In this document: piece by piece, positions 1-64,000 of the stretch | How the letters are laid out: each line of letters opens with the position of its first letter | How positions within the stretch are numbered: position 1 is the first letter of the stretch | Source of the DNA: Photobacterium sp. CCB-ST2H9 | Lineage (GTDB): Bacteria > Pseudomonadota > Gammaproteobacteria > Enterobacterales > Vibrionaceae | Direction: 5' to 3' | NCBI RefSeq assembly: GCF_023151555.2 | Contig: NZ_CP100425.1 | Coordinates: 186,001-250,000 of the forward strand | DNA length: 64,000 bases | Made by a program: the position numbers and the translations under genes | Notes under the pieces: generated by a model | Seen by the model: only the letters and a program-made list of their open reading frames with translations | The model's database searches: none | What the model was told of the DNA's origin: nothing

Positions 1-911
1 TGAACGACAAACGGCTGGTTGGCGGCCGAAAGCATGGATTTGACATCACCGACATCGGTTGCCAGAACCGGCAGACCGGCGCCCATGGCTTCCAGTACTG
101 ACAGCGGCATCTGTTCCGTATCGGACGACAGGCAGAAGATATCCCCCTGAGCCAGAAAGCCCCAGACATCATCAATCCGGCCTGCCAGCCGGATCTGGTG
201 GTTCAGATGGTGTTTTGAGACATAGCTTTCCAGCTCGGTCAGTAAGGGACCATCACCGCCAATCAGCAGGCGGCTGTCCGGCGCATGCGCTGCGACCGTA
301 TCGATCAGGCGCGGCAGGTTTTTCTCTTTGCGCAGGCTGGCGAGCGTGATCAGGGTTGGCTGCTTCACAGAAAATGCTGGGGCAAGGTGCGCCGGAGTCT
401 CGATCCCGTTGGGGAAATAATGCAGCCGGGCCGGGGGAATGCGCCATTGCTGGCTGGCGATCTGCATCAGAATATGAGAAGGAACCACAACTTCGGTGCG
501 CCCTCCCAGTGCCAGACGGCGAAACAGATTCCGCCGCGGATACAGCCGGGTGGCTTCATCCGGATTGAAACCGTCTTCCCAGTGTACGCCGCGGCACAGC
601 CGGCTAAAGCGGTTACACAGGGCCCACTCAATGGCGCCCCAGTTGTAAGTCATCAGGACTTCGGGCTGGTATTCCCGGAGTGTCCGGTGGATGCGTGTCA
701 GCCGCTCCGGCAGAGTGAAGGATTTCAGCTCAGGCAGGGTCAGGCAGGTGACGTGAACATGGGCTGCCAGCCGGGCAGCTGCATCCAGTCGGCCATCCAG
801 CGAAATCACCACATGCTGATGATGCCCCGGCAGGGCGTTCACGAGCTGAGCAAAACGAATTTGCGGCCCGCCGAGGGTAAAGGTGGAAAAAACATGCAGG
901 AGTACCGTCAT
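1..911 (-). CDS. GT4-family glycosyltransferase, C-terminus cut by window edge
   Basis: About 303 residues are visible, and the frame stays open to base 1, so the C-terminal end is missing. The N-terminus (MTVLLHVFSTFTLGGPQ) has the nucleotide-sugar glycosyltransferase GGxQ-type loop of GT-B enzymes. The C-terminal half carries a GGDGPLL strand-loop and the EAMGAGLPVLATDVGD segment typical of GT4 donor-binding domains (E-x7-E region, here following SSDTEQMPLSVLEA). It should transfer a sugar from a nucleotide donor to a lipid-linked or surface glycan at the cytoplasmic face of the membrane. Its ATG overlaps the stop of the upstream fusion gene by four bases (ATGA, 908-911), indicating translational coupling in one minus-strand operon. 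Donor and acceptor cannot be told from sequence. Confidence 0.85.
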   Translation of the reverse strand, partial: MTVLLHVFSTFTLGGPQIRFAQLVNALPGHHQHVVISLDGRLDAAARLAAHVHVTCLTLPELKSFTLPERLTRIHRTLREYQPEVLMTYNWGAIEWALCNRFSRLCRGVHWEDGFNPDEATRLYPRRNLFRRLALGGRTEVVVPSHILMQIASQQWRIPPARLHYFPNGIETPAHLAPAFSVKQPTLITLASLRKEKNLPRLIDTVAAHAPDSRLLIGGDGPLLTELESYVSKHHLNHQIRLAGRIDDVWGFLAQGDIFCLSSDTEQMPLSVLEAMGAGLPVLATDVGDVKSMLSAANQPFVV

Positions 912-3124
912 AACGCAGTTGCCTTTTCAGACGGGCTGTCTTCCGGGTGTATCTGGTTTGGTCTGGCTGCAGAGGGCGACGGTGTCACCGGTGGCTCGCT
1001 GCGGTGTACCAGAACGGCACGCTGGTAAAAGACATGCCAGTCATTGACCGGTTGCCAGTTCAGCAGGCGTTTCTCACCGCTGGTGTCAAAACGGGCATTC
1101 ATGGCCCGGGATTTCAGATCCCGTAAGGAAGGCAGGTTGATGTGACGTCCCCCCAGTCGCTTGATCGCCCACTTGGCTATTTCCTGCAGATACAGCCAGA
1201 AAGTCAGCTGGGGGACATAGCGGTAAGGACGGTTCAGCCCTTTGCTGAGCATAGTGACATATTCCCGAGAGGACGGCCTGACATCACCGACCAGATTCAG
1301 TGCCTTGCCCCGGGCAGCCGGGTTGGTCATTGCCGCGACAGTGGCCGAGGCAACATCTTCGGCCAGCACGAAGGGCAGCGGATTGTGTCCCAGATTCCAG
1401 CCGATGAAGTACTGACTGTTATTGAAGAAACCGACGCCTGTGTGGTGAATCAGGCCGCCTTCGCCGACGACGATGCCGGGGCGCAACACCACCACATCGA
1501 GCTCATGCATTTCGTGCATCAGCAGATCATCTGCCATGGCTTTGGCCCGGGCGTAATCTGCCCGCTGACGCGCGCAGGGATCTACGGGGGAGGCGCTGTG
1601 AATGACGGTGCGGGCGCTCCCCAGGTATAAGGAAGCAATGGAGCCGACGTGGACCAGCCGGGTAATGCCGTGGGCCAGACAGGCACAGGCAATCGTCCGG
1701 GCGGAGTCGACCATTGCATGGTGAATGGCCTGCCAGTCGCCATTGCCGCCGCCGTGGGCCAGATTGATCACGTAGCGGGCCCGGCTGACGGCATGCTCCA
1801 CGGCTGCCGGATCACAGACATCGCCCTGAATCAGCTGAATGTCCGGCTGGTGGAACAATGCCGGCAGGGACTGAAGATGCCTTGCCATCACACCGACGGT
1901 GTATCGTTCAGCCAGTAACTGACTGACGACATGGCGTCCGATGAAGCCGGTTCCGCCAATCACCAGCACATCGAAGGGCTGTTCGGTCGGCGGACTGGCT
2001 GGTGTCCGTTCTGTGTCTGAAGGCGGGGGGAGATGCAAAGCATCAGCACCCAGGCTTTTCTCAGCAAGCTGGTGGCAAAGTTCGACCAGTTCGCGACCAA
2101 ATTCTGCAGCATGGGGGAGTGGCTGCTGTGACTCCCGTGCCTGATGAAATGCACGGATGCTGGACTGCATCGACAGGAAGAATGGATCTCTGGAAGCCCG
2201 CAGTCCGGTGATTGCACCGGCGTATTCAGCCAGTTGTCGGATCCCCTGAGCGATCAGGCTGCCAGCCTGGGCACAGGCGGTCACAGCGGTATCCAGTGCG
2301 GGCAGAAAGCGGCTGCGGCCGTTGATCAGGACGCGTTGCCGAATGATATCCAGTGTCAGAGAGCCGTCCTCTCCGGTGATATGGAGCTGCCAGATTGGGA
2401 AATCATTGCCCATGGCAAACGAAAAATGAAAAGGAACGCTCAGTTCGCCCATTGCGTCCAGCCGGAGAATGCAGGGCTGTTGTCCGCTCAGGACTTTCAT
2501 CTGGCTGATCCGGCTGGTCAGCGCGCCTTGGGGCGGACCGAATAAGGTCAGCAGTTGTGATAAGGGATGTACCGCCTGCTCCAGCAGCAGATTGACGGGC
2601 TGGCGGAACATCCAGTGACTGAACTGCCCGCTGTCCAGCTGACGCAACGGCATTTCGTAATTCAGGGTGACGGAGGTTACCGGACCAATCGTGTTGCTGT
2701 CGAGCAGGCGCTTGGCCGCTTCAATGACCGGGTGAAACAGAAAATTCTGGTTGACTGCCAGGGTCAGCTCCTCTTGACGGGCCAGACGGATGAGGGCGTC
2801 ACACTCTTTTGTGGTTTCCGCCAGCGGCTTTTCGACCAGTACGTGTTTGCCATGGGTCAGCAGATTCCGGACCAGCTCGTAATGCAGATTCGGCGGGGTC
2901 AGTACATGAGCGGCGTCAAAGTCGGTTTCGGCCAGTGCCTGATCAAGCTGGCTGAAACAGTGCGGTACCTGATAGCGGCGGGCCAGTGACTGCGCTGCAG
3001 ACAGATCGGGGTCCACGATGGCGGCAATAGTGATCCCCGGTAAGGCGTGAATGGCTCTGGCATGAACATCGGAAATAAAACCGGCCCCGACCAAGATAAC
3101 TTTGCTGTCTGTTTTTGCGTTCAT
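908..3124 (-). CDS. Two-domain fusion: Gfo/Idh/MocA oxidoreductase + NAD-dependent epimerase/SDR
   Basis: 738 residues. Residues about 8-360 form a Gfo/Idh/MocA dehydrogenase: Rossmann segment VILVGAGFISDVHA, then the signature GKHVLVEKPLA near residue 100. Residues about 384-700 form an extended short-chain dehydrogenase/epimerase beginning DVLVIGGTGFIGRHV, with YARAKA as the YxxxK site. The two normally separate enzyme types are joined by a Pro/Thr/Ser-rich linker. It probably makes or modifies a nucleotide sugar or sugar residue for the polysaccharide built by the neighbouring glycosyltransferases; the substrate is unknown. The ATG at 3124 was preferred to the one at 3151 because AAGGAG lies 5 bases upstream. 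Stop overlaps the next gene's start (ATGA). Confidence 0.85.
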   Translation of the reverse strand: MNAKTDSKVILVGAGFISDVHARAIHALPGITIAAIVDPDLSAAQSLARRYQVPHCFSQLDQALAETDFDAAHVLTPPNLHYELVRNLLTHGKHVLVEKPLAETTKECDALIRLARQEELTLAVNQNFLFHPVIEAAKRLLDSNTIGPVTSVTLNYEMPLRQLDSGQFSHWMFRQPVNLLLEQAVHPLSQLLTLFGPPQGALTSRISQMKVLSGQQPCILRLDAMGELSVPFHFSFAMGNDFPIWQLHITGEDGSLTLDIIRQRVLINGRSRFLPALDTAVTACAQAGSLIAQGIRQLAEYAGAITGLRASRDPFFLSMQSSIRAFHQARESQQPLPHAAEFGRELVELCHQLAEKSLGADALHLPPPSDTERTPASPPTEQPFDVLVIGGTGFIGRHVVSQLLAERYTVGVMARHLQSLPALFHQPDIQLIQGDVCDPAAVEHAVSRARYVINLAHGGGNGDWQAIHHAMVDSARTIACACLAHGITRLVHVGSIASLYLGSARTVIHSASPVDPCARQRADYARAKAMADDLLMHEMHELDVVVLRPGIVVGEGGLIHHTGVGFFNNSQYFIGWNLGHNPLPFVLAEDVASATVAAMTNPAARGKALNLVGDVRPSSREYVTMLSKGLNRPYRYVPQLTFWLYLQEIAKWAIKRLGGRHINLPSLRDLKSRAMNARFDTSGEKRLLNWQPVNDWHVFYQRAVLVHRSEPPVTPSPSAARPNQIHPEDSPSEKATAL

Positions 3125-3354
3125 ACCTGCTCCTTCATGGCTGTCCCTCATGAATCAATCACTAAGCAGTGTGCTTATTGGTATTTTTATGTCATGTGCG
3201 CACTGTTCTTATTAAATATAGTCAGCAGAAAGCAGGGGGTAGGTGAAGCTGCAGGTAAAGTCATACAAAAGTAATAAACGGGGAGATGCTGATGCGCTGA
3301 AAATGCGGATGTCGCCGGCTCTTCTCGGGAAGCTGAAGAACCGGCGGGTCAGGG

Positions 3355-4164
3355 TTAGCTTGCCTGATAACGGGAGAGACCGTTGTGGCAGAATGCCAGG
3401 CGGTGGTGCTTGGTGCGCATCAGGATTTCGTGGTTGCAGGCCACCATATTCCGCGGACTTTCATCATGGTAGAGATGAAAGGCCACAGCTGAAAAGCGCA
3501 GGCGCTTGCGGCGAATGCCGCGATTGATCATCCGAGTGGCAAATTCGTTGTCTTCTTTACCCCAGCCGACGAAGTCCTCGTTGAAGCCGTTAATGGCGAC
3601 CACATCCTGTTTCCAGAAGGCCATATTGCAGCCTTTCGTGCCTGAAATTGAGGTTGGAGAACCGTAGCTGAGGGAGCGGAGCACGGGCAGTCGCAGTCCG
3701 TAGCAACGGTTTTTCAGATCCAGAATCCCTTTCATCCGGCAGTGCGGGATCACACCATGTTCAAACACATGGAAGTTCCCCTGCTCATTCAGCCGGACGC
3801 GCCAGCCCTGAATAAAATAGCCGGGCTGAGCGGTCCGGGTATGGTCACGGATAAAATGGCGATCCAGCACCATATCTCCGTCAATCATCACCAGATAGTC
3901 ACCATTGGCCCGGGCGATGGCTTTGTTACGGCTTGCCGAAAGCCGGTAACCTTCATCTTCCTGCCAGCTGTGAATCACAGGAATACTCAGTTTCTGTTGC
4001 CAGTAGGCGACAACTTCCGCGGTCTCTTGACCTGAGCCGTCATCGGCAATGATGACTTCCCGCGGCAGATGGCTCTGTCTTTCAATACTTTCCAGAACTT
4101 TATTTAAAGCTTCCGGCCAGTTATAGGTGGTCACAATTAACGAAATATCCATATTGAACTGCAT
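3355..4164 (-). CDS. GT2-family glycosyltransferase with galactosyltransferase-like C-terminal domain
   Basis: 269 residues. The fold begins ISLIVTTYNWPEALNKVLES, followed by VIIADDGSG and the DxD-like metal site MIDGDMV near residue 97, all typical GT2 elements. The C-terminal GWGKEDNEFATR motif is the one seen in the glycosyltransferase family 2/galactosyltransferase C-terminal domain, supplying the catalytic base. It is expected to add a hexose to a polysaccharide or LPS-core acceptor in the cytoplasm. It lies alone on the minus strand, about 230 bp from the fusion gene, and abuts the long gene-free stretch before the NRPS locus. A second in-frame ATG at 4152 is possible; neither has a clear ribosome binding site. 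Confidence 0.83.
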   Translation of the reverse strand: MQFNMDISLIVTTYNWPEALNKVLESIERQSHLPREVIIADDGSGQETAEVVAYWQQKLSIPVIHSWQEDEGYRLSASRNKAIARANGDYLVMIDGDMVLDRHFIRDHTRTAQPGYFIQGWRVRLNEQGNFHVFEHGVIPHCRMKGILDLKNRCYGLRLPVLRSLSYGSPTSISGTKGCNMAFWKQDVVAINGFNEDFVGWGKEDNEFATRMINRGIRRKRLRFSAVAFHLYHDESPRNMVACNHEILMRTKHHRLAFCHNGLSRYQAS

Positions 4165-4356
4165 CTATGGTGAAAGTGATAATTTTTAACGCTCTGAATT
4201 CCGGGTGCAGCAAACCGCTGGCTGATTGGGATCAACCATGGTGCTATCGGGCTTTACCGGCCAGGCAGGGACTTTCAGAGCGAGGTTTTAACGAGCACAA
4301 ATTTACCATTATGCAAATGACAAACAAATGAATGGCGGCATTAAAATGCTCATAGA

Positions 4357-4371
4357 GTGAACCTGGTTCAC
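4357..4371. promoter_or_regulatory. Perfect palindrome GTGAACC-T-GGTTCAC
   Basis: A 7-1-7 perfect inverted repeat in the control region of the NRPS locus. It has the size and symmetry of a dimeric regulator's operator. Its half-site resembles that of the TGACC-A-GGTCA palindrome at 4809, suggesting but not proving one regulator. No regulator gene lies in the locus. Confidence 0.4.
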
Positions 4372-4630
4372 AGAAGGATTTTTTATTTTATCAGCCGATA
4401 TTTTTATTTAATTTTTGTAAATGGCATGTGTTCGGGATTTCTCTCTTTTCATTCTTTTCCAGATCCATGTCTTGGCTGAAGTCTGGCGCTGTCACTCTGA
4501 ATCAAGGGCAATCGGGTTGAAACTTAAAAGCAAGCAGTTGATTCAATGCATGATTTCACTTCTCTCATAATTTCTCCCCGATTTGACCTTGCTCTGAGAG
4601 CACAGACAGCTGCGGATCTGGTGAAATTTG

Positions 4631-4660
4631 GATCATCATGATCGCAATTTGATCTCAAAT
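4631..4660. promoter_or_regulatory. Two adjacent palindromes (GATCAT-C-ATGATC and ATTTGA-TC-TCAAAT)
   Basis: Two perfect inverted repeats lie 3 bases apart: 4631-4643 (6-1-6) and 4647-4660 (6-2-6), about 210 bp upstream of the first biosynthetic gene. They could be operator sites. Short AT-rich palindromes also occur by chance, so the call is tentative. Confidence 0.3.
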
Positions 4661-4808
4661 GATGGTGAAGTGTGATGAAAGTATATTTTTTGTTAATCGA
4701 AGGTTACTTATTATTCTCTTTGTGAAATTATGTGCTTAATCATGTTGCGCACTGAGTGTGGTTGCATTTATTTGCTGAGTACTACCACCTGTTTTTGGTT
4801 GATTGTAC

Positions 4809-4819
4809 TGACCAGGTCA
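4809..4819. promoter_or_regulatory. Palindrome TGACC-A-GGTCA just upstream of the operon
   Basis: A 5-1-5 perfect inverted repeat 53 bp before the first start codon, next to a CATACT hexamer that may be a -10 element. The position would suit a repressor or proximal activator. Confidence 0.35.
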
Positions 4820-4871
4820 TTGCCATACTGAAACCAGTAAAACCATAAAATCAAACGAGTTAGTTGGGCTT

Positions 4872-6470
4872 ATGAAGGGATCAAGTCGTTGTGAGACGGA
4901 AGATGAGGCATTTCTTTATCTGAGAAATAATGTCTTTATTGAGCCATTAGTCGAACATTGGTACGCATGGCACTATTTGCTTTCTCCTGTTGCTCGTTCT
5001 TTTTTTATGAGGAAAAACAGGAAGCAATTAAGATCATTTTTAAAATATCCTGAATTTCATAGTGGTATTTCCAGTGGGAAAGTGAGCACGGTCAGATTAT
5101 CCATGGATGATGTGTTCAGTGTGGAACAATACCTGGATGGCAACCAACAGCAAGAAGCGCAACAAGAACAGCTACTTTCTGCTGTCGAAAAGCTTGATGA
5201 ATTAGTTTCACAATTTCAAGGTGACAGTTTAGAGCCTCTTTATCAGGAAATTCCATCCGAATTGAAAGGCAGGGCTGAGCTTTACTATGCCCGGAATCAG
5301 AGCGGCGCATACCGTCTTTTTGAAAATGCATTTGATGGGGTGTTTGACCGGTGTGAAAGTGTATTATTCACATTAAAAACGGAGCACACCAAACGTCCGC
5401 CAGTGTTTAATACACCACGTTTGTCCTGTCATGAAACTCAGTTTTTGATTGATGTTGATTTTAAAGAAAAAATACTGGATAAAATTTTTGAGGCGAGACG
5501 AACTCCGGTCGATTTCAATAAGTTTTGCCGGGAAATGAATCTGTCTGACGAAGCGAAGCAGCAGTTCAGAATATTGTTCACCTCAGAGTGTGAACACAAA
5601 GAACCGTCAGCACCCAGCCATGAAACGATTCGTTATTTTGGTCATGCGACTTTGCTGATTGAGACTTCGTCTGAATCACTGCTGATTGACCCCTGGATTC
5701 AGAGTGAATCCTTTGAAAAAGATGGGAAAACATCATATTCGTTATCTGATTTACCTGAGCATATTGACTATGTTGTGATCACTCATGGGCATGCGGATCA
5801 CTTTAATGTCGAAACCTTACTGCAAATCAGACATAAAGTGGGGCAGATTATTGTTCCTAAAAGTTCTGGTGACATGATTGAAGACCCGTCACTGGCCAAG
5901 ATACTCAAGCAAATCGGCTTCGGGAATGTGATCGAAGTGGATCCGTTTGAGAAAATTCAGGGAAATACTTTTCAACTGCATACCCTTCCTTTTCTGGGAG
6001 AGCATGGTGACCTTCGGGTAGATGCGAAGTCATCTTATTATATTGAAACAGATTCCGAGCAGCTGCTTATATTATCGGACTCGAAATTTATTCAGGCAGA
6101 AATTTATCAATATCTGCTCGATAATACGCTCAAAGTGAGCAAGATGTTTGTCGGGATGGAGTGTGAAGGTGCGCCATATACCTGGCTGTATGAGCCCGTA
6201 TTAAATCAAGGTCATCAACCGGAGTACGCAAAAAACAGACGCTTAACTGGCTGTGACTGTGATGAAACTGAACAACTGATTCAATTGATCAACCCTGATT
6301 CTGTATTTGTATATGCGATGGGCCTTGAACCATGGCTGGAATATTTAATTGGGAAGCCAGCAACCTTTGATGACTATATTGTTAGGGAATATAAACGCTT
6401 AGAGGAGAAAATGTCTCTGGAAGACAGGCCGCTTAAGCTTTTATATTGGTCTGAAGAAATTTCAATTTGA
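4872..6470 (+). CDS. CmlA-type diiron beta-hydroxylase (metallo-beta-lactamase fold), NRPS tailoring
   Basis: 532 residues, the same length I recall for CmlA, which beta-hydroxylates an amino acid held on an NRPS carrier protein in chloramphenicol synthesis. The N-terminal half (about 1-245) is the CmlA-type docking domain. The C-terminal half is a metallo-beta-lactamase fold with THGHADHF giving His305, His307, Asp309 and His310, then Glu377 (FLGEHGD) and Asp403 (LSDSK). These fall on the same residue numbers I remember as iron ligands in CmlA. The last CmlA ligand (His468 from memory) is not at that position; the only later His is 448. Predicted role: oxygen-dependent beta-hydroxylation of a carrier-bound residue. 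First gene of the operon, 13 bp before the next. An ordinary hydrolase is unlikely given the N-terminal domain and context. Confidence 0.82.
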   Translation: MKGSSRCETEDEAFLYLRNNVFIEPLVEHWYAWHYLLSPVARSFFMRKNRKQLRSFLKYPEFHSGISSGKVSTVRLSMDDVFSVEQYLDGNQQQEAQQEQLLSAVEKLDELVSQFQGDSLEPLYQEIPSELKGRAELYYARNQSGAYRLFENAFDGVFDRCESVLFTLKTEHTKRPPVFNTPRLSCHETQFLIDVDFKEKILDKIFEARRTPVDFNKFCREMNLSDEAKQQFRILFTSECEHKEPSAPSHETIRYFGHATLLIETSSESLLIDPWIQSESFEKDGKTSYSLSDLPEHIDYVVITHGHADHFNVETLLQIRHKVGQIIVPKSSGDMIEDPSLAKILKQIGFGNVIEVDPFEKIQGNTFQLHTLPFLGEHGDLRVDAKSSYYIETDSEQLLILSDSKFIQAEIYQYLLDNTLKVSKMFVGMECEGAPYTWLYEPVLNQGHQPEYAKNRRLTGCDCDETEQLIQLINPDSVFVYAMGLEPWLEYLIGKPATFDDYIVREYKRLEEKMSLEDRPLKLLYWSEEISI

Positions 6471-6483
6471 TATTAAGTTAGCG

Positions 6484-7518
6484 ATGCGTATGGAAAAGTA
6501 TAAGACATATCAGTTAACGACTGAAGACCTTGAGTTCATCTATCATGCTTGTCATCAGTTGATAGAAAAACATGATTCGGTTGAAACAGACAGTTTCGCC
6601 AGAGATTGTGCGGTCTATGCCATGGAACTCAGCCGGAATTTGAGAGAGGACGTATTAGATTTCAAAAATACGGCTCATAGCTATGCAGCATTCTTAATTC
6701 ATGGCCTTCCGATCGATATTGAAAATATTCAGACACCCAATACATGGGACTGTAACTGGCATCATTCTGAGACGTTTACATATGAAGTCATCCATTCATT
6801 AGTCTCCTGCCTGTTCGGCGAAATTTTTGGGTGGTCAACGCAAGAAAATGGCCGCTTTATGCGCTATGTGGTGCCGATCAAAGCAGATGCTTATGAGCAG
6901 CTGGGGTCAAGCAGTTCAGCTGAACTGGACTGGCATACGGAAGAAGCTTTCCATCCAACGCCAGCTGATTATGTTTCGTTGATGTGTTATCGCAATACGG
7001 AGCAAGCAGCGACATCATTATGCCATGTCGATGAAATTGTCAGTCAGTTAGATGGGAAAACAATTGATATTCTGTTCAGCAAGTCTTTTTGTATTGCGCC
7101 GGATACGTCACATCACGTCAAAGAAAATAAAAGTGATCACTGGGATATCGATATTCATAAGTACCATATGAGTGCTGAAGCTAAGTATGTCGATACACCG
7201 ATCTCAATTTTATACGGGAATCGGGAGCGGCCTTTTATGCGAGCAGATCTGCCTTATATGGCAGTGCTTGGTGAAAATAAAGACGCTGAAATGGCACTTG
7301 AAAAATTCAAGTCGGTTGTGAACCAATCTCTGATTGATGTCTGTCTTACTGAGGGACAGATCATGCTGATTGATAACAGAAGGGCTGTGCACGGCAGGCG
7401 TCAGTTTTCCGCGAAATATGATCATTATGGCCGATGGTTAAAAAGAATTAATATCATCAGGGATCTGCGTGCTTTAACCTCAGAATTTAACCAGCTGTGC
7501 GACAGACGCATTGTATAA
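6484..7518 (+). CDS. Fe(II)/2-oxoglutarate amino-acid beta-hydroxylase of the VioC/AsnO type
   Basis: 344 residues, family length about 330-360. The facial triad is visible as His151-x-Glu153 (LDWHTEEAF) and His303 (RAVHGRR), with Arg317 in GRWLKRINI binding 2-oxoglutarate. The HxE variant and the IDNRRAVHGRR block are hallmarks of the clavaminate-synthase-like arginine/asparagine/lysine C3-hydroxylases VioC, OrfP and AsnO. These act on free amino acids in viomycin, streptothricin and CDA synthesis. It probably supplies a beta-hydroxylated polar amino acid (Arg, Asn or Lys; not decided) to an adenylation domain. It follows the CmlA-like gene closely and precedes the flavoenzyme by 11 bp. The start has only a weak ribosome site; ATG at 6490 is an alternative. 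Confidence 0.87.
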   Translation: MRMEKYKTYQLTTEDLEFIYHACHQLIEKHDSVETDSFARDCAVYAMELSRNLREDVLDFKNTAHSYAAFLIHGLPIDIENIQTPNTWDCNWHHSETFTYEVIHSLVSCLFGEIFGWSTQENGRFMRYVVPIKADAYEQLGSSSSAELDWHTEEAFHPTPADYVSLMCYRNTEQAATSLCHVDEIVSQLDGKTIDILFSKSFCIAPDTSHHVKENKSDHWDIDIHKYHMSAEAKYVDTPISILYGNRERPFMRADLPYMAVLGENKDAEMALEKFKSVVNQSLIDVCLTEGQIMLIDNRRAVHGRRQFSAKYDHYGRWLKRINIIRDLRALTSEFNQLCDRRIV

Positions 7519-7529
7519 GGAATTTGATT

Positions 7530-9092
7530 ATGCATCATGAATATATCATTATTGGCGCTGGACCCGCTGGATTACAGCTCGCTTATTATCTCGAGAAATC
7601 AAATGAAGATTATTTGATTCTGGAAAAGGGTGATTGCTCCGGAAATGCATTTAAAACGTTACCGAAGCATGGCAAGCTGATTTCTATTAATAAAGTTTAT
7701 ACAGGCTATAATGATGATGAAATCAATCTTCGTTGGGACTGGAATTCGTTATTAAATGATGAAGGATTTCTTTTTAAACATTACTCTGAGAAATATTTTC
7801 CTGATGCAAAAGATTTAGTTCAGTATCTGAATGATTTTAAAGATAAGTTTGGACTGAAGGTGACTTACAATGCCGATATTGTATCCATTGATAAAGATGA
7901 ACACTTTTCATTAAAGGATGCTGACGGTAAGGTTTACACATGTGAGAAACTCATTATCGCGACTGGATTGGCAAAAGAAAATAAGCCTTGTTTTCCTGGC
8001 AGTGAATATGTGAAAACTTACACGAAAGCCTCAATTAATCCTGATGATTATAAAAACAAATCTGTTTTGATCTTAGGAAAAGGCAACTCTGCTTTCGAAA
8101 CGGCTGATAATTTGGTTGAAACCGCATCTGTCATCCATCTGTTAAGCCCGACACCAGTGAAGCTGGCCTGGAAAACACATTATGTCGGGCATTTGAGAGC
8201 AGTGAATAACAATATTTTAGATACCTATCAGTTAAAGTCGCAGAACACCATCCTTGATGCTGAAGTGACAAAAATCACCAAAGACAATGATAAGTATATT
8301 GTTGATTTTTCTTATACTCACGCGAATGGACAGCACTGGCAGATTGTTGTCGATGAGATTATTTCTTGCATCGGTTTCTCTTTTGACGACAGTATGTTTC
8401 AAGGTGCTGCAGTCCCTCAGATTACAGAGAATAAGAAATATCCGAGAATGACAGAATTCTGGGAATCTACCAATGTTGAGGGGATGTATTTCGCCGGAAC
8501 GATCATGCATATGCGTGATTATAAGCAGTCGTTTTCTGGTTTCATACATGGATTCAGGTACAACGTGAAAGCATTAGCTGAAATATTAAAAATGAAGCAA
8601 GGCAAAGATGCGTTTCACCGTGAGAGATTACATTCATTTGAATCTGTCTATGAAAAAATCATGTACCGGATTCATAGTAACTCTTCGCTATATCAGCAGC
8701 CTGGATTTATTAGCGATGTGCTGCTTATCAATGATGGCAATGTTGAATATGTTGTCGATATGCCGGTTGATCTCATTGAAAAGATATATCAGAAATCAAG
8801 CCATATCCGATTCACATTTGAATACGGCAAGAAAGAGCATCCCGATCCATTTAATGTTATCCGGATGCCGGATGATGGCGACAGCAGTACATTTATCCAT
8901 CCTGTGTTCCGGGTCTACCAGGATGGTGTCATCGTAGAGGAGTACCATATCCCTGAAGACTTGCAGAATGAATGGGATAAGGAAATGTATACGACTCCTT
9001 TTCAAAGTTTCTTGAAAATGGTTTTGCCATTGGAAAGGAAAAACATGTCTCAAGGTGAGAGACATGAAACGTTAGATAACTATTGTTCATAA
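7530..9092 (+). CDS. FAD/NAD(P)H-dependent oxidoreductase, FOXRED2/flavin-monooxygenase-like
   Basis: 520 residues. FAD-binding GAGPAG occurs at residues 9-14, followed by YLEKSNEDYLILEKG. A second Rossmann motif, LILGKGNSAFETAD, lies near residue 180, with an IIATGLA strand before it. This is the two-dinucleotide-domain plan of flavin monooxygenases and the FOXRED2-like family. The C-terminal about 130 residues have no motif I recognise. Likely role: N- or C-oxidation of a precursor amino acid or of the peptide; substrate unknown. ATG 7530 was chosen over an upstream GTG at 7497 because AAGGA lies 8 bases before it and the frame then clears the previous stop. This gene is strikingly AT-rich (17 of 60 bases are G or C in 7681-7740). 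Confidence 0.8.
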   Translation: MHHEYIIIGAGPAGLQLAYYLEKSNEDYLILEKGDCSGNAFKTLPKHGKLISINKVYTGYNDDEINLRWDWNSLLNDEGFLFKHYSEKYFPDAKDLVQYLNDFKDKFGLKVTYNADIVSIDKDEHFSLKDADGKVYTCEKLIIATGLAKENKPCFPGSEYVKTYTKASINPDDYKNKSVLILGKGNSAFETADNLVETASVIHLLSPTPVKLAWKTHYVGHLRAVNNNILDTYQLKSQNTILDAEVTKITKDNDKYIVDFSYTHANGQHWQIVVDEIISCIGFSFDDSMFQGAAVPQITENKKYPRMTEFWESTNVEGMYFAGTIMHMRDYKQSFSGFIHGFRYNVKALAEILKMKQGKDAFHRERLHSFESVYEKIMYRIHSNSSLYQQPGFISDVLLINDGNVEYVVDMPVDLIEKIYQKSSHIRFTFEYGKKEHPDPFNVIRMPDDGDSSTFIHPVFRVYQDGVIVEEYHIPEDLQNEWDKEMYTTPFQSFLKMVLPLERKNMSQGERHETLDNYCS

Positions 9093-9102
9093 GGAAAATA
9101 TC

Positions 9103-9183
9103 ATGAAAAAGTCAAACGTACAGAAAAAAGCGAAAATCAGCCGTAACAAGAATGGCCAGTACTTAGGCAACCTGATCGGCTAA
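9103..9183 (+). CDS. 26-residue lysine-rich peptide (possible precursor, scaffold or leader peptide)
   Basis: ATG at 9103 to TAA at 9181-9183, with AAGGA 7 bases upstream. This is a stronger ribosome site than most genes in the locus have. The peptide starts MKKSNVQKKAK and ends GQYLGNLIG. The first two thirds are strongly basic (7 Lys, 1 Arg) and the tail is neutral and hydrophobic. It has no Cys, Ser/Thr cluster or signal peptide. It lies 10 bp after the flavoenzyme and is followed by a perfect hairpin. I do not recognise a family. Options are a ribosomal substrate for the locus enzymes, a scaffold on which a product is built, a small regulatory or toxic peptide, or a translational leader for the next gene. 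It is too short for MbtH. Confidence 0.65.
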   Translation: MKKSNVQKKAKISRNKNGQYLGNLIG

Positions 9184-9190
9184 AACCGGT

Positions 9191-9216
9191 ATGGTCCCCA
9201 CATCTGTGGGGACCAT
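9191..9216 (+). repeat. Perfect 12-bp inverted repeat with 2-nt spacer between peptide gene and next gene
   Basis: ATGGTCCCCACA, TC, TGTGGGGACCAT: a fully matched hairpin-forming repeat. No T-run follows, so it is not a classical terminator. Immediately downstream is GGAGG (9219-9223) and the ATG at 9228. Likely roles are 3'-end protection or processing of a peptide mRNA, partial termination, or an occlusion switch on the next ribosome site. Confidence 0.75.
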
Positions 9217-9227
9217 ATGGAGGACTT

Positions 9228-10310
9228 ATGATTGTAATAAGACCAGAAAAATATAAGCAGTTGGGTGAGTCTGAAAACTGTGATTTTGTCCTGCTGACGA
9301 ATAGTGAATTCTCTGACAAGTTCGAAATATCAACGGAGAATGACTATCTATCAACAAAAATAATTGCTTGTGATACACCAGAAAGCTTTCATGACATTCT
9401 GGACCATCAAAAATTAGCTCATCAAACCCATTTCCTTGTCATTTCTCCTCATGTCTTATTCTCTTCGCCACCGGCAGAGAAAATTGCAGAGAAGTGTAAG
9501 ATTATTTCAATGCCATGTAACTCTACAGAAATATTCTTGGACGATATAAGTTATTTCTTAGAGAAGATGGAATTGACTGATCCTGATGCTCAAAAAGCTT
9601 GGGCGGATTATTTCTTTGACCATATCGAAGAATCCGACCACATCCAGTTTGTTGATAAAAAGAATGGTTGCGAAGCCGTTTTTCTTCACGACAGTGACGA
9701 ATATTGCTGGTTTGAGCAATTGGGCCGTCTCAGCTGGGGAGAGCAGCAATTTGTGCCCTCTGGTGAAATCAGCGTATTGCCGCTGTTTCACGGAAACTAC
9801 AATGCTGAAAAACGGTTAAATATTCAGGGCGAAATTGCTTTTCGCGGGTATCCCATTGTGAACAGTGGCTCTGTGTCTTTTTTAAGAGAAGACCAGAATA
9901 AAATTTTCGATGCATTAGAACCACTGTATGAAGTGCCGGTTATTGCAACCGTCGAGCATGGCGTGATTACTTCACTACGTAGTGACATCGAAAATCATCC
10001 CGCGATTGTGATGTTAGAGAAGTTATTTGATATCGACTCGCGCTACAGAATCATTTGGGAGATTGGCTTCGGGACCAATCAGGATATCGATTTCCAGAAA
10101 GGAAACCGTTCACCCAATGAATGTTATGGCGGTAGCAATGGCACTGTCCACTGGGGGCTCGGCTTAACGCCGTGGACCCAATATCACATCGATATTATTT
10201 GTCCGGACACTGTCGTCTATACGTCAGACGAAGTCATGATTGCCGGTGAAGTGAAAGAGAAAAAGTCGCTGAGACGTGTGAAATCAGCGGGCTGTCCATG
10301 TATTAGTTAA
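9228..10310 (+). CDS. Protein with M29-aminopeptidase/NicX-like metal-site motifs, unknown role
   Basis: 360 residues. The first about 150 residues match nothing I know. The C-terminal part shows PSGEISVLP (Glu180), HGVITSL, EIGFGTN (278-284), NECYGG (Glu298), GTVHWGLGL (His308) and QYHIDI (His320, Asp322). In order and spacing these resemble the metal ligands of M29 aminopeptidases and NicX-type non-haem iron dioxygenases. It may therefore be a metallopeptidase or a ring- or bond-cleaving metal enzyme. Position directly after the peptide gene makes processing of that peptide, or release of the NRPS product, attractive but unproven. GGAGG lies 4 bases before the ATG. The C-terminus ends with a CPC motif. 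Confidence 0.6.
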   Translation: MIVIRPEKYKQLGESENCDFVLLTNSEFSDKFEISTENDYLSTKIIACDTPESFHDILDHQKLAHQTHFLVISPHVLFSSPPAEKIAEKCKIISMPCNSTEIFLDDISYFLEKMELTDPDAQKAWADYFFDHIEESDHIQFVDKKNGCEAVFLHDSDEYCWFEQLGRLSWGEQQFVPSGEISVLPLFHGNYNAEKRLNIQGEIAFRGYPIVNSGSVSFLREDQNKIFDALEPLYEVPVIATVEHGVITSLRSDIENHPAIVMLEKLFDIDSRYRIIWEIGFGTNQDIDFQKGNRSPNECYGGSNGTVHWGLGLTPWTQYHIDIICPDTVVYTSDEVMIAGEVKEKKSLRRVKSAGCPCIS

Positions 10311-10355
10311 TACGCGGGAAAATCAGACCTTAAATTGGATTTTGAAGGTAGCACA

Positions 10356-12110
10356 ATGGAATGTAATTCACTGTCACAGTTCGGTACTGTCCTCGAAAAG
10401 CTCAAAGACAATGCGGAAAGAACACCAGATAAGCTAGCTTTAAATGGTGATTTAGGGTCTATCTCTTATGCTCTGCTGGAAGCGCAATCTGATCAGCTGG
10501 CGTCTCTGCTGATCAGCGATAAAGGGATCCGGGCGGGAGATATTGTACCGCTCGTTGCCGGCCGGACAAATGACAGCCTGATCTGTATGCTGGCGCTGTT
10601 AAAGGCGCGGGCTGTCGTTTATCCGATTGAGGTAACCAATTTCAATGCGGATACTCAGAAAGCCTTGATGAATGATTCTGGTCTTTCTTTTTCAGAACCT
10701 TTGGTGGCATCTGATCTGGGGATCACACTTGAGAACGCTGCATTTGCTCAACCCGTTCTGGATTCAGATGCGGACGATTTACCTGAGACCGGTGTTGAAT
10801 CGGGTGGATTTCTTTATTTCACCTCCGGCAGTACGGGTAAGAAAAAGCCTGTTTTTGTCAGTGCTGAAAACATCAGCCAGCGTATTGCCAATACGACCAG
10901 AGATTTGGGTTTCGACCATCACCTGAATGCACTCTGGTGTTGCAGCGTTTCATTCGATATCTCTCTTTTTGTCACGCTCTCCACCTTATATTGTGGTGGC
11001 ACTCTCATCACCCCGCCGCAGGTACACCTGAATGAAATCTCCGGTTATCTGAATACCATTAAGCAATACAGCGTCAACTTTATTAATCAGGTGCCTTCGT
11101 TTATTCAGGCGCTGTGTGAGTTTTCCGATTTTGAAGAAAAGGTGAAACTGAAGTATCTGTTTCTGGGCGGCGATGTTTTAACGAAAGATGTGCTGGCGCA
11201 GACTCTGTCCTGTTTTGATGCTGATGTTGTCGCGAATATTTATGGTCCGACTGAAACAACCATGCTTGCGACTCACTATGTCATCGATCAGGAAAATTAT
11301 CACAACCTGAAAAGCTTACCGATTGGCCAACCTTTCAGCGGCACTGTCATTGAAATTCTCGATGAGCATATGCAGCCCATGCCAGACGGCGAGGTCGGTG
11401 AAATTTATATTCGCGGGATAGGTATGTGCCGGTATCTGAATCATGATAACAGCAGCTTTATCGCCTGTGACTCAGGAGCTGTGGCCTATCAGTCTGGCGA
11501 TTTCGGATATATTGATTCCAATGGTGACATTGTTTTCGAAGGGCGACGGGACGATCAGGTCAAGATATCCGGCGTCAGACTCAGTCTTTCGGAAATCGAA
11601 AATCAAATATTAAAGACCAATTATGTTGTGGGCAGTGTCCGTATCACCAGTCTTTCAGATGATGTAAAGGCAATTTTAAATACTGACTTACTCGTGTTTT
11701 ATATTCTTGCTGATTCGGCAGAAGCAGGGCAGGTTCCCGTGTTTACAAATGCCGTGCCTTCTTCTGTCAGACATAAGGCCATTCAGCTGGAGCACTTTAC
11801 TTACAATGAAAATGGAAAAGTGGCGCTCAAAGAGATGACCACGACTTACGTCCATTTTCTGACTGAGCAAAAAGCGGCTGCTCCTCTGTCTCATGATGAT
11901 CCCCGTGAACAATCGGTTAAAACCATTCTGGGTATTGATCACTTTGACCATTCGAAATCGTTCAGGGAGTTAGGGGGTTCCAGTTTAGTGGCCCTGAAAT
12001 TGAGATCCGAGATGAAGAAGCAATTCGGCATCGAGATCAATATCAGAGACCTCCTTACATCGAAGCAGTCGTTAAAAGATCTGATGGATGGAGCAGTATC
12101 AGATGCATAA
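10356..12110 (+). CDS. NRPS loading-type module: adenylation-carrier (A-T)
   Basis: 584 residues. Adenylation domain about 15-500: TSGSTG at about 156-161, NIYGPTETT, YQSGDFGYID, GRRDDQVKISGVRLS, and NENGKV with the catalytic Lys. The phosphate loop continues KKKPV instead of the usual PKG. Carrier domain about 515-580 has FRELGGSSLVAL with the phosphopantetheine Ser near 543. Read against GrsA, the binding-pocket residues are D-I-F-N-F-G-I-M-L-K (manual alignment), matching no specificity I know. With no condensation domain it should load residue 1. ATG 10356 has GAAGG 8 bases upstream and was preferred to TTG 10335. Its end overlaps the next gene by 8 bases. Confidence 0.92.
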   Translation: MECNSLSQFGTVLEKLKDNAERTPDKLALNGDLGSISYALLEAQSDQLASLLISDKGIRAGDIVPLVAGRTNDSLICMLALLKARAVVYPIEVTNFNADTQKALMNDSGLSFSEPLVASDLGITLENAAFAQPVLDSDADDLPETGVESGGFLYFTSGSTGKKKPVFVSAENISQRIANTTRDLGFDHHLNALWCCSVSFDISLFVTLSTLYCGGTLITPPQVHLNEISGYLNTIKQYSVNFINQVPSFIQALCEFSDFEEKVKLKYLFLGGDVLTKDVLAQTLSCFDADVVANIYGPTETTMLATHYVIDQENYHNLKSLPIGQPFSGTVIEILDEHMQPMPDGEVGEIYIRGIGMCRYLNHDNSSFIACDSGAVAYQSGDFGYIDSNGDIVFEGRRDDQVKISGVRLSLSEIENQILKTNYVVGSVRITSLSDDVKAILNTDLLVFYILADSAEAGQVPVFTNAVPSSVRHKAIQLEHFTYNENGKVALKEMTTTYVHFLTEQKAAAPLSHDDPREQSVKTILGIDHFDHSKSFRELGGSSLVALKLRSEMKKQFGIEINIRDLLTSKQSLKDLMDGAVSDA

Positions 12111-15100
12111 CGTTTACGGTTCGTACACACCATGGCAGCAGGCACATCCTCAGCAGGCTGTGCTGTACAAAATGTTTCTGGAGAATGCCGCGAAGTGTGA
12201 TTTGTACAAAATCAGCCAGCGTTATCAGGTGCGTAATTGCGCCGTGGAACAGCTGAGCAAATCCATTCAGAAGGTCATCTCTGATTTGCCTGTGCTGGGT
12301 GCACGATTCAGATGCACAAAGGATGTTGTGGAAGTGTGTTTTGCCCATGGGTATACGCCTTCGGTTCAGCAGAACCAAGACAATGACGTGCTGTCATCAC
12401 ACCAGTTTACCCGCGCAGATCTAGAGCAGGGCGAGCTGGTCAAAGTATCGGTCAGTCCCGGGGAAAACTGCTGTCAGTTTATCCTGTCCATTCATCATAT
12501 TGTCTGTGATGCGCACACACTGGCATGGATTGAGGCGCGGCTGGAAAAAGAGCTGGCAGGCAAACTTGAACCGTCCACAGCATCGGCTGATCTGGCGTCT
12601 TACCAGGCCTACACTGATGAAGTTATTGCCTGGCATGACAGCGAAGAGAGAGCGTCACAGCTCAGTTACTGGCGGAACCGGTTGACGGACTATCAGTCAG
12701 ACGTGGCTTTGGTCAATCTCGAAAAACAGATCGATCGGGCTGACGATGCTGCTTTTTCCTATGCGTTTCAGCTTGGGGAGCCGGCACTGAATCGGTTTAA
12801 CCATGTTGTTGAATCTGCTGAAGTCACGCCTTTTATTCTGATGCTGGCGCTTAGCGAGATTTTTATTGCCAGACATTTTGATCAAGAGAAATTTATTCTG
12901 AATACAAGTCTGGACCAGCGCGGTTACTGGAACGCGTCCACAGATGTCGGATTATATTCAAGTTATTTGCCCGTGTGTTGTCATGTGAAGCCTGAGCAGC
13001 ATTTCGGTGATCTCCTTGCGCAGATTCAGGATGATTTCTATGAAGGGCTGATCAACGGAAAGGCCTCACTGTACGATCTGATTGTTGAGTCCGGCGTCGA
13101 TGTGACACGGGCCTCTGCGCTGCTGGAATTTACGGAAAGTGCCGGGGCACACGGAGCACTGGAATATCTGAGCTCTTTCAATGAGAAAATTGATTTTCCG
13201 TTGGTGATTTCGGCCTGCCGAACGGCTTCCTCATTGAATATCAAAGTAATGGGGCGGGCTGACCACTACCAGCATGAATCAACGTTCCATGGAATGTGTC
13301 TGGCCTTACAACAGCTGATTGAAAAAACACTGTCACACCCGGATGTAAATGTCGCGATCAGTCAAATAAATGATGACGTTTATCAAAAGACGGAAGAACA
13401 GCTGTCATTTCACAGCGAGCCCAGTCATCTGATCCGTGAATTTGAAAAAGCCGTACAAGAATACAGCCAATGCCCGGCAATCCGGTTTGAGCAGGAAATC
13501 TATACGTTTGACTGGTTGAATCAAAAAGCAAATACAATTGCGAGAACACTCATCAACGCCTTTGAGATTCGGCCACAGGCAACCATCTGTATTCTGATGG
13601 AACGTAGTGCTCTGTTGCTGCCGATCATTATCGGTATCCTCAAAACCCGTGCCCAGTATGTACCGTTGTCCCCGTATGATGGGGAGGCGCGGCTGCGCAA
13701 CCAGCTTGAACTCACGCAGCCGGATCTGGTGATAACGAGCCCGGTGTTTGAAGGGATGCTGGATGGACTTCGCTCTGAAGGAATTGTTACGGATCGGGCG
13801 TTGTTTGAGTCTGATGAAAGTTCTGAGAATCTGGCGCTGGCGTACTCTCCGGATGACATTGCGTATACAATTTTTACGTCGGGCTCAACGGGGTTGCCGA
13901 AAGGTGTGGTGGTTCCTCATCAGGGCATAACCCATACCGTGCTTTACCGTCAGCATTACTACGGCCTGGATACCAGTGATGTCATTCTTCAGTATCCATC
14001 CGTGTTTTATGACTCCGCAGTGAACGACTACTTTTCTACCTTACTGTCCGGCGCGTTGCTGGTGCTGTTTCGCGACAGTGACAGAAATGATGTGGCTGCA
14101 TTAGCCCGGTTGATCAAAAGCCATCGGGTCACTCATTTCATGATGGTGCCTGCGATTTATTCAGTCTTGTTAGAAAGCCACTCCGACAGCCTGAAAGGGG
14201 TCAGACAGGTCGTTTTATGCGGCGATACTCTCAGCATGTCTTTAATTCATCATCACCAGACGAGTCTGCCGGAGACCGAGGTTTATAACGAATACGGTCC
14301 GGCTGAAACGTCAGTCTGGAGTACCGTTTATCAGTTTGGTCCTGAAGATGATGAGGTACTGATTGGCAAAGGCATTGCTCACCATCTGGTTGATATTATT
14401 CATCCGAAGTGGGGGCTTTGCTTTGACAATGAAGTCGGCGAAATTTGTGTCAGCGGTCCGGGCCTCGCACAAGGCTATCTGAGAAATCCGGCGGTCACGG
14501 AAGAGAAATTTGTCGCTCATCCGATTCACGGACAAAGAATGTATCGGACTGGCGATCTGGCGTCCCGGAATGCGGCAGGTGAATTGCGCTTTGTCGGACG
14601 GGTAGATAACTTCGTGAAAATAGCCGGGGCGGGCGTTGAATTAGAAGAAGTCGAGCGGGTCATTGCCGAAACACTGTCCGTGAACCGCTTTCATCTGGTT
14701 CATGTCGAAGGGGACGATAATATTGGGACGTTGCTGTGTCTGTATGAGCAGGGGACGAACACCGGATTATTGAATCGTGAGCGGTTACTGACATTTCTGC
14801 CTGCCCGAATGGTTCCTGCGCATTATCTTGATGTTGCTGAGATTCCGTTGTCGGTGAACGGAAAAGTCGACAGAAAAGCCTTAAAACGCATTGCACAGGA
14901 TTATCTGAGCTCGCTGGAGCAAACGGCGGCATTCTTGCCAGCAGAGCAGCTTCAGCAAATCTGGCGTAAAACGCTGGGTAATGTGGAAATCTGCGAGACT
15001 ACCAGTCTTTATGAGCTGGGGGCATCCAGTCTGGATTTCATTCAGCTGTCAAAAGATCTGAATGAGTCGCTGGCCAATCCAATTCCACTGAAAGCGTTGA

Positions 15101-16425
15101 TGACGCGTTCAACCTTCAAGGAATGGTTGTCACTTTACGAGACGGCAACAAAGGGCCGTCAGGCGCACTCAACTGCCAGTGATGTCTGGAGCGCTTCCGC
15201 TTCGGCTTGTCGCTATCTGGTGACGAGCCTACTCCAGCAGGATAAATCAATCTTTAACATTCTGGATTACTGGAAGTTCGATAGAGAATTTCCTGTGGCT
15301 CACTTGCGTCAGGCTTGTCAGGCGGTCATCCGTCAGCATGACGTTCTGTCTTCTGCATTCCTGTTTGAAAAAGGAAGGATCACCAGCAAGCCTGTGACTG
15401 TTGATATCGACCAGGTTTATCAGGAACTGGAAATTCAGGACGGTTCGCTGGAAGAAACGCTCAACCGAATATTCAAAAGCAGTCTATCTCTGACAACCCA
15501 GCTGTTTCAGTTTTATTTATTGCACCATGGTACAGAACGATATTTCGTCATGCTGATTCATCATGCTATCGCGGATGTTTTCAGCATTGACAGGATCATG
15601 GCAGATATCGAAAGGCATTCTTTTGCTGCAGGTGCAGTGGAACGCAGTGATTCAGAGGCACACGGCGAACAACATGCAATTGATGCAACGTATCTCCGGG
15701 AGGCCGAGCAGTACTGGGCCCAGAGCCCGGCAGGGGGGGACGTTTACCAGCTGAACTTGCCTGCAGACTTTCCCAGAGAACAAAAAACCGGGGCGGGCAG
15801 TGTCTGTCATCATGTCCTGTCCGGCTTCAGACGCGAGGTTGCTTCTGCAGCCCGGCGCTACCGGACCACCGAATTTACCGTGCTGTCATCGGCTCTGGCT
15901 TTGATGTTAAGCGACATCACTCAGTCCTCCCGGGTGTCGTTTGGCTTTCCATATAACATCCGCCGCTTGCTCAGCAGCGAGGAAGTCGGCTGCTTTTTAA
16001 ATCCGCTACCGGTCGCGATGGATATCGCGGCTCATACAGCGACCGATCAAGTCATTCACGCTGTTTCTCAAACTCTGGCCGACAGCATGGCCTATGGCGC
16101 GTATCCGTTCGAACGGATGATCTCGGATAAAGGAATCAAGTGGCCCAAGGGGCGCTTTCCGCTGTTTGATGTCGGTCTGACGTTAGAGTCGCTGGATATA
16201 CCCGAAATACCGGGCTCAAAACATACGATTAAACAGTCGTTTACCCCGGAACGGGTGTTTTCCCAAAATGACTTTTGGTTCTATATCAATTTTGAACAGG
16301 ACGATATCGTGCTGGATGTTTTGTTTGATACCTCACTGTATCGCGAAGAAAGCATCGCACATTTCATTGCGGTGTTTTCCCGGAAGCTTCATGAAATCGT
16401 CAGTTCTAATCAGGTCGCGGTGTAG
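12103..16425 (+). CDS. NRPS C-A-T-C
   Basis: 1440 residues. Condensation domain 1 (about 1-420) has HHIVCDA near 131-137. The adenylation domain (about 440-925) has TSGSTGLPKG, NEYGPAETS, RTGDLAS and SVNGKVDRKAL. The carrier (about 940-1010) has LGASSLDF. Condensation domain 2 (about 1030-1440) has HHAIADV. Both condensation sites keep HHxxxD but lack the usual Gly after Asp. Pocket residues by manual alignment: D-S-N-M-V-C-E-V-W-K. It should join residue 1 to residue 2 and pass the dipeptide on. Ending in a condensation domain, with the acceptor A-T on the next protein, is an unusual place to split. GGAG lies 9 bases before ATG 12103; ATG 12088 is the alternative. Confidence 0.93.
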   Translation: MHNVYGSYTPWQQAHPQQAVLYKMFLENAAKCDLYKISQRYQVRNCAVEQLSKSIQKVISDLPVLGARFRCTKDVVEVCFAHGYTPSVQQNQDNDVLSSHQFTRADLEQGELVKVSVSPGENCCQFILSIHHIVCDAHTLAWIEARLEKELAGKLEPSTASADLASYQAYTDEVIAWHDSEERASQLSYWRNRLTDYQSDVALVNLEKQIDRADDAAFSYAFQLGEPALNRFNHVVESAEVTPFILMLALSEIFIARHFDQEKFILNTSLDQRGYWNASTDVGLYSSYLPVCCHVKPEQHFGDLLAQIQDDFYEGLINGKASLYDLIVESGVDVTRASALLEFTESAGAHGALEYLSSFNEKIDFPLVISACRTASSLNIKVMGRADHYQHESTFHGMCLALQQLIEKTLSHPDVNVAISQINDDVYQKTEEQLSFHSEPSHLIREFEKAVQEYSQCPAIRFEQEIYTFDWLNQKANTIARTLINAFEIRPQATICILMERSALLLPIIIGILKTRAQYVPLSPYDGEARLRNQLELTQPDLVITSPVFEGMLDGLRSEGIVTDRALFESDESSENLALAYSPDDIAYTIFTSGSTGLPKGVVVPHQGITHTVLYRQHYYGLDTSDVILQYPSVFYDSAVNDYFSTLLSGALLVLFRDSDRNDVAALARLIKSHRVTHFMMVPAIYSVLLESHSDSLKGVRQVVLCGDTLSMSLIHHHQTSLPETEVYNEYGPAETSVWSTVYQFGPEDDEVLIGKGIAHHLVDIIHPKWGLCFDNEVGEICVSGPGLAQGYLRNPAVTEEKFVAHPIHGQRMYRTGDLASRNAAGELRFVGRVDNFVKIAGAGVELEEVERVIAETLSVNRFHLVHVEGDDNIGTLLCLYEQGTNTGLLNRERLLTFLPARMVPAHYLDVAEIPLSVNGKVDRKALKRIAQDYLSSLEQTAAFLPAEQLQQIWRKTLGNVEICETTSLYELGASSLDFIQLSKDLNESLANPIPLKALMTRSTFKEWLSLYETATKGRQAHSTASDVWSASASACRYLVTSLLQQDKSIFNILDYWKFDREFPVAHLRQACQAVIRQHDVLSSAFLFEKGRITSKPVTVDIDQVYQELEIQDGSLEETLNRIFKSSLSLTTQLFQFYLLHHGTERYFVMLIHHAIADVFSIDRIMADIERHSFAAGAVERSDSEAHGEQHAIDATYLREAEQYWAQSPAGGDVYQLNLPADFPREQKTGAGSVCHHVLSGFRREVASAARRYRTTEFTVLSSALALMLSDITQSSRVSFGFPYNIRRLLSSEEVGCFLNPLPVAMDIAAHTATDQVIHAVSQTLADSMAYGAYPFERMISDKGIKWPKGRFPLFDVGLTLESLDIPEIPGSKHTIKQSFTPERVFSQNDFWFYINFEQDDIVLDVLFDTSLYREESIAHFIAVFSRKLHEIVSSNQVAV

Positions 16426-16427
16426 TT

Positions 16428-19400
16428 ATGTACTCAGTTAATCAAAGTCGTTTACTTCAGTCTCTGGAAAGCATTGCGGCCAGGCATTGTCAGAAAACAG
16501 CGGTCATCTACCAGGATCAGGCGGTGACTTACGCCGAATTGTATGCCCTGGCAGAAGAGTATCAACAACGGCTTCATCGTTGTTCCCCCGGCAGTGATTA
16601 TGTCTATCTGTATCTGGATAAAGGCATTGAACTGATCGCTGCAATCCTGGCTGTGATTCAATCGGGCCGGGCATTTATCCCGGTGGACGCCAATACGCCG
16701 CCGCTCAGGCTGAATCAGATTCTGGATGATGTGGCGCATGCCTGTGTGCTGACGGAAAAGCGTCTGGCAGCCAATATTGATAGCCGGATACCCTTTGACT
16801 GTCTTGATGAGGCAACAGAGGGAAAAGACACATCTCTGCCGGGCAAAGCCACAACAGACCGTTCAAGCTGTTATGCCATTTACACCTCAGGCAGTACCGG
16901 CCGTCCCAAAGGCGCCATTATCTCTCATCAGGCATTACTGAATGTGATTGAGCAGTCGATTGCTGAAATGGCGATAGCGAGCGGCAGTAAAATCCTGCAG
17001 TTCTCCTCGATTGGATTTGATGTTTCGGTATGGGAGATTTTCACGTCACTGCTGAGTGGCAGCACCCTTGTGATTGCGACCAATGCGCAGCGTTATGATT
17101 TGGATGCCCTCCAAACCTTGATTCATGACCAGGCGGTGGATACAGCCTTTTTCATGTCGACCTTCTTAACCCATTTGCTGCCCGGGCAATTTCCAACCAT
17201 TAAAACGGTGGTGACCGGCGGAGAAATGTTTGGCGAAAAGATTGTGGCGCAGTGGGCAGACGGTAAGGCGCTGTACTACGTGTATGGTCCCACCGAATGT
17301 GCCATTTTCCAGTCCATTGTGCCATGTGCGAAAAATGGTCCGGCGGTGCCCACGGTCGGTCATCCGATTGCCAACATGCATTTTCATCTTTACGACGTTG
17401 CCGGGAGCGAGGGGGATGTATTTGAACTGGGGATCTCGGGGATTGGGGTCGGATACGGCTATTTGAACCGGGAAACACTGACGAAAGAGAAATTTGTTCA
17501 GGATCATCAGGCTGGCGTGATTTATCTGACGGGTGATCTGGTCAAAAGACGGCCGGATGGTGAACTCGATTTCTATGGGCGCAAGGACAGGCAGATCAAG
17601 ATACAGGGTTATCGGGTCGAAATCGGTGAAATTGAAAATACCGTTCTCCGGCAGCAGGGTGTGGAATCGTGCTGTGTGGTTGTCGTTGAGCTAGCGCAGT
17701 CTAAACTGCTGTACGCCTATGTTGCATCGTTGCCGGGTTCAGACGTGAATGAAACCTGTCTGCTGGCCTCATTAAAAGCAGCATTGCCCGGATATATGAT
17801 CCCCGCTCATATCAAGCTGACGGACCGTTTGCCTAAAAATCAGAACGGCAAGATAGACAGGAACCTGCTCAAAGAGCAGGCGACTGAATCGCTGAAGAAT
17901 CAGTCTGCCCGCAGTCCGGAAGTGCTGACAGAACACGAAGCCATATTGGCGGAATACTGGAAGAAACTGCTGAAGGTTGAAACCGTCGGTCAGGATGATG
18001 ATTTCTTTCTGTTGGGCGGTACCAGTGTACTGGCCATTCGGCTGGTCGCGGAACTTGCCGGTTATGCGCTGAAGTTTTCAGACATTTTAGAACTGCGTAC
18101 CTTAGCTAAGGTGGCGGAGAAAATGGTTCCCGTTGTTTCCGTTACTGAGGAAACAACGGCGGTGAATGCGCAAACCGGAAAGACAAAAGCGACCCATACG
18201 CAGGCAAGCATCTGGTTTGCCAGCTTGAGCAGCGAACGGACCGATATTTATGACCTCAGCTACGCCTATCAGATCTACGGCAATATCGATTGTGCGCTCC
18301 TGCTGAAAACCCTGACGGCTCTGTTAAACAAGCATGAATCATTGAGAACGTCCTTACGGCTTGAGGGGGAACAGATCCTCCTCGAGGTCGGAGATGCGGA
18401 GAAAATGATCCGGCAGCACGATCTGTCTGCTGAGCCTGCTGAAATTGTGCAGCAGCGAGTCGAAGAAGCTCTGAGACAACCGCTTGATGTTGAACATGGC
18501 TCCTTCTCTGCGGTTGATGTGTTTGACGCTGGCGACGAGATTTTCCTGGTGCTGAAAGTGCATCACACTGTCTACGACGGCTGGTCACACGATGTCTTCC
18601 TGAAGGAACTGGAGTCGATTTACCTTGGTTATTGTCATGGAGATGCGTCTGCAGCTGCTGAGGAAGCGTTGCCTGTTGCGGGTATCTATCAGCCGAAGGT
18701 AGTCACGGATACGGAAAGAGAGGCTGCCTGGCTCTATTGGCGTCAAATCTTAAACCATGACGCCGTGGCAACGGTGCCTGTCTGTGCCGAGCGAAATTCG
18801 GTCCCAAGCGGCCATGGCGGTCAGAGTTCTCGGAAACTTGACGCCAGGTTAGCTGCGTCACTGCGGCAGTTTGCGTTGGACAACAAACAGACCTTGTTCG
18901 TGGTGCTGGCATCTCTGGTGCAATTAGTAATCCGGAGTTACAGCGCCAGTGAGCAGGTTCGTTTAGGAACGGTCCGGGCAAATCGCGAACAGAAGGCGCG
19001 GCTTGATCAGATTGGCTTGTACGCTGAGACATTCTTGCTGAATAACGTGATCACTGAACAAAGCTCCCTGAGTCATGTGGTCAGTGCATGTGAACGGAGT
19101 CTGATTGAATCCGCAAGGCACGATTGCATTTCGTACATTGAGCTGGTTTCTGAATTTCCGTCCGCTGCCATTCAGTACTGGGTCACTGTGGTTGAAACCG
19201 AATTTGAACCGTTCCATGAAGAGACCTCAATCCAATGGAAGAAGCTGCCTCTTGAGGTCGAAACAAACCTATTTGATTTGAGTTTTATTTTTGAGCTTGA
19301 TAACGACGATATTGATTTGAATTTAGTGTTTGCCAGAGATGTGTACTCAGAAGGCAAAATTTCAGAAATATCAGACCGGTTCGAACAGATCGCTGCATGC

Positions 19401-19484
19401 TTCCTGGAGGAACCTGAAACCAGTTTTTCAGCATTATCTGGCAATTTCATGTTCTCTGGCCGGAATGCGTCTTCGCATGAGTGA
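16428..19484 (+). CDS. NRPS A-T-C
   Basis: 1018 residues. Adenylation domain about 1-490: TSGSTGRPKG near 152, YVYGPTECA, LTGDLVKRRPDG, GRKDRQIKIQGYRVE and NQNGKIDR. Carrier domain about 505-570: FFLLGGTSVLAI, with Ser near 533. Condensation domain about 590-1010: VHHTVYDGWS, a fully canonical HHxxxDG. Pocket residues by manual alignment: D-V-W-F-V-G-V-I-F-K, not assigned. It accepts the dipeptide from the preceding protein as residue 3 is loaded, and its own condensation domain joins the tripeptide to residue 4 on the next protein. Begins 2 bp after the previous stop. Confidence 0.93.
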   Translation: MYSVNQSRLLQSLESIAARHCQKTAVIYQDQAVTYAELYALAEEYQQRLHRCSPGSDYVYLYLDKGIELIAAILAVIQSGRAFIPVDANTPPLRLNQILDDVAHACVLTEKRLAANIDSRIPFDCLDEATEGKDTSLPGKATTDRSSCYAIYTSGSTGRPKGAIISHQALLNVIEQSIAEMAIASGSKILQFSSIGFDVSVWEIFTSLLSGSTLVIATNAQRYDLDALQTLIHDQAVDTAFFMSTFLTHLLPGQFPTIKTVVTGGEMFGEKIVAQWADGKALYYVYGPTECAIFQSIVPCAKNGPAVPTVGHPIANMHFHLYDVAGSEGDVFELGISGIGVGYGYLNRETLTKEKFVQDHQAGVIYLTGDLVKRRPDGELDFYGRKDRQIKIQGYRVEIGEIENTVLRQQGVESCCVVVVELAQSKLLYAYVASLPGSDVNETCLLASLKAALPGYMIPAHIKLTDRLPKNQNGKIDRNLLKEQATESLKNQSARSPEVLTEHEAILAEYWKKLLKVETVGQDDDFFLLGGTSVLAIRLVAELAGYALKFSDILELRTLAKVAEKMVPVVSVTEETTAVNAQTGKTKATHTQASIWFASLSSERTDIYDLSYAYQIYGNIDCALLLKTLTALLNKHESLRTSLRLEGEQILLEVGDAEKMIRQHDLSAEPAEIVQQRVEEALRQPLDVEHGSFSAVDVFDAGDEIFLVLKVHHTVYDGWSHDVFLKELESIYLGYCHGDASAAAEEALPVAGIYQPKVVTDTEREAAWLYWRQILNHDAVATVPVCAERNSVPSGHGGQSSRKLDARLAASLRQFALDNKQTLFVVLASLVQLVIRSYSASEQVRLGTVRANREQKARLDQIGLYAETFLLNNVITEQSSLSHVVSACERSLIESARHDCISYIELVSEFPSAAIQYWVTVVETEFEPFHEETSIQWKKLPLEVETNLFDLSFIFELDNDDIDLNLVFARDVYSEGKISEISDRFEQIAACFLEEPETSFSALSGNFMFSGRNASSHE

Positions 19485-19511
19485 TTTCACCAGACTGTTT
19501 AGGATTTGCGA

Positions 19512-21245
19512 ATGTCTGTTTTTAAAAGTGTGCTAGAGCTCTATCGCAGCTCGCCAAGTTTTCTCAGTGAACATCCTGCAATTTATACGGATAGCGGGGT
19601 GATGTCATATCGTGAATTAGAGTACCGGGCAAATGCTGTCCGGGATCTCTTATCCCGGCAAGGGGTTTGCCAGGGAGAGGTTGTCAGTGTTTGTCTGCCC
19701 AAATCAGCAGATGCTGTGGCGGTCATGCTTGGCGTGATGAAGGCCGGAGCGGTCTACCACCCATTGAATTTTGATGCGCCGCCTGAGCGCAATCATCGGA
19801 TTCTGGCTGATGTGCAGCCGAAGATCATCGTCCATACCGACAGCACATGCTGTTATGCCAGACACTATCCGGTGATCGCTCTTTCTGCAGATCTTGCGCA
19901 TGCGAATCCGGGGCAGGACGCACTTATCAATCCAGAAGATGCGGCTTATGTTGTCTCGACGTCGGGCTCAACAGGGCATCCGAATTCAGTCGTGATTCGT
20001 CATGAATCGATTGAAAATTACATCACCTGGAAGCTGGCGTATTACCAGTTTCATGCCGGGAGTATGAAGTTACAGTTTGCTCCCTTGTCGTTTGACAGCG
20101 CTATCTCGGACATTTTGTCGATGTTGTGCTGTGGCGGTGCTTTGTATCTGGTTTCGGCAGACAAGCGTGCGAACTGTGACTATATCATCGATGTGATCGG
20201 CCGGTATCCCATCACGTCTTTTGCCATTGTTCCGAGCCTGTATAAGCGACTGTTGTGCTTTTCCGGTGATGTCGCGCATTCACTGGATACAATTACACTG
20301 GCAGGGGAAGAGGTCACGGCAGAGGTACTGGCGGAGCACAGGCGTCAGTTCCCGGCTGTCAGGGTGGTGAATGAATACGGTCCATGCGAGTGTACGATTG
20401 GTGTCGCCGCATCGGATGTCACGCATCATGCGGGTTCGGAACCGCCGCCTATCGGCCGTGCTATTGCCAATACTGATGTGTTCATCCGCGACGCAGCTCC
20501 GGATGCCGCCGGGCGATATACCGGAGAAATTTGTATTGTGGGTATCAGTGTCGGAAACGGTTATTTAGGCAGAGAGCCTGAAACATGTCTGAAGTTCCTG
20601 CATCATCCCGACACTAATGCGCCATATTACTGCACGGGTGATCTGGGATATGTGAATTCAGCAGGTGAGCTGGTCTTTGCCGGCCGGAAAGAGCGTACAG
20701 TCAAGGTGGCCGGAAACCGGGTCAATCTGATTGAAGTTGAAACGGCCATGAATCAGGTACAAGGTGTTTCGCAATCCGCGGTTATTTTCCATGAAGAGCG
20801 GTTAAAAGCACTTTGTGTGGCAGATCGAACTGTGGCATCAATTCGCCATGCTCTGTCTGAGAAGATTCCGGATTATATGATACCTTCGGTCATTCAATTA
20901 TCGGAAACTTTGCCAATCAGCCAAAATGGCAAGAAAGATTATCATCAGATAGCAGATATATTTTCACAGCAGGCCAAACAAATGGATACGACTGATTTTC
21001 GGGTTGAAAACGTCGTGACGCAGTACTGGAAAAAAATATTAAATGTTCAATCTTGCGAGCTGACAGACAATTTTTTTGATATTGGCGGGAATTCTCTCCT
21101 GTTTATCGATTTAATAATGGAAATAACAAAAGCTTTTGATATCAGTATTGACCTGTCACAGCTGCTGGAAAAGTTAACGCTTCAGGATCAAATATCCTAT
21201 ATTGAGAACTTAATAAAAGATAAGTCTAAGGAAATAAATGAATAA
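19512..21245 (+). CDS. NRPS terminal A-T module without release domain
   Basis: 577 residues. Adenylation domain about 1-490 with TSGSTGHPNS near 150; the usual PKG Lys-Gly is replaced by Asn-Ser. It also has NEYGPCECT, CTGDLGYVN, GRKERTVKVAGNRVN and SQNGKKDY. Carrier domain about 505-570 has FFDIGGNSLLFI. Nothing follows it: no thioesterase, reductase or terminal condensation domain, so the chain must be freed by another protein or by attack from an outside nucleophile. Pocket residues by manual alignment: D-S-S-A-T-A-E-I-G-K, sharing D-S and Glu322 with the second adenylation domain. ATG 19512 has AGGA 7 bases upstream; a TTG at 19506 was rejected. Overlaps the MFS gene by 8 bases. Confidence 0.92.
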   Translation: MSVFKSVLELYRSSPSFLSEHPAIYTDSGVMSYRELEYRANAVRDLLSRQGVCQGEVVSVCLPKSADAVAVMLGVMKAGAVYHPLNFDAPPERNHRILADVQPKIIVHTDSTCCYARHYPVIALSADLAHANPGQDALINPEDAAYVVSTSGSTGHPNSVVIRHESIENYITWKLAYYQFHAGSMKLQFAPLSFDSAISDILSMLCCGGALYLVSADKRANCDYIIDVIGRYPITSFAIVPSLYKRLLCFSGDVAHSLDTITLAGEEVTAEVLAEHRRQFPAVRVVNEYGPCECTIGVAASDVTHHAGSEPPPIGRAIANTDVFIRDAAPDAAGRYTGEICIVGISVGNGYLGREPETCLKFLHHPDTNAPYYCTGDLGYVNSAGELVFAGRKERTVKVAGNRVNLIEVETAMNQVQGVSQSAVIFHEERLKALCVADRTVASIRHALSEKIPDYMIPSVIQLSETLPISQNGKKDYHQIADIFSQQAKQMDTTDFRVENVVTQYWKKILNVQSCELTDNFFDIGGNSLLFIDLIMEITKAFDISIDLSQLLEKLTLQDQISYIENLIKDKSKEINE

Positions 21246-22515
21246 CGAAAATGGAATCAGCAAGAATAAAAACTTCCTTTTGCTGGTACAGGGAATGTTT
21301 GTCAGTGTCTTCGGTGCACAGTGTTACTTTATTGCCGAATCTCTGGTTGTAAAACATCATACGGAATCCGGCGTGATGGTCGGAATAACACTGGCACTGT
21401 CAGCCATTCCTTATCTGATCTTTGGGACGCTCGGCGGCGCCTTTGCAGATCGCTATAACAGAAAAAACATCATTGTATGGTGTGATGTCATTTCAGCGCT
21501 GGCGGTGTTGAGTCTGGCTTTTGCGCTCTTCCTCGACATAGATTTCCTGGTTGTCCCGTCTGTCATCCTGGCTGGAATCACGCTCAACATTGTGATGTGC
21601 TTTTTTAACCCGGCCAGCCGGGCAATGATGCCGATGCTGGTGGATAAAAGCCAGTTACTGAAAGCCAATTCGTTGTTCAGAACGTTAAAGAACATCAGTG
21701 AGGTCCTGGGCCAGTCTTGTGCCGGATTTCTTTATACCTTGCTGGGTCCGGCAATGCTGTTCTTTATCAACGGGATCACGTATTTGTCTTCAGCCGCTTC
21801 TGAATCAAGGATTAAAGTTGCGTCACCGGAACACGCTGCGGATGAAGCGCAAGGTAAGCAGGGCCTTGGGGCACAAATCAAAGAAGGTTTCTCGATTGCC
21901 GCCAAAGTGCCGGGTTTGTTAGCTGTGATTATCGCGCTGGGTCTGATGGATTTATTTCTGGCCCCTTTAATGACCTTTTTACCGTTCTTTGTTGAAAACT
22001 CTCTGGGTCTGAGCACTTACTGGTTCGGGATTATGTTCGCCGCGCTGTCCGTCGGGGCCGTATTGGGCAGCTCTCTGAGTGGCCTGATCAAAATCCCGGA
22101 GCGCATTGCCCCGGTATTGATTCCAGCATTTCTGGTCGGCACCGGTTTATCCCGATTATTCATGGGACTTTCCGGGAGTCCCTGGCTGGTCTTTGTCTGC
22201 ATTTTAATGGAAACCGCGACAGCCGTTATTTTCTCCATTCGTGCAGAAGTGATTATTCAGAGTAACGTCGAATCAAAATACCACGGCCGGGTCTTTGGAT
22301 TGCTGGGCATGGTGATGGGCGTCTTTACTCCGATCGGTATGGCGCTGGGCGGTGTACTGGTTGATTTAGCGCAGGACCGTCTGGCGGATTATATTACCGG
22401 CTCGGGTATTGCACTGACGCTGATTGCCGTTTCATTCATGCTGAGCCGTAATTACCGGCAGTTCTTCAAGGTCAAAAAGGATGACTCCGTCCAAAATGAT
22501 GAAGCAATTGCCTGA
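21238..22515 (+). CDS. MFS exporter, EntS-like, probably for the locus product
   Basis: 425 residues with about 12 hydrophobic segments. The cytoplasmic loop motif after the second segment reads GGAFADRYNRKNI, the conserved G-x3-D-R-x2-R of major facilitator proteins. The general pattern resembles the EntS/enterobactin exporter and macrolide-efflux branch. An inner-membrane proton-driven efflux pump for the NRPS product is the natural reading. Its start (ATGAATAA) overlaps the stop of the last NRPS gene and has AAGGA upstream, so translation is coupled to synthesis. The frame ends before a non-coding gap of 112 bases. Confidence 0.88.
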   Translation: MNNENGISKNKNFLLLVQGMFVSVFGAQCYFIAESLVVKHHTESGVMVGITLALSAIPYLIFGTLGGAFADRYNRKNIIVWCDVISALAVLSLAFALFLDIDFLVVPSVILAGITLNIVMCFFNPASRAMMPMLVDKSQLLKANSLFRTLKNISEVLGQSCAGFLYTLLGPAMLFFINGITYLSSAASESRIKVASPEHAADEAQGKQGLGAQIKEGFSIAAKVPGLLAVIIALGLMDLFLAPLMTFLPFFVENSLGLSTYWFGIMFAALSVGAVLGSSLSGLIKIPERIAPVLIPAFLVGTGLSRLFMGLSGSPWLVFVCILMETATAVIFSIRAEVIIQSNVESKYHGRVFGLLGMVMGVFTPIGMALGGVLVDLAQDRLADYITGSGIALTLIAVSFMLSRNYRQFFKVKKDDSVQNDEAIA

Positions 22516-22627
22516 GTCTATTGCGCTGTAAGTTGAGTCAAATATTCAAAACAACATTCTGTTTTTCCGGCGGGATGTTGTTTGTTACTTATTTCATTTC
22601 TGATACCGGTTTGAAAGGGGTTTTCAA

Positions 22628-23680
22628 TTGGACCATCGTGACTTAGGACTGAAACAGTCGATATTTCAGCATATCGGGGAACACAGCATTGAAGCGCTGT
22701 TCCGGGTCTCCAAAGACTATGGAAAAAAGTACGGCGTGATCGGTGTTGTAAATGGCGAACTGACGGAGCGAGAAGTTTCCCGTCTTCAGCTTGAATCAGA
22801 TGAACGTCCTGTGATTGGTGACTGGGTGATTTGCCAGGAACTGCAGGGGGAGCATGTGATCACTGAGCTTTTGCCTCGTGAAACTCAGCTTGCCCGGACC
22901 CGCTCCAGCGGAACGCAGCAGGCAATCGCGGCCAATATCTCTCATATTTTCATTACGACCTCCATGAATGCGGAGTTCAATCTGAACCGCCTGGAGCGCT
23001 ATCTGGTCCTGGCTAAAGCGTCGGGTGTTCAGCCGACGATTGTGCTCACGAAGCGCGATTTGGTGGATGACCCGTCGGAGTATGTCGATCAAATTACCCG
23101 GCTTGATCCCAGCCTGCTGGTATTACCGATCAGCACCCAAACGGGCGAGGGACTCGAAGAGTTGCTGTCCTTAATTCAAAAAACTGATACCTGTGTGCTG
23201 ATTGGCTCGTCAGGGGTCGGAAAAAGCTCGCTGATCAACTTCCTGCTCGGGGAAGAGGTACTGGAGACGCTGGCCGTCAGTGATGAAGGGGCCCGGGGCA
23301 GCCATACAACGTCGAACCGATTCCTGTTCATGCTGCCGACCGGCGGACTAATTATCGATTCTCCGGGGTTACGCCAGGTTGGCATCGGGGCATCGACGAA
23401 AAATGTTGAGGAAACCTTCTCCGATGTTGAGTTGCTGGCAAATGACTGCCGTTACCGTAATTGCACCCATGAGAAGGAAGAGGGCTGCGCCATTCAGGCC
23501 GCATTAGCTGACGGCAGTCTGTCACCCAGACGTTATAAGTCGTATCTGAAGCTGATGACTGAATCACGTTATGCGGATGACCCTGAAGCATTCCAGCGCG
23601 AGCGGCACAGACAGTGGCGTCAGGTGACCAAGAACCGGAAAGAAAAAGAGAAAGTTCTGGGACGGTACAAAGAGTTTTAA
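22628..23680 (+). CDS. RsgA-family (YjeQ) ribosomal small-subunit GTPase, second-type copy
   Basis: 350 residues with the circularly permuted GTPase order: G4 (LTKRDL) before G1 (GSSGVGKSSLIN) and G3 (DSPGL), preceded by an OB-fold-like region. The zinc motif C-x4-C-x-H-x5-C is intact (CRYRNCTHEKEEGC). RsgA binds the immature 30S subunit and helps its late maturation. The switch region reads GSHTTSNR rather than the usual GRHTTT, and the Lys/Arg-rich N-terminus of housekeeping RsgA is absent. The gene starts with TTG, supported by AAGGGG 7 bases upstream. Location in an NRPS locus, away from the usual orn or psd neighbourhood, suggests an extra copy. Self-protection against a 30S-binding product is possible. 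Confidence 0.85.
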   Translation: MDHRDLGLKQSIFQHIGEHSIEALFRVSKDYGKKYGVIGVVNGELTEREVSRLQLESDERPVIGDWVICQELQGEHVITELLPRETQLARTRSSGTQQAIAANISHIFITTSMNAEFNLNRLERYLVLAKASGVQPTIVLTKRDLVDDPSEYVDQITRLDPSLLVLPISTQTGEGLEELLSLIQKTDTCVLIGSSGVGKSSLINFLLGEEVLETLAVSDEGARGSHTTSNRFLFMLPTGGLIIDSPGLRQVGIGASTKNVEETFSDVELLANDCRYRNCTHEKEEGCAIQAALADGSLSPRRYKSYLKLMTESRYADDPEAFQRERHRQWRQVTKNRKEKEKVLGRYKEF

Positions 23681-23789
23681 CCATTCCCGTAACTGTCTTT
23701 CCTTATGTTTATCGGGTGGTTTCTGAGAGTCAGTGAGTACAGATGAAAGCTTCACTTGATGAAGCCCCCTTTGCCAATTGAACAGAACG

Positions 23790-24206
23790 ATGGAATTTAC
23801 TTTAAAAATTTACAGCAATGACATTGCCGTCTATCGCCTGTCTGATCTCTCGGGTCTGTCATTTCCGGAAGATTGCGGATTTTTTAATTTATCCGTAACG
23901 GGTGATGAAATCTCGTTAATGTGTGATGTGCAGCGTTTGTCGTCTGAATACCAGGGATGGCTGGACCGGAAAGCAACGTCCGTCAGCAAAGACTGGTCCT
24001 GCCTGCGGGTGGATGGGGATCTGCCTTTTGATATTGTCGGCGTGATCGCGACCTTAACCGGCCACATCGCCTCGATAGGCATCAGTCAGTTTGCTGTCTG
24101 TACGCATGATCGGGATTATGTTCTGGTGCCGAATACGCAGCGGCATCAAGTGATCACTCACTTAAAGACGGTTGGATATCACTTCGTCGATGGTGACCCT
24201 GTGTAA
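23790..24206 (+). CDS. ACT-domain protein (COG3603/CASTOR-like)
   Basis: 138 residues. The sequence FDIVGVIATLTGHIASIGIS is the helix-strand core of an ACT domain, and an N-terminal LSGLSFPEDCGFFNLSVTGDEISLMC segment fits the second ACT-like unit of the small amino-acid-sensing COG3603 family. Such proteins bind amino acids; this one may sense or buffer a precursor. It sits 15 bp before the dioxygenase gene and is probably cotranscribed with it. The ATG at 23790 was chosen over a TTG at 23778, but neither has a good ribosome site. Confidence 0.7.
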   Translation: MEFTLKIYSNDIAVYRLSDLSGLSFPEDCGFFNLSVTGDEISLMCDVQRLSSEYQGWLDRKATSVSKDWSCLRVDGDLPFDIVGVIATLTGHIASIGISQFAVCTHDRDYVLVPNTQRHQVITHLKTVGYHFVDGDPV

Positions 24207-24221
24207 GCGAGGGATGGGACC

Positions 24222-25199
24222 ATGAGCAGGCAAGGAAGCATCAGGATAACGACGGTATTCCCGGAGACGAATTTTATTGCGCGTGTTGAAGCGTCCAGTC
24301 ATGAGATCGGGCTTGCAGCCTGGGTTCGCCAAAATGAAGCACTGGTAAAGAGGCAACTGAAGGAGCAGGGAGGGATCTTGTTCAGGGGCTTTGATATGCC
24401 GGATGATGCTTCATTTCTGAATATGGTGAGGGAGCTGCCATTTGAACCGGTTGATATCAGCCAGTTTGAAGAGGCCACGGAAAGAGAAAAAGTTGCGACG
24501 AATCTGTATACGACCACAGCTTTTCCGGCCAGCGAGACGATTTCATTGCACAGTGACTACTCATCGTCGCTGGATATTTGTCAGTACCTTTGTTTTTTCT
24601 GCCTGACTCCTCCGGGCACCGGTGGTCAAACCCCGGTTGCGGATAACCGCCGGATCTATCACAGGCTGAATCACACATATCGTCAACAGTTTGAAACGCT
24701 GGGCTGGCGATTGGTCCGCCATTACGGCACGGGGCTCGGACTGGACTGGCAGGATACTTTTTTAACGGATTCCCGCCAGGCCGTGGAGAAACATTGTCAG
24801 CATCATGACGTAACAGCCAATTGGGATGGTGATGAATTAAGGACGACACAAACACGAACTGCGGTGATTCTTCATCCTGAAACCGGGGAAAAGTGCTGGT
24901 TTAATCATATTGCTTTCTGGCATGCGGCGAATTTACATCCCGACATTGCTGATGCGATGATCGATGCGGTTGGTAAAGAAAAATTGCCCTTTCAGACGTT
25001 TTTTGGGGATGGTAGTGATATTCCGGATCCGGTGGCACATCATATCCGGGATATTTTACTAGAGGAAAAGCGCATGTTCGACTGGCAGCAGGGCGATGTA
25101 CTTTTATTAGATAACATTTTGACCAGCCATGGCCGGGAATCTTTTTCCGGAGACAGAAGTATCCGGTTATCTGCGTTTCATCAAATGAAGCGGGAGTGA
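24222..25199 (+). CDS. TauD/SyrP-like Fe(II)/2-oxoglutarate dioxygenase
   Basis: 325 residues. The triad is His110-x-Asp112 (SLHSDYSS) and His303 (TSHGRESF), with Arg315 for 2-oxoglutarate. The GGILFRGFDMPDDASF N-terminal block is typical of the TauD/TfdA superfamily and of SyrP-like enzymes, which hydroxylate carrier-bound Asp in syringomycin synthesis. It is longer than true taurine dioxygenases (about 280 residues). Given the NRPS next door, beta-hydroxylation of a carrier-bound residue is the first guess. A sulfonate-cleaving role is the alternative, since a TauE-like gene follows. GAGGG lies 8 bases before the ATG. Confidence 0.82.
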   Translation: MSRQGSIRITTVFPETNFIARVEASSHEIGLAAWVRQNEALVKRQLKEQGGILFRGFDMPDDASFLNMVRELPFEPVDISQFEEATEREKVATNLYTTTAFPASETISLHSDYSSSLDICQYLCFFCLTPPGTGGQTPVADNRRIYHRLNHTYRQQFETLGWRLVRHYGTGLGLDWQDTFLTDSRQAVEKHCQHHDVTANWDGDELRTTQTRTAVILHPETGEKCWFNHIAFWHAANLHPDIADAMIDAVGKEKLPFQTFFGDGSDIPDPVAHHIRDILLEEKRMFDWQQGDVLLLDNILTSHGRESFSGDRSIRLSAFHQMKRE

Positions 25200-25302
25200 T
25201 TTTTTCTTTTTGATTCAATCGATTTATCCCCGCTCACTTCTTGAAACGGTTGTGTTGATTCTGTCGTGAATTCTCGTATTCATCTTTTTCCGAGGTGCTC
25301 AG

Positions 25303-26319
25303 GTGAGTGCATTGAAAAGTGTTTTCAAAGAAAATTTCCTTCCTCAGCAACTGAGTCCGCAGGTTCATTTCTCCAGAACTCTGCTGATTTGTTTTTCTCT
25401 TTTGATTGTATGGTCTGCTGTCTTTCTTAAACCGGGCTGGCTTGAATTATTCGCAGAACATATCGTGATTGCGGTGATGATGGTTGTTGGCTCTTTTGTG
25501 GCAGGTTCAACTCCCCTGGGCGGTGGTGCTGTTGCCTTTCCTGTGATGACGAAACTGCTGTCGACACCCCCGGAATCATCAATGCACTTCTCATTGATGA
25601 TACAAAGCATCGGCATGACGTCCGCATCCATTCTGATCTTGTTGAGCCGCCATCAGTTGCCCTGGCGAGGGATCGCACTCTATCTGGTCGGTTCATTTTC
25701 AGGGTTTTATCTTGTCACCCAGTATTTGTTCGCCACTTTAAGCAGCGCAGAAGTAAAAGTGATGTTCAGTCTGAACATCGCAATTTTCTTGCTGGTTTAT
25801 TTATTTGGTTATTACGCGGATAAATTTAATGAAAGGCAGATTCAGGTTTGCCGCAGGAAGGTGATCACTCTGGTGACATTCGGGTGCCTCGGCGGCGGGA
25901 TGAGTGCTTTTATCGGTTCTGGTGCGGATCTGTTTGCGTTTGCATTGTTCACCATTTACTTTCGGTTAAATATCGTGCAGGCAACGCAGGCCAGTGTGAT
26001 CATTATGGCGACGACGTCCATTTTCGGACTGATCACTTTCCTTTTTCAGGGAACTCAGCCTGCTGAAGTCATTTTTGAATATTGGTATGTTGCCGCTCCC
26101 GTGGTGATTTTCGGTGCTCCGATAGGCGCCTGGGTTTGCTGCAAAGTCAGCAAGAAAGTGATTCATCACATGATCATTGCCCTTTCATCTCTGGAGTTAG
26201 CCTCAACCTTACTGCTGTTGCCATTGGGTGAACGCTCGGCATTGATTTTCTGCTTTCAGCTATTAGTGATGTTTGCACTGTTTAGCTGGAATAAGAAGCA
26301 GATGAGAACGTCAGGATAA
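25303..26319 (+). CDS. TSUP-family membrane transporter (TauE/SafE)
   Basis: 338 residues with roughly eight or nine hydrophobic segments. The GSFVAGSTPLGGGAVAFPV repeat and its second-half counterpart GGGMSAFIGSGADL mark the two-fold TauE/SafE (TSUP) family, which moves sulfite, sulfonates or related organic anions across the inner membrane. GTG start at 25303 with GAGG 7 bases upstream. It is the last gene before the terminator at 26378 and may belong to the biosynthetic locus or to a separate module with the dioxygenase. Substrate unknown. Confidence 0.8.
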   Translation: MSALKSVFKENFLPQQLSPQVHFSRTLLICFSLLIVWSAVFLKPGWLELFAEHIVIAVMMVVGSFVAGSTPLGGGAVAFPVMTKLLSTPPESSMHFSLMIQSIGMTSASILILLSRHQLPWRGIALYLVGSFSGFYLVTQYLFATLSSAEVKVMFSLNIAIFLLVYLFGYYADKFNERQIQVCRRKVITLVTFGCLGGGMSAFIGSGADLFAFALFTIYFRLNIVQATQASVIIMATTSIFGLITFLFQGTQPAEVIFEYWYVAAPVVIFGAPIGAWVCCKVSKKVIHHMIIALSSLELASTLLLLPLGERSALIFCFQLLVMFALFSWNKKQMRTSG

Positions 26320-26377
26320 GCACGCAAGGAAAAGCACAGAACAGCGACAGGGGGCATCCGTACTGTGGTCCCTGAAA

Positions 26378-26408
26378 ACAAAAAGCCCTGCAATGGCAGG
26401 GCTTTTTT
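26378..26408. terminator. Bidirectional rho-independent terminator
   Basis: GCCCTGC-AATG-GCAGGGC with an A-tract before it and T6 after it. It lies between the convergent transporter gene and yicC and so closes the biosynthetic locus. Confidence 0.9.
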
Positions 26409-26431
26409 ACAACTTGATGGTGATGCGGGTA

Positions 26432-27295
26432 TCACTCAATATTCTGGATCTGCTCGCGCATCTGCTCGATCAGCACTTTGAGTTCAACGGCTGAGGCGGT
26501 GATCTCTGTGTTGATGGACTTGGAGGCGAGGGTGTTCGATTCGCGATTGAATTCCTGCATCATGAAGTCCAGACGCCGGCCACAGGCGCCGCCTTTTTTT
26601 AGAATTTTGCGGGTTTCTTTCACGTGAGAATCGAGGCGATCCAGCTCTTCGGCCACATCACTTTTCTGAGCCAGCATAATCAGTTCCTGCTCGACGCGGT
26701 TGGCGTCCAGCTCGACTTTGGCTTCTTCCAGACGCGTCAGAATGCGTTCGCGTTGCCATTGCATGACTTCCGGCATCAGCGCGCGTACTTTGGTGACTTC
26801 TGTCGTGATGGCATCCAGACGCTGATCAATCAGGTCTTTCATGTTCGCGCCTTCGCTGGCTCGGGCGGCGATGAAATCATCCACTGCGCCGTCAAATGCA
26901 GTCAGCAGTTCCTGATTGATGATGTCCATGTCCTGTTCCGGGGTTTCCATCACGCCCGGCCAGTTCAGCACCTGAAACGGACCAATATTGCCTTCACCGG
27001 CGGTTTCTTTTACCCAGCTGGCGGCTTTGATCACCTGCTTGGCTAAAGATTCATTGATACGCAGTTCTGTGTTGGCAGCCGGGTTGGCTTCAAAGCGCAG
27101 GCTGCATTCGACCTTGCCGCGTGCTAGACGCTGACGAAAACGCTCGCGCAGGACAGGTTCCAGACTGCGGAACTGCTCTGGCAGGCGCAGATAAGTTTCC
27201 AGATATCGTTGGTTAACCGAACGGATTTCCCAAACGGCGCTGCCCCAGTCGCCTTTAACTTCGCGACGGGCATAGGCGGTCATACTGTGAATCAT
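26432..27295 (-). CDS. yicC: YicC-family endoribonuclease
   Basis: 287 residues, the normal length. The N-terminus MIHSMTAYARREVKGDWGSAVWEIRSVNQRYLE and the C-terminal domain FMMQEFNRESNTLASKS are both diagnostic of YicC, an RNase linked to decay of small RNAs in enterics. It is divergent from rph, the usual arrangement in gammaproteobacteria, with about 190 bp between them holding both promoters. Nothing unusual in the sequence. Confidence 0.95.
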   Translation of the reverse strand: MIHSMTAYARREVKGDWGSAVWEIRSVNQRYLETYLRLPEQFRSLEPVLRERFRQRLARGKVECSLRFEANPAANTELRINESLAKQVIKAASWVKETAGEGNIGPFQVLNWPGVMETPEQDMDIINQELLTAFDGAVDDFIAARASEGANMKDLIDQRLDAITTEVTKVRALMPEVMQWQRERILTRLEEAKVELDANRVEQELIMLAQKSDVAEELDRLDSHVKETRKILKKGGACGRRLDFMMQEFNRESNTLASKSINTEITASAVELKVLIEQMREQIQNIE

Positions 27296-27483
27296 TGGCG
27301 ATGGCCCTTAAGAAATGATGGCTAGATTATACGCACCAGTGCAGATAATGGAAATTGATCCGTATCGTCAGGCGGGTTCAGGGCGTGCAACAGGGCGGAG
27401 ATCTGGCTATAATCGCCGGTCAATGTCTGCGGGTCGCCGAGCGGCCTGTCCTCAGCACCCAATATCAGCCAAGGTGGAATCCG

Positions 27484-28200
27484 ATGCGTCCAAGTGGAAG
27501 AAGTGCCAGCCAAGTTCGTCCGATTACTATTACCCGTCATTTCACTGCCCATGCCGAGGGTTCGGTGCTGGTTGAATTCGGCGACACCAAGGTAATTTGT
27601 ACCGCCAGTGTTGAAGAAAGTGTACCGCGCTGGCTGAAGGGCAAAGGCCAGGGCTGGGTGACGGCTGAATACGGCATGCTGCCTCGCGCAACGCACTCCC
27701 GGAACCGTCGTGAAGCGGCCAATGGTAAACAAGGCGGCCGTACGCTGGAAATTCAGCGTCTGATTGCCCGCAGTCTGCGTGCAGCGGTTGATTTGGAAGT
27801 GCTGGGTGAGCAGATGATCACGGTCGACTGTGATGTGATTCAGGCCGACGGCGGAACCCGGACCGCCTCGATTACGGGTGCGATGGTTGCACTGACCGAT
27901 GCTATTCATGTGATGCTGGAAAAAGGTCTGCTGAAGAAGAACCCGCTGAAAACGACCATTGCGGCGGTTTCTGTCGGGATTTATCAGGGCACACCAGTGT
28001 GCGATCTGGACTATGCCGAAGATTCCAGTGCGGAGACAGATATGAATGTCATCATGAACCGTGAAGGCAAAATTATTGAGATCCAGGGGACCGCAGAGGG
28101 CGAAGCCTTCAGTACCGAGGAACTCATGGCGATGCTGTCGCTCGCGAAAGACGGCATTGCCGAGATCATCAATATCCAGCAGGCATCGCTGGAAAGTTAA
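27484..28200 (+). CDS. rph: RNase PH
   Basis: 238 residues, the exact family length. It begins [20 protein letters not shown] and keeps [14 protein letters not shown] and the phosphate-binding [11 protein letters not shown] arginine cluster. It trims tRNA 3' ends phosphorolytically. ATG 27484 has AAGG upstream; the longer frame beginning at 27355 adds residues not found in the family. It is followed by a hairpin with a T-run and then pyrE, an arrangement known in Escherichia coli to couple rph translation to pyrE attenuation. Confidence 0.97.
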
Positions 28201-28207
28201 CGTTTTT

Positions 28208-28238
28208 GGAGCGGTTCCTGTTGGAGCCGCTTTTTTTT
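28208..28238 (+). terminator. Hairpin with T-run between rph and pyrE, probable pyrE attenuator
   Basis: GCGGTTCC-TGTT-GGAGCCGC (one G-U pair) followed by a run of T starts 8 bases after the rph stop and about 85 bases before pyrE. In E. coli the corresponding element attenuates pyrE when UTP is plentiful; the same control is inferred here. Confidence 0.8.
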
Positions 28239-28322
28239 GTCCGCAGAACACCGATCTTGCGGGATTTCGCCAGCCGCTTGTCCTTCGGCTGGAGCATGCG
28301 ACCAATCGCTCGAGGAGAAACA

Positions 28323-28964
28323 ATGAAAGCATATCAGCGTCAGTTCATCGAATTCGCTTTAGAGAAAGGCGTCCTGAAGTTTGGTGAGTTCACCCTGAAA
28401 TCAGGCCGAAAGAGCCCGTACTTTTTCAATGCCGGTTTGTTTAACACCGGTCGTGATCTGGCACGTCTGGGCCGTTTTTATGCCGCAGCACTGGCCGATT
28501 CGGGCATTGCATTTGATGTGCTGTTTGGCCCGGCTTATAAAGGGATTCCTATCGCGACCACCACGGCCGTCGCCCTGGCGGATCACCACGACATCGATAC
28601 CCCGTACTGCTTTAACCGTAAAGAAGCCAAAGACCACGGCGAAGGCGGCAATCTGGTCGGCAGTCCGCTGGAAGGGCGTATCATGCTGGTGGATGACGTG
28701 ATCACGGCCGGGACCGCAATTCGCGAATCGATGGAAATCATCAAGGCGAATGGTGCTGATCTGGCTGGCGTGCTGGTGGCGATTGATCGTCAGGAAAAAG
28801 GCAAAGGCGAGCTGTCAGCGATTCAGGAAGTCGAGCGTGACTTTGGCTGTGCTGTGATTTCCATTGTGTCTCTGGGCGATGTAGTCAGCTATCTGGAAGA
28901 GCAGGATGGCATGGAAGCGCATCTGGAAGCGGTGAAAGCTTACCGCGCTCAGTACGGCATCTGA
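28323..28964 (+). CDS. pyrE: Orotate phosphoribosyltransferase
   Basis: 213 residues, the same length as in E. coli. The PRPP-binding motif [18 protein letters not shown] is intact, as are [11 protein letters not shown] and [11 protein letters not shown]. It converts orotate and PRPP to orotidine monophosphate in pyrimidine synthesis. It follows rph and the attenuator-like hairpin and is closed by a strong terminator. Confidence 0.97.
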
Positions 28965-28985
28965 TATCTTTCAGACCGGAACAGT

Positions 28986-29016
28986 AAAGGGCTGGCAGTG
29001 ATGCCAGCCCTTTTTT
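28986..29016. terminator. Rho-independent terminator after pyrE
   Basis: AAGGGCTGGCA-GTGA-TGCCAGCCCTT followed by T's, between the convergent genes pyrE and slmA. The A-tract on the other side lets it serve both strands. Confidence 0.9.
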
Positions 29017-29066
29017 GATGGTTTCGGGGGGATCGTGTCCTAGAGCTGAAAGGGAAAGAGAGAAAG

Positions 29067-29657
29067 TTAGCTCAGCTGATTGGTCAGCAGGTCCCAGTAA
29101 GCGTCGAAATTATCATTCGGCTTGTGTCGGAAGCTGGAGCGCACATAGCGGTTATAACTGCCTTCTACCTGACCCAGCAGCTGGGCAGAAAGAATGTTTT
29201 CATCGATCGGGAAACCGCGGCCTTCTCGCAGCTTACGCTCACGTAAAATCTGGCGGAGCTGGGTTTCAATCCGCTCAAACAGCTGGTTGATGCGTGACTG
29301 GAGCCGATCCTGTTCAAACATCAGGGCGTGACCGGTCATAATACGGGTCAGCCCCGGATTGCGCTCGGCAAAGACTAACAGCAGTTGCAGGACCATTCGC
29401 AGCCGGGTCATGGTGTCTTTTTCGTCATCCAGGATACGGTTGATACGAGTAGTGATGGAGTCTTCAATAAACTCAATCAGGCCTTCAAACATGCGGGCCT
29501 TGCTGGGAAAGTGGCGATACAGAGCGGCTTCGGAAACGCCAACCTGTGCGGCCAGTTTTGCGGTGGTAATGCGTTGGCTGCCCTGGCTCGATTCCAGCAT
29601 TTCAGCCAATGCCTGCAAGATTTCTTCGCGGCGGTTGTTTTTTTTATTGCCAGCCAT
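29067..29657 (-). CDS. slmA: Nucleoid occlusion factor SlmA (TetR-like)
   Basis: 196 residues. It begins [20 protein letters not shown] with helix-turn-helix [31 protein letters not shown], an almost perfect SlmA signature. SlmA binds chromosomal sites and blocks FtsZ ring assembly over the nucleoid. The start at 29657 gives the family's N-terminus; the longer open frame up to 29900 is not conserved. It lies between pyrE and coaBC, the usual place. Confidence 0.96.
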
Positions 29658-29862
29658 GAATAACCGTTCCTTTTCGATATAAGACTGTGTCCGGACAGAA
29701 AAACCTGAGTATCTTAGCCATGCGCTAAGGGCATGGAAAGTGTCTGGATCAGGCAGTGTTACCTGTATCGGCAGCCAGAATGTAAGCTTGAGAGCTGGCT
29801 GCCAAAAATCAGTGAGCTGTTTATCGTCAGCGGGGACGAAGTAGCGACATGGACGAGGCGGC

Positions 29863-31074
29863 TCAGCTTTGCTGCCGGAAGCGTTGGATGATTTCATCAA
29901 TGAGCTGACGCCCCAGCGAGGTTTTGTCAGTCAGTGGAAGCGCCTTGTCACCCTTTGGCCAGTACAGGTGCAGGGCATTGGTGTCACTGTTGAATCCCTG
30001 TCCCTGCCGGGCGACGTCATTGGCGCAGATCAGGTCCAGGTTTTTACGTTGCAGTTTATCCCGGGCATAGCGTGCGACATCCTGCGTCTCAGCGGCAAAG
30101 CCGACGGTGAAAGGTCGCTGCTCCGTCATTGCTGCAACGGCGGCGATGATATCCGGATTTTTCACCAGTGTCAGTACCAGCTCATCGTGCCCCTGTTTTT
30201 TCTTCATTTTCTGCTCAGCCATTTCTGCCGGGCGGAAATCAGCTACGGCAGCACAGCCGATAAAGATATCGTGCAGAGGGGCCTGTTCCGTCGCAGCCTG
30301 ATGCATTTCGACTGCACTCTCGACATCGATTCTCTGGACACCTGCCGGGGTGTTCAGGCTGACCGGGCCGCTGATCAGCGTGACGCTGGCACCGCGTTCT
30401 GCGGCAGCCTGTGCAATGGCGTAGCCCATTTTGCCGGAGCTGTGGTTGGTCAGGTAACGTACCGGGTCAAGCGCTTCCCGGGTCGGTCCGGCGGTGATGG
30501 CAATGCGTACCCCTGCCAGATCCTGTGGCCGGAAGAAGTTTTCGATTTCAGCAACCAGTGCCATCGGCTCCAGCATCCGGCCCGGGCCGACATCGCCACA
30601 GGCCTGTTCGCCACTTGCCGGTCCCCAGATCTGATGTCCCCATCTGGTCAGAACAGCCAGATTCTCCTGAGTCGAGGGTTGACGGTACATCTGCTGGTTC
30701 ATTGCCGGGGCGACGGCAATCGGGGCACTGGTTGCCAAGCACAGCGTGCTCAGCAGATCGTTCCCCATCCCGGCACGCAGGCGGGCGATCAGATCTGCTG
30801 AGGCCGGTGCCAGCAGCACCAGGTCAGCCCACTTCGCGAGCTCAATGTGACCCATGGATGCTTCTGCGGCAGGATCGAGCAGGCTGTCCGCCACCGGCTT
30901 GCCGGAAACGGCCTGCATGGTCAGCGGTGTAATGAATTCCTTGGCGGCGGGGGTCATGACGACACGGACCTCTGCGCCACGCTCAATCAACCGGCGTGTC
31001 AGTTCTGCGCACTTATAGGCTGCAATCCCGCCGCTGATCCCCAAAAGTATTTTTTTTCCTGCCAGTGTTTTCAT
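29863..31074 (-). CDS. coaBC: Bifunctional CoaBC (phosphopantothenoylcysteine decarboxylase/synthetase)
   Basis: 403 residues. The CoaC half starts [25 protein letters not shown] and has the catalytic His in [13 protein letters not shown]. The CoaB half has [23 protein letters not shown] and the nucleotide-site [21 protein letters not shown]. It makes 4'-phosphopantetheine for CoA and is needed for the carrier domains of the upstream NRPS as for all acyl carriers. ATG 31074 gives the conserved N-terminus. It is divergent from radC. Confidence 0.96.
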
Positions 31075-31335
31075 TCGATAGCCTGCTTCCTGAAAAAACT
31101 GGCAACAAGATATCACCAAAGCGGAACGGATTCATCGCTTTAGTACTGAGAAAAATGACCGTTTACTTGTGCTATATCACCATCTTGTCGGGTAATCACT
31201 CGACAGAAGTGGTGAGAGGCAGTGTAACTGTGACTCTGGCCTGCGGCGGATACCGCAGTTTCAACTTGTGGTCTTTGTACTGTTTCCGGGACTCGCTTCT
31301 GCTTGAACAAAATAAGCACAGAGGATCGGAACGGA

Positions 31336-32010
31336 ATGGCTTTGAAGCATTTACCTCAAGAGACAAGGCCCAGAGAAAAATTACTGCAACGGGGGGCCAG
31401 TACATTGTCGGATGCTGAATTACTGGCGATTTTTCTGCGGACCGGTCTGCCCGGTACCAATGTCATCGAGTTAGCCGGGCAGTTGCTGCAGTCGTTTGGG
31501 TCCCTGCGGGCTTTACTGGCGGCTGACCTGCAAAGCTTTTGCCAGCATAAAGGACTGGGCCCGGCAAAATTTGTTCAGTTGCAGGCCGTGTTGGAAATGA
31601 GTCTGCGTTATCTGACTGAGCGGATGGAACGTGGTGAGGCGCTGACCAGCCCGGAACAAACCCGGCGCTATCTGAGCCATTTGCTGCGAGATCGACACCG
31701 AGAAGCATTTTTTGTGTTGTTTCTGGATAACCAACACCGGGTGATCCGTGGCGAAGTGATGTTTGAGGGAACAATTGATGCGGCCAGCGTGTATCCGCGT
31801 GAAGTTGTAAAAAGATCACTCGAACTTAATGCAGCGGCGCTGATTTTAGCGCATAATCACCCCTCAGGCGTAGCGGAGCCAAGTCAGGCCGATCGGCGAA
31901 TTACGCGGAGGATCAGCGATGCGCTGGCCCTGGTGGACATTCGGATCCTCGATCACTTCGTTGTTGGTGATGGTGAAGTGGTTTCTTTTGCTGAACGAGG
32001 TTGGCTATAA
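31336..32010 (+). CDS. radC: RadC-family JAMM protein
   Basis: 224 residues. It starts [21 protein letters not shown] and carries the metal-binding JAMM motif [18 protein letters not shown] near the C-terminus, preceded by a helix-hairpin-helix-like region. Its biochemical role is unsettled despite the DNA-repair name. ATG 31336 fits family length; a TTG at 31303 is unlikely. It lies between the divergent coaBC and the ribosomal protein operon. Confidence 0.93.
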
Positions 32011-32057
32011 AGTAGGCCGAAATTGATCAAAAAGACAAGAAAGGATCTGCTCGGGAC

Positions 32058-32086
32058 TTGAGCAACTGGTTTTGACTTAGTATAAT
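32058..32086 (+). promoter_or_regulatory. Sigma-70 promoter for rpmB-rpmG
   Basis: TTGAGC (32058-32063), a 17-base spacer and TATAAT (32081-32086), ending 94 bases before the rpmB start. Strength and position fit a ribosomal protein operon. Confidence 0.75.
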
Positions 32087-32180
32087 GCGCGACCTTTGAT
32101 AGCTTCGGTTAGATGGAATGCTTTTTGCGTTCGGTTAATCGCGGTTGATATCGAGCTGAAACGATTTGGAGAAGACAGTA

Positions 32181-32417
32181 ATGTCCCGAGTATGCCAAGT
32201 AACTGGTAAACGTCCTGTAACGGGTAACAACCGTTCACACGCACGTAATGCCACCAAGCGTCGTTTTCTGCCGAACCTGCAAACTCATCGTTTCTGGGTA
32301 GAAAGCGAAAAACGCTTCGTTAAACTACGCCTTTCTGCGAAAGGCATGCGTATCATTGACAAGAAAGGTATCGATACCGTTCTGTCTGAAATGCGTGCTC
32401 GCGGCGAGAACGTTTAA
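32181..32417 (+). CDS. rpmB: Ribosomal protein L28
   Basis: 78 residues, [21 protein letters not shown] at the start, which is the conserved L28 N-terminus. It is a structural protein of the 50S subunit. GGAGAAG lies upstream of ATG 32181. The next gene, rpmG, follows after 14 bases in the same operon, as in E. coli. Confidence 0.98.
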
Positions 32418-32431
32418 GAGGATTCTAAGCA

Positions 32432-32599
32432 ATGGCTAAAGGCATTCGTGAGAAGATCCGTCTGGTATCATCTGCCGGCACAGGTCACTTCTACACTACC
32501 GACAAAAACAAGCGTAACATGCCAGGCAAATTTGAGATCAAGAAATTTGATCCAGTTGTCCGTAAGCACGTTATGTACAAAGAAGCAAAAATCAAGTAA
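32432..32599 (+). CDS. rpmG: Ribosomal protein L33
   Basis: 55 residues, [21 protein letters not shown] to VMYKEAKIK, the full length of L33. It has no Cys pairs, so this is the zinc-independent form, as in E. coli. Preceded by AGAGGA and cotranscribed with rpmB; a terminator follows at once. Confidence 0.98.
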
Positions 32600-32621
32600 T
32601 TGGTTTCTTTTGCTTTTTGAT

Positions 32622-32649
32622 AAAAACCCAGCCAAGGCTGGGTTTTTTT
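32622..32649 (+). terminator. Rho-independent terminator after rpmG
   Basis: CCCAGCC-AA-GGCTGGG followed by T7, preceded by A5. It ends the rpmB-rpmG operon. Confidence 0.92.
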
Positions 32650-32709
32650 ATGGCTGTCAGTTGGCAAGCAGATTATCATCGGAGTTCAATGGATGCAGAT
32701 GGAGGCCGG

Positions 32710-33198
32710 ATGAAACTGACACGCCGTGGCTGGAACAATTTAGTTATCATTGGTGTATTGCTTTTTGTCGCCATCATTCAGCTCCCTGAACTGCTCAGGC
32801 AGCGCCTGATCCCGGAACCCTCTGCCACGACGCAGGACACGGCGGGTCTGGTCCGTTTACTGCCGTCTGAAAGCCGTATCGAGAAACTGGTCTTGCCTGA
32901 TGTCATTTTCAGCCAGCAGGCCGGAGTCTGGCAGTCTGAACCTGCCATTTCCGATGATCCTGCGGTGATTGTTTCCCACTGGTCCGGGATAGCCGGAACA
33001 AAAGTGGATGCCGATACTTATGCCCGTTTGAGCGACAAGCTGACCGCACCACGGAGCGTCGAAGTATGGCTGACCGATCAGGCTGAGCCCTACCGGTTGA
33101 CGGTTTATCAGCTTCCTCAGTTCTGGCTGTTGCAAAACTGGGCAGGGGAGTGGCTGGCTATTACCGTAGAACCCGGTTATCTGTTTCCCGCCACCTGA
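32710..33198 (+). CDS. Conserved hypothetical single-span membrane protein
   Basis: 162 residues. A single hydrophobic segment ([18 protein letters not shown]) near the N-terminus follows a basic start MKLTRRG, so the protein is probably anchored in the inner membrane with the remainder in the periplasm. No catalytic motif is visible. It sits just before mutM and ends 32 bases upstream of it, so the two may be cotranscribed. GGAGG lies 4 bases before ATG 32710. ATG 32689 is a reasonable alternative. I do not recognise the family. Confidence 0.7.
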
Positions 33199-33230
33199 AC
33201 TTATGTTTCACCAGAGAATCCGGAAAGAAG

Positions 33231-34043
33231 ATGCCAGAATTACCCGAAGTTGAAGTCAGTCGTATGGGGATCACCCCGCATGTGGTTGGTCAGACCGTCA
33301 CTCAGGTGACGGTGCGCAACCCCAGTTTGCGCTGGCCGGTCCCTGCCGAGCTTCAGTTGCTGCAAGGGCAGACAATTCGCGGGGTCAGTCGCAGAGCCAA
33401 GTACCTGCTGTTGGAAACCGATGCCGGTTTCGCCATTATCCATCTGGGTATGTCTGGCAGTTTACGGATTCTTCCGGAGGATGTTCCGCCGGCGAAACAT
33501 GATCACGTTGATGTGAAGCTGGCCAGTGGTGAAGTTCTGCGTTACAACGACCCCCGCCGGTTCGGTGCCTGGCTGTGGCAGGAACGCGACAGCGAGCACC
33601 CGGTGCTGAGTAAACTGGGGCCGGAACCGTTGAGTGAGGAATTCAATACACCGTATCTGATCGGCAAAGCCCAAGGGAAACGTACGGTGATTAAGCAGTT
33701 CATCATGGATAACCAGGTGGTCGTGGGGGTCGGGAATATCTATGCCAATGAGTCCTTGTTCTCGGCGGGGATTCATCCTCAGGCGCCAGCAGGCTCATTG
33801 TCACCGGAACGACTGAGTTTATTGGTTGACGAAATTAAAAGCGTGCTGAACAAAGCGATTACGCAGGGCGGCACCACCTTAAAAGATTTCAGGCAGAGTG
33901 ACGGTAAGCCCGGCTACTTTGCCCAGGAGCTGCAAGTGTATGGCAAGGCAGGTCAGCCGTGCCCACGTTGTGGCCAACGACTCAACGAGGCCAAAATCGG
34001 GCAACGTGCTACAGTCTTCTGTAGCGGGTGCCAGCCCCTGTAA
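33231..34043 (+). CDS. mutM: Formamidopyrimidine-DNA glycosylase
   Basis: 270 residues. Mature N-terminus [13 protein letters not shown] has the catalytic Pro and Glu. Lys in [11 protein letters not shown] and the C-terminal zinc finger [21 protein letters not shown] are present. It excises 8-oxoguanine and opened purines and nicks the strand. ATG 33231 follows GAAAG; the frame extends upstream without conservation. Confidence 0.97.
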
Positions 34044-34100
34044 ATTCATATGTAATCACGGCCTCACTCTGTTTTTAGGGAATGAAAAGGAGATGTGAGC

Positions 34101-35132
34101 ATGCGTTATCTGGTAACTGGCGTGGCAGGATTTATCGGCAGTGCCGTGGCTCAGCGGCTCTGCAGCCTGGGTCATGAAGTGGTCGGGATTGACAACTTCA
34201 ACAGCTACTATGATGTGAAACTGAAACAGGCCCGGGTGCAGCGGATTACCCATCCGGCATTATTAGTACTGGACTGCGATCTGGCCGACCGGGAAGCCAT
34301 TGCACGGCTGTTTTTGGCGCATCAGTTCGATCGGGTGATCCATCTGGCGGCGCAGGCTGGCGTGCGCTACTCCCTGGATAATCCCATGACCTATGCTGAC
34401 AGTAACCTGACGGGTCACCTGACCATTCTGGAAGGCTGTCGTCGTCATCAGATTGAGCATCTGGTCTATGCATCTTCCAGTTCGGTTTACGGCCTGAACC
34501 GCAAACTGCCGCTATCGACGGATGACAGTGTTGATCACCCCGTTTCTCTCTATGCAGCAACCAAAAAAGCCAATGAGCTGATGGCGCACACCTATTCCCA
34601 CCTTTACGGAATTCCGACCACAGGTCTTCGTTTTTTCACCGTTTATGGCCCCTGGGGCAGACCCGATATGGCACTGTTTATGTTTACGGAGGCCATGCTG
34701 GCCAGTCAGCCGATTGATATTTATAACCAGGGGGACATGCTGCGCGATTTTACCTACATTGATGATATCGTCGAAGGGGTCGTGCGGATTCAGGACGTGA
34801 TTCCGACCTCCCAGCCCGACTGGCTGGTTGAAACCGGATCGCCGGCTACCAGCTCAGCCCCTTACTGTGTTTACAACTTGGGGCATGGTCAACCCGTAAA
34901 GCTGATGGATTTTATTGCGGCACTGGAAAAAGCGCTGGGCCGGGAAGCCATCAAGAACTACATGCCAATGCAGCCGGGTGATGTATATGCGACGTATGCG
35001 GAAACAGAAGACTTGTTTGCTGTGACTGGTTTCCGGCCTCAGGTGAGCGTGGAAGCGGGCGTGCAACGATTTGTTGACTGGTATCTGGATTATTACGGTC
35101 AGAGTGCACAGGGAAAGATTGCGGCACACTGA
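34101..35132 (+). CDS. NAD-dependent sugar epimerase, probably UDP-glucuronate 4-epimerase
   Basis: 343 residues, the length of UDP-glucuronate 4-epimerases. It begins MRYLVTGVAGFIGSAVAQRL (GxxGxxG), then HLAAQAGVRYSLDNPMTYADSN and the catalytic SLYAATKKANE (YxxxK). The AQAGVRYS signature favours UDP-GlcA 4-epimerase over UDP-Glc 4-epimerase. It would provide UDP-galacturonate for LPS or capsule. GGAG lies 8 bases before ATG 34101; a GTG at 34095 is less likely. It is convergent with coaD. Confidence 0.85.
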   Translation: MRYLVTGVAGFIGSAVAQRLCSLGHEVVGIDNFNSYYDVKLKQARVQRITHPALLVLDCDLADREAIARLFLAHQFDRVIHLAAQAGVRYSLDNPMTYADSNLTGHLTILEGCRRHQIEHLVYASSSSVYGLNRKLPLSTDDSVDHPVSLYAATKKANELMAHTYSHLYGIPTTGLRFFTVYGPWGRPDMALFMFTEAMLASQPIDIYNQGDMLRDFTYIDDIVEGVVRIQDVIPTSQPDWLVETGSPATSSAPYCVYNLGHGQPVKLMDFIAALEKALGREAIKNYMPMQPGDVYATYAETEDLFAVTGFRPQVSVEAGVQRFVDWYLDYYGQSAQGKIAAH

Positions 35133-35153
35133 GGCGGTACCGCATATTCAGGA

Positions 35154-35687
<534 letters not shown>

Positions 35688-36713
35688 TTACAAGCTGTTG
35701 TAAATGGCTTCGTAGTCTTTGGCTGTCGCTGCAATATCAAACAGCTTCATTTTTTCCTGACCGGCTTCGATATATCGCTCACGGAGAGCACTGTCCCTGG
35801 CTACGCGAGCAATGGCTTCTGCCAGTTGCCGGCTGTCTCCGACTGGGATCAGCTCGCCGTTGATGCCATGATCAATAATATCCGGGATACCCCCGGCACG
35901 GGTTGCGATCACAGGTAAGCCCGCTTTCATCCCTTCAAGGATCACCGAGCCGAGTCCTTCAGTATGGGAAGGATGTACCTGAAGGTCCGCTGCTGCGAAC
36001 CAGTCCCCCATGTTCGACTGTTTTCCCATGAAGCTGATATTGGTTAATCCCTGCGCCTGGGCTTCCAGCTCGGCGCGCAGTTTGCCGTCTCCCAGAATGG
36101 CAATATGAACCTGAGGTGCCTGTTGTTCAAGCAAACGGGCGGCTTCGATGGTGACATTAAAGCCTTTGTGCTTGAGCAGGTTGGCGGCATGGATGACCAG
36201 AAATTTGTCGCTGAACTGGCTGCGGATGGCGTTCACTTCAGTGTCATTGACCGGGTAAACCACGGGTGAACTGGGAATCTTATGCGGCCGTTGATTCGGC
36301 ACTTTCGCCTGAATACAGTCCACGATGGCCGTGCTCAGACCAATGGTTACGCTGGCATCATGATAGCTTTTTTTCAGTAACCAGCGATCTTTGAGCGGGT
36401 TGTCGATACGCCGGGTCACAATGTACGGGCAGTCGAACAGCTTTGACTGAATCCAGGCCCAATAGATAGCCCGTCCTTCGTGGACATGAATTGCCTGACA
36501 GTGTTTGGTTATCGCAGCACGATGCCCCAGCAGGAAGTGCTTGATCAGCACCATGCGGCAGCCAAGTGCTTCTGCTTTGGCTGCAAACGGACTACGCGGG
36601 TTGGTGACGACCGTCAGTGTATAGCCCATTTTGCGCTGCTGTTTGATCAGTTGCAGCGTCTGCTGCTCGCCACCACTGAAGCCGGTGGCAAGATTCACAT
36701 GGCAGATGTGCAT
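35688..36713 (-). CDS. GT4 glycosyltransferase, LPS core
   Basis: 341 residues. N-terminal MHICHVNLATGFSGGEQQTL is the acceptor-side GG loop. The C-terminal HPSHTEGLGSVILEGMKAGLPVIATRAGG is the E-x7-E donor site of GT4 enzymes. It is predicted to add a hexose or heptose to the LPS core at the inner-membrane face. It begins a short minus-strand run with coaD and sits 69 bases downstream of the WaaE-like gene. Exact linkage unknown. Confidence 0.87.
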   Translation of the reverse strand: MHICHVNLATGFSGGEQQTLQLIKQQRKMGYTLTVVTNPRSPFAAKAEALGCRMVLIKHFLLGHRAAITKHCQAIHVHEGRAIYWAWIQSKLFDCPYIVTRRIDNPLKDRWLLKKSYHDASVTIGLSTAIVDCIQAKVPNQRPHKIPSSPVVYPVNDTEVNAIRSQFSDKFLVIHAANLLKHKGFNVTIEAARLLEQQAPQVHIAILGDGKLRAELEAQAQGLTNISFMGKQSNMGDWFAAADLQVHPSHTEGLGSVILEGMKAGLPVIATRAGGIPDIIDHGINGELIPVGDSRQLAEAIARVARDSALRERYIEAGQEKMKLFDIAATAKDYEAIYNSL

Positions 36714-36782
36714 GTTTAGAGATCCTTGTTAACAAGTGAAAACCGTCCTGAGAGCTTATATCGGAACGGGTGACCAGAACTG

Positions 36783-37565
36783 TTACCAGACTTTGTTGAA
36801 GTCTTCGTTTTCCAGAACTTTGGGATCACGCTGATATTCCAGCAGTTTGGCATATTTCAGGTAGCTGTTCACAGCTGCACTCAGTGCGACGGTCATACCA
36901 TCCACGCCACCAAGGAAGCCTCTCTGAAACAAATACTTGCGTATGAAAGCACTCAGTCCATGGACAAAGGGCGAAAATGCATTGGCACGTTTCCCTTTTT
37001 TGTACATGATTTTGGCAGCCCGGGTACTGAAATTGCGGTTTGGTTTCGCAAATAACTGACCGAGGTTTTCAAACGAATAATGGATAATGTCGTGACTGAG
37101 GAGTTTGACATGCTCAGCTTTGACAGAAGCATGCTGTTTGACATCGGCAAAGCGTGTCTTGTTCTTGTTGTATAAACGGGTGCACTGATCCGGATACCAG
37201 CCGCAGTGTTTGATCCAGCGGCTGCCGATGTAGTTACGGCGTTTAAAGGCAAAAGCATCAAATGACGTTGAAGTCAGATCCAGTGCTTTGATTTCTTCAA
37301 TCGCCTCCGGAGTCAGCCGTTCATCAGCATCGATGGATAAAATCCAGTCATTTTTTGCATGCTGCAGTACAACGTTCTTTTGAATGCCATCGCCAAGATA
37401 AGGTTGCTCGACAACGATGGCACCGTGTTGACGGGCCAGTTCTACGGTGTTATCGCTGCTGAGTGAGTCGATCACATAAATCTCATCACAGACAGATTGA
37501 AGGGATTGAATACATTCAACGATATTTTTGGACTCATTGAGTGTGATGATATTACCAGTGATCAT
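36783..37565 (-). CDS. GT2 glycosyltransferase of the WaaE/KdtX type
   Basis: 260 residues. ITLNESKNIVECIQSL, EIYVIDSLSSDNTVELA and the metal site ILSIDADERLTPEA are the WaaE/KdtX pattern. That family adds beta-1,4-glucose to heptose I of the LPS inner core. Neighbouring heptosyltransferase and coaD genes fit, since kdtX sits beside coaD in many gammaproteobacteria. The C-terminal helix (RKYLFQRGFLGGVDGMTVALSA) may peripherally bind membrane. Confidence 0.86.
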   Translation of the reverse strand: MITGNIITLNESKNIVECIQSLQSVCDEIYVIDSLSSDNTVELARQHGAIVVEQPYLGDGIQKNVVLQHAKNDWILSIDADERLTPEAIEEIKALDLTSTSFDAFAFKRRNYIGSRWIKHCGWYPDQCTRLYNKNKTRFADVKQHASVKAEHVKLLSHDIIHYSFENLGQLFAKPNRNFSTRAAKIMYKKGKRANAFSPFVHGLSAFIRKYLFQRGFLGGVDGMTVALSAAVNSYLKYAKLLEYQRDPKVLENEDFNKVW

Positions 37566-37626
37566 ATTGTTGCCTTATTGAGGACATCTCGTAATTAAGT
37601 TCGCGCGGTGCCACAGAGAGTAGCAA

Positions 37627-38685
37627 TCACTGTGAGTTAAGGGAATGTTCGGTGACAATTTTATCAAACATCTCAGTTACCTCCGAGACCTGGATTTTAG
37701 CCATGGCTTCCAGATTTTTTACCCGGCTGCGCCATGGCAGTTGCTCAGGAGATTGACCGGTTTCTTCCCGGATGCATTCATCGTAAACACTGACTACATA
37801 TTGCCGGGATAAATAGGGACCGGTTCGTTCAGGGTTATGATGTGCATAGAGGCCAAGAACCGGGGTGCCGACCGCAACAGCCATGTGGGCCGGACCAGTA
37901 TCCGGGGCACAGACCAGTGCGGCTCTCTGTAAGAGAGCGAGCAGTTGCTTCAGGCTGCTCTGACCAATCAGGTTGTTCACCGGAAAGTCGAGTCTGGCTT
38001 CAATCGCATTCCCTAAATCGACCTCAATCTTTGCCGGACTCCCAGCCAGAATCACGGCGAAGCCCTGCTGATGAGCATGCTTTGCCAGCGCTGCATAGCC
38101 TTCTGCTGTCCAGTTTTTATAGCCCTTACTGGCCGCCGGGGCAATGACCAGCGTGTTGTCCTGATAGATATGCTGATCCGCCCAGCGCTGGTCTTCTTCC
38201 GACAGCGGGATCTCCCAGCTCGGGGTCAGATCGGTCACTCCCAGCGTGGCGGCGAATTGCATAAAACCGTCCAGGACGTGGGGAGCGTCCGGTGATTTTA
38301 CTTTGACATTGGTGAAGAGCTGCTGCAGATCGCTGCTGCGGGCGGCATCAAACCCCAGCTTAAATTTCGCCTTGATCCCCAGGCTGACAATGCTGGCACG
38401 AATCGCGGTCTGCATGTGCAGCAGGGCGTCAAAGCGTTCACCTTTCAGCGCTTGCCAGACGGCTTTATAGCCCTGCCAACCCTGTTTTTTGTCAAAGACA
38501 ATCACACGGATCCCCGGCAGTCCTTTCAGCAGTCGTGCTTCTACTTTGCCACATATCCAGGTCAGCCGCGTCTCGGGCCACTGTCGCTGAATCGCCTGCG
38601 CCATGGCAATACTGTTACAGACATCACCAATCGCCGACAGGCGAAGGATACACAGTGATTCGGGAGCGGAAGTGAATAAACTCAT
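37627..38685 (-). CDS. GT9 heptosyltransferase, OpsX/WaaC-like
   Basis: 352 residues. LCILRLSAIGDVCNSIAMAQ is the N-terminal GT9 motif and CAPDTGPAHMAVAVGTPVLGLY the C-terminal ADP-heptose site. The overall pattern is closest to OpsX-type heptosyltransferase I of Haemophilus and Vibrio. It should put the first heptose on Kdo in the LPS inner core. It is divergent from kdkA, with a 223-bp promoter region between them. Confidence 0.88.
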   Translation of the reverse strand: MSLFTSAPESLCILRLSAIGDVCNSIAMAQAIQRQWPETRLTWICGKVEARLLKGLPGIRVIVFDKKQGWQGYKAVWQALKGERFDALLHMQTAIRASIVSLGIKAKFKLGFDAARSSDLQQLFTNVKVKSPDAPHVLDGFMQFAATLGVTDLTPSWEIPLSEEDQRWADQHIYQDNTLVIAPAASKGYKNWTAEGYAALAKHAHQQGFAVILAGSPAKIEVDLGNAIEARLDFPVNNLIGQSSLKQLLALLQRAALVCAPDTGPAHMAVAVGTPVLGLYAHHNPERTGPYLSRQYVVSVYDECIREETGQSPEQLPWRSRVKNLEAMAKIQVSEVTEMFDKIVTEHSLNSQ

Positions 38686-38908
38686 GACACCTGCTTATAA
38701 AATGATGCATTTGCGTGGTTTGGAATTATATACATTTCGATGACCGGAATCAGCGTGATTTGTGTTCACTGAGTGTGCACGAAGTGCACGCTGAGCGTTC
38801 AGAGTGTGAGTATGACGTGAACGTCCGGCAAAGAACCCGTTCCGAACATGACGAACCCCGGCAATCCCGTATAAAATAGTGTTTTTCAGCCGTTTGGGAT
38901 ACAGGTTC

Positions 38909-39610
38909 ATGGAAATACGGGAGCAGGATAACTGTCGGGTGATGTTTGACCCGGTTTTGCTGGCAGAAGATCCCTGGCAGTGCTTTGAACCGGATTTCTG
39001 GCAGCGACAGCAGGCTGTGACCGGCAGTGCCCGTGGGCGGGGGACGACCTGGTTTGTCCGGGGACAGGAAGTCGACATGGCTTTGCGCCATTATTATCGC
39101 GGCGGTCTGTTCGGGAAACTGGTGAAAGATCAGTACCGCTTCTCTGACTGGGCATCCTGCCGGAGTATGGCGGAATTTGCACTATTGCAGCATCTGGTGG
39201 CGAAAGGGGTACGGGTACCGCGTCCGGTCGCTGCCAGAGTATGTAAAGCCGGTTTGTTCTATCGCGCAGATTTACTTACAGAAAAAGTGCCGGATGCCAC
39301 TGATTTGGTGGATAGGCTGCAGCAAGGACCGCTGTCTGAATTGCAGTGGCAGGCTGTGGGCGCGATGATCCGCAAGATGCATGACAGTCAGGTCAATCAT
39401 ACTGATTTAAATGCGCATAATATTTTGCTCGATCGCGAAGAGCAAATCTGGCTGATCGACTTTGATAAATGCAGCCTGACAGATGGTGAGCACTGGAAAG
39501 CCGCAAATTTGTCCCGCCTGCATCGCTCTTTTGTGAAAGAAGTCGATAAGGCGGGCATTCAATGGCAGGCATCAGACTGGCAGCAACTGCTTGTTGGCTA
39601 CGGTGGGTAA
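38909..39610 (+). CDS. kdkA: Kdo kinase
   Basis: 233 residues. The kinase loop VNHTDLNAHNILLD and the metal-binding WLIDFDKC are conserved, along with ALRHYYRGGLFGKL and GRGTTWF, matching Haemophilus KdkA almost block for block. It phosphorylates the single Kdo residue of LPS, consistent with a mono-Kdo core as in Vibrio and Haemophilus. ATG 38909 was chosen; a GTG ten codons upstream is possible. It is convergent with waaA. Confidence 0.94.
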   Translation: MEIREQDNCRVMFDPVLLAEDPWQCFEPDFWQRQQAVTGSARGRGTTWFVRGQEVDMALRHYYRGGLFGKLVKDQYRFSDWASCRSMAEFALLQHLVAKGVRVPRPVAARVCKAGLFYRADLLTEKVPDATDLVDRLQQGPLSELQWQAVGAMIRKMHDSQVNHTDLNAHNILLDREEQIWLIDFDKCSLTDGEHWKAANLSRLHRSFVKEVDKAGIQWQASDWQQLLVGYGG

Positions 39611-39633
39611 TCGGATTACTCCAGCGGCCGGAT

Positions 39634-40908
39634 TTATCTTGCAGAGATACTGGCTGTCAGTGCGGTCAGGGTACGTTCAATAGCACCCTGATTGGCGTTC
39701 ACGACTGCCAGCGCAGCTTGCCCCATTTGAGACTGTGTCTCCGGGCTTTCCAGCAGTCGTGTAACGGTTTCGGCTAAACCTTTGCTATCGTCAATAACTT
39801 CAGCTCCGCCTGCATTCAACAGCTGGGTCGTAATGTCGGTAAAATTGTAATAACTGGGTCCGGTGAGGATCGGTTTCGCCAGAGCGGCCGGTTCCAGCAG
39901 GTTATGACCGCCGACTTTGTCCCCAATCAGGCTGCCGCCGACAAACGCCAGATCACAGGCTCCCAGCAGCAGCATCATTTCTCCCATGGTATCGGCCAGA
40001 TAGATTTGTTGCTCTGCGAGTCGTGTTTCCGGTTGTGTTCGGCGGGCGGTGGTAAATCCGTGCTGCAGGCACAAGGCATGGACCGCATCAAAACGTTCCG
40101 GATGCCGGGGAACCAAAATCAGCAGGGTATCCGGATGAGATGCCAGAACCTGACGATGGGCTTCCAGCACTTGTTCGTCTTCACCGGCGTGGGTGCTGGC
40201 TGCAATCCAGACCGGACGCTGGCTGCCCAGCTCTTCTCTCAGTGCTGTGCTGGCTTGTATCAACCCTTCAGGGAGAGAAATGTCAAACTTGATGGAGCCA
40301 GTGATCTGTACGGCTTGCGAAGGGACACCGAGCCGGATGAAGCGGTCGGCGTCGTCACGGTGCTGGCAGAGAACCCGATCGAGATGATTGGCCAGCAGGT
40401 GAAACAGTGGCTGTACCTTCGCATAGCGCTGGCAGGAACGTTCCGACAGGCGGGCGTTCAGGACAGTCACAGGTAGACCTGCCTGCCTGGCCGCTGCAAG
40501 AGTGTTGGGCCAGAGTTCGGTTTCCATGATACACAGGGCACGCGGTTGCTGTTTTTTCAGAAAACGACGTAACGCCCAGGGAAAATCCAGTGGCATGTAA
40601 CGATGTTCAACCAACTCGCCAAGTCTGGCTGCCTGTTCAGCTCCAGTGGCTGTCGTGGTGGTCAGCAAAATCGGCAATGTTGGATAACGGGCTTTTAGCA
40701 CTTTGATGAGCGGGGTGACAGCCAGTGTTTCACCGACTGAAACGGCATGGATCCACAAAGGCTGGTGGCCCTGGACTCTGGGACTGAACCCAAAATGTTC
40801 TTTCCACCGTTTGCCGACAGGCGGGACACCGGGACGCTTTTTATAGAGAGAGAGCAACAGTACGGGGGCAACCAGTGTTAATAAACAGGTGTAGAGAAAA
40901 CGCAGCAT
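39634..40908 (-). CDS. waaA: Kdo transferase
   Basis: 424 residues. It starts MLRFLYTCLLTLVAPV, a membrane-anchoring N-terminus, followed by RWKEHFGF, WIHAVSVGETLAVTPL with the catalytic Glu, and CIMETELWPN. The C-terminal domain has FVGGSLIGDKVGGHNLLEPAA. It adds Kdo to lipid IVA. With kdkA opposite, a single Kdo is likely. ATG 40908 has AGAGG 5 bases upstream. It lies 8 bases after the GT90 gene in the same operon. Confidence 0.96.
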   Translation of the reverse strand: MLRFLYTCLLTLVAPVLLLSLYKKRPGVPPVGKRWKEHFGFSPRVQGHQPLWIHAVSVGETLAVTPLIKVLKARYPTLPILLTTTTATGAEQAARLGELVEHRYMPLDFPWALRRFLKKQQPRALCIMETELWPNTLAAARQAGLPVTVLNARLSERSCQRYAKVQPLFHLLANHLDRVLCQHRDDADRFIRLGVPSQAVQITGSIKFDISLPEGLIQASTALREELGSQRPVWIAASTHAGEDEQVLEAHRQVLASHPDTLLILVPRHPERFDAVHALCLQHGFTTARRTQPETRLAEQQIYLADTMGEMMLLLGACDLAFVGGSLIGDKVGGHNLLEPAALAKPILTGPSYYNFTDITTQLLNAGGAEVIDDSKGLAETVTRLLESPETQSQMGQAALAVVNANQGAIERTLTALTASISAR

Positions 40909-40916
40909 TAATCCTC

Positions 40917-41918
40917 TCATTCGTGGCGGGACTGCCACTGCCCGGACAGTTCAAAGTATTTTTTCAGAACCAGTAAACCAATCAGTTTCTCCCGTTGGGG
41001 ATGACAGAACTGATGAACATGCTCATGTGCGTTGGCAATGATTGCTTCAGCCGCTTCCGGGTGCTGGCTGTAGTATTGCACTTTCTCTTCGATATCTGAG
41101 CAATCATCCTTCAGCTCGACATAATGAACGCCAGCCTTCAGAGTTCCTTCCATAAACCAGGTTTCATATTTTGGTTTTGGCATCATGCACAGTGAGTTGG
41201 AAGACATAGCCCATTTCAGGTTGGTGGCGACGTCCTTGCCTTCAATACAAAGAATGAATTTGTAGTCGAGCTGCTCGTCAATGCTCAGAAATCCTTTCAG
41301 CCAAGGTACCTGGCCTTCGTTTTCATTCACCTGTCCGATGTCACCGTGAGGCAGGTTATAGCACGACCGAACCATCTGCTTACGGTGCTCTTGGTGAGCT
41401 GCCCCTCGCCAAACCAGCATGTCCTTCTTCTCTCGGAAACTTTTGCTGTCATGAATGAAATTGAAGTGCCTGACTTTATTGAGTTTGAACAGCACTGCGT
41501 TGTCATTGTCACCGTGAACCGGTCTGGCTTTGACCAGAAAAGGGTATGGTTCAATATGGGTATCATCACCGAATCGGTAAGCTACTTTGAAATTATGGTC
41601 AAAGTAATTCAGGTACTCTTTGAGATCATAGAAATACGCACTTTGCCCCTTTTTCCGGTAATTCCGAATCGCTACAGATTTTTCGTTCGGCAGGGTGAAT
41701 GCATGCGTATGTTTCAGGTAATAATCGACCCGGGATGCGATGTAATTTCTGTCATACTGATCCAGGGTATTCAGCAGGTACCTGAGCCGGCGCTGGTAAA
41801 ACAATTTTGGCGTCAGGGAACGCAGGGCATTTTTGCTGTAAAAAGAAAATTTGCTGTTCTTTTGCCTGTTGTGTAATCGTATCAACGTTATTGCTCCAGC
41901 GTTATTCGGCCAAATCAT
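40917..41918 (-). CDS. GT90 (LpsA/CAP10-like) glycosyltransferase
   Basis: 333 residues. The MLVWRGAAHQEHRKQMV motif and the later KFILCIEGKDVATNLKWAMSSNSLCMMP block are the signature of GT90 enzymes, called LpsA in Pasteurellaceae and Vibrionaceae. It probably adds a hexose to the LPS core from a nucleotide donor. Its ATG overlaps the end of waaF by 17 bases, and its stop is 8 bases before the waaA start, so it is tightly coupled with both. Confidence 0.87.
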   Translation of the reverse strand: MIWPNNAGAITLIRLHNRQKNSKFSFYSKNALRSLTPKLFYQRRLRYLLNTLDQYDRNYIASRVDYYLKHTHAFTLPNEKSVAIRNYRKKGQSAYFYDLKEYLNYFDHNFKVAYRFGDDTHIEPYPFLVKARPVHGDNDNAVLFKLNKVRHFNFIHDSKSFREKKDMLVWRGAAHQEHRKQMVRSCYNLPHGDIGQVNENEGQVPWLKGFLSIDEQLDYKFILCIEGKDVATNLKWAMSSNSLCMMPKPKYETWFMEGTLKAGVHYVELKDDCSDIEEKVQYYSQHPEAAEAIIANAHEHVHQFCHPQREKLIGLLVLKKYFELSGQWQSRHE

Positions 41919-42930
41919 TGATAGCTTGAATCACACGCTCTGCAGGCAGTTCTTTCAGGCATTTCAGATGACCGTAAGGACACTCTCGCTTAAAGCAGGG
42001 CCGGCATTCAATGTCAGTGTGGACAATGGCGACTTCTTCCGCCAACGGCGGGGTATAGTCCGGTGAGGTTGAGCCATAGATTGCCACGACTTTACAGCCG
42101 ACCGCTGCGGCCACATGCATCAGACCGGAATCATTACTGACGACTGTATGGCAGAGAGCCAGCAGATCCACGGCTTCAATCAGACTGGTTTGTCCGGCCA
42201 GGTCATGGCAGTGTTGTTGTAGGTCATCAGGCAGCCCGTTTCGGATCGCTGAAGTGACCGGTTGATCTTTGGCTGAACCAAACAGCCAGACTTGTTGGCC
42301 CTGCTCAATCATGCGTTGAGCAACCTGTGTGAAATAAGCTTCCGGCCAGCGTTTCGCCGGGCCGAATTCAGCACCGGGGCACAGACCGATCACCGGACGA
42401 TCCTGAGAAAGCGCGAGGCGTGAGATGGCTGCTGACTGCTTGTTTGGGTCAATGGTCAGGGCCGGTCTCGGTAATGGCGGCAGGGCTGCGCTGCTGGTCA
42501 TTTCATTTTTAGGGTAAGCCAGCGCACTATAGCGCTCAATCACCAGACCAAACTCACGTTTATTGCTGCGCAGGTCTGTGAGCAGTCCGTAACGACTTTC
42601 TCCTTTCCAGCCGGTCCGGACCGGAATTTTGGCAAACAATGGAATCAGGGCTGATTTGGCTGAGTTTGGCATAATCAATGCCTGATCATAGCTGGCTTCG
42701 CGAAGGGATTTCCCAATACGATAGCGCCCTTTTAGGTTAAACGCACCGTGGCCGATGGGCATATCAATGGCACGGTTTACTTCTGGCATCCGTTCCAGAA
42801 TTGGCCGGCACCAGGCAGGTGCCAGGACATCAATGTCAGCCTCTGGATGGCGTTGTTTCAGGCTAATGTACAGGCATTGTGACATCACCATATCGCCGAC
42901 CCATGACGGGCCCACTACCAGAATTTTCAT
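41902..42930 (-). CDS. waaF: ADP-heptose:LPS heptosyltransferase II
   Basis: 342 residues. It begins MKILVVGPSWVGDMVMSQCLY and carries SNDSGLMHVAAAVGCKVVAIYGSTSPDYTPPL, the exact WaaF signatures. It adds the second heptose to the inner core. The stop overlaps the GT90 start. Upstream is a 75-bp gap to a GT4 gene. Confidence 0.96.
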   Translation of the reverse strand: MKILVVGPSWVGDMVMSQCLYISLKQRHPEADIDVLAPAWCRPILERMPEVNRAIDMPIGHGAFNLKGRYRIGKSLREASYDQALIMPNSAKSALIPLFAKIPVRTGWKGESRYGLLTDLRSNKREFGLVIERYSALAYPKNEMTSSAALPPLPRPALTIDPNKQSAAISRLALSQDRPVIGLCPGAEFGPAKRWPEAYFTQVAQRMIEQGQQVWLFGSAKDQPVTSAIRNGLPDDLQQHCHDLAGQTSLIEAVDLLALCHTVVSNDSGLMHVAAAVGCKVVAIYGSTSPDYTPPLAEEVAIVHTDIECRPCFKRECPYGHLKCLKELPAERVIQAINDLAE

Positions 42931-43005
42931 AGGGGTAAACCTTTGTACATCTCAGATTTTTGGTAATAAGAATCCCGTTCATCCAACGGAATTGAGTTCT
43001 TGGCT

Positions 43006-44169
43006 TTAGTCGGTCGCCAGTGCAATGAACTGATTCGCAATCGCTGCTGGGTCATGTCGCTGCAATACCCGCGCAATATCTGCTTCGGGACGTGACTTTT
43101 GCAATGTTGTATATATCGTTGACGCCAGCGCTTCCGGAGTCATGTCTGCCATTTGTTCCTGCAGGGCCGGAGAATCCATGACAAACTGCACACCGCCTGG
43201 ACAGTGGGTGGTGACGGCATTCGTTCCTGCAGCAAAAGCTTCGATGATGACCATACCAAGCCCTTCGAATTTAGAGCTCAGAATAAACAAATCGCTATGA
43301 TGCATCCAAGGATATGGCGTCAGGGTGGAACCAGGCATCAGAACTTTGTCTTCAATACCGAGTGAGGTGATGAGGTTTTTCAGTTTTTCTTTGTCGCGAC
43401 CATCGCCGACCAGAACTAATTGGTGCTGGATATGATATTTTTTCACCAGTAACGCATAAGCATTGATCAGTAAAGGGAAGTCTTTCTGATCGACAAAGCG
43501 GCCCAGGCCGAGCAGATATGGCGCATCGGGTATTTCCGAGACTGGCTCCATGGCTTTGCGGGCAATTTTGTTGCTGTCCATCGGATTGGTGATAGCTGCC
43601 AGTTTTGCAACTTGAAAACCTGCGGTTTGTTGATAGGTGGTGAAATTATCCAATACAGGCTGAGAGACACAGGATACGGTTCTGTTCTGAAATAGTAGCT
43701 TGGCATACCAGGACTGCAGCCTGTTTGGGTTACCTTTGGCAAAGATGTTTTCACAGACCTGAATGACCCGTGGATCTTTGTGATTCCATACCAACTCGAA
43801 AGTGCCCTGACCACGCATAATAATCAGGTCGAATGGCTGGCCTTGCTTTTCCAGTTGTCTGAGCTTGTAGCGAAACAAGGGGCTTTGCACCAGACCTTTC
43901 CAGACAAAAAGGCTTTTGGGCAGCAGGCCGTTCATGATGCGTGCAAAAGCTTCCCATAGGATACCAATCCCGGTTTTCATCATTATCTTGTCCAGATAAA
44001 ACTGATGGATCGGGATAGTTTTGTTATCCGGGGTTAGTTCGACCGGGTTGTTCTTCAGGTAGATCAAATCAACCTGATGGCCGAGGTCATGGAAAGCATC
44101 TGCCAGATTTACGGCGACGCGTTCCATGCCGCCAATCCGCAAAGAACGGACTACAATGGCGATTCGCAT
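43006..44169 (-). CDS. GT4 glycosyltransferase, LPS core or O-antigen
   Basis: 387 residues. RIAIVVRSLRIGGMERVAVNLADAF is the GG acceptor motif and LSSKFEGLGMVIIEAFAAGTNAVTT the E-x7-E donor motif of GT4. A helical SLFVWKGLVQSPLFRYKLRQLEKQ insert precedes the second domain. It overlaps the O-antigen ligase gene by 19 bases, so it is translated with it. Sugar and linkage unknown. Confidence 0.87.
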   Translation of the reverse strand: MRIAIVVRSLRIGGMERVAVNLADAFHDLGHQVDLIYLKNNPVELTPDNKTIPIHQFYLDKIMMKTGIGILWEAFARIMNGLLPKSLFVWKGLVQSPLFRYKLRQLEKQGQPFDLIIMRGQGTFELVWNHKDPRVIQVCENIFAKGNPNRLQSWYAKLLFQNRTVSCVSQPVLDNFTTYQQTAGFQVAKLAAITNPMDSNKIARKAMEPVSEIPDAPYLLGLGRFVDQKDFPLLINAYALLVKKYHIQHQLVLVGDGRDKEKLKNLITSLGIEDKVLMPGSTLTPYPWMHHSDLFILSSKFEGLGMVIIEAFAAGTNAVTTHCPGGVQFVMDSPALQEQMADMTPEALASTIYTTLQKSRPEADIARVLQRHDPAAIANQFIALATD

Positions 44170-45434
44170 TCTTTCATTTTCCTTGTCACGGTCAGATAGC
44201 GGGCAAACAGGCAGGCCATTATGATGTTTTGCATAAAGACACCAGTCCAGAATGAGTTAAACGACTCGAAGTTGTTGATAACCATCCAATAGGTCACGAA
44301 AGCGACACTAAAAATAAACCAGTAGCTGCCGTGCCGGGTACAGTCTTTGATTTTATATGTACAGTACAGTATGCGACCATAAATGGACCACATCAGCAGT
44401 AGACCAATGAGTCCATAAGAGAGCAGGGTCTCAATATGGAAATTATGCAGGTGTCCGTAGTGAGTGCGGATCATTTTTGACAGTGTGGTTGATTCACTGA
44501 TGACCAAATGTCGAGCATCGCTGTCCCAGCCGAGTAAAGGTTTTTCTTTAATCCATTTAGCAGCTTCTAGCCAGGTTTGCAGACGTATTCCTGTACTTGA
44601 GTCTGGAATTTTACCGTTTTCTGCAATCTCTAAGGTTTGGGTTGCTTCATGGAAGCGGCTTTGGCCGACATCGCTGAAAACCAGGGTACAGGATACGAGG
44701 GTAATGGTCAGTAGCGAAAAAATGATTTGGCGCAAGTTGCGCTTTTTTTGTACCAGCACCAGAGCGAAAGAACTCAGGATAAAGGCAGTAATTAAAGCCA
44801 GCCACACCTGACGGGATTGGGTCACAATCACGCCGATGATGCCCAGTGTGAAAAAGATTGAGGACAGAGTAACCCGAAGTACAAACCGAGATGATCCTTT
44901 GCTGGGAAACAGGCCGATGATAAAGCTGGCCAGAACCATCAGACCGAATACCATGCCGGTGTGTTGGGCATTGCGAATGCCAAAATCGACCCGGCGGCCA
45001 TCAAAGGCACGCAGAAGCTCTGTAAAGCCACCGCCATTCATTGCACAGCCAATCAAAAAGCCGACAAAAGTGATCAGGAGAAGCTGGGTGATACGCTGCT
45101 CGCGTCCCGCTAGCCACCAGGCAATGGGGATAAACAAAAACAGTTTTGTCAGCCGGTCAATTTTAGGCCCGCCGGGTGAATACTCTGGCGCTAAATAATA
45201 TACGGAAATCCACGTCGCTACCGAAGACGTAATCATTAGAATCAGAATGATGACCAAGGGTTCGCGTCGTATGTTTTCCGGATTTTTTATCAGCAGATAA
45301 ACGGAGGCAAGAGATAAGATCCCTTTAGCAAAATCTGTGAGAGCTGATGCAAAGAAATTCGTGCTGGCGTACAGGACGATTGTGAACAGCATGAACCCCT
45401 GAAAGTAACGCTTATTGGAGAGAATATTCGTCAT
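44151..45434 (-). CDS. waaL: O-antigen ligase (WaaL, Wzy_C family)
   Basis: 427 residues with about ten to twelve hydrophobic segments. A large periplasmic loop near residue 300 carries HYGHLHNFHIETLLSYGLIG, the HN...L...G pattern of Wzy_C ligases, preceded by RLQTWLEAAKWIKEKPLLGWD. It joins undecaprenyl-linked O-antigen to lipid A-core in the periplasm. It lies 3 bases after the acyltransferase gene and overlaps the GT4 gene. Within this family ligases and polymerases look alike, but location among core genes favours the ligase. Confidence 0.82.
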   Translation of the reverse strand: MTNILSNKRYFQGFMLFTIVLYASTNFFASALTDFAKGILSLASVYLLIKNPENIRREPLVIILILMITSSVATWISVYYLAPEYSPGGPKIDRLTKLFLFIPIAWWLAGREQRITQLLLITFVGFLIGCAMNGGGFTELLRAFDGRRVDFGIRNAQHTGMVFGLMVLASFIIGLFPSKGSSRFVLRVTLSSIFFTLGIIGVIVTQSRQVWLALITAFILSSFALVLVQKKRNLRQIIFSLLTITLVSCTLVFSDVGQSRFHEATQTLEIAENGKIPDSSTGIRLQTWLEAAKWIKEKPLLGWDSDARHLVISESTTLSKMIRTHYGHLHNFHIETLLSYGLIGLLLMWSIYGRILYCTYKIKDCTRHGSYWFIFSVAFVTYWMVINNFESFNSFWTGVFMQNIIMACLFARYLTVTRKMKECESPL

Positions 45435-45437
45435 AAG

Positions 45438-46421
45438 TTAAAAGGGTATCTGTAAATACTTATATGGATTCGGCTCTTGGTTTGGCCGGGTTTTTAACAG
45501 ACGTAGGTTCCACATGTACTGTGTCGGATACGGAGAGACCATGTTTTCTAAAGCCTCTGCTAACAGAGTCGCATCCAATTGCTGATCGCCAGTTGGAAGC
45601 GCATCAATCGGCGGATGAATGTGGATTTCAAATTTGCCAGTCGTTGCATTATAAACCGGCATCATCGGCAAAATTGTTGCACTGGTGATACGGGCAATTT
45701 TTCCTAAACCGGAAAATGTTGCTTTTTTTGTCGCAAAAAAGTCAGTAAATTGGCTCTGCTCCGGACCAAAATCTTCATCTGGCAGATAATAGCCCAGATA
45801 TCCTTCCTTAATCGCTTTAATATATGGCTTGAGCCCTTCTTGGCGTGTGTAGCAGGCACCGCCGTATTGCAAACGTTGTTTGCTGATCAGCCAGTCGTAG
45901 ATTGGTTGTCGGTGTTGGGGTTTGATCATGCCAACGATGGGTAAATTGACAGAAGCCAGATAAATCGCAGGAAAATCAATTGCCCAGCAGTGCGGCACTA
46001 ACAGGATAATTTTCTTATCCTGTTCCAGCAGGCGATTGAGATGATTTTCGCCAAAAACTTGCGTACGTTTCTGTAAGTGACGCCGGCTTTTGAGGCTGAG
46101 CTCACCCATACCAAGGACGACCTGAGCAGCAACGGCAAACATGTCATCAATCATGGTCTCACGTTCTGCAGGTGTTTGTTCTGGAAAACATAATGTCAGG
46201 TTGACCTGAGCTCTCTGCCGCGCTTTTTTTGCAATCCGTCCAATCTGACGGCCGAGAAAAGCTGCAATTGGATCGCGAACTCGCCACGGCAGCAGGGCAA
46301 ATAACAATAAAAAACCGGTGGCCAGCCAGGTGCCCCAGTGCTTAGGATGCAGGAAATGCCACTGAAACTGTGGATCGTAACCGGAAGGTGGCCGAGGGTC
46401 TAATACTCGCAAGGGTATCAC
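45438..46421 (-). CDS. Late acyltransferase of lipid A (LpxL/LpxM family)
   Basis: 327 residues. The catalytic H-x4-D is in LLVPHCWAIDFPA and the second motif in LGYYLPDEDFGPEQSQF. A single N-terminal hydrophobic span (WLATGFLLLFALLPW) anchors it. It transfers an acyl chain from acyl-ACP to Kdo-lipid IVA. The DEDFG and CWAID details favour LpxM (MsbB) over LpxL. It starts at GTG 46421 without a strong ribosome site. It lies between waaL and hldD. Confidence 0.88.
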   Translation of the reverse strand: MIPLRVLDPRPPSGYDPQFQWHFLHPKHWGTWLATGFLLLFALLPWRVRDPIAAFLGRQIGRIAKKARQRAQVNLTLCFPEQTPAERETMIDDMFAVAAQVVLGMGELSLKSRRHLQKRTQVFGENHLNRLLEQDKKIILLVPHCWAIDFPAIYLASVNLPIVGMIKPQHRQPIYDWLISKQRLQYGGACYTRQEGLKPYIKAIKEGYLGYYLPDEDFGPEQSQFTDFFATKKATFSGLGKIARITSATILPMMPVYNATTGKFEIHIHPPIDALPTGDQQLDATLLAEALENMVSPYPTQYMWNLRLLKTRPNQEPNPYKYLQIPF

Positions 46422-46443
46422 CGAATGTTCTCATGCTGTTGCA

Positions 46444-46467
46444 CAACTGCAGCTTGTGCTGCAGTTG
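46444..46467. repeat. Perfect 10-bp inverted repeat between hldD and the acyltransferase gene
   Basis: CAACTGCAGC-TTGT-GCTGCAGTTG. No T-run follows on the minus strand, so it is more likely an mRNA hairpin in the hldD to acyltransferase transcript than a strong terminator. Confidence 0.6.
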
Positions 46468-46498
46468 TTGATAGGGGAAAGTGGCAATGCACTTTCAT

Positions 46499-47449
46499 TT
46501 AGGATTGCTTGGCCAGAATCGCCATATACTCGGCTACGCCTTCAGCGACGGTCTTGAATTCTTCCTGATAGCCGGCTGCCCGGACTTTCGAAAGATCTGC
46601 CTGAGTATATGTCTGGTAGCGGCCTTTCAGGTGTTCCGGGAAAGGCACAGTTTCAACATTACCCTGGCCGTGGTGTTTGATGACTGCATCCGCGACGGCC
46701 TGGAAGCTTTCCGCACGACCGGTACCACAATTGTAAATACCGGACACACCGTTTTGCCAGAACCACAGGTTCATTTTGCAGACGTCGCCGACATAAACGA
46801 AGTCACGCTTGAAGGTTTCAGAACCTTCAAACAGTTTAGGACTTTCGCCTTTTGACAGTTGCTCATTGAGGTGGAACGCAACGGATGCCATGCTGCCTTT
46901 GTGCTGCTCACGCGGGCCATAGACGTTGAAATAACGGAAGCCGGTAATTTGCGAAAGAGTTTCACCATGGGCCTCGGCATCCTGCCACAGACGACGGACA
47001 TAGTTGTCAAACAGCTGCTTGGAATAACCGTAAACGTTCAGGGCACCTTCGTAATTTTTTTCTTCAATGAAATCACGGTCACGGCCGCCATAGGTGGCTG
47101 CAGAAGACGCGTACAGGAACGGAATCTCGCGTTCCAGACAGTAGTGCAGCAACTCTTTGGAATACTCGTAGTTGTTGAGCATCATGTATTTGCCGTCCCA
47201 CTCGGTGGTGGCTGAGCAGGCACCTTCGTGGAAAACGGCTTCAATCGGACCGAACTCATCACCGGCCATGATTTGCGTGATGAAGTCTTCTTTGTCCATG
47301 TAGTCGGCAATATCTAAATCCACCAGGTTCGCAAATTTAGTTCCGTCTTTGAGGTTGTCGACGACAAGAATGTCACGATAGCCTTGCTCGTTGAGCGCTT
47401 TTACAATGTTGCTGCCGATCATGCCGGCGCCACCAGTCACTATAATCAT
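46499..47449 (-). CDS. hldD: ADP-L-glycero-D-manno-heptose 6-epimerase
   Basis: 316 residues. [21 protein letters not shown] starts the NADP site, [15 protein letters not shown] and the catalytic [13 protein letters not shown] follow, all HldD-specific. It converts ADP-D,D-heptose to ADP-L,D-heptose, the donor for WaaC and WaaF encoded just downstream. It is divergent from the TetR-type gene. Confidence 0.97.
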
Positions 47450-47635
47450 GGCACTTCCAGTTTTCTGTCAGATAAACTCAGTGGTCAGAGCTCTGCAACA
47501 TAGCAGAGGAACCGCACCACCGCGTCAATAATTCGTCAATAGATATGATAACATCATCGGGGTTTGTTGATCTTGATTTTGACCCCACAACGTTAACAAA
47601 CCATGACTGCCAAGGGTGATGCAAGTGAGAGGCCT

Positions 47636-48283
47636 ATGAAAACCCGCGATAAAATTATCCATGCCGCATTGGAACTTTTTAATGAAAATGGTGAACCGAA
47701 TATCACCACCAACCACATTGCGGCACATATGGGCATCAGCCCCGGCAATCTGTATTACCACTTCCGAAATAAGGAAGAGATTATACACAGTATTTTTGAT
47801 GAATACGCCCAGGAGTTGCGTGTTCGTTTTCAGCCCCGGGAAGAGGCTGCGCTGTCCTCGGACAGTCTGCTGCAATACCTGGATGCGGTCTTTATGCTGA
47901 TGTGGCGGTACCGGTTTTTCTACGCCAATTTGCCGGATATCCTGAGCCGGGACCCGGGATTGCAGCATAAGTATCTGCAGGCGCAGGAGAATCTCCATCA
48001 GGACATTATGGTGGTGATGCGTCATTTCCGGACCTTGGGTCTGGTTACGCTGGATGATGAGGAACTGCAAAGTCTGGCCAACACCCTCAAACTGGTGGCA
48101 AGCACCTGGATTTGTTATCAGACAGCTCAAGCGCCACAGGCCAAAATCACCAAGACTGTTATCTATCAGGGGGTGCTGCAGATTCTCAGTATTATAAGAC
48201 CTCTGACCAGTGCTCAGGGACGGGAAGTCGTTCTCCAACTTGAATCACATTATTGTGATCAAGTAAGACGGGATGTTTCATAG
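47636..48283 (+). CDS. TetR-family transcriptional regulator
   Basis: 215 residues. MKTRDKIIHAALELFNENGEPNITTNHIAAHMGISPGNLYYHFRNKEEII is a clear TetR helix-turn-helix. The C-terminal domain is the helical type and gives no ligand clue. Location between hldD and kbl-tdh is shared by many Vibrionaceae. It could control either neighbour or an unlinked fatty-acid or envelope gene. ATG 47636 has AGAGG close upstream; ATG 47603 would add 11 residues. Confidence 0.87.
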   Translation: MKTRDKIIHAALELFNENGEPNITTNHIAAHMGISPGNLYYHFRNKEEIIHSIFDEYAQELRVRFQPREEAALSSDSLLQYLDAVFMLMWRYRFFYANLPDILSRDPGLQHKYLQAQENLHQDIMVVMRHFRTLGLVTLDDEELQSLANTLKLVASTWICYQTAQAPQAKITKTVIYQGVLQILSIIRPLTSAQGREVVLQLESHYCDQVRRDVS

Positions 48284-48413
48284 TTGTCGACGATACAGAG
48301 TTTAGCTCTTAAAATTTGGATAACTTTGTAACATTGTAGCGATTAACGGCTAAATTTTTAGTATGTTGTTCGTCGAAATTGGCAAAAACGCCTTTACAAG
48401 TTTGGAGAGCAAA

Positions 48414-49607
48414 ATGTCAGCTGCCTTTTATCAACAGATCGCCGATCAAATTCAGGAAGTGAAAGCGGAAGGATTATACAAAAGCGAGCGTGTGATCACT
48501 TCAGCACAGCAAGCCGATATTGAGATCACCTCAGGTGATCACGTATTGAACTTCTGTGCCAACAACTATCTGGGTCTGGCGAACCACCCGGCGTTGATTG
48601 AGGCTGCCAAACAAGGCATGGATGAGCACGGTTTTGGTATGGCTTCAGTGCGTTTTATCTGTGGTACGCAGGACGCACATAAAGAGCTGGAGAGTAAGTT
48701 GTCAGCCTTCTTAGGCACGGAAGACACCATTCTTTACTCTTCTTGTTTTGATGCAAATGCCGGTCTGTTTGAGACCATTCTGGGCCCTGAAGACGCCATT
48801 ATTTCAGATGCGCTGAACCACGCGTCGATTATTGACGGTGTTCGTCTGTGTAAAGCGAAGCGTTTCCGCTACGGCAATAACGATATGGCAGAGCTGGAGC
48901 AACAGCTGATTGCTGCAAATGAAGCCGGCGTACGTCATAAACTGATTGTGACCGACGGTGTCTTCTCAATGGACGGTGTGGTGGCAAACCTGCCTGCAAT
49001 CTGCGATCTGGCCGATAAATATGATGCCCTGGTGATGGTTGATGATTCCCATGCCGTGGGTTTCATGGGTGATAACGGTCGTGGTACGCACGAATATCAT
49101 GATGTGATTGACCGCATTGATATTATCACCGGAACGCTGGGTAAAGCGCTGGGCGGAGCGTCCGGTGGTTATACCGCAGGTAAGAAAGAAGTGATTGACT
49201 GGCTGCGTCAGCGCTCACGTCCATATCTGTTCTCAAACTCCCTGGCACCAGCGATTGTATCGGCTTCGATTCGGGTGCTGGATCTGCTGGCTGAAAGCAG
49301 TGATTTACGTGCCCAGCTATGGAAAAATGCTGAGCATTTCCGTCGCCGTATGTCAGAAGCTGGTTTTACGCTGGCAGGCGCTGATCATGCAATCATCCCG
49401 ATTATGCTGGGCGATGCCAAGCTGGCGGCAGAGTTTGCTGAGCGCGCACTGAAAGAAGGCATTTACGTGGTGGGCTTCTCTTACCCTGTGGTACCGAAAG
49501 GCCAGGCGCGCATCCGGACGCAAATGTCAGCGGCTCACAGCACAGAGCAGCTGGATCGCGCAATTGATGTCTTTATCCGTATCGGCCAAGATATGGAAAT
49601 TATCTGA
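48414..49607 (+). CDS. kbl: 2-amino-3-ketobutyrate CoA ligase
   Basis: 397 residues. [21 protein letters not shown] at the start, [12 protein letters not shown] and the PLP Lys in [14 protein letters not shown]. It cleaves 2-amino-3-ketobutyrate with CoA to glycine and acetyl-CoA. GGAGAG precedes ATG 48414. It forms the threonine-degradation operon with tdh, 62 bases downstream. Confidence 0.97.
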
Positions 49608-49669
49608 ACAACAATGATTTTGCGGCAGAGGCGTGAGGGTACGCCTCTGAGCATCGAGTGGATAGCAAG

Positions 49670-50701
49670 ATGAAAATTAAAGCACTTTCCAAACTGAAGC
49701 CCGAAGAAGGCATCTGGATGACCGAGGTCGAAAAGCCTGAAATTGGCCATAATGACCTGCTGATCAAAATCAGAAAAACTGCAATCTGTGGTACTGACGT
49801 TCATATCTACAACTGGGATGAGTGGTCCCAGAATACGATTCCTGTTCCGATGGTGGTCGGCCATGAATATGTGGGCGAAGTTGTGGCCATTGGCCAGGAA
49901 GTCCGCGGTTTTGAAATTGGTGATCGCGTTTCCGGCGAAGGCCACATTACCTGCGGTCACTGCCGTAACTGTCGTGGCGGCCGGACACACCTGTGCCGTA
50001 ACACCATCGGTGTGGGCGTGAACCGTGAAGGTGCTTTTGCCGAGTATCTGGTAATCCCGGCGTTTAACGCGTTTAAGATCCCGGATAATATTTCCGACGA
50101 TCTGGCATCCATCTTCGACCCGTTTGGTAATGCAGTGCACACGGCGCTGTCTTTCGACCTGGTAGGTGAAGATGTGCTGATCACCGGCGCCGGCCCGATT
50201 GGGATCATGGCTGCTGCAGTGGCGAAGCACGTCGGTGCCCGTCACGTAGTGATTACCGATGTTAACGAATACCGTCTGGAGCTGGCACGCAAAATGGGCG
50301 TGACCCGTGCGGTGAATGTGGCTGAGCAGAAGCTGGAAGATGTGATGGCCGAACTGGGCATGACAGAAGGTTTCGATGTCGGTCTGGAAATGTCTGGCGT
50401 ACCTGCCGCCTTTAACAGCATGCTGTCGAGCATGAACCACGGCGGTAAGATTGCGATGCTGGGTATTCCGCCATCAAACATGGGGATTGACTGGACTCAG
50501 GTCATCTTCAAAGGCTTGGTGATCAAAGGCATCTACGGCCGTGAAATGTTTGAGACCTGGTATAAGATGGCCAGCCTGATCCAGTCTGGTTTGGATCTGA
50601 CGCCAATCATTACTCACCACTACAGTGTGGATGATTTCCAGAAAGGCTTCGATGTGATGCGTTCCGGCCAGTCAGGTAAAGTGATTCTGAGCTGGGACTA
50701 A
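49670..50701 (+). CDS. tdh: L-threonine 3-dehydrogenase
   Basis: 343 residues, nearly block-identical to the E. coli enzyme as I remember it. It has the catalytic zinc site [13 protein letters not shown], the structural zinc cluster [15 protein letters not shown] and the NAD motif [12 protein letters not shown]. It oxidises threonine to 2-amino-3-ketobutyrate, the substrate of Kbl. ATG 49670 matches family start; a GTG at 49658 is also open. A terminator follows. Confidence 0.97.
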
Positions 50702-50724
50702 CCCTGAGTTCGGAATGTTGAAGA

Positions 50725-50754
50725 AGCGGTGTGCGCAGGCACGCCGCTTTTTTT
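50725..50754 (+). terminator. Terminator after tdh
   Basis: AGCGGTGTGC-GCAG-GCACGCCGCT (one G-U pair) followed by T's. It lies between the convergent tdh and yibQ genes. Confidence 0.85.
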
Positions 50755-50761
50755 GTGCCTG

Positions 50762-51481
50762 TTATCCGGCTGGCGTAAAGAGTTCCGATAAACGGACCAG
50801 AGTGACCTCTTGCTGCATTTCCGGCAGCATGGCTGTAATGGTTGCTAAGGTCACCGGGTGAGGATGCCCGATGGCAATGACGGCGCCCTGTTTCTGGGCT
50901 TGCTGGATGGCGCGTCTGAGCTGACGGCGGATGAAGTCTTCTGTCGGGATATGATCAATGAAAACATGACGGCGAAGCGCCGGGATATGGGCGGCTTGCG
51001 CCTGGTGTTCAGCCACCGATTTGGGCGTGGTCCGGCTGTCGAGAAATCCCAGGTGCTGCTGTCTGAGCACTTCCATCACCCAGCGCATGGCTGTCGGATT
51101 TTCAGTCAGCAAGCTGCCCATATGATTGTTCATTCCAATCGCACCGGGCACCCGGGTCAGCGCATGACGCAGTCTGGCCTGCAGCTCATCTTTTTTCATC
51201 GCGGCGGTCAGTGTTGTCAGTTCGAGCGGTGCCGGGCGGCTTGGCTGCATTGGCATGTGGAGCAAGACATCCCTTTGTTCCTGTTGCGCCTGACGGGCCG
51301 TTTGCTGGTCGAAGGGCGTGTCCGGCAATACGGACACGCTGATTTGCGGCGGCAGGGCAGACAGAGGAGAGGGCATCAGCTGATAACCGAGGTCATCAAT
51401 CACAATGGCCAGTCTGGCTGCCTGAACACCGCAGGGCAGTATCAGCAGCCAGATCAGACTGAAACGAACAAACCACTTCAT
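50762..51481 (-). CDS. yibQ: Divergent polysaccharide deacetylase family protein (YibQ)
   Basis: 239 residues. An N-terminal signal peptide (MKWFVRFSLIWLLILPCGVQA) is followed by RLAIVIDDLGY, IGMNNHMGSLLTE, FLDSRTT and IGHPHPVTLATI, the motifs of the periplasmic divergent polysaccharide deacetylase family. Substrate unknown; a cell-wall link is suggested by cotranscription with envC. AGGA lies 8 bases before ATG 51481. Confidence 0.9.
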   Translation of the reverse strand: MKWFVRFSLIWLLILPCGVQAARLAIVIDDLGYQLMPSPLSALPPQISVSVLPDTPFDQQTARQAQQEQRDVLLHMPMQPSRPAPLELTTLTAAMKKDELQARLRHALTRVPGAIGMNNHMGSLLTENPTAMRWVMEVLRQQHLGFLDSRTTPKSVAEHQAQAAHIPALRRHVFIDHIPTEDFIRRQLRRAIQQAQKQGAVIAIGHPHPVTLATITAMLPEMQQEVTLVRLSELFTPAG

Positions 51482-51536
51482 GTGAACCATCCTTGTCCTC
51501 TTCGTGGAATAAACGACGTCAGTGGCCTCTCTGAAA

Positions 51537-52703
51537 TTACCGGATCAGCCAGGGACGCGGGTTGGTGGGCGTTCCTTTTCGCCGGATTTCGAAATAGAGT
51601 CCCGGCGCTTCCTGTCCGCCACTGTCACCGACCAGTGCAATGGCTTCATTGGCCCGGACGGTATCGCCGACCTTTTTCAGCACTGTCTGGTTATAGCCGT
51701 AAAACGTCATATCGCCGTGTCCATGGTCAATGGCCACCATCAGACCGTAGCCGCGCAACCAGTCGGCAAAGACGATTTTTCCGTCGTGAACCGCTTTTAC
51801 CTCACTGCCGATGGACTTACTGATCACCATGCCTTTCCATCGCAGCTCGCCTTTGAGCGGACTGCCGTAGCTGTGAACCACATTACCTTTCACCGGCCAG
51901 GGCAGTTTGCCTTTAAATGTGTTCAGGCCATTCATACTGACCCGGGTGCGACGCGCAGCTTCTTCTGCAGCTTTTCTGGCTTTGGCGATTTCACTGACCA
52001 GACGTGTTTCATTGTCTTTCAGCTCGGTCAGATAACGTTTATCAGCACTAAGCTGTCCTTGCAGTTGCCTCACGGTCCCCTTACGGGCCTGCTGACTGCT
52101 GAGCAGCGATGCGCGGTCTTTTTTCAGCTGACTGAGCAGGGTTTGCTGGGTATTGCGTTGTTCCGTGAGCTGATGTTTCTTGAGCTGGAGCTCGGTATCC
52201 GTTGCGGCCAGTTCATCCAGCGCCCGGCTGCGTGCCTGACTCAGACGGGCAGCATATTCAGCCATGCGCTCCATTTGTGATGCGTCATTTTCGCCCAGCA
52301 AGTTGGCCAGCGGCGATGACTTCCCCAGTTTATAGTGGCTGGTAATCAGGGCTTTCAGTTGTTCCCGCTGGCCGATCTGGCGCTGAAGCAGGGCTTGTTG
52401 TTCTTTTTCCAGATGGTCGATGGAGCGGGTCAGCGTGTCGACTTTCTGCTCCGTATGGTGAATGTTTCCGGCAGCTCTGGCAATCGCCAGTTCCTGCTGT
52501 TTCAGATTTTTCTGTACTTCATTCAGCTGCTGTTTTTTTTGGCTCAGTTGCTGTTGCTGACGGGCGATTTCCTGTTTCATGCCTTGCAGCTGATTTTGAT
52601 TATCAGCCAGCACAGGAGTGTTAAACGCCAGACATAACAAAGCGCCAGTGCCGAAGGCACTGGCGCGCAGAGTACAGTAGGTACGATAAAATAATGCCCG
52701 CAT
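51537..52703 (-). CDS. envC: Murein hydrolase activator EnvC
   Basis: 388 residues. A signal peptide (cleavage probably near VLADNQ) is followed by a long coiled coil (about 40-250) and a C-terminal LytM domain (about 275-385). The LytM zinc ligands are degenerate: the usual first His is replaced in LRWKGMVI, as in EnvC proteins that activate amidases AmiA and AmiB instead of cutting peptidoglycan. It works in the periplasm at the division site with FtsEX. It lies 8 bases after gpmI in one operon. Confidence 0.95.
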   Translation of the reverse strand: MRALFYRTYCTLRASAFGTGALLCLAFNTPVLADNQNQLQGMKQEIARQQQQLSQKKQQLNEVQKNLKQQELAIARAAGNIHHTEQKVDTLTRSIDHLEKEQQALLQRQIGQREQLKALITSHYKLGKSSPLANLLGENDASQMERMAEYAARLSQARSRALDELAATDTELQLKKHQLTEQRNTQQTLLSQLKKDRASLLSSQQARKGTVRQLQGQLSADKRYLTELKDNETRLVSEIAKARKAAEEAARRTRVSMNGLNTFKGKLPWPVKGNVVHSYGSPLKGELRWKGMVISKSIGSEVKAVHDGKIVFADWLRGYGLMVAIDHGHGDMTFYGYNQTVLKKVGDTVRANEAIALVGDSGGQEAPGLYFEIRRKGTPTNPRPWLIR

Positions 52704-52711
52704 GTCTGGGA

Positions 52712-54250
52712 TTATTTCAGATCGTACAGCACCTGACCAGTCATCTCTGACGGGATTTGAAGCCCGGTCAAGGACAGCATGGTTGGTGCCAGATCTGACA
52801 ACTTGCCGCCTTCTTTCAGGGTAATTGCTTTGTCACCGACGTAAATCAACGGCACAGGCAGGTTGGTGTGTGCTGTGTGCACGCCGCCGGTTTCCGGGTT
52901 GATCATCATTTCTGCATTCCCGTGGTCGGCAGTGATCAGCAGCTGGCCGCCGGCTTCGCGAATTGCTTCAACGACGCGGCCGATGCTTTCATCAATGGCC
53001 TCACAGGCTTTCACTGCGGCATCGTATACGCCGGTGTGACCAACCATGTCACCATTCGGGTAGTTACAGATGATCATGTCGAACTCGCCGCCTTTGATCG
53101 CAGCAACCAGTTTGTCGGTCAGCTCAGGTGCGCTCATTTCAGGTTGCAGGTCGTAAGTTGCAACTTTTGGTGAGGCGACCAGCGCGCGAGATTCACCGTC
53201 AAACTCGTTTTCTACACCGCCATTGAAGAAGAAGGTGACGTGCGCATATTTCTCCGTTTCAGAAATACGCAGTTGTGTCTTGCCTTGCTTCGCCAGCCAC
53301 TCACCCAGCGTGTTTTCCAGACTTTCCGGCGGGAAAGCTGAAGGCAGGTTAATGTCTGCCGCATATTGGGTCAGCATGACGAAGTGCAGTGCAGGGAACT
53401 GCTGACGGGCAAAGCCAGTGAACTCCGGCAGGAAAGCACGGGTGATCTGACGGGCACGGTCTGCACGGAAGTTCATGAAGATCAAGGCATCGCCATCTTG
53501 CATCGCAGCATCCGGCTGGCCTTCCGCACGAAGTACGGTCGCTTTCACGAATTCATCGTTTTCTTCGCGGGCATAAGCGGCCTGCAGGCCTTCCACTGCA
53601 GAAGCTGCGGTAAAGTCACCTTTGGCTGCAGTCAGCAGATTGTAAGCGGATTCAACGCGTTCCCAGTTGTTGTCCCGGTCCATCGCGTAATAACGGCCAA
53701 CCAGAGAGGCGGTGCGGCCTTTGCCCAGTTGAGCAAACAGGGCATCAAAGCGCTCCAGCGAAGCCTGTGCACTGCGTGGCGGCGTATCACGGCCATCCAG
53801 GAAGCAATGCAGATAGATGTGCTCAGCACCACGCTCAGCAGCCATTTTCACAGCGGCTTCAATGTGATCTTCATGGCTGTGAACACCGCCCGGTGACATC
53901 AGACCCATGATGTGAACAGCTTTTCCGGCAGAAATTGCGCTGTCCATCGCTTTGACCAGGTTTGGGTTGTCCTGGAATTCACCGTCGGAGATCGCTTTGG
54001 CAATCCGGGTCAGATCCTGATACACCACACGGCCTGCGCCGATATTGGTGTGGCCGACTTCTGAGTTCCCCATCTGACCATCCGGCAGGCCGACGTCCAG
54101 ACCTGAGGCAGAAATTAACGTGTTGGCTTCGTTTGCCATCAGGTTATCCAGAACCGGGGTATTGGCGTTGGCGATCGCGTTGTTGGCTGTATCTTCGCGA
54201 TAACCCCAACCGTCGAGAATTACCAGAGCCAGTGGCTTCTTAGCAGACAT
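52712..54250 (-). CDS. gpmI: Cofactor-independent phosphoglycerate mutase
   Basis: 512 residues. [12 protein letters not shown] holds the first metal Asp, and [15 protein letters not shown] the catalytic Ser; the C-terminal [11 protein letters not shown] completes the manganese site. It interconverts 3- and 2-phosphoglycerate in glycolysis. It heads the gpmI-envC-yibQ operon and is divergent from yibN. Confidence 0.97.
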
Positions 54251-54677
54251 ATGCTGTCCTCTCCATCAATATGAACAATCTGAAAAATGTAGACCAATTA
54301 CCTCAACAACCGGTGTTGTCCGTCTACCAGGGCGCTCAGGTAAGGAGTCAGGTCGGTAATTTTACTACAAAAGAACCGACATTTTGTAGTTCAGATCAAA
54401 CATCGCTGTAAATGGTTTGTTATCTTTACGACATAAAATATATTCAATTTGGTCCTCTGGTGTAAGAGCACAGCCTGCGTTTTTTACTATTCCAGCGATA
54501 GGTATGGCCTTGCGACACCGGGATGACGATACAGAAAGCAGTGAGCCGTGACGCGTAAATGCGGCGGGCGGGTGTACTTCATTTCGGCCGGAGGTATACT
54601 CAGTTTCCTTAATTTTGGTTGAATCTTGCCGCTGGCCGTTTTCCGGACAGTCGGTGAAGGTGGATAGAGCGAAAATC
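54251..54677. other. 427-bp divergent intergenic region, gpmI/yibN
   Basis: No convincing gene. The minus-strand frame of 108 codons at 54365-54691 overlaps the yibN start and has no family character. The region must hold the gpmI and yibN promoters. A short inverted repeat CAACA-ACCGG-TGTTG is at 54304-54318. Nothing else stands out. Confidence 0.6.
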
Positions 54678-55112
54678 ATGCAGCAATTCATAGAGTTTGT
54701 TACGAGTAATCCGATGTTGTCTCTGGTCTGGGTTGGTCTGGTTGTGGCCCTGATCTCTTCAATGGTGAAGCAGAAAACAGCGGGTTATACCGTGGTCACC
54801 CCGAACCAGGCGACAGTGATGGTCAATCGTGAAGACGGCATTTTTGTCGACATTCGAAACAAAGATGAGTTTCAGCGTGGCCATATTGCTGGTGCACTTC
54901 ACATTTTGCCAAGCGAAATCAAAGCCCAGAACCTGGGACCGCTTGAAAAGTATAAGTCAGCCCCCATCATTGTGGTGTGCAAAACAGGTCAGACGGCGCA
55001 GGAAAGTGCCAACCTGTTACATAAAGCGGGTTTCAGCAATGTGAAACTGCTGAAAGACGGTTTGATTTCCTGGAACGAGGCCAACATGCCTCTGGTGACA
55101 GGAAAGAAGTAA
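54678..55112 (+). CDS. yibN: Membrane-anchored rhodanese-like protein YibN
   Basis: 144 residues. One hydrophobic span (MLSLVWVGLVVALISSMV) is followed by a rhodanese domain with DIRNKDEFQRGHIAGALHILPSEI and the active-site loop VVCKTGQTAQE, whose Cys is present. E. coli YibN as I recall has lost it. Likely sulfur carrier or membrane-protein insertion accessory. It precedes secB as in E. coli, but no grxC lies between them. ATG 54678 gives the family N-terminus MQQFIEF. Confidence 0.92.
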   Translation: MQQFIEFVTSNPMLSLVWVGLVVALISSMVKQKTAGYTVVTPNQATVMVNREDGIFVDIRNKDEFQRGHIAGALHILPSEIKAQNLGPLEKYKSAPIIVVCKTGQTAQESANLLHKAGFSNVKLLKDGLISWNEANMPLVTGKK

Positions 55113-55227
55113 AGTTTTGAACTCTCGGGGAGCCGGATGATCCGGCTGCTATTTTTATTCAGGCCGGGCGGCTCCCGGCACAATGACAGATTTCCTAGCG
55201 CGAAATCCTCAGAAAAAGGACAATATC

Positions 55228-55698
55228 ATGGCTGAAGCAGCGAACCACGAAGCGCAACAGAACTTCCAAATCCAACGCATTTTCCTGAAAGATGTCTCTT
55301 TCGAAGCTCCGAACTCTCCGGAAATGTTCCAGAAAGAATGGAACCCGGAAGTGAAGCTGGATCTGGATACGCAAAGTCGTGAGCTGGCAGAAGGCGTTTA
55401 TGAAGTCGTTCTGCGTCTGACCGTGACTGTGAACAATGACGCGGACTCTGCTTTCCTGTGTGAAGTGCAGCAGGGTGGTATTTTCTCTGTTTCAGGTATG
55501 GAAGCTCCTCAGCTGGCACATTGCCTGGGTGCTTTCTGTCCGAACATCCTGTTCCCGTACGCGCGTGAAACGATCTCCAGCCTGGTCGTGAAAGGGACTT
55601 TCCCGCAACTGAACCTGGCACCGGTCAACTTTGACGCGCTGTTTATGAATTACCTGCAAAGTCAGGCTGAAGGTAACCAGGAAAGCTCTGAAGCCTGA
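55228..55698 (+). CDS. secB: Protein-export chaperone SecB
   Basis: 156 residues. [22 protein letters not shown] and [31 protein letters not shown] are SecB signatures. It keeps preproteins unfolded and hands them to SecA. ATG 55228 is preceded by AAAGGA; the 15 codons in front are not conserved. It is 13 bases from gpsA, with which it is cotranscribed. Confidence 0.98.
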
Positions 55699-55711
55699 TT
55701 GGCGGGAACGC

Positions 55712-56728
55712 ATGACTTCAACCACTGAAAACGCAATTTCGATGTCAGTCCTGGGTGCCGGTTCTTACGGCACCTCACTGGCGATTTCACTGGCCCGGAA
55801 TGGTGCCAATGTGATTTTGTGGGGCCACAATCCGGTCCATATCGCACAGCTGGAAACCGACCGGGCCAACGAGGCGTTTTTGCCGGGTGTGGCTTTTCCA
55901 GAGTCGTTGATTCTGACTGCCGACCTGGAAGCTGCGGTGAAAGCCAGCCGGGATTTACTGCTGGTGGTGCCGAGCCATGCTTTTGCGGATGTGCTGAAAC
56001 AGATGAAGCCATTCCTGCGCGATGACTCCCGGATCTGCTGGGCCACCAAAGGTCTGGAGCCGGAGACTGGCCGTTTGCTGCAGGACGTCGCCCATGAAAT
56101 TCTGGGTGACAACATCCCGCTGGCTGTTTTGTCCGGACCGACGTTTGCGAAAGAACTGGCTGCTGGCCTGCCGACTGCAATTTCGGTTTCCTCTCCGGAT
56201 TCCGGTTTCGTGAAGGATCTGCAGGATAAAATCCACTGTGATAAAAGCTTTCGGGTTTACAGCAACAGCGATTTTATCGGTATGCAGCTTGGCGGCGCAG
56301 TGAAGAACGTGATTGCGATTGGCGCAGGGATGTCTGATGGCATCGGCTACGGAGCGAACGCCCGAACTGCACTGATCACCCGGGGACTGGCAGAAATGTG
56401 TCGCCTTGGGGCAGCGCTGGGTGCACAGCCGGAAACCTTTATGGGAATGGCCGGACTGGGCGATTTAGTGCTGACCTGCACCGATAACCAGTCCCGGAAC
56501 CGTCGTTTTGGTCTGGCGCTGGGTCAGGGTAAAGCCGTAGATGAAGCACAGCAGAATATCGGCCAGGTGGTGGAAGGATACCGCAACACCAAGGAAGTCT
56601 GGGTACTTGCGCAGCGCTATGGTGTGGATATGCCGATTACCGAACAGATTTATCAGGTGCTTTATCAGGGCAAAGATGCCCGGGAAGCCGCCAGGGATCT
56701 GCTGGCCAGGGCGAAGAAAGACGAATAA
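55712..56728 (+). CDS. gpsA: Glycerol-3-phosphate dehydrogenase [NAD(P)+]
   Basis: 338 residues. [20 protein letters not shown] is the cofactor site, [13 protein letters not shown] and GPTFAKELA follow, and [16 protein letters not shown] holds the catalytic Lys. It makes sn-glycerol 3-phosphate for phospholipids. It overlaps no gene; a terminator follows. Confidence 0.97.
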
Positions 56729-56756
56729 CGTCCTCCAGGTAATTGAATGAAAATGA

Positions 56757-56792
56757 AACAGCGCGGGCAAGAAAGCCCGCGTTGTTTTTTTT
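56757..56792 (+). terminator. Terminator after gpsA
   Basis: CGCGGGC-AAGAAA-GCCCGCG within a longer imperfect stem, followed by a T8-like run. It separates gpsA from cysE, so cysE needs its own promoter in 56793-56859. Confidence 0.88.
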
Positions 56793-56859
56793 GCTGAGAA
56801 GTTTAAAGTTATACCCATACTCACTGTCAATCAGCCGGACATTGGACGGAGGCAGTAAA

Positions 56860-57717
56860 ATGGTGCATACACATGAAGGATATACAGGGGACGACGTGAG
56901 GGAGTGTCAACAGAAAGCCGTCTGGAAAACTATCAAGCAGGAAGCCATCGTGCTGACGGAACAGGAACCGATGCTGGCCAGCTTTTACCATGCCACGATT
57001 ATCAAACACGATAATCTGGGGGCCGCGCTCAGTTATATTCTGGCCAATAAGCTGGCGACGCCGTCGATGCCTGCGATGGCTGTGCGTGAGGTGATTGAAG
57101 AAGCGTATGCAGCAGACCGGATGATTACAGAGTCCGCCGCCTGTGATATCCGGGCCGTCGTGGAACGGGACCCGGCGATCAACAAGTTCTCTGTCCCCTT
57201 ACTGTATCTGAAGGGCTACCACGCCTTGCAGGGCTATCGGGTGGCCAACTGGCTGTGGAAGCAGAACCGGGAAGCACTGGCGGTTTATCTCCAGAATCAG
57301 ATTTCCGTCAGCTGTCAGGTGGATGTTCATCCGGCGGCCCGGATTGGACAGGGGATCATGTTTGACCATGCCACAGGTATTGTGATTGGTGAAACGGCCG
57401 TGATCGAAAATGATGTGTCGATTCTGCAGGATGTGACTCTGGGTGGTACGGGTAAGGAATGTGGCGATCGTCACCCGAAAATCCGTGAAGGGGTTATGAT
57501 CGGGGCCGGTGCGAAAGTCCTGGGCAATATCGAGGTCGGTGAAGGTGCCAAGATTGGCTCCGGTTCAGTTGTGCTGTCGCCGGTGCCGGCACATACGACG
57601 GTTGCCGGGGTTCCCGCGAAAATTGTCGGTCGCCCGAGCTCGGATAAGCCATCCATGGATATGGATCAGCAGTTCAACGGTGTGTATCAGACTTTCATTG
57701 CCGGTGATGGCATCTGA
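56860..57717 (+). CDS. cysE: Serine O-acetyltransferase
   Basis: 285 residues. An N-terminal helical SATase domain is followed by a left-handed beta-helix: VHPAARIGQGIMFDHATGIVIGE, DVTLGGTGKECGDRHPKI with the catalytic His/Asp region, and GAGAKVLGNIEVGEGAKIGSGSVV. It acetylates serine as the first step to cysteine. GGAGG lies upstream of ATG 56860; the longer frame from 56743 reads through the gpsA terminator and is rejected. Confidence 0.96.
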   Translation: MVHTHEGYTGDDVRECQQKAVWKTIKQEAIVLTEQEPMLASFYHATIIKHDNLGAALSYILANKLATPSMPAMAVREVIEEAYAADRMITESAACDIRAVVERDPAINKFSVPLLYLKGYHALQGYRVANWLWKQNREALAVYLQNQISVSCQVDVHPAARIGQGIMFDHATGIVIGETAVIENDVSILQDVTLGGTGKECGDRHPKIREGVMIGAGAKVLGNIEVGEGAKIGSGSVVLSPVPAHTTVAGVPAKIVGRPSSDKPSMDMDQQFNGVYQTFIAGDGI

Positions 57718-57738
57718 CAAAATGTCATCGCCAGAGCG

Positions 57739-57766
57739 GAAAGGGGCCAGAAGGCCCCTTTCGTGT
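57739..57766. terminator. Terminator between convergent cysE and trmL
   Basis: GAAAGGGGCC-AGAA-GGCCCCTTTC, a 10-bp perfect stem. Only a short T-rich tail (GTGTTTT) follows on the plus strand, and the stem's own A/T ends help in both directions. Confidence 0.8.
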
Positions 57767-57778
57767 TTTCAGCCGGGG

Positions 57779-58243
57779 TTATCTGGCTCCGGCAAAATCA
57801 AACTGGCGCCAGGCTTCATACGCAATAATGGCCGCGGCATTGGACAGGTTCAGACTGCGGCTTTCCGGATGCATGGGAATGCGCAGGCGTTGTTCCATGG
57901 GTAAGCTTTCAATGACTGTCATGGGCAGGCCCCGGGTTTCCGGGCCAAACAACAGAATATCCCCTTCCTGAAAACGGGCTTGTGTGTGGTACTGGGTTGC
58001 CTTGGTTGTACAGGCAAACAGGCGTCGTCCGGCAGTCGCCGTCAGAAAGGCTCCGAAATCTGCGTGGCGATGGACATGGGTCAGATCGCGGTAATCCAGT
58101 CCGGCACGGCGCAGTTTTTTCTCTTCCAGATCAAATCCCAGCGGCTCAATCAGATGCAGGTTTGCGCCGCAATTGGCACACAGGCGGATAATGTTGCCCG
58201 TATTGGGCGCAATTTCAGGTTCGTACAGGGCGATATCAAACAT
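57779..58243 (-). CDS. trmL: tRNA (cytidine/uridine-34-2'-O)-methyltransferase
   Basis: 154 residues. [39 protein letters not shown] and [26 protein letters not shown] are the SPOUT-class TrmL motifs forming the SAM-binding knot. It methylates the wobble ribose of two leucine tRNAs. It follows cysE in opposite orientation. Confidence 0.96.
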
Positions 58244-58332
58244 GCTCAGACTTCACAACGGCAAAAGCGTTATTGTAGCCTGTCTGGAGGCGGGCAAACC
58301 AGTCTGGTAATCAGTAGCGTGACGATTGGAAA

Positions 58333-58363
58333 GGCCGCCCCCGGATTGTTTCAGGGGGAGGCC
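58333..58363 (-). terminator. Possible terminator of cpxRA
   Basis: On the minus strand a stem GGCCTCCCCC...GGGGGCGGCC with one mismatch and a 11-base loop lies just after the cpxA stop. Only TTTCC follows, so termination may be weak. Confidence 0.55.
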
Positions 58364-58371
58364 GTCTGTGA

Positions 58372-59769
58372 TTATGCGGGTTCAGGGGAAACTTGTGGTT
58401 GCCCATGGGGAGCCAGCGGCAGGATCAGTGTGACCTTCAGGCCGCCCAGCGGGCTGCGACTGGCCGTGATGCTGCCATTGTGCTGGCGGATGGCATTTTC
58501 CGTGATAGCCAGTCCGAGCCCGGTACCGCCGCTGTGACGATCTCTGGCTGTAGATACCCGGTAAAAAGGCCGGAAGATATCTTTTAACTCTTCATCCGGC
58601 ACCCCGCTGCCGTTGTCATCAACGGTGATGGTCAGGTTATGGTCATTGGCACTGAACTGGACGTCGACCCGGTCTTTGCCATAGTAGATGGCATTTCGGA
58701 CCACGTTCTCCAGCGCACTGATCAGCAGTTCGGCATTTCCGGTCAACGGCCAGGGCAGCAGAGGACCACAGGTCAGCGACTTCTGGTGCTGGCTGGCTTC
58801 GAACTCAGCATCATCCAGCATATCTTGCCACAGGCTGATTGCATCACTCTGTTCCCGGGCTTCCTGACCATGGATCTGCATGCGTGACAGTTCCAGCAGC
58901 TTGGCGATCATGGCTTCGAGTCGTTCGGCTTCGGTGTCAATCCGGTCGAGCTCCGGACTGCCGCCCTGCTTGCGCTGGGCCAGCGCCGTGGCCATCCGAA
59001 GCCGGGTCAGCGGCGAGCGCAGTTCGTGGGAGATGTCTGACAGCAGCCGCTGCTGACCATTGATCATCTGGTTCACTGAACTCACCATCTGGTTAAAGCT
59101 GGCCCCGGCCTGACGAAATTCCTGCGGCCCGGAGGTTTCCAATGTCGGGTCCTGCGTGAACTGTCCGCTGGCAACACGTTGCGCGGCATGCTGGAGCTTT
59201 CGGGCCGGGCGGCTCAGCGCCCAGGCTAACCACAGCAATAACGGAGTGCTGACCAGCATTGTCAGCAGTAACAGATGAAACGGCTGGTCGAGAATGCGCA
59301 GGAAAAACGGCGGTGGGCGGTGAGTCACCCGACCGACATACATCAGTGCGTTCTGTCTCTGATCGCCGACCAGAAATGGCCCGGCAACCATCCAGCGGCC
59401 ATAGAGTTTCTGTCTTGGGTTATCCGGACTGTCGGCACTGGTGATGAAGTTGCGCAGGGCTTTGGTCCGCTCATGCGGAGTCAGCAGTTCGCCTTCGAGA
59501 CTGGTGAAATAGAGTTGCATGCCTTTGTGGCGTTTCGGATCGGCCAGCGGCAGCAGCTTTTCTTCCAGACGACCTGGCCGACGGCTCAGGCGTTCGGATA
59601 TTCGTTCAGCCGCGGCCTGATAGCGATCCAGTTCCGGTCGGGGAATGGTGTGCTGCGCCCTGGGATCCAGGTGGGGCAATAACAACAGCACCAGGACTAC
59701 CAACATCAGGGTCAGCCAGAAAATCGCGAAGATCCGGCTGGACAGCCGGTTGAGTACCGGCAGCTTCAT
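58372..59769 (-). CDS. cpxA: Envelope stress sensor kinase CpxA
   Basis: 465 residues. It has an N-terminal membrane span (IFAIFWLTLMLVVLVLLLL), a periplasmic sensor region, a second span near 165-190 and a HAMP domain. The kinase core has DISHELRSPLTRLRMA with the phospho-His, ENVVRNAIYYG, DNGSGVPDEEL and GGTGLGLAI. It phosphorylates CpxR on envelope damage and dephosphorylates it otherwise. Its ATG overlaps the cpxR stop by 4 bases. Confidence 0.95.
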   Translation of the reverse strand: MKLPVLNRLSSRIFAIFWLTLMLVVLVLLLLPHLDPRAQHTIPRPELDRYQAAAERISERLSRRPGRLEEKLLPLADPKRHKGMQLYFTSLEGELLTPHERTKALRNFITSADSPDNPRQKLYGRWMVAGPFLVGDQRQNALMYVGRVTHRPPPFFLRILDQPFHLLLLTMLVSTPLLLWLAWALSRPARKLQHAAQRVASGQFTQDPTLETSGPQEFRQAGASFNQMVSSVNQMINGQQRLLSDISHELRSPLTRLRMATALAQRKQGGSPELDRIDTEAERLEAMIAKLLELSRMQIHGQEAREQSDAISLWQDMLDDAEFEASQHQKSLTCGPLLPWPLTGNAELLISALENVVRNAIYYGKDRVDVQFSANDHNLTITVDDNGSGVPDEELKDIFRPFYRVSTARDRHSGGTGLGLAITENAIRQHNGSITASRSPLGGLKVTLILPLAPHGQPQVSPEPA

Positions 59770-60455
59770 CCGGCCTCCACGAAGAGGTAACCCTTGCCGC
59801 GCAGAGTTTTGATCCGTGGTTTACCGTCTTCTCTTGGCGGCAGTTTTTTGCGCAGATTCGATACATGCATATCAATAGCACGGTCAAAGGGGGCCAGGCG
59901 TTTGCCCAGAACTTCCAGACTGAGTGTATGTTTGGTCACAACCGTGCCCGGGTGGCGGATCAGGTGGCTCAGCAGGGCAAGCTCGGTCGCCGTCATTTCT
60001 ACCAGTTCACCGTTACAGGTTACTTCCTGGCGGCCGGGAAAAATGGTCAGGTCGAGATAAGTGATACAGTCGGATTCCAGTGGGGTGTCCTGTACCAGAC
60101 GGGCGCGACGCAGGATTGCACGCATCCTTGCCAGCAGCTCGCGGTCACTGAATGGTTTGGGCAGATAGTCGTCTGCACCCAGCTCTAATCCTAACACCCG
60201 GTCAATCTCTTCGCCTTTCGCTGTCAGCATGAGCACCGGGGTACTGCGGGTTTCACGGAGTTTTCGCAGCATTTCAATGCCGTTCATTGCCGGCATCATG
60301 ACATCAAGCAGGATCAGATCGGTATCGTCGTCAGCCATCTGCAGGCCCTGCTCGCCATTATGAGCGATCCGGACGGAGAATCCTTCCAGCTGAAGAATGT
60401 CGCTGAGCAGTGCCGTCAATTCGTTGTCGTCATCGACTAAAAGTATATTTGCCAT
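59766..60455 (-). CDS. cpxR: Response regulator CpxR
   Basis: 229 residues. The receiver domain has the phosphorylated Asp in LILLDVMMPAMNG, Thr in LMLTAKGEE and Lys in YLPKPFSDREL. The C-terminal winged helix is OmpR-like (TATELALLSHLIRHPGTVVTKHTLSLEVLGKRL). It activates envelope-repair genes including divergent cpxP and its own operon through the boxes at 60532. Confidence 0.96.
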   Translation of the reverse strand: MANILLVDDDNELTALLSDILQLEGFSVRIAHNGEQGLQMADDDTDLILLDVMMPAMNGIEMLRKLRETRSTPVLMLTAKGEEIDRVLGLELGADDYLPKPFSDRELLARMRAILRRARLVQDTPLESDCITYLDLTIFPGRQEVTCNGELVEMTATELALLSHLIRHPGTVVTKHTLSLEVLGKRLAPFDRAIDMHVSNLRKKLPPREDGKPRIKTLRGKGYLFVEAG

Positions 60456-60531
60456 ACCAATCTTCGTGTCAGTTCACTATAAGTTTAAGTATCTCTTATG
60501 GCCGTATGCAGGCCAAGCAGGATAACAGTGC

Positions 60532-60567
60532 TTTACCCAGCTTTACGTTTTCACGACAACCCTTTAC
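60532..60567. promoter_or_regulatory. CpxR binding sites between cpxR and cpxP
   Basis: TTTAC-CCAGC-TTTAC at 60532-60546 is the reverse complement of the GTAAA-N5-GTAAA consensus. A further TTTAC half-site is at 60563-60567. Their position in the 161-bp divergent region fits control of both genes. Confidence 0.85.
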
Positions 60568-60616
60568 CTGATGAGGCGTAGACTCAGCGGTAACAGAGAC
60601 CAACAGAGTGAGACAA

Positions 60617-61123
60617 ATGATGAACAAGATGATGAGCAAAACAATGAAACGTAGTGTCGCGATTGTCCTTGCAATGCCTTTGATGCTGGGGTCTGTGTAT
60701 GCGATGGCTGATAATCACAAAGGTCATCACGGAGACCGTGATGATTGCGGAGGTCCGCGCGCAGATCACGGTATATTCCGTTCGCTTGACCTGACTGATG
60801 CCCAGAAAGAAAAGATGCGCAGCTTACGTGAGAGTAACAGAGATACCATGCGTGAGCAGATGATGCAGGGCCGTGAGGCAATGCAGGCAAACCACGACAA
60901 AATGCAGGCACTGATGCTGGCAGATAATTTTGATGAAAATGCCGTACGGGAACTGGCGAAACAAATGTCGGATCAGCAGATTGATCGCCGGGTGGCCATG
61001 ATGAAGAAACGTCATGACATGCTGAATATTCTGACGCCGGAACAAAAAACTCAGTACAAGAAATTAAAGGCTGAGAGACAAGCAGAATGCATGGCGAAAT
61101 GGAAAGAAAAAAGCGGTGAATAA
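60617..61123 (+). CDS. cpxP: Periplasmic CpxP-family stress protein
   Basis: 168 residues. Signal peptide MKRSVAIVLAMPLMLGSVYAMA, then two LTxxQ motifs, LDLTDAQKEKMR and ILTPEQKTQYKKL, on long Met- and charge-rich helices. CpxP inhibits CpxA and delivers misfolded proteins for degradation. The His/Asp-rich GHHGDRDDCG after the signal could bind metal. Several start codons are clustered at 60608-60641; ATG 60617 is a guess among them. Confidence 0.9.
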   Translation: MMNKMMSKTMKRSVAIVLAMPLMLGSVYAMADNHKGHHGDRDDCGGPRADHGIFRSLDLTDAQKEKMRSLRESNRDTMREQMMQGREAMQANHDKMQALMLADNFDENAVRELAKQMSDQQIDRRVAMMKKRHDMLNILTPEQKTQYKKLKAERQAECMAKWKEKSGE

Positions 61124-61148
61124 TTCTGTTTTTATTGAATGAAGCAGC

Positions 61149-61177
61149 AGCCACAACTTTATGTTGTGGCTTTTTTT
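61149..61177 (+). terminator. Terminator after cpxP
   Basis: AGCCACAAC-TTTAT-GTTGTGGCT followed by T6. Confidence 0.92.
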
Positions 61178-61589
61178 GTTGTCATTCCATGCTGAACTTG
61201 TCAATTTTGTTATTAAATTTCATCATAAAACCGCTATACTGCGGATAAGATTTATCTGGCCATGTGGCTGAAAACAGCCATTTTCAGGGAATCCGGTGAC
61301 GGAGCGGCTGAGATTGCAAACTGAGGATATACTTAGTGGCATAAAGCTTGGCTGCGTCTTCCCGTACAAAATGAACGATGGATTCCAGTCTGCGGAAAAG
61401 TCTCTCGGCGCATGGCAAGTTAACGTGATATGAATCAATACATCATTTTTCTAAATTGTAATACTCCTACATTAGTAGGAAAGTTACAGTTTACGCGAGC
61501 CGTAGCCCAGAGGGTGCGTGGCGGAGTCGGTGACTAAGGCCAGCTCGTGCAGGAAAGGATTTTTCATTTCCCAAAGTCAGAGGGTAACC
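61178..61589. other. Long gene-free pfkA leader region with hairpins
   Basis: No believable gene; the minus-strand frame at 61223-61438 has no family character. A TATACT hexamer at 61235 may be a -10. Downstream are TGGCTG-AAAA-CAGCCA (61265-61280), TCCG-GTGA-CGGA with a GNRA-type loop (61292-61303), and TCCTAC-ATTA-GTAGGA at about 61467-61482. A structured leader or small RNA is possible. The fieF gene often found between cpxP and pfkA in enterics is absent. Confidence 0.5.
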
Positions 61590-62552
61590 ATGATTAAAAA
61601 GATTGGTGTTTTGACCAGTGGCGGTGACGCCCCAGGTATGAACGCAGCGATTCGCGGTGTAGTGCGTGCCGGTTTATCGGAAGGTCTGGAAGTCTACGGT
61701 GTATACGACGGTTATCAGGGCTTGCACCAGAACCGTATCGAAAAGCTGAGCCGTTCCAGTGTATCTGACGTGATCAACAGGGGTGGTACCTTCCTTGGGT
61801 CTGCACGCTTCCCTGAATTCCGTGACGAGAAGGTCCGGGCTCAGGCGATCGAGAACCTGAAAGTTCATGGCATTGATGCGCTGGTGGTGATCGGCGGTGA
61901 CGGTTCTTACATGGGGGCGAAGAAACTGACCGAAATGGGTTACCCATGCATTGGTCTGCCTGGCACCATTGACAATGATGTCGCGGGTACGGATTACACC
62001 ATTGGCTTCATGACCGCGCTGAATACTGTGATTGATGCGATTGACCGTCTGCGTGACACATCGTCTTCTCATCAGCGTATTTCTATTGTGGAAGTGATGG
62101 GCCGCCACTGTGGCGACCTGACACTGATGGCGTCGATTGCCGGTGGCTGTGAATACATCATCACACCGGAAACCGGTCTGCACAAAGAAGAACTGCTGGC
62201 CAAGATTAAAGAAGGCATCTACAAAGGGAAGAAGCACGCGATTGTCGCGATTACCGAGCTGATGACCGATGTGAATCAACTGGCGAAGTACATTGAATCT
62301 GAAACCGGCCGCGAAACCCGCGCGACGGTTCTGGGTCACATCCAGCGTGGTGGTCAGCCAACGGCATTTGACCGGATTTTGGCTTCGCGCATGGGTGCTT
62401 ACGCGGTGGATCTGCTGATTCAGGGCGAGGGTGGTCGTTGCGTGGGTGTTCAGAACGAGAAGCTGGTGCACCACGATATTATCGATGCGATCGAGAACAT
62501 GAAGCGTCCGGTCCGCAAAGATCTGTATGCGGTTGCAGACAAGCTGTTCTGA
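61590..62552 (+). CDS. pfkA: 6-phosphofructokinase I
   Basis: 320 residues, the same as E. coli Pfk[48 protein letters not shown] with the catalytic Asp, and [10 protein letters not shown] are all present. It phosphorylates fructose 6-phosphate using ATP. ATG 61590 has AGAGGG upstream; the 24 codons before it are not conserved. Confidence 0.98.
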
Positions 62553-62575
62553 TATCACAGAACTGAAGCTGAACT

Positions 62576-62605
62576 AAAAAAGCCGACTTGAAGTCGGCTT
62601 TTTTG
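62576..62605. terminator. Terminator between convergent pfkA and tpiA
   Basis: A5 then AGCCGACT-TGA-AGTCGGCT followed by T's; works on both strands. Confidence 0.92.
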
Positions 62606-62658
62606 TATTCGCAGTGTGACATCAGATGCAGCAACGGCCGCACCTGATGGCAGATGTC

Positions 62659-63429
62659 TTATTTCTTCGCTTCAGCAGCTGCTTTTGCAATTGCAGCAAA
62701 ACCTTCTGCATCCAGCGCTGCGCCGCCAACCAGAGCACCGTCGATGTCTGGCATCGCGAACAGCTCAGCAGCATTGCCAGCTTTCACTGAACCACCGTAC
62801 TGGATCACAACGTGCTTCGCGACGTCTTCGCTGAAAGAAGCGATGTGCGCACGGATCGCTGCGTGGATTTCCTGTGCTTGTTGTGCTGTTGCAGCTTTAC
62901 CTGTACCGATCGCCCAGATTGGTTCGTAAGCGATGATGGCACCGTTCAGCGCTTCAACGCCCTGAGTTTTGATCACTGCATCCAGCTGGCGGGCACAAAC
63001 GGCAACGGTTTCACCGGCTTCGTTTTGCGCTTCGGACTCACCGATACACAGGACAGGTGTCAGGCCGTACTCTTTCAGGAAAGCGAATTTTTTCGCAACA
63101 AACTCATCAGATTCGTTGTGGTATTCACGACGCTCAGAGTGGCCGATGATGATGTGGCTGGCACCGAAATCTTTCAGCATTTCCGGAGAGATATCACCGG
63201 TGAATGCGCCGCTGGCGTTCACATCAACATTTTGAGCACCCAGAATGATTTTGCTCTTGCTCTGGCTGATCAGACGCTCTGCCAGATCCAGATACATCAC
63301 AGGTGGCGCCACGGCCACGTCAACTCCCTCAACGCCAGCCAGCGCGGCATCCAGACCTGTCAGCAGGTTGGTGACCATCTCTTTGCTGCCGTTTAGTTTC
63401 CAGTTACCCATAACTACAGGATGACGCAT
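62659..63429 (-). CDS. tpiA: Triosephosphate isomerase
   Basis: 256 residues. [10 protein letters not shown] has the active-site Asn and Lys, [11 protein letters not shown] the catalytic His, and [16 protein letters not shown] the catalytic Glu and loop. It interconverts dihydroxyacetone phosphate and glyceraldehyde 3-phosphate. GGAG precedes the ATG at 63429. It is convergent with pfkA. Confidence 0.98.
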
Positions 63430-63816
63430 ACGATTTTCTCCATATCTATGTGATGTCTAAAGTCAGACTAAACTGAGCACACCACTACCGTGCTCAGCAG
63501 TGTGTTCAGTGTAGTCTGCCTGTCAGGGACGTCCTGATGCCGATGGCAAAAACGTCCTCAGTATACGTCGGATAGACGTAAACTTCCTTAATCTTGAGCA
63601 AGGCTATGGCTGTTTGTACCGATTTCAGGGCCAAAAGTGAACTCTGAGCTGTAACTTTTTTTCATTCCCGGAATAGATGCGTGAGTTGATTCCAATGGGA
63701 AAAGTGATCCGCAGAGGATTTCAGAACAGTCCGGTCGCCTGGGGCAGTAAAATCAGCTAATTTAGGCTGGTATTCAAGGAAATGACAGGCCGGGCCTGTT
63801 GAGCAAGGAGAGTTGT
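63430..63816. other. 387-bp divergent region tpiA/tautomerase-family gene, with hairpins
   Basis: No gene seen. A large imperfect hairpin spans 63464-63518: outer CAGACTA/TAGTCTG and inner CTGAGCAC/GTGCTCAG (8 bp perfect). It would lie in the tpiA leader. A second repeat TACGTC-GGATA-GACGTA is at 63564-63580. Both could be regulatory. Confidence 0.55.
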
Positions 63817-64000
63817 ATGCCACACCTGAAACTGGAATTTGCCGATCCTGTCGCAGAGCGGGTGAATGTCGCTGCACTGCTGGAGGATCTGCATCAGTCG
63901 TTACTGACGTGCGGGGTTTTTGAGCCTGCATCGGTGAAATCCCGAGCTTACCCATGTCACCAATGGCAGGTTGGGGAAGGGGGCGACGCCCGGAATTTTA
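63817..64000 (+). CDS. 5-carboxymethyl-2-hydroxymuconate isomerase-like protein, cut by window edge
   Basis: About 61 residues are visible before the window ends. MPHLKLEFADPVAERVNVAALLEDLHQSL and VKSRAYPCHQWQVGEGGD match the N-terminus of the CHMI/HpcD tautomerase family, including the N-terminal Pro that acts as the base. In catabolic loci these isomerise 5-carboxymethyl-2-hydroxymuconate. Here, alone beside tpiA, the substrate is unclear. AAGGAG lies 6 bases before the ATG. Confidence 0.82.
   Translation, partial: MPHLKLEFADPVAERVNVAALLEDLHQSLLTCGVFEPASVKSRAYPCHQWQVGEGGDARNF

Follow-up and report, generated by a model that had tools for sequence, protein, structure and literature searches.

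The window, that is, the whole stretch of DNA analysed here, comprises 64,000 nucleotides of Photobacterium sp. CCB-ST2H9 (contig NZ_CP100425.1, positions 186,001 to 250,000). From position 4,872 to 22,515 all genes lie on the same strand and are separated by 2-45 nt or overlap slightly, an operon-like arrangement (Table 1). The candidate end of this main operon is a hairpin in the 112-nt gap between the MFS gene and rsgA, where the folding z was only -1.94. The locus stands out as an island, with a GC content of 40-41% at 4.0-10.0 kb compared to 55-60% on the left side. The M29/NicX-like gene was found in only one of 52 genomes searched in the same genus, and the second TauD gene in only one of 20 genomes searched, in both cases the window's own. 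Pfam and NCBIfam scans placed the parts named by an initial annotation of this DNA where it had put them.

Table 1. Genes and other features of the locus (positions in the window).
Feature	Position	Strand	Evidence
CmlA-type diiron beta-hydroxylase	4872..6470	+	CmlA_N and metallo-beta-lactamase (Pfam)
VioC/GntD-like Fe(II)/2OG oxygenase	6484..7518	+	TauD (Pfam); best NCBIfam matches GntD, VioC
FAD/NAD(P) flavoenzyme	7497..9092	+	Pyr_redox_3, 170 bits (Pfam)
Basic micropeptide (26 aa, C-terminus NGQYLGNLIG), candidate RiPP precursor	9103..9183	+	ORF reading
Hairpin (13 bp) immediately 3' of the micropeptide stop	9184..9227	+	-26.8 kcal/mol, z -4.74
M29/NicX-like, CgnB-related metalloprotein	9228..10310	+	Metal-ligand conservation, family profile
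NRPS A-T	10335..12110 (ATG at 10356)	+	Pfam, motif alignment
NRPS C-A-T-C	12088..16425	+	Pfam, motif alignment
NRPS A-T-C	16428..19484	+	Pfam, motif alignment
NRPS A-T, without thioesterase	19506..21245	+	Pfam, motif alignment
MFS exporter	21238..22515	+	Pfam
Hairpin between the MFS gene and rsgA	22549..22583	+	Candidate end of main operon
Extra RsgA-type ribosomal GTPase, candidate self-protection	22628..23680	+	RsgA_GTPase (Pfam)
ACT_7 protein	23778..24206	+	Pfam
TauD-family Fe(II)/2OG oxygenase	24222..25199	+	TauD (Pfam)
TauE-type transporter, membership uncertain	25303..26319	+	Pfam

The CmlA_N domain of the first protein scored 138 bits against a gathering cut-off of 25, which confirmed the proposed CmlA-type diiron hydroxylase. 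Its closest solved structures were 8a90 and CmlA, and it was 98% identical to a protein of Photobacterium sp. R1 and 85% to one of V. spartinae. The flavoenzyme was likewise recovered. The protein annotated as a VioC-type hydroxylase belongs to the TauD family and has GntD and VioC as its best NCBIfam matches, but its scores of 319 bits against GntD and 268.5 bits against VioC fell below the equivalog cut-offs (345 and 418.6, respectively). Alignment to VioC showed that Asp268 is retained and Asp270 is replaced by Pro; we take these two to be the guanidine-binding residues of VioC. The substrate of this enzyme may be a free amino acid instead of an NRPS chain, or the enzyme may be a partner of the peptide module described below. 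The second oxygenase, labelled SyrP/TauD-like, could be assigned to the TauD family but not identified as SyrP.

In the four NRPS proteins (10335-21245), Pfam detected AMP-binding and PP-binding domains, four of each, along with three Condensation domains, in agreement with the earlier count of four adenylation and three condensation domains. The domain order is A-T / C-A-T-C / A-T-C / A-T, and alignment showed that the carrier serines and the C-domain HHxxxD motifs are all intact. Neither a thioesterase nor a reductase release domain was found in the window NRPS proteins by Pfam and motif check, and the sole GxSxG of the last protein falls within its A domain. A tetrapeptide product had been proposed: with its four A-T units and its three C domains the line could give four residues, but there is no thioesterase and the plasmid counterpart described below has three modules, so a tetrapeptide is only weakly suggested. 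The stand-alone A-T protein (19506) could be just the fourth module. The A-domain codes read by eye were DIFNLLIMLK, DSNMVCEVWK, DVWFVGVIFK and DSSATAEIGK, from first to fourth; they follow GrsA numbering over the alignment, with the final K taken from the NGK motif, and are unusable for specificity. The second and fourth faintly resemble what we presume to be histidine codes, too weakly for naming substrates.

We compared 63 loci retrieved by the M29/NicX-like family (its own tally of 63/63 is thus trivial). In 56 of them, a tiny basic peptide ending in N-x-x-Y-x-G-x-L-x-G is encoded within 600 nt of the M29/NicX-like ORF. Over 1,148,954 bases, this C-terminal motif matched 81 times near M29/NicX-like ORFs and twice elsewhere, the latter two probably being copies 0.7-0.8 kb upstream at one locus (L036), and two control motifs gave no match in the same bases. 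These results rule out a chance ORF. The same 16-aa peptide is encoded with differing codons in Acinetobacter, Ferruginivarius and Paraburkholderia, and its preservation despite codon changes supports translation. Across the family the C-terminus is fixed and the N-terminus variable; some loci carry tandem copies, and in actinobacteria the peptide lies downstream of the first M29/NicX-like gene. A strong hairpin (z<-2) follows the peptide at 42 of 83 sites versus 11 of 120 control sites, and the 41 copies without one include most of those in Streptomyces tandem arrays. When the peptide-end pattern was searched in 369 gammaproteobacterial genomes, five matched, one of them the genome of the window; the reversed control was commoner (about two dozen), so the other four are at chance level. 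Judged from its sequence, as a short conserved gene that adjoins the same partner at 56 of the 63 loci, the micropeptide is a candidate RiPP precursor. The initial annotation correctly listed it in the locus, together with the MFS exporter and the RsgA GTPase, but treated it and the M29/NicX-like protein as bystanders; the recurring pair looks rather like a conserved core.

The gene called M29/NicX-like is present, but its protein matched no Pfam family above cut-off. It has 248 relatives at E<=0.001, and among 37 aligned family sequences E180, E278, E298 and H308 are invariant and H320 and D322 nearly so. Searched against the PDB, the family profile gave one match at E<=1, the crocagin protein CgnB (6zsv), and a weak one (E 0.11). 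The dinuclear-metal ligands of CgnB are given in the main text of the crocagin paper as E161, E252, E274, H280, H291 and D293 (PMC10070186). Five of these six are in register in the profile alignment to 6zsv, whose chain numbers are 8 above those of the paper; E161 lies outside the aligned stretch, and its pairing with E180 follows from motif order only. The profile A1 and a single distant relative used as query gave no match to CgnB or CgnE, and the comparison of profiles A1 and A4 is not independent, since A4 includes five members of A1 in addition to the protein from the window. On this alignment, the M29/NicX-like protein keeps the CgnB metal-ligand positions, yet appears to be only a distant relative.

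The pair occurs nearly always without NRPS genes nearby: at 59 of the 63 loci nothing inside the retrieved stretch matched the NRPS proteins of the window, so its association with the NRPS could be mere co-location. Its recurrent neighbours are DUF2817 (33/63), LAL-type ATP-grasp ligase (19/63) and haem-oxygenase-like (35/63) genes, and amino-acid exporter genes of AzlC-like (7/63) and AzlD-like (5/63) type. The combination with NRPS recurs on Streptomyces plasmids. All eight plasmid records with a divergent M29/NicX-like relative also list a small ORF, a GntD-like oxygenase, an ACT gene, an MFS gene and two or more NRPS genes, and two of the eight list rsgA and an MBL-fold (CmlA-type) gene. 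The gene content comes from PLSDB gene tables, which are incomplete, so absence means not listed; CmlA was confirmed by Pfam on the plasmid of NBC_01546. The eight records fall into two subtypes, within which they are close copies, and rsgA occurs in one subtype only. The NBC_01001 plasmid, the only one with both NRPS genes scanned by Pfam, has three NRPS modules, the last ending in a C domain, and no thioesterase in either. The genes common to window and plasmids are 24-40% identical by BLAST. The ACT_7 proteins align at 33% over 69 aa (E 4e-9), and the ACT gene is probably part of the cluster. The window VioC-like enzyme scored no better against the plasmid GntD than against VioC. The plasmid peptides end in KYGKYDRLEG and are only loosely like the window peptide. 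The plasmid gene listed as '2OG-Fe dioxygenase' was not homologous to the window TauD gene by BLAST and was rejected as its counterpart.

In the literature searched, neither the micropeptide nor the gene combination was described, and the earlier statements that no described pathway has this gene set and that so many oxidative enzymes are unusual held within that coverage, which for crocagin was the main text of one paper. In Chondromyces crocatus, crocagin biosynthesis involves CgnA, CgnB, CgnC and CgnE, a RiPP pathway in which CgnB is the peptide-binding protein, as described in the main text (PMC10070186). Homologues are described there from about 100 genomes, with the metal site intact in single-copy cases, along with putative precursor peptides detected by RiPPER; five cluster types are figured and the precursors listed in supplements, where peptides like that of the window or an NRPS type may already be included, and the main text itself has no occurrence of NRPS (PMC10070186). 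The likeness, as far as that text goes, lies in a short basic peptide adjoining an M29-like protein whose metal-ligand set is the same, in nearby oxygenase genes, and in a prolyl-oligopeptidase-family gene on two of the Streptomyces plasmids. The window differs in the weak sequence link to CgnB, in a peptide end that lacks the crocagin core Ile-Tyr-Trp (x-Tyr-Trp), and in its NRPS line. The gvg cluster of Pseudomonas fluorescens WH6, which makes 4-formylaminooxyvinylglycine, is alike by the accessible description (PMC8067088, PMC8064604) in having an essential small Lys-rich ORF (gvgB) and a haem-oxygenase-like gvgC resembling the co-occurring gene at 35/63 loci, whereas Pfam matched neither carbamoyltransferase nor haem-oxygenase-like families in the scanned window proteins. 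A mangotoxin system proved unrelated by the accessible text (PMC13185094).

The conservation of the pair, the metal-site likeness to CgnB and the recurrence on plasmids suggest that a RiPP-type module probably lies inside an NRPS cluster, the two forming one hybrid pathway; we put the probability of this reading at about 0.58. The 26-aa peptide would probably be produced in excess, and the CgnB-related dinuclear-metal protein would bind and probably modify its conserved C-terminal region, perhaps joined by the VioC/GntD-like oxygenase. The predicted NRPS line would run A-T-C-A-T-C-A-T-C plus the stand-alone A-T, with the CmlA-type enzyme performing beta-hydroxylation on a carrier protein. Because a thioesterase is absent, the RiPP and NRPS products would most likely be joined or shared at the last C domain. 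The MFS protein would export the product, and the extra RsgA would protect the ribosome. If right, this would be a cluster family pairing a CgnB-kind ribosomal-peptide module with an NRPS and shared by Streptomyces plasmids and a marine gammaproteobacterium, minable by the peptide motif together with the M29/NicX-like, GntD-like oxygenase and ACT genes, and two peptide-making routes may unite in one antibiotic-like pathway. A bolder form, which we consider doubtful, is that the acceptor at the last C domain is the micropeptide, whole or as a modified C-terminal fragment, which would give a covalent non-ribosomal/ribosomal chimera; this release mode would then replace the thioesterase, and the Streptomyces plasmids would follow the same logic. 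If the hybrid reading is right, the transfer of an NRPS chain to a ribosomal peptide could be tested directly on this locus.

The strongest competitor of the hybrid reading, clearly less probable than it, is an ordinary NRPS cluster whose product is a hydroxylated tetrapeptide, with the peptide module independent or supplying a free non-standard amino acid for an A domain. Three C domains and four A-T units suffice for four residues, and the AzlC-like and AzlD-like exporters at other loci fit the idea that the pair makes a small amino-acid-like product; against this, the pair is embedded in the operon, only 10-45 nt from the adjoining genes, pair and NRPS occur together on all eight plasmid records, and a thioesterase is absent from both the window and the scanned plasmid. 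Improbable, in our judgement, is a carrier scaffold as in pearlin/PEARL systems, where, in the accessible accounts, a ribosomal peptide serves as small-molecule scaffold: an amino acid would be added at the C-terminus, modified and cleaved off. The fixed C-terminus and variable N-terminus fit, as do the DUF2817 and ATP-grasp genes elsewhere, but none of the 17 scanned window proteins matched a LanB-like PEARL (peptide-aminoacyl-tRNA ligase), ATP-grasp or DUF2817 family in Pfam. An attenuator leader regulating the M29/NicX-like gene would explain a small ORF and strong hairpin upstream of that gene, but is very unlikely given amino acids conserved while codons change freely, tandem copies and the downstream position in actinobacteria. 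A viomycin, guanitoxin or chloramphenicol type pathway in disguise is scarcely credible: the window enzymes share families and solved relatives with VioC, GntD and CmlA, but the VioC-like protein misses both equivalog cut-offs and lacks Asp270, and none of the three pathways is known to include the peptide, the M29/NicX-like gene or the ACT gene.

The window RsgA is perhaps part of the cluster. The genome carries two further RsgA genes, 37 and 38% identical to it, so that the window copy is not the only housekeeping one. Its identity to the plasmid RsgA (39-40%) is close to that to accessory copies in relatives (35-39%) and to Streptomyces proteins (up to 43%), and a special kinship with the plasmid RsgA was not supported. 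That the window and two plasmid clusters each carry an additional RsgA hints that the product may target the small ribosomal subunit.

Through the gene map of the window and Pfam searches, we found an operon-like run of plus-strand genes with a second gene group beyond a hairpin. The initial annotation had described an uncharacterised NRPS locus making a heavily oxidised tetrapeptide, and the NRPS locus was borne out: motif scans of four NRPS proteins encoded beside the oxygenases gave the domain order A-T / C-A-T-C / A-T-C / A-T with motifs present, and found no thioesterase in them. Its interpretation was supported in part; it overlooked the pair of micropeptide and M29/NicX-like protein, which looks like the conserved core, and the window most likely holds an NRPS cluster in which a RiPP-type module is embedded. 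Two more large NRPS genes lie on the same contig of this genome (159534-174359 and 1813152-1830929), their open frames spanning 5333 and 7036 aa.

Features of the window
Position	Strand	Feature
911-3151	-	One ORF, GFO/IDH/MocA oxidoreductase fused to NAD-dependent epimerase
4872-22515	+	Operon-like run: CmlA-type hydroxylase, VioC/GntD-like oxygenase, flavoenzyme, 26-aa micropeptide, M29/NicX-like protein, four NRPS proteins, MFS exporter
22549-22583		Hairpin between the operon-like run and the rsgA group
		Beyond this hairpin: rsgA, ACT_7 gene, TauD-family gene, TauE transporter

For the family survey, 63 genome loci (L001-L063; 1,148,954 bases) were fetched by their M29/NicX-like gene. A tiny ORF ending in N-x-x-Y-x-G-x-L-x-G-stop was found at most 600 nt from this gene in 56 loci; the motif matched 81 times near M29/NicX-like genes and twice elsewhere, and two control motifs gave no match in the same sequences. 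The strict pattern missed seven loci: L001, where a close variant occurs; L002 and L003, with small ORFs of loose similarity; L036, with two copies 0.7-0.8 kb upstream; and L018, L062 and L063, which are cut by contig ends. The exact Acinetobacter peptide was also found on a Paraburkholderia plasmid, and because the same 16 residues are encoded by differing codons in Acinetobacter, Ferruginivarius and Paraburkholderia, the micropeptide is very likely translated and under selection, judging from sequence. Tandem copies occur, up to four in Acinetobacter and two or more in several Streptomyces. Behind the micropeptide stop of the window lies a 13-bp hairpin (-26.8 kcal/mol, z -4.74), and z values below -2 followed the peptide stop at 42 of 83 family sites versus 11 of 120 control sites. 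Acinetobacter arrays carry the hairpin behind the last copy only, and Streptomyces tandem arrays behind few copies or none. The hairpin may indicate that the peptide is overproduced relative to the downstream genes, as with RiPP precursors.

The M29/NicX-like protein matched no Pfam family above cut-off; a sequence search returned 248 relatives. In UniRef, the name 'Crocagin biosynthetic protein' is given to P0263 and P0290, which are distantly related to the Streptomyces plasmid version. When a 26-sequence profile was compared with the PDB, the crocagin protein CgnB (6zsv) was the sole match at E<=1, a weak one (E 0.11). The metal-ligand positions of CgnB, as given in the text of PMC10070186, correspond to E180, E278, E298, H308, H320 and D322 of the window protein, the pairing with CgnB E161, a residue beyond the aligned stretch, being based on motif order; this correspondence argues that the protein may work like CgnB. 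In 55 of the 63 loci, at least one M29/NicX-like ORF ends in CxC followed by no more than five residues (AGCPCIS in the window), and in 36 loci with two counted ORFs the tail is on the second only. The two Streptomyces plasmid proteins read (L106, L109) are without it, and four plasmid loci (L111, L112, L113, L114) encode nearby a separate protein of 52-59 aa containing RRRFTVQRGGCGCEG, as if the tail had been detached.

The plasmid collection contained eight Streptomyces records with a divergent M29/NicX-like relative (32-34% identity), which are close copies of two subtypes and thus count as about two cases, themselves related (M29/NicX-like proteins 95% identical). For all eight, the gene tables list a single uninterrupted stretch with MFS, GntD-like oxygenase, small ORF, M29/NicX-like, ACT and at least two NRPS genes, and genes shared with the window show 24-40% BLAST identity. 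Translated in six loci (L106, L107, L109, L110, L113, L114), the small ORF gives a product of 40-46 aa with the C-terminus KYGKYDRLEG, and the region behind it folds at -36 to -38 kcal/mol in the three loci folded. By Pfam and motifs the NRPS of NBC_01001 reads A-T-C-A-T-C / A-T-C with no thioesterase, and motif scans of NBC_00354 agree. NBC_01546 and NBC_00162 additionally carry MBL-fold, radical SAM, stand-alone A domain, 2OG-Fe dioxygenase, prolyl-oligopeptidase-family and rsgA genes; in NBC_01546, Pfam assigns the MBL-fold gene to CmlA and the radical SAM gene to B12-binding. The window thus has a gene set in common with these plasmids; its ACT gene probably, and its rsgA perhaps, belongs to the cluster.

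According to the text of PMC10070186, a dioxygenase acts on Tyr and Trp of CgnA, and elimination at the Tyr is proposed for the CgnB metal site. By analogy with CgnA, the preferred reading is that the CgnB-like protein would bind the micropeptide, which would undergo modification. The GntD-like oxygenase is the likeliest partner, because it is the only oxygenase gene among those listed for the smaller plasmid clusters. The window VioC-like protein keeps Asp268 of VioC and lacks Asp270, which makes plain arginine a doubtful substrate. The NRPS would make a short chain, with beta-hydroxylation added by the CmlA-type enzyme. We infer that the C domain ending the last multidomain protein could form the final bond without a thioesterase and may join the two halves; candidate acceptors are the peptide, the stand-alone A-T and a free amine. 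The extra RsgA suggests that the product may target the small ribosomal subunit.

GC content is 40-41% across 4-10 kb of the window versus 55-60% leftward. Among 52 same-genus genomes searched, the M29/NicX-like gene occurred in the window's own genome only, and yicC at the cluster flank was present in all 20 genomes searched. The CmlA-like protein shares 98% identity with a Photobacterium sp. R1 protein and 85% with a V. spartinae one; the closest M29/NicX-like protein among the matches listed is also from V. spartinae (95%, database clustered at 90%). The cluster looks mobile.

Both the CgnB family and a search for precursor peptides encoded beside it are already published in the text of PMC10070186, whose five cluster types (a figure) or supplements possibly hold an earlier mention. 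The string YLGTLLG was absent from the main texts of the open-licence papers searched, and neither peptides of this type nor an NRPS coupled to them were found described in that literature. A looser parallel is the Pseudomonas gvg cluster, which the texts of PMC8067088 and PMC8064604 describe with an essential Lys-rich small ORF.

Around the M29/NicX-like gene, we also observed a haem-oxygenase-like protein and an unnamed protein about 255 aa long (each in 35 of 63 loci), DUF2817 (33) and LAL-type ATP-grasp ligases (19), a co-occurrence pointing to a wider pathway. On the Enterobacter plasmid L073, haem-oxygenase-like, M14 peptidase, aminotransferase and U32 peptidase genes are grouped, with no match to the M29/NicX-like protein. 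In a gammaproteobacterial MAG (L019:1142-12138), the neighbours of the peptide and of two M29/NicX-like genes are an aminotransferase (Pfam) and, as read from translations, genes for an aldehyde dehydrogenase, an aspartate-semialdehyde dehydrogenase, an aspartokinase and an SDR. In Acinetobacter calcoaceticus (L004, 14348-19247), ECF-sigma-like, FecR-like and TonB-receptor-like genes, likewise read from translations, follow the peptide array and AzlCD a few kb further downstream.
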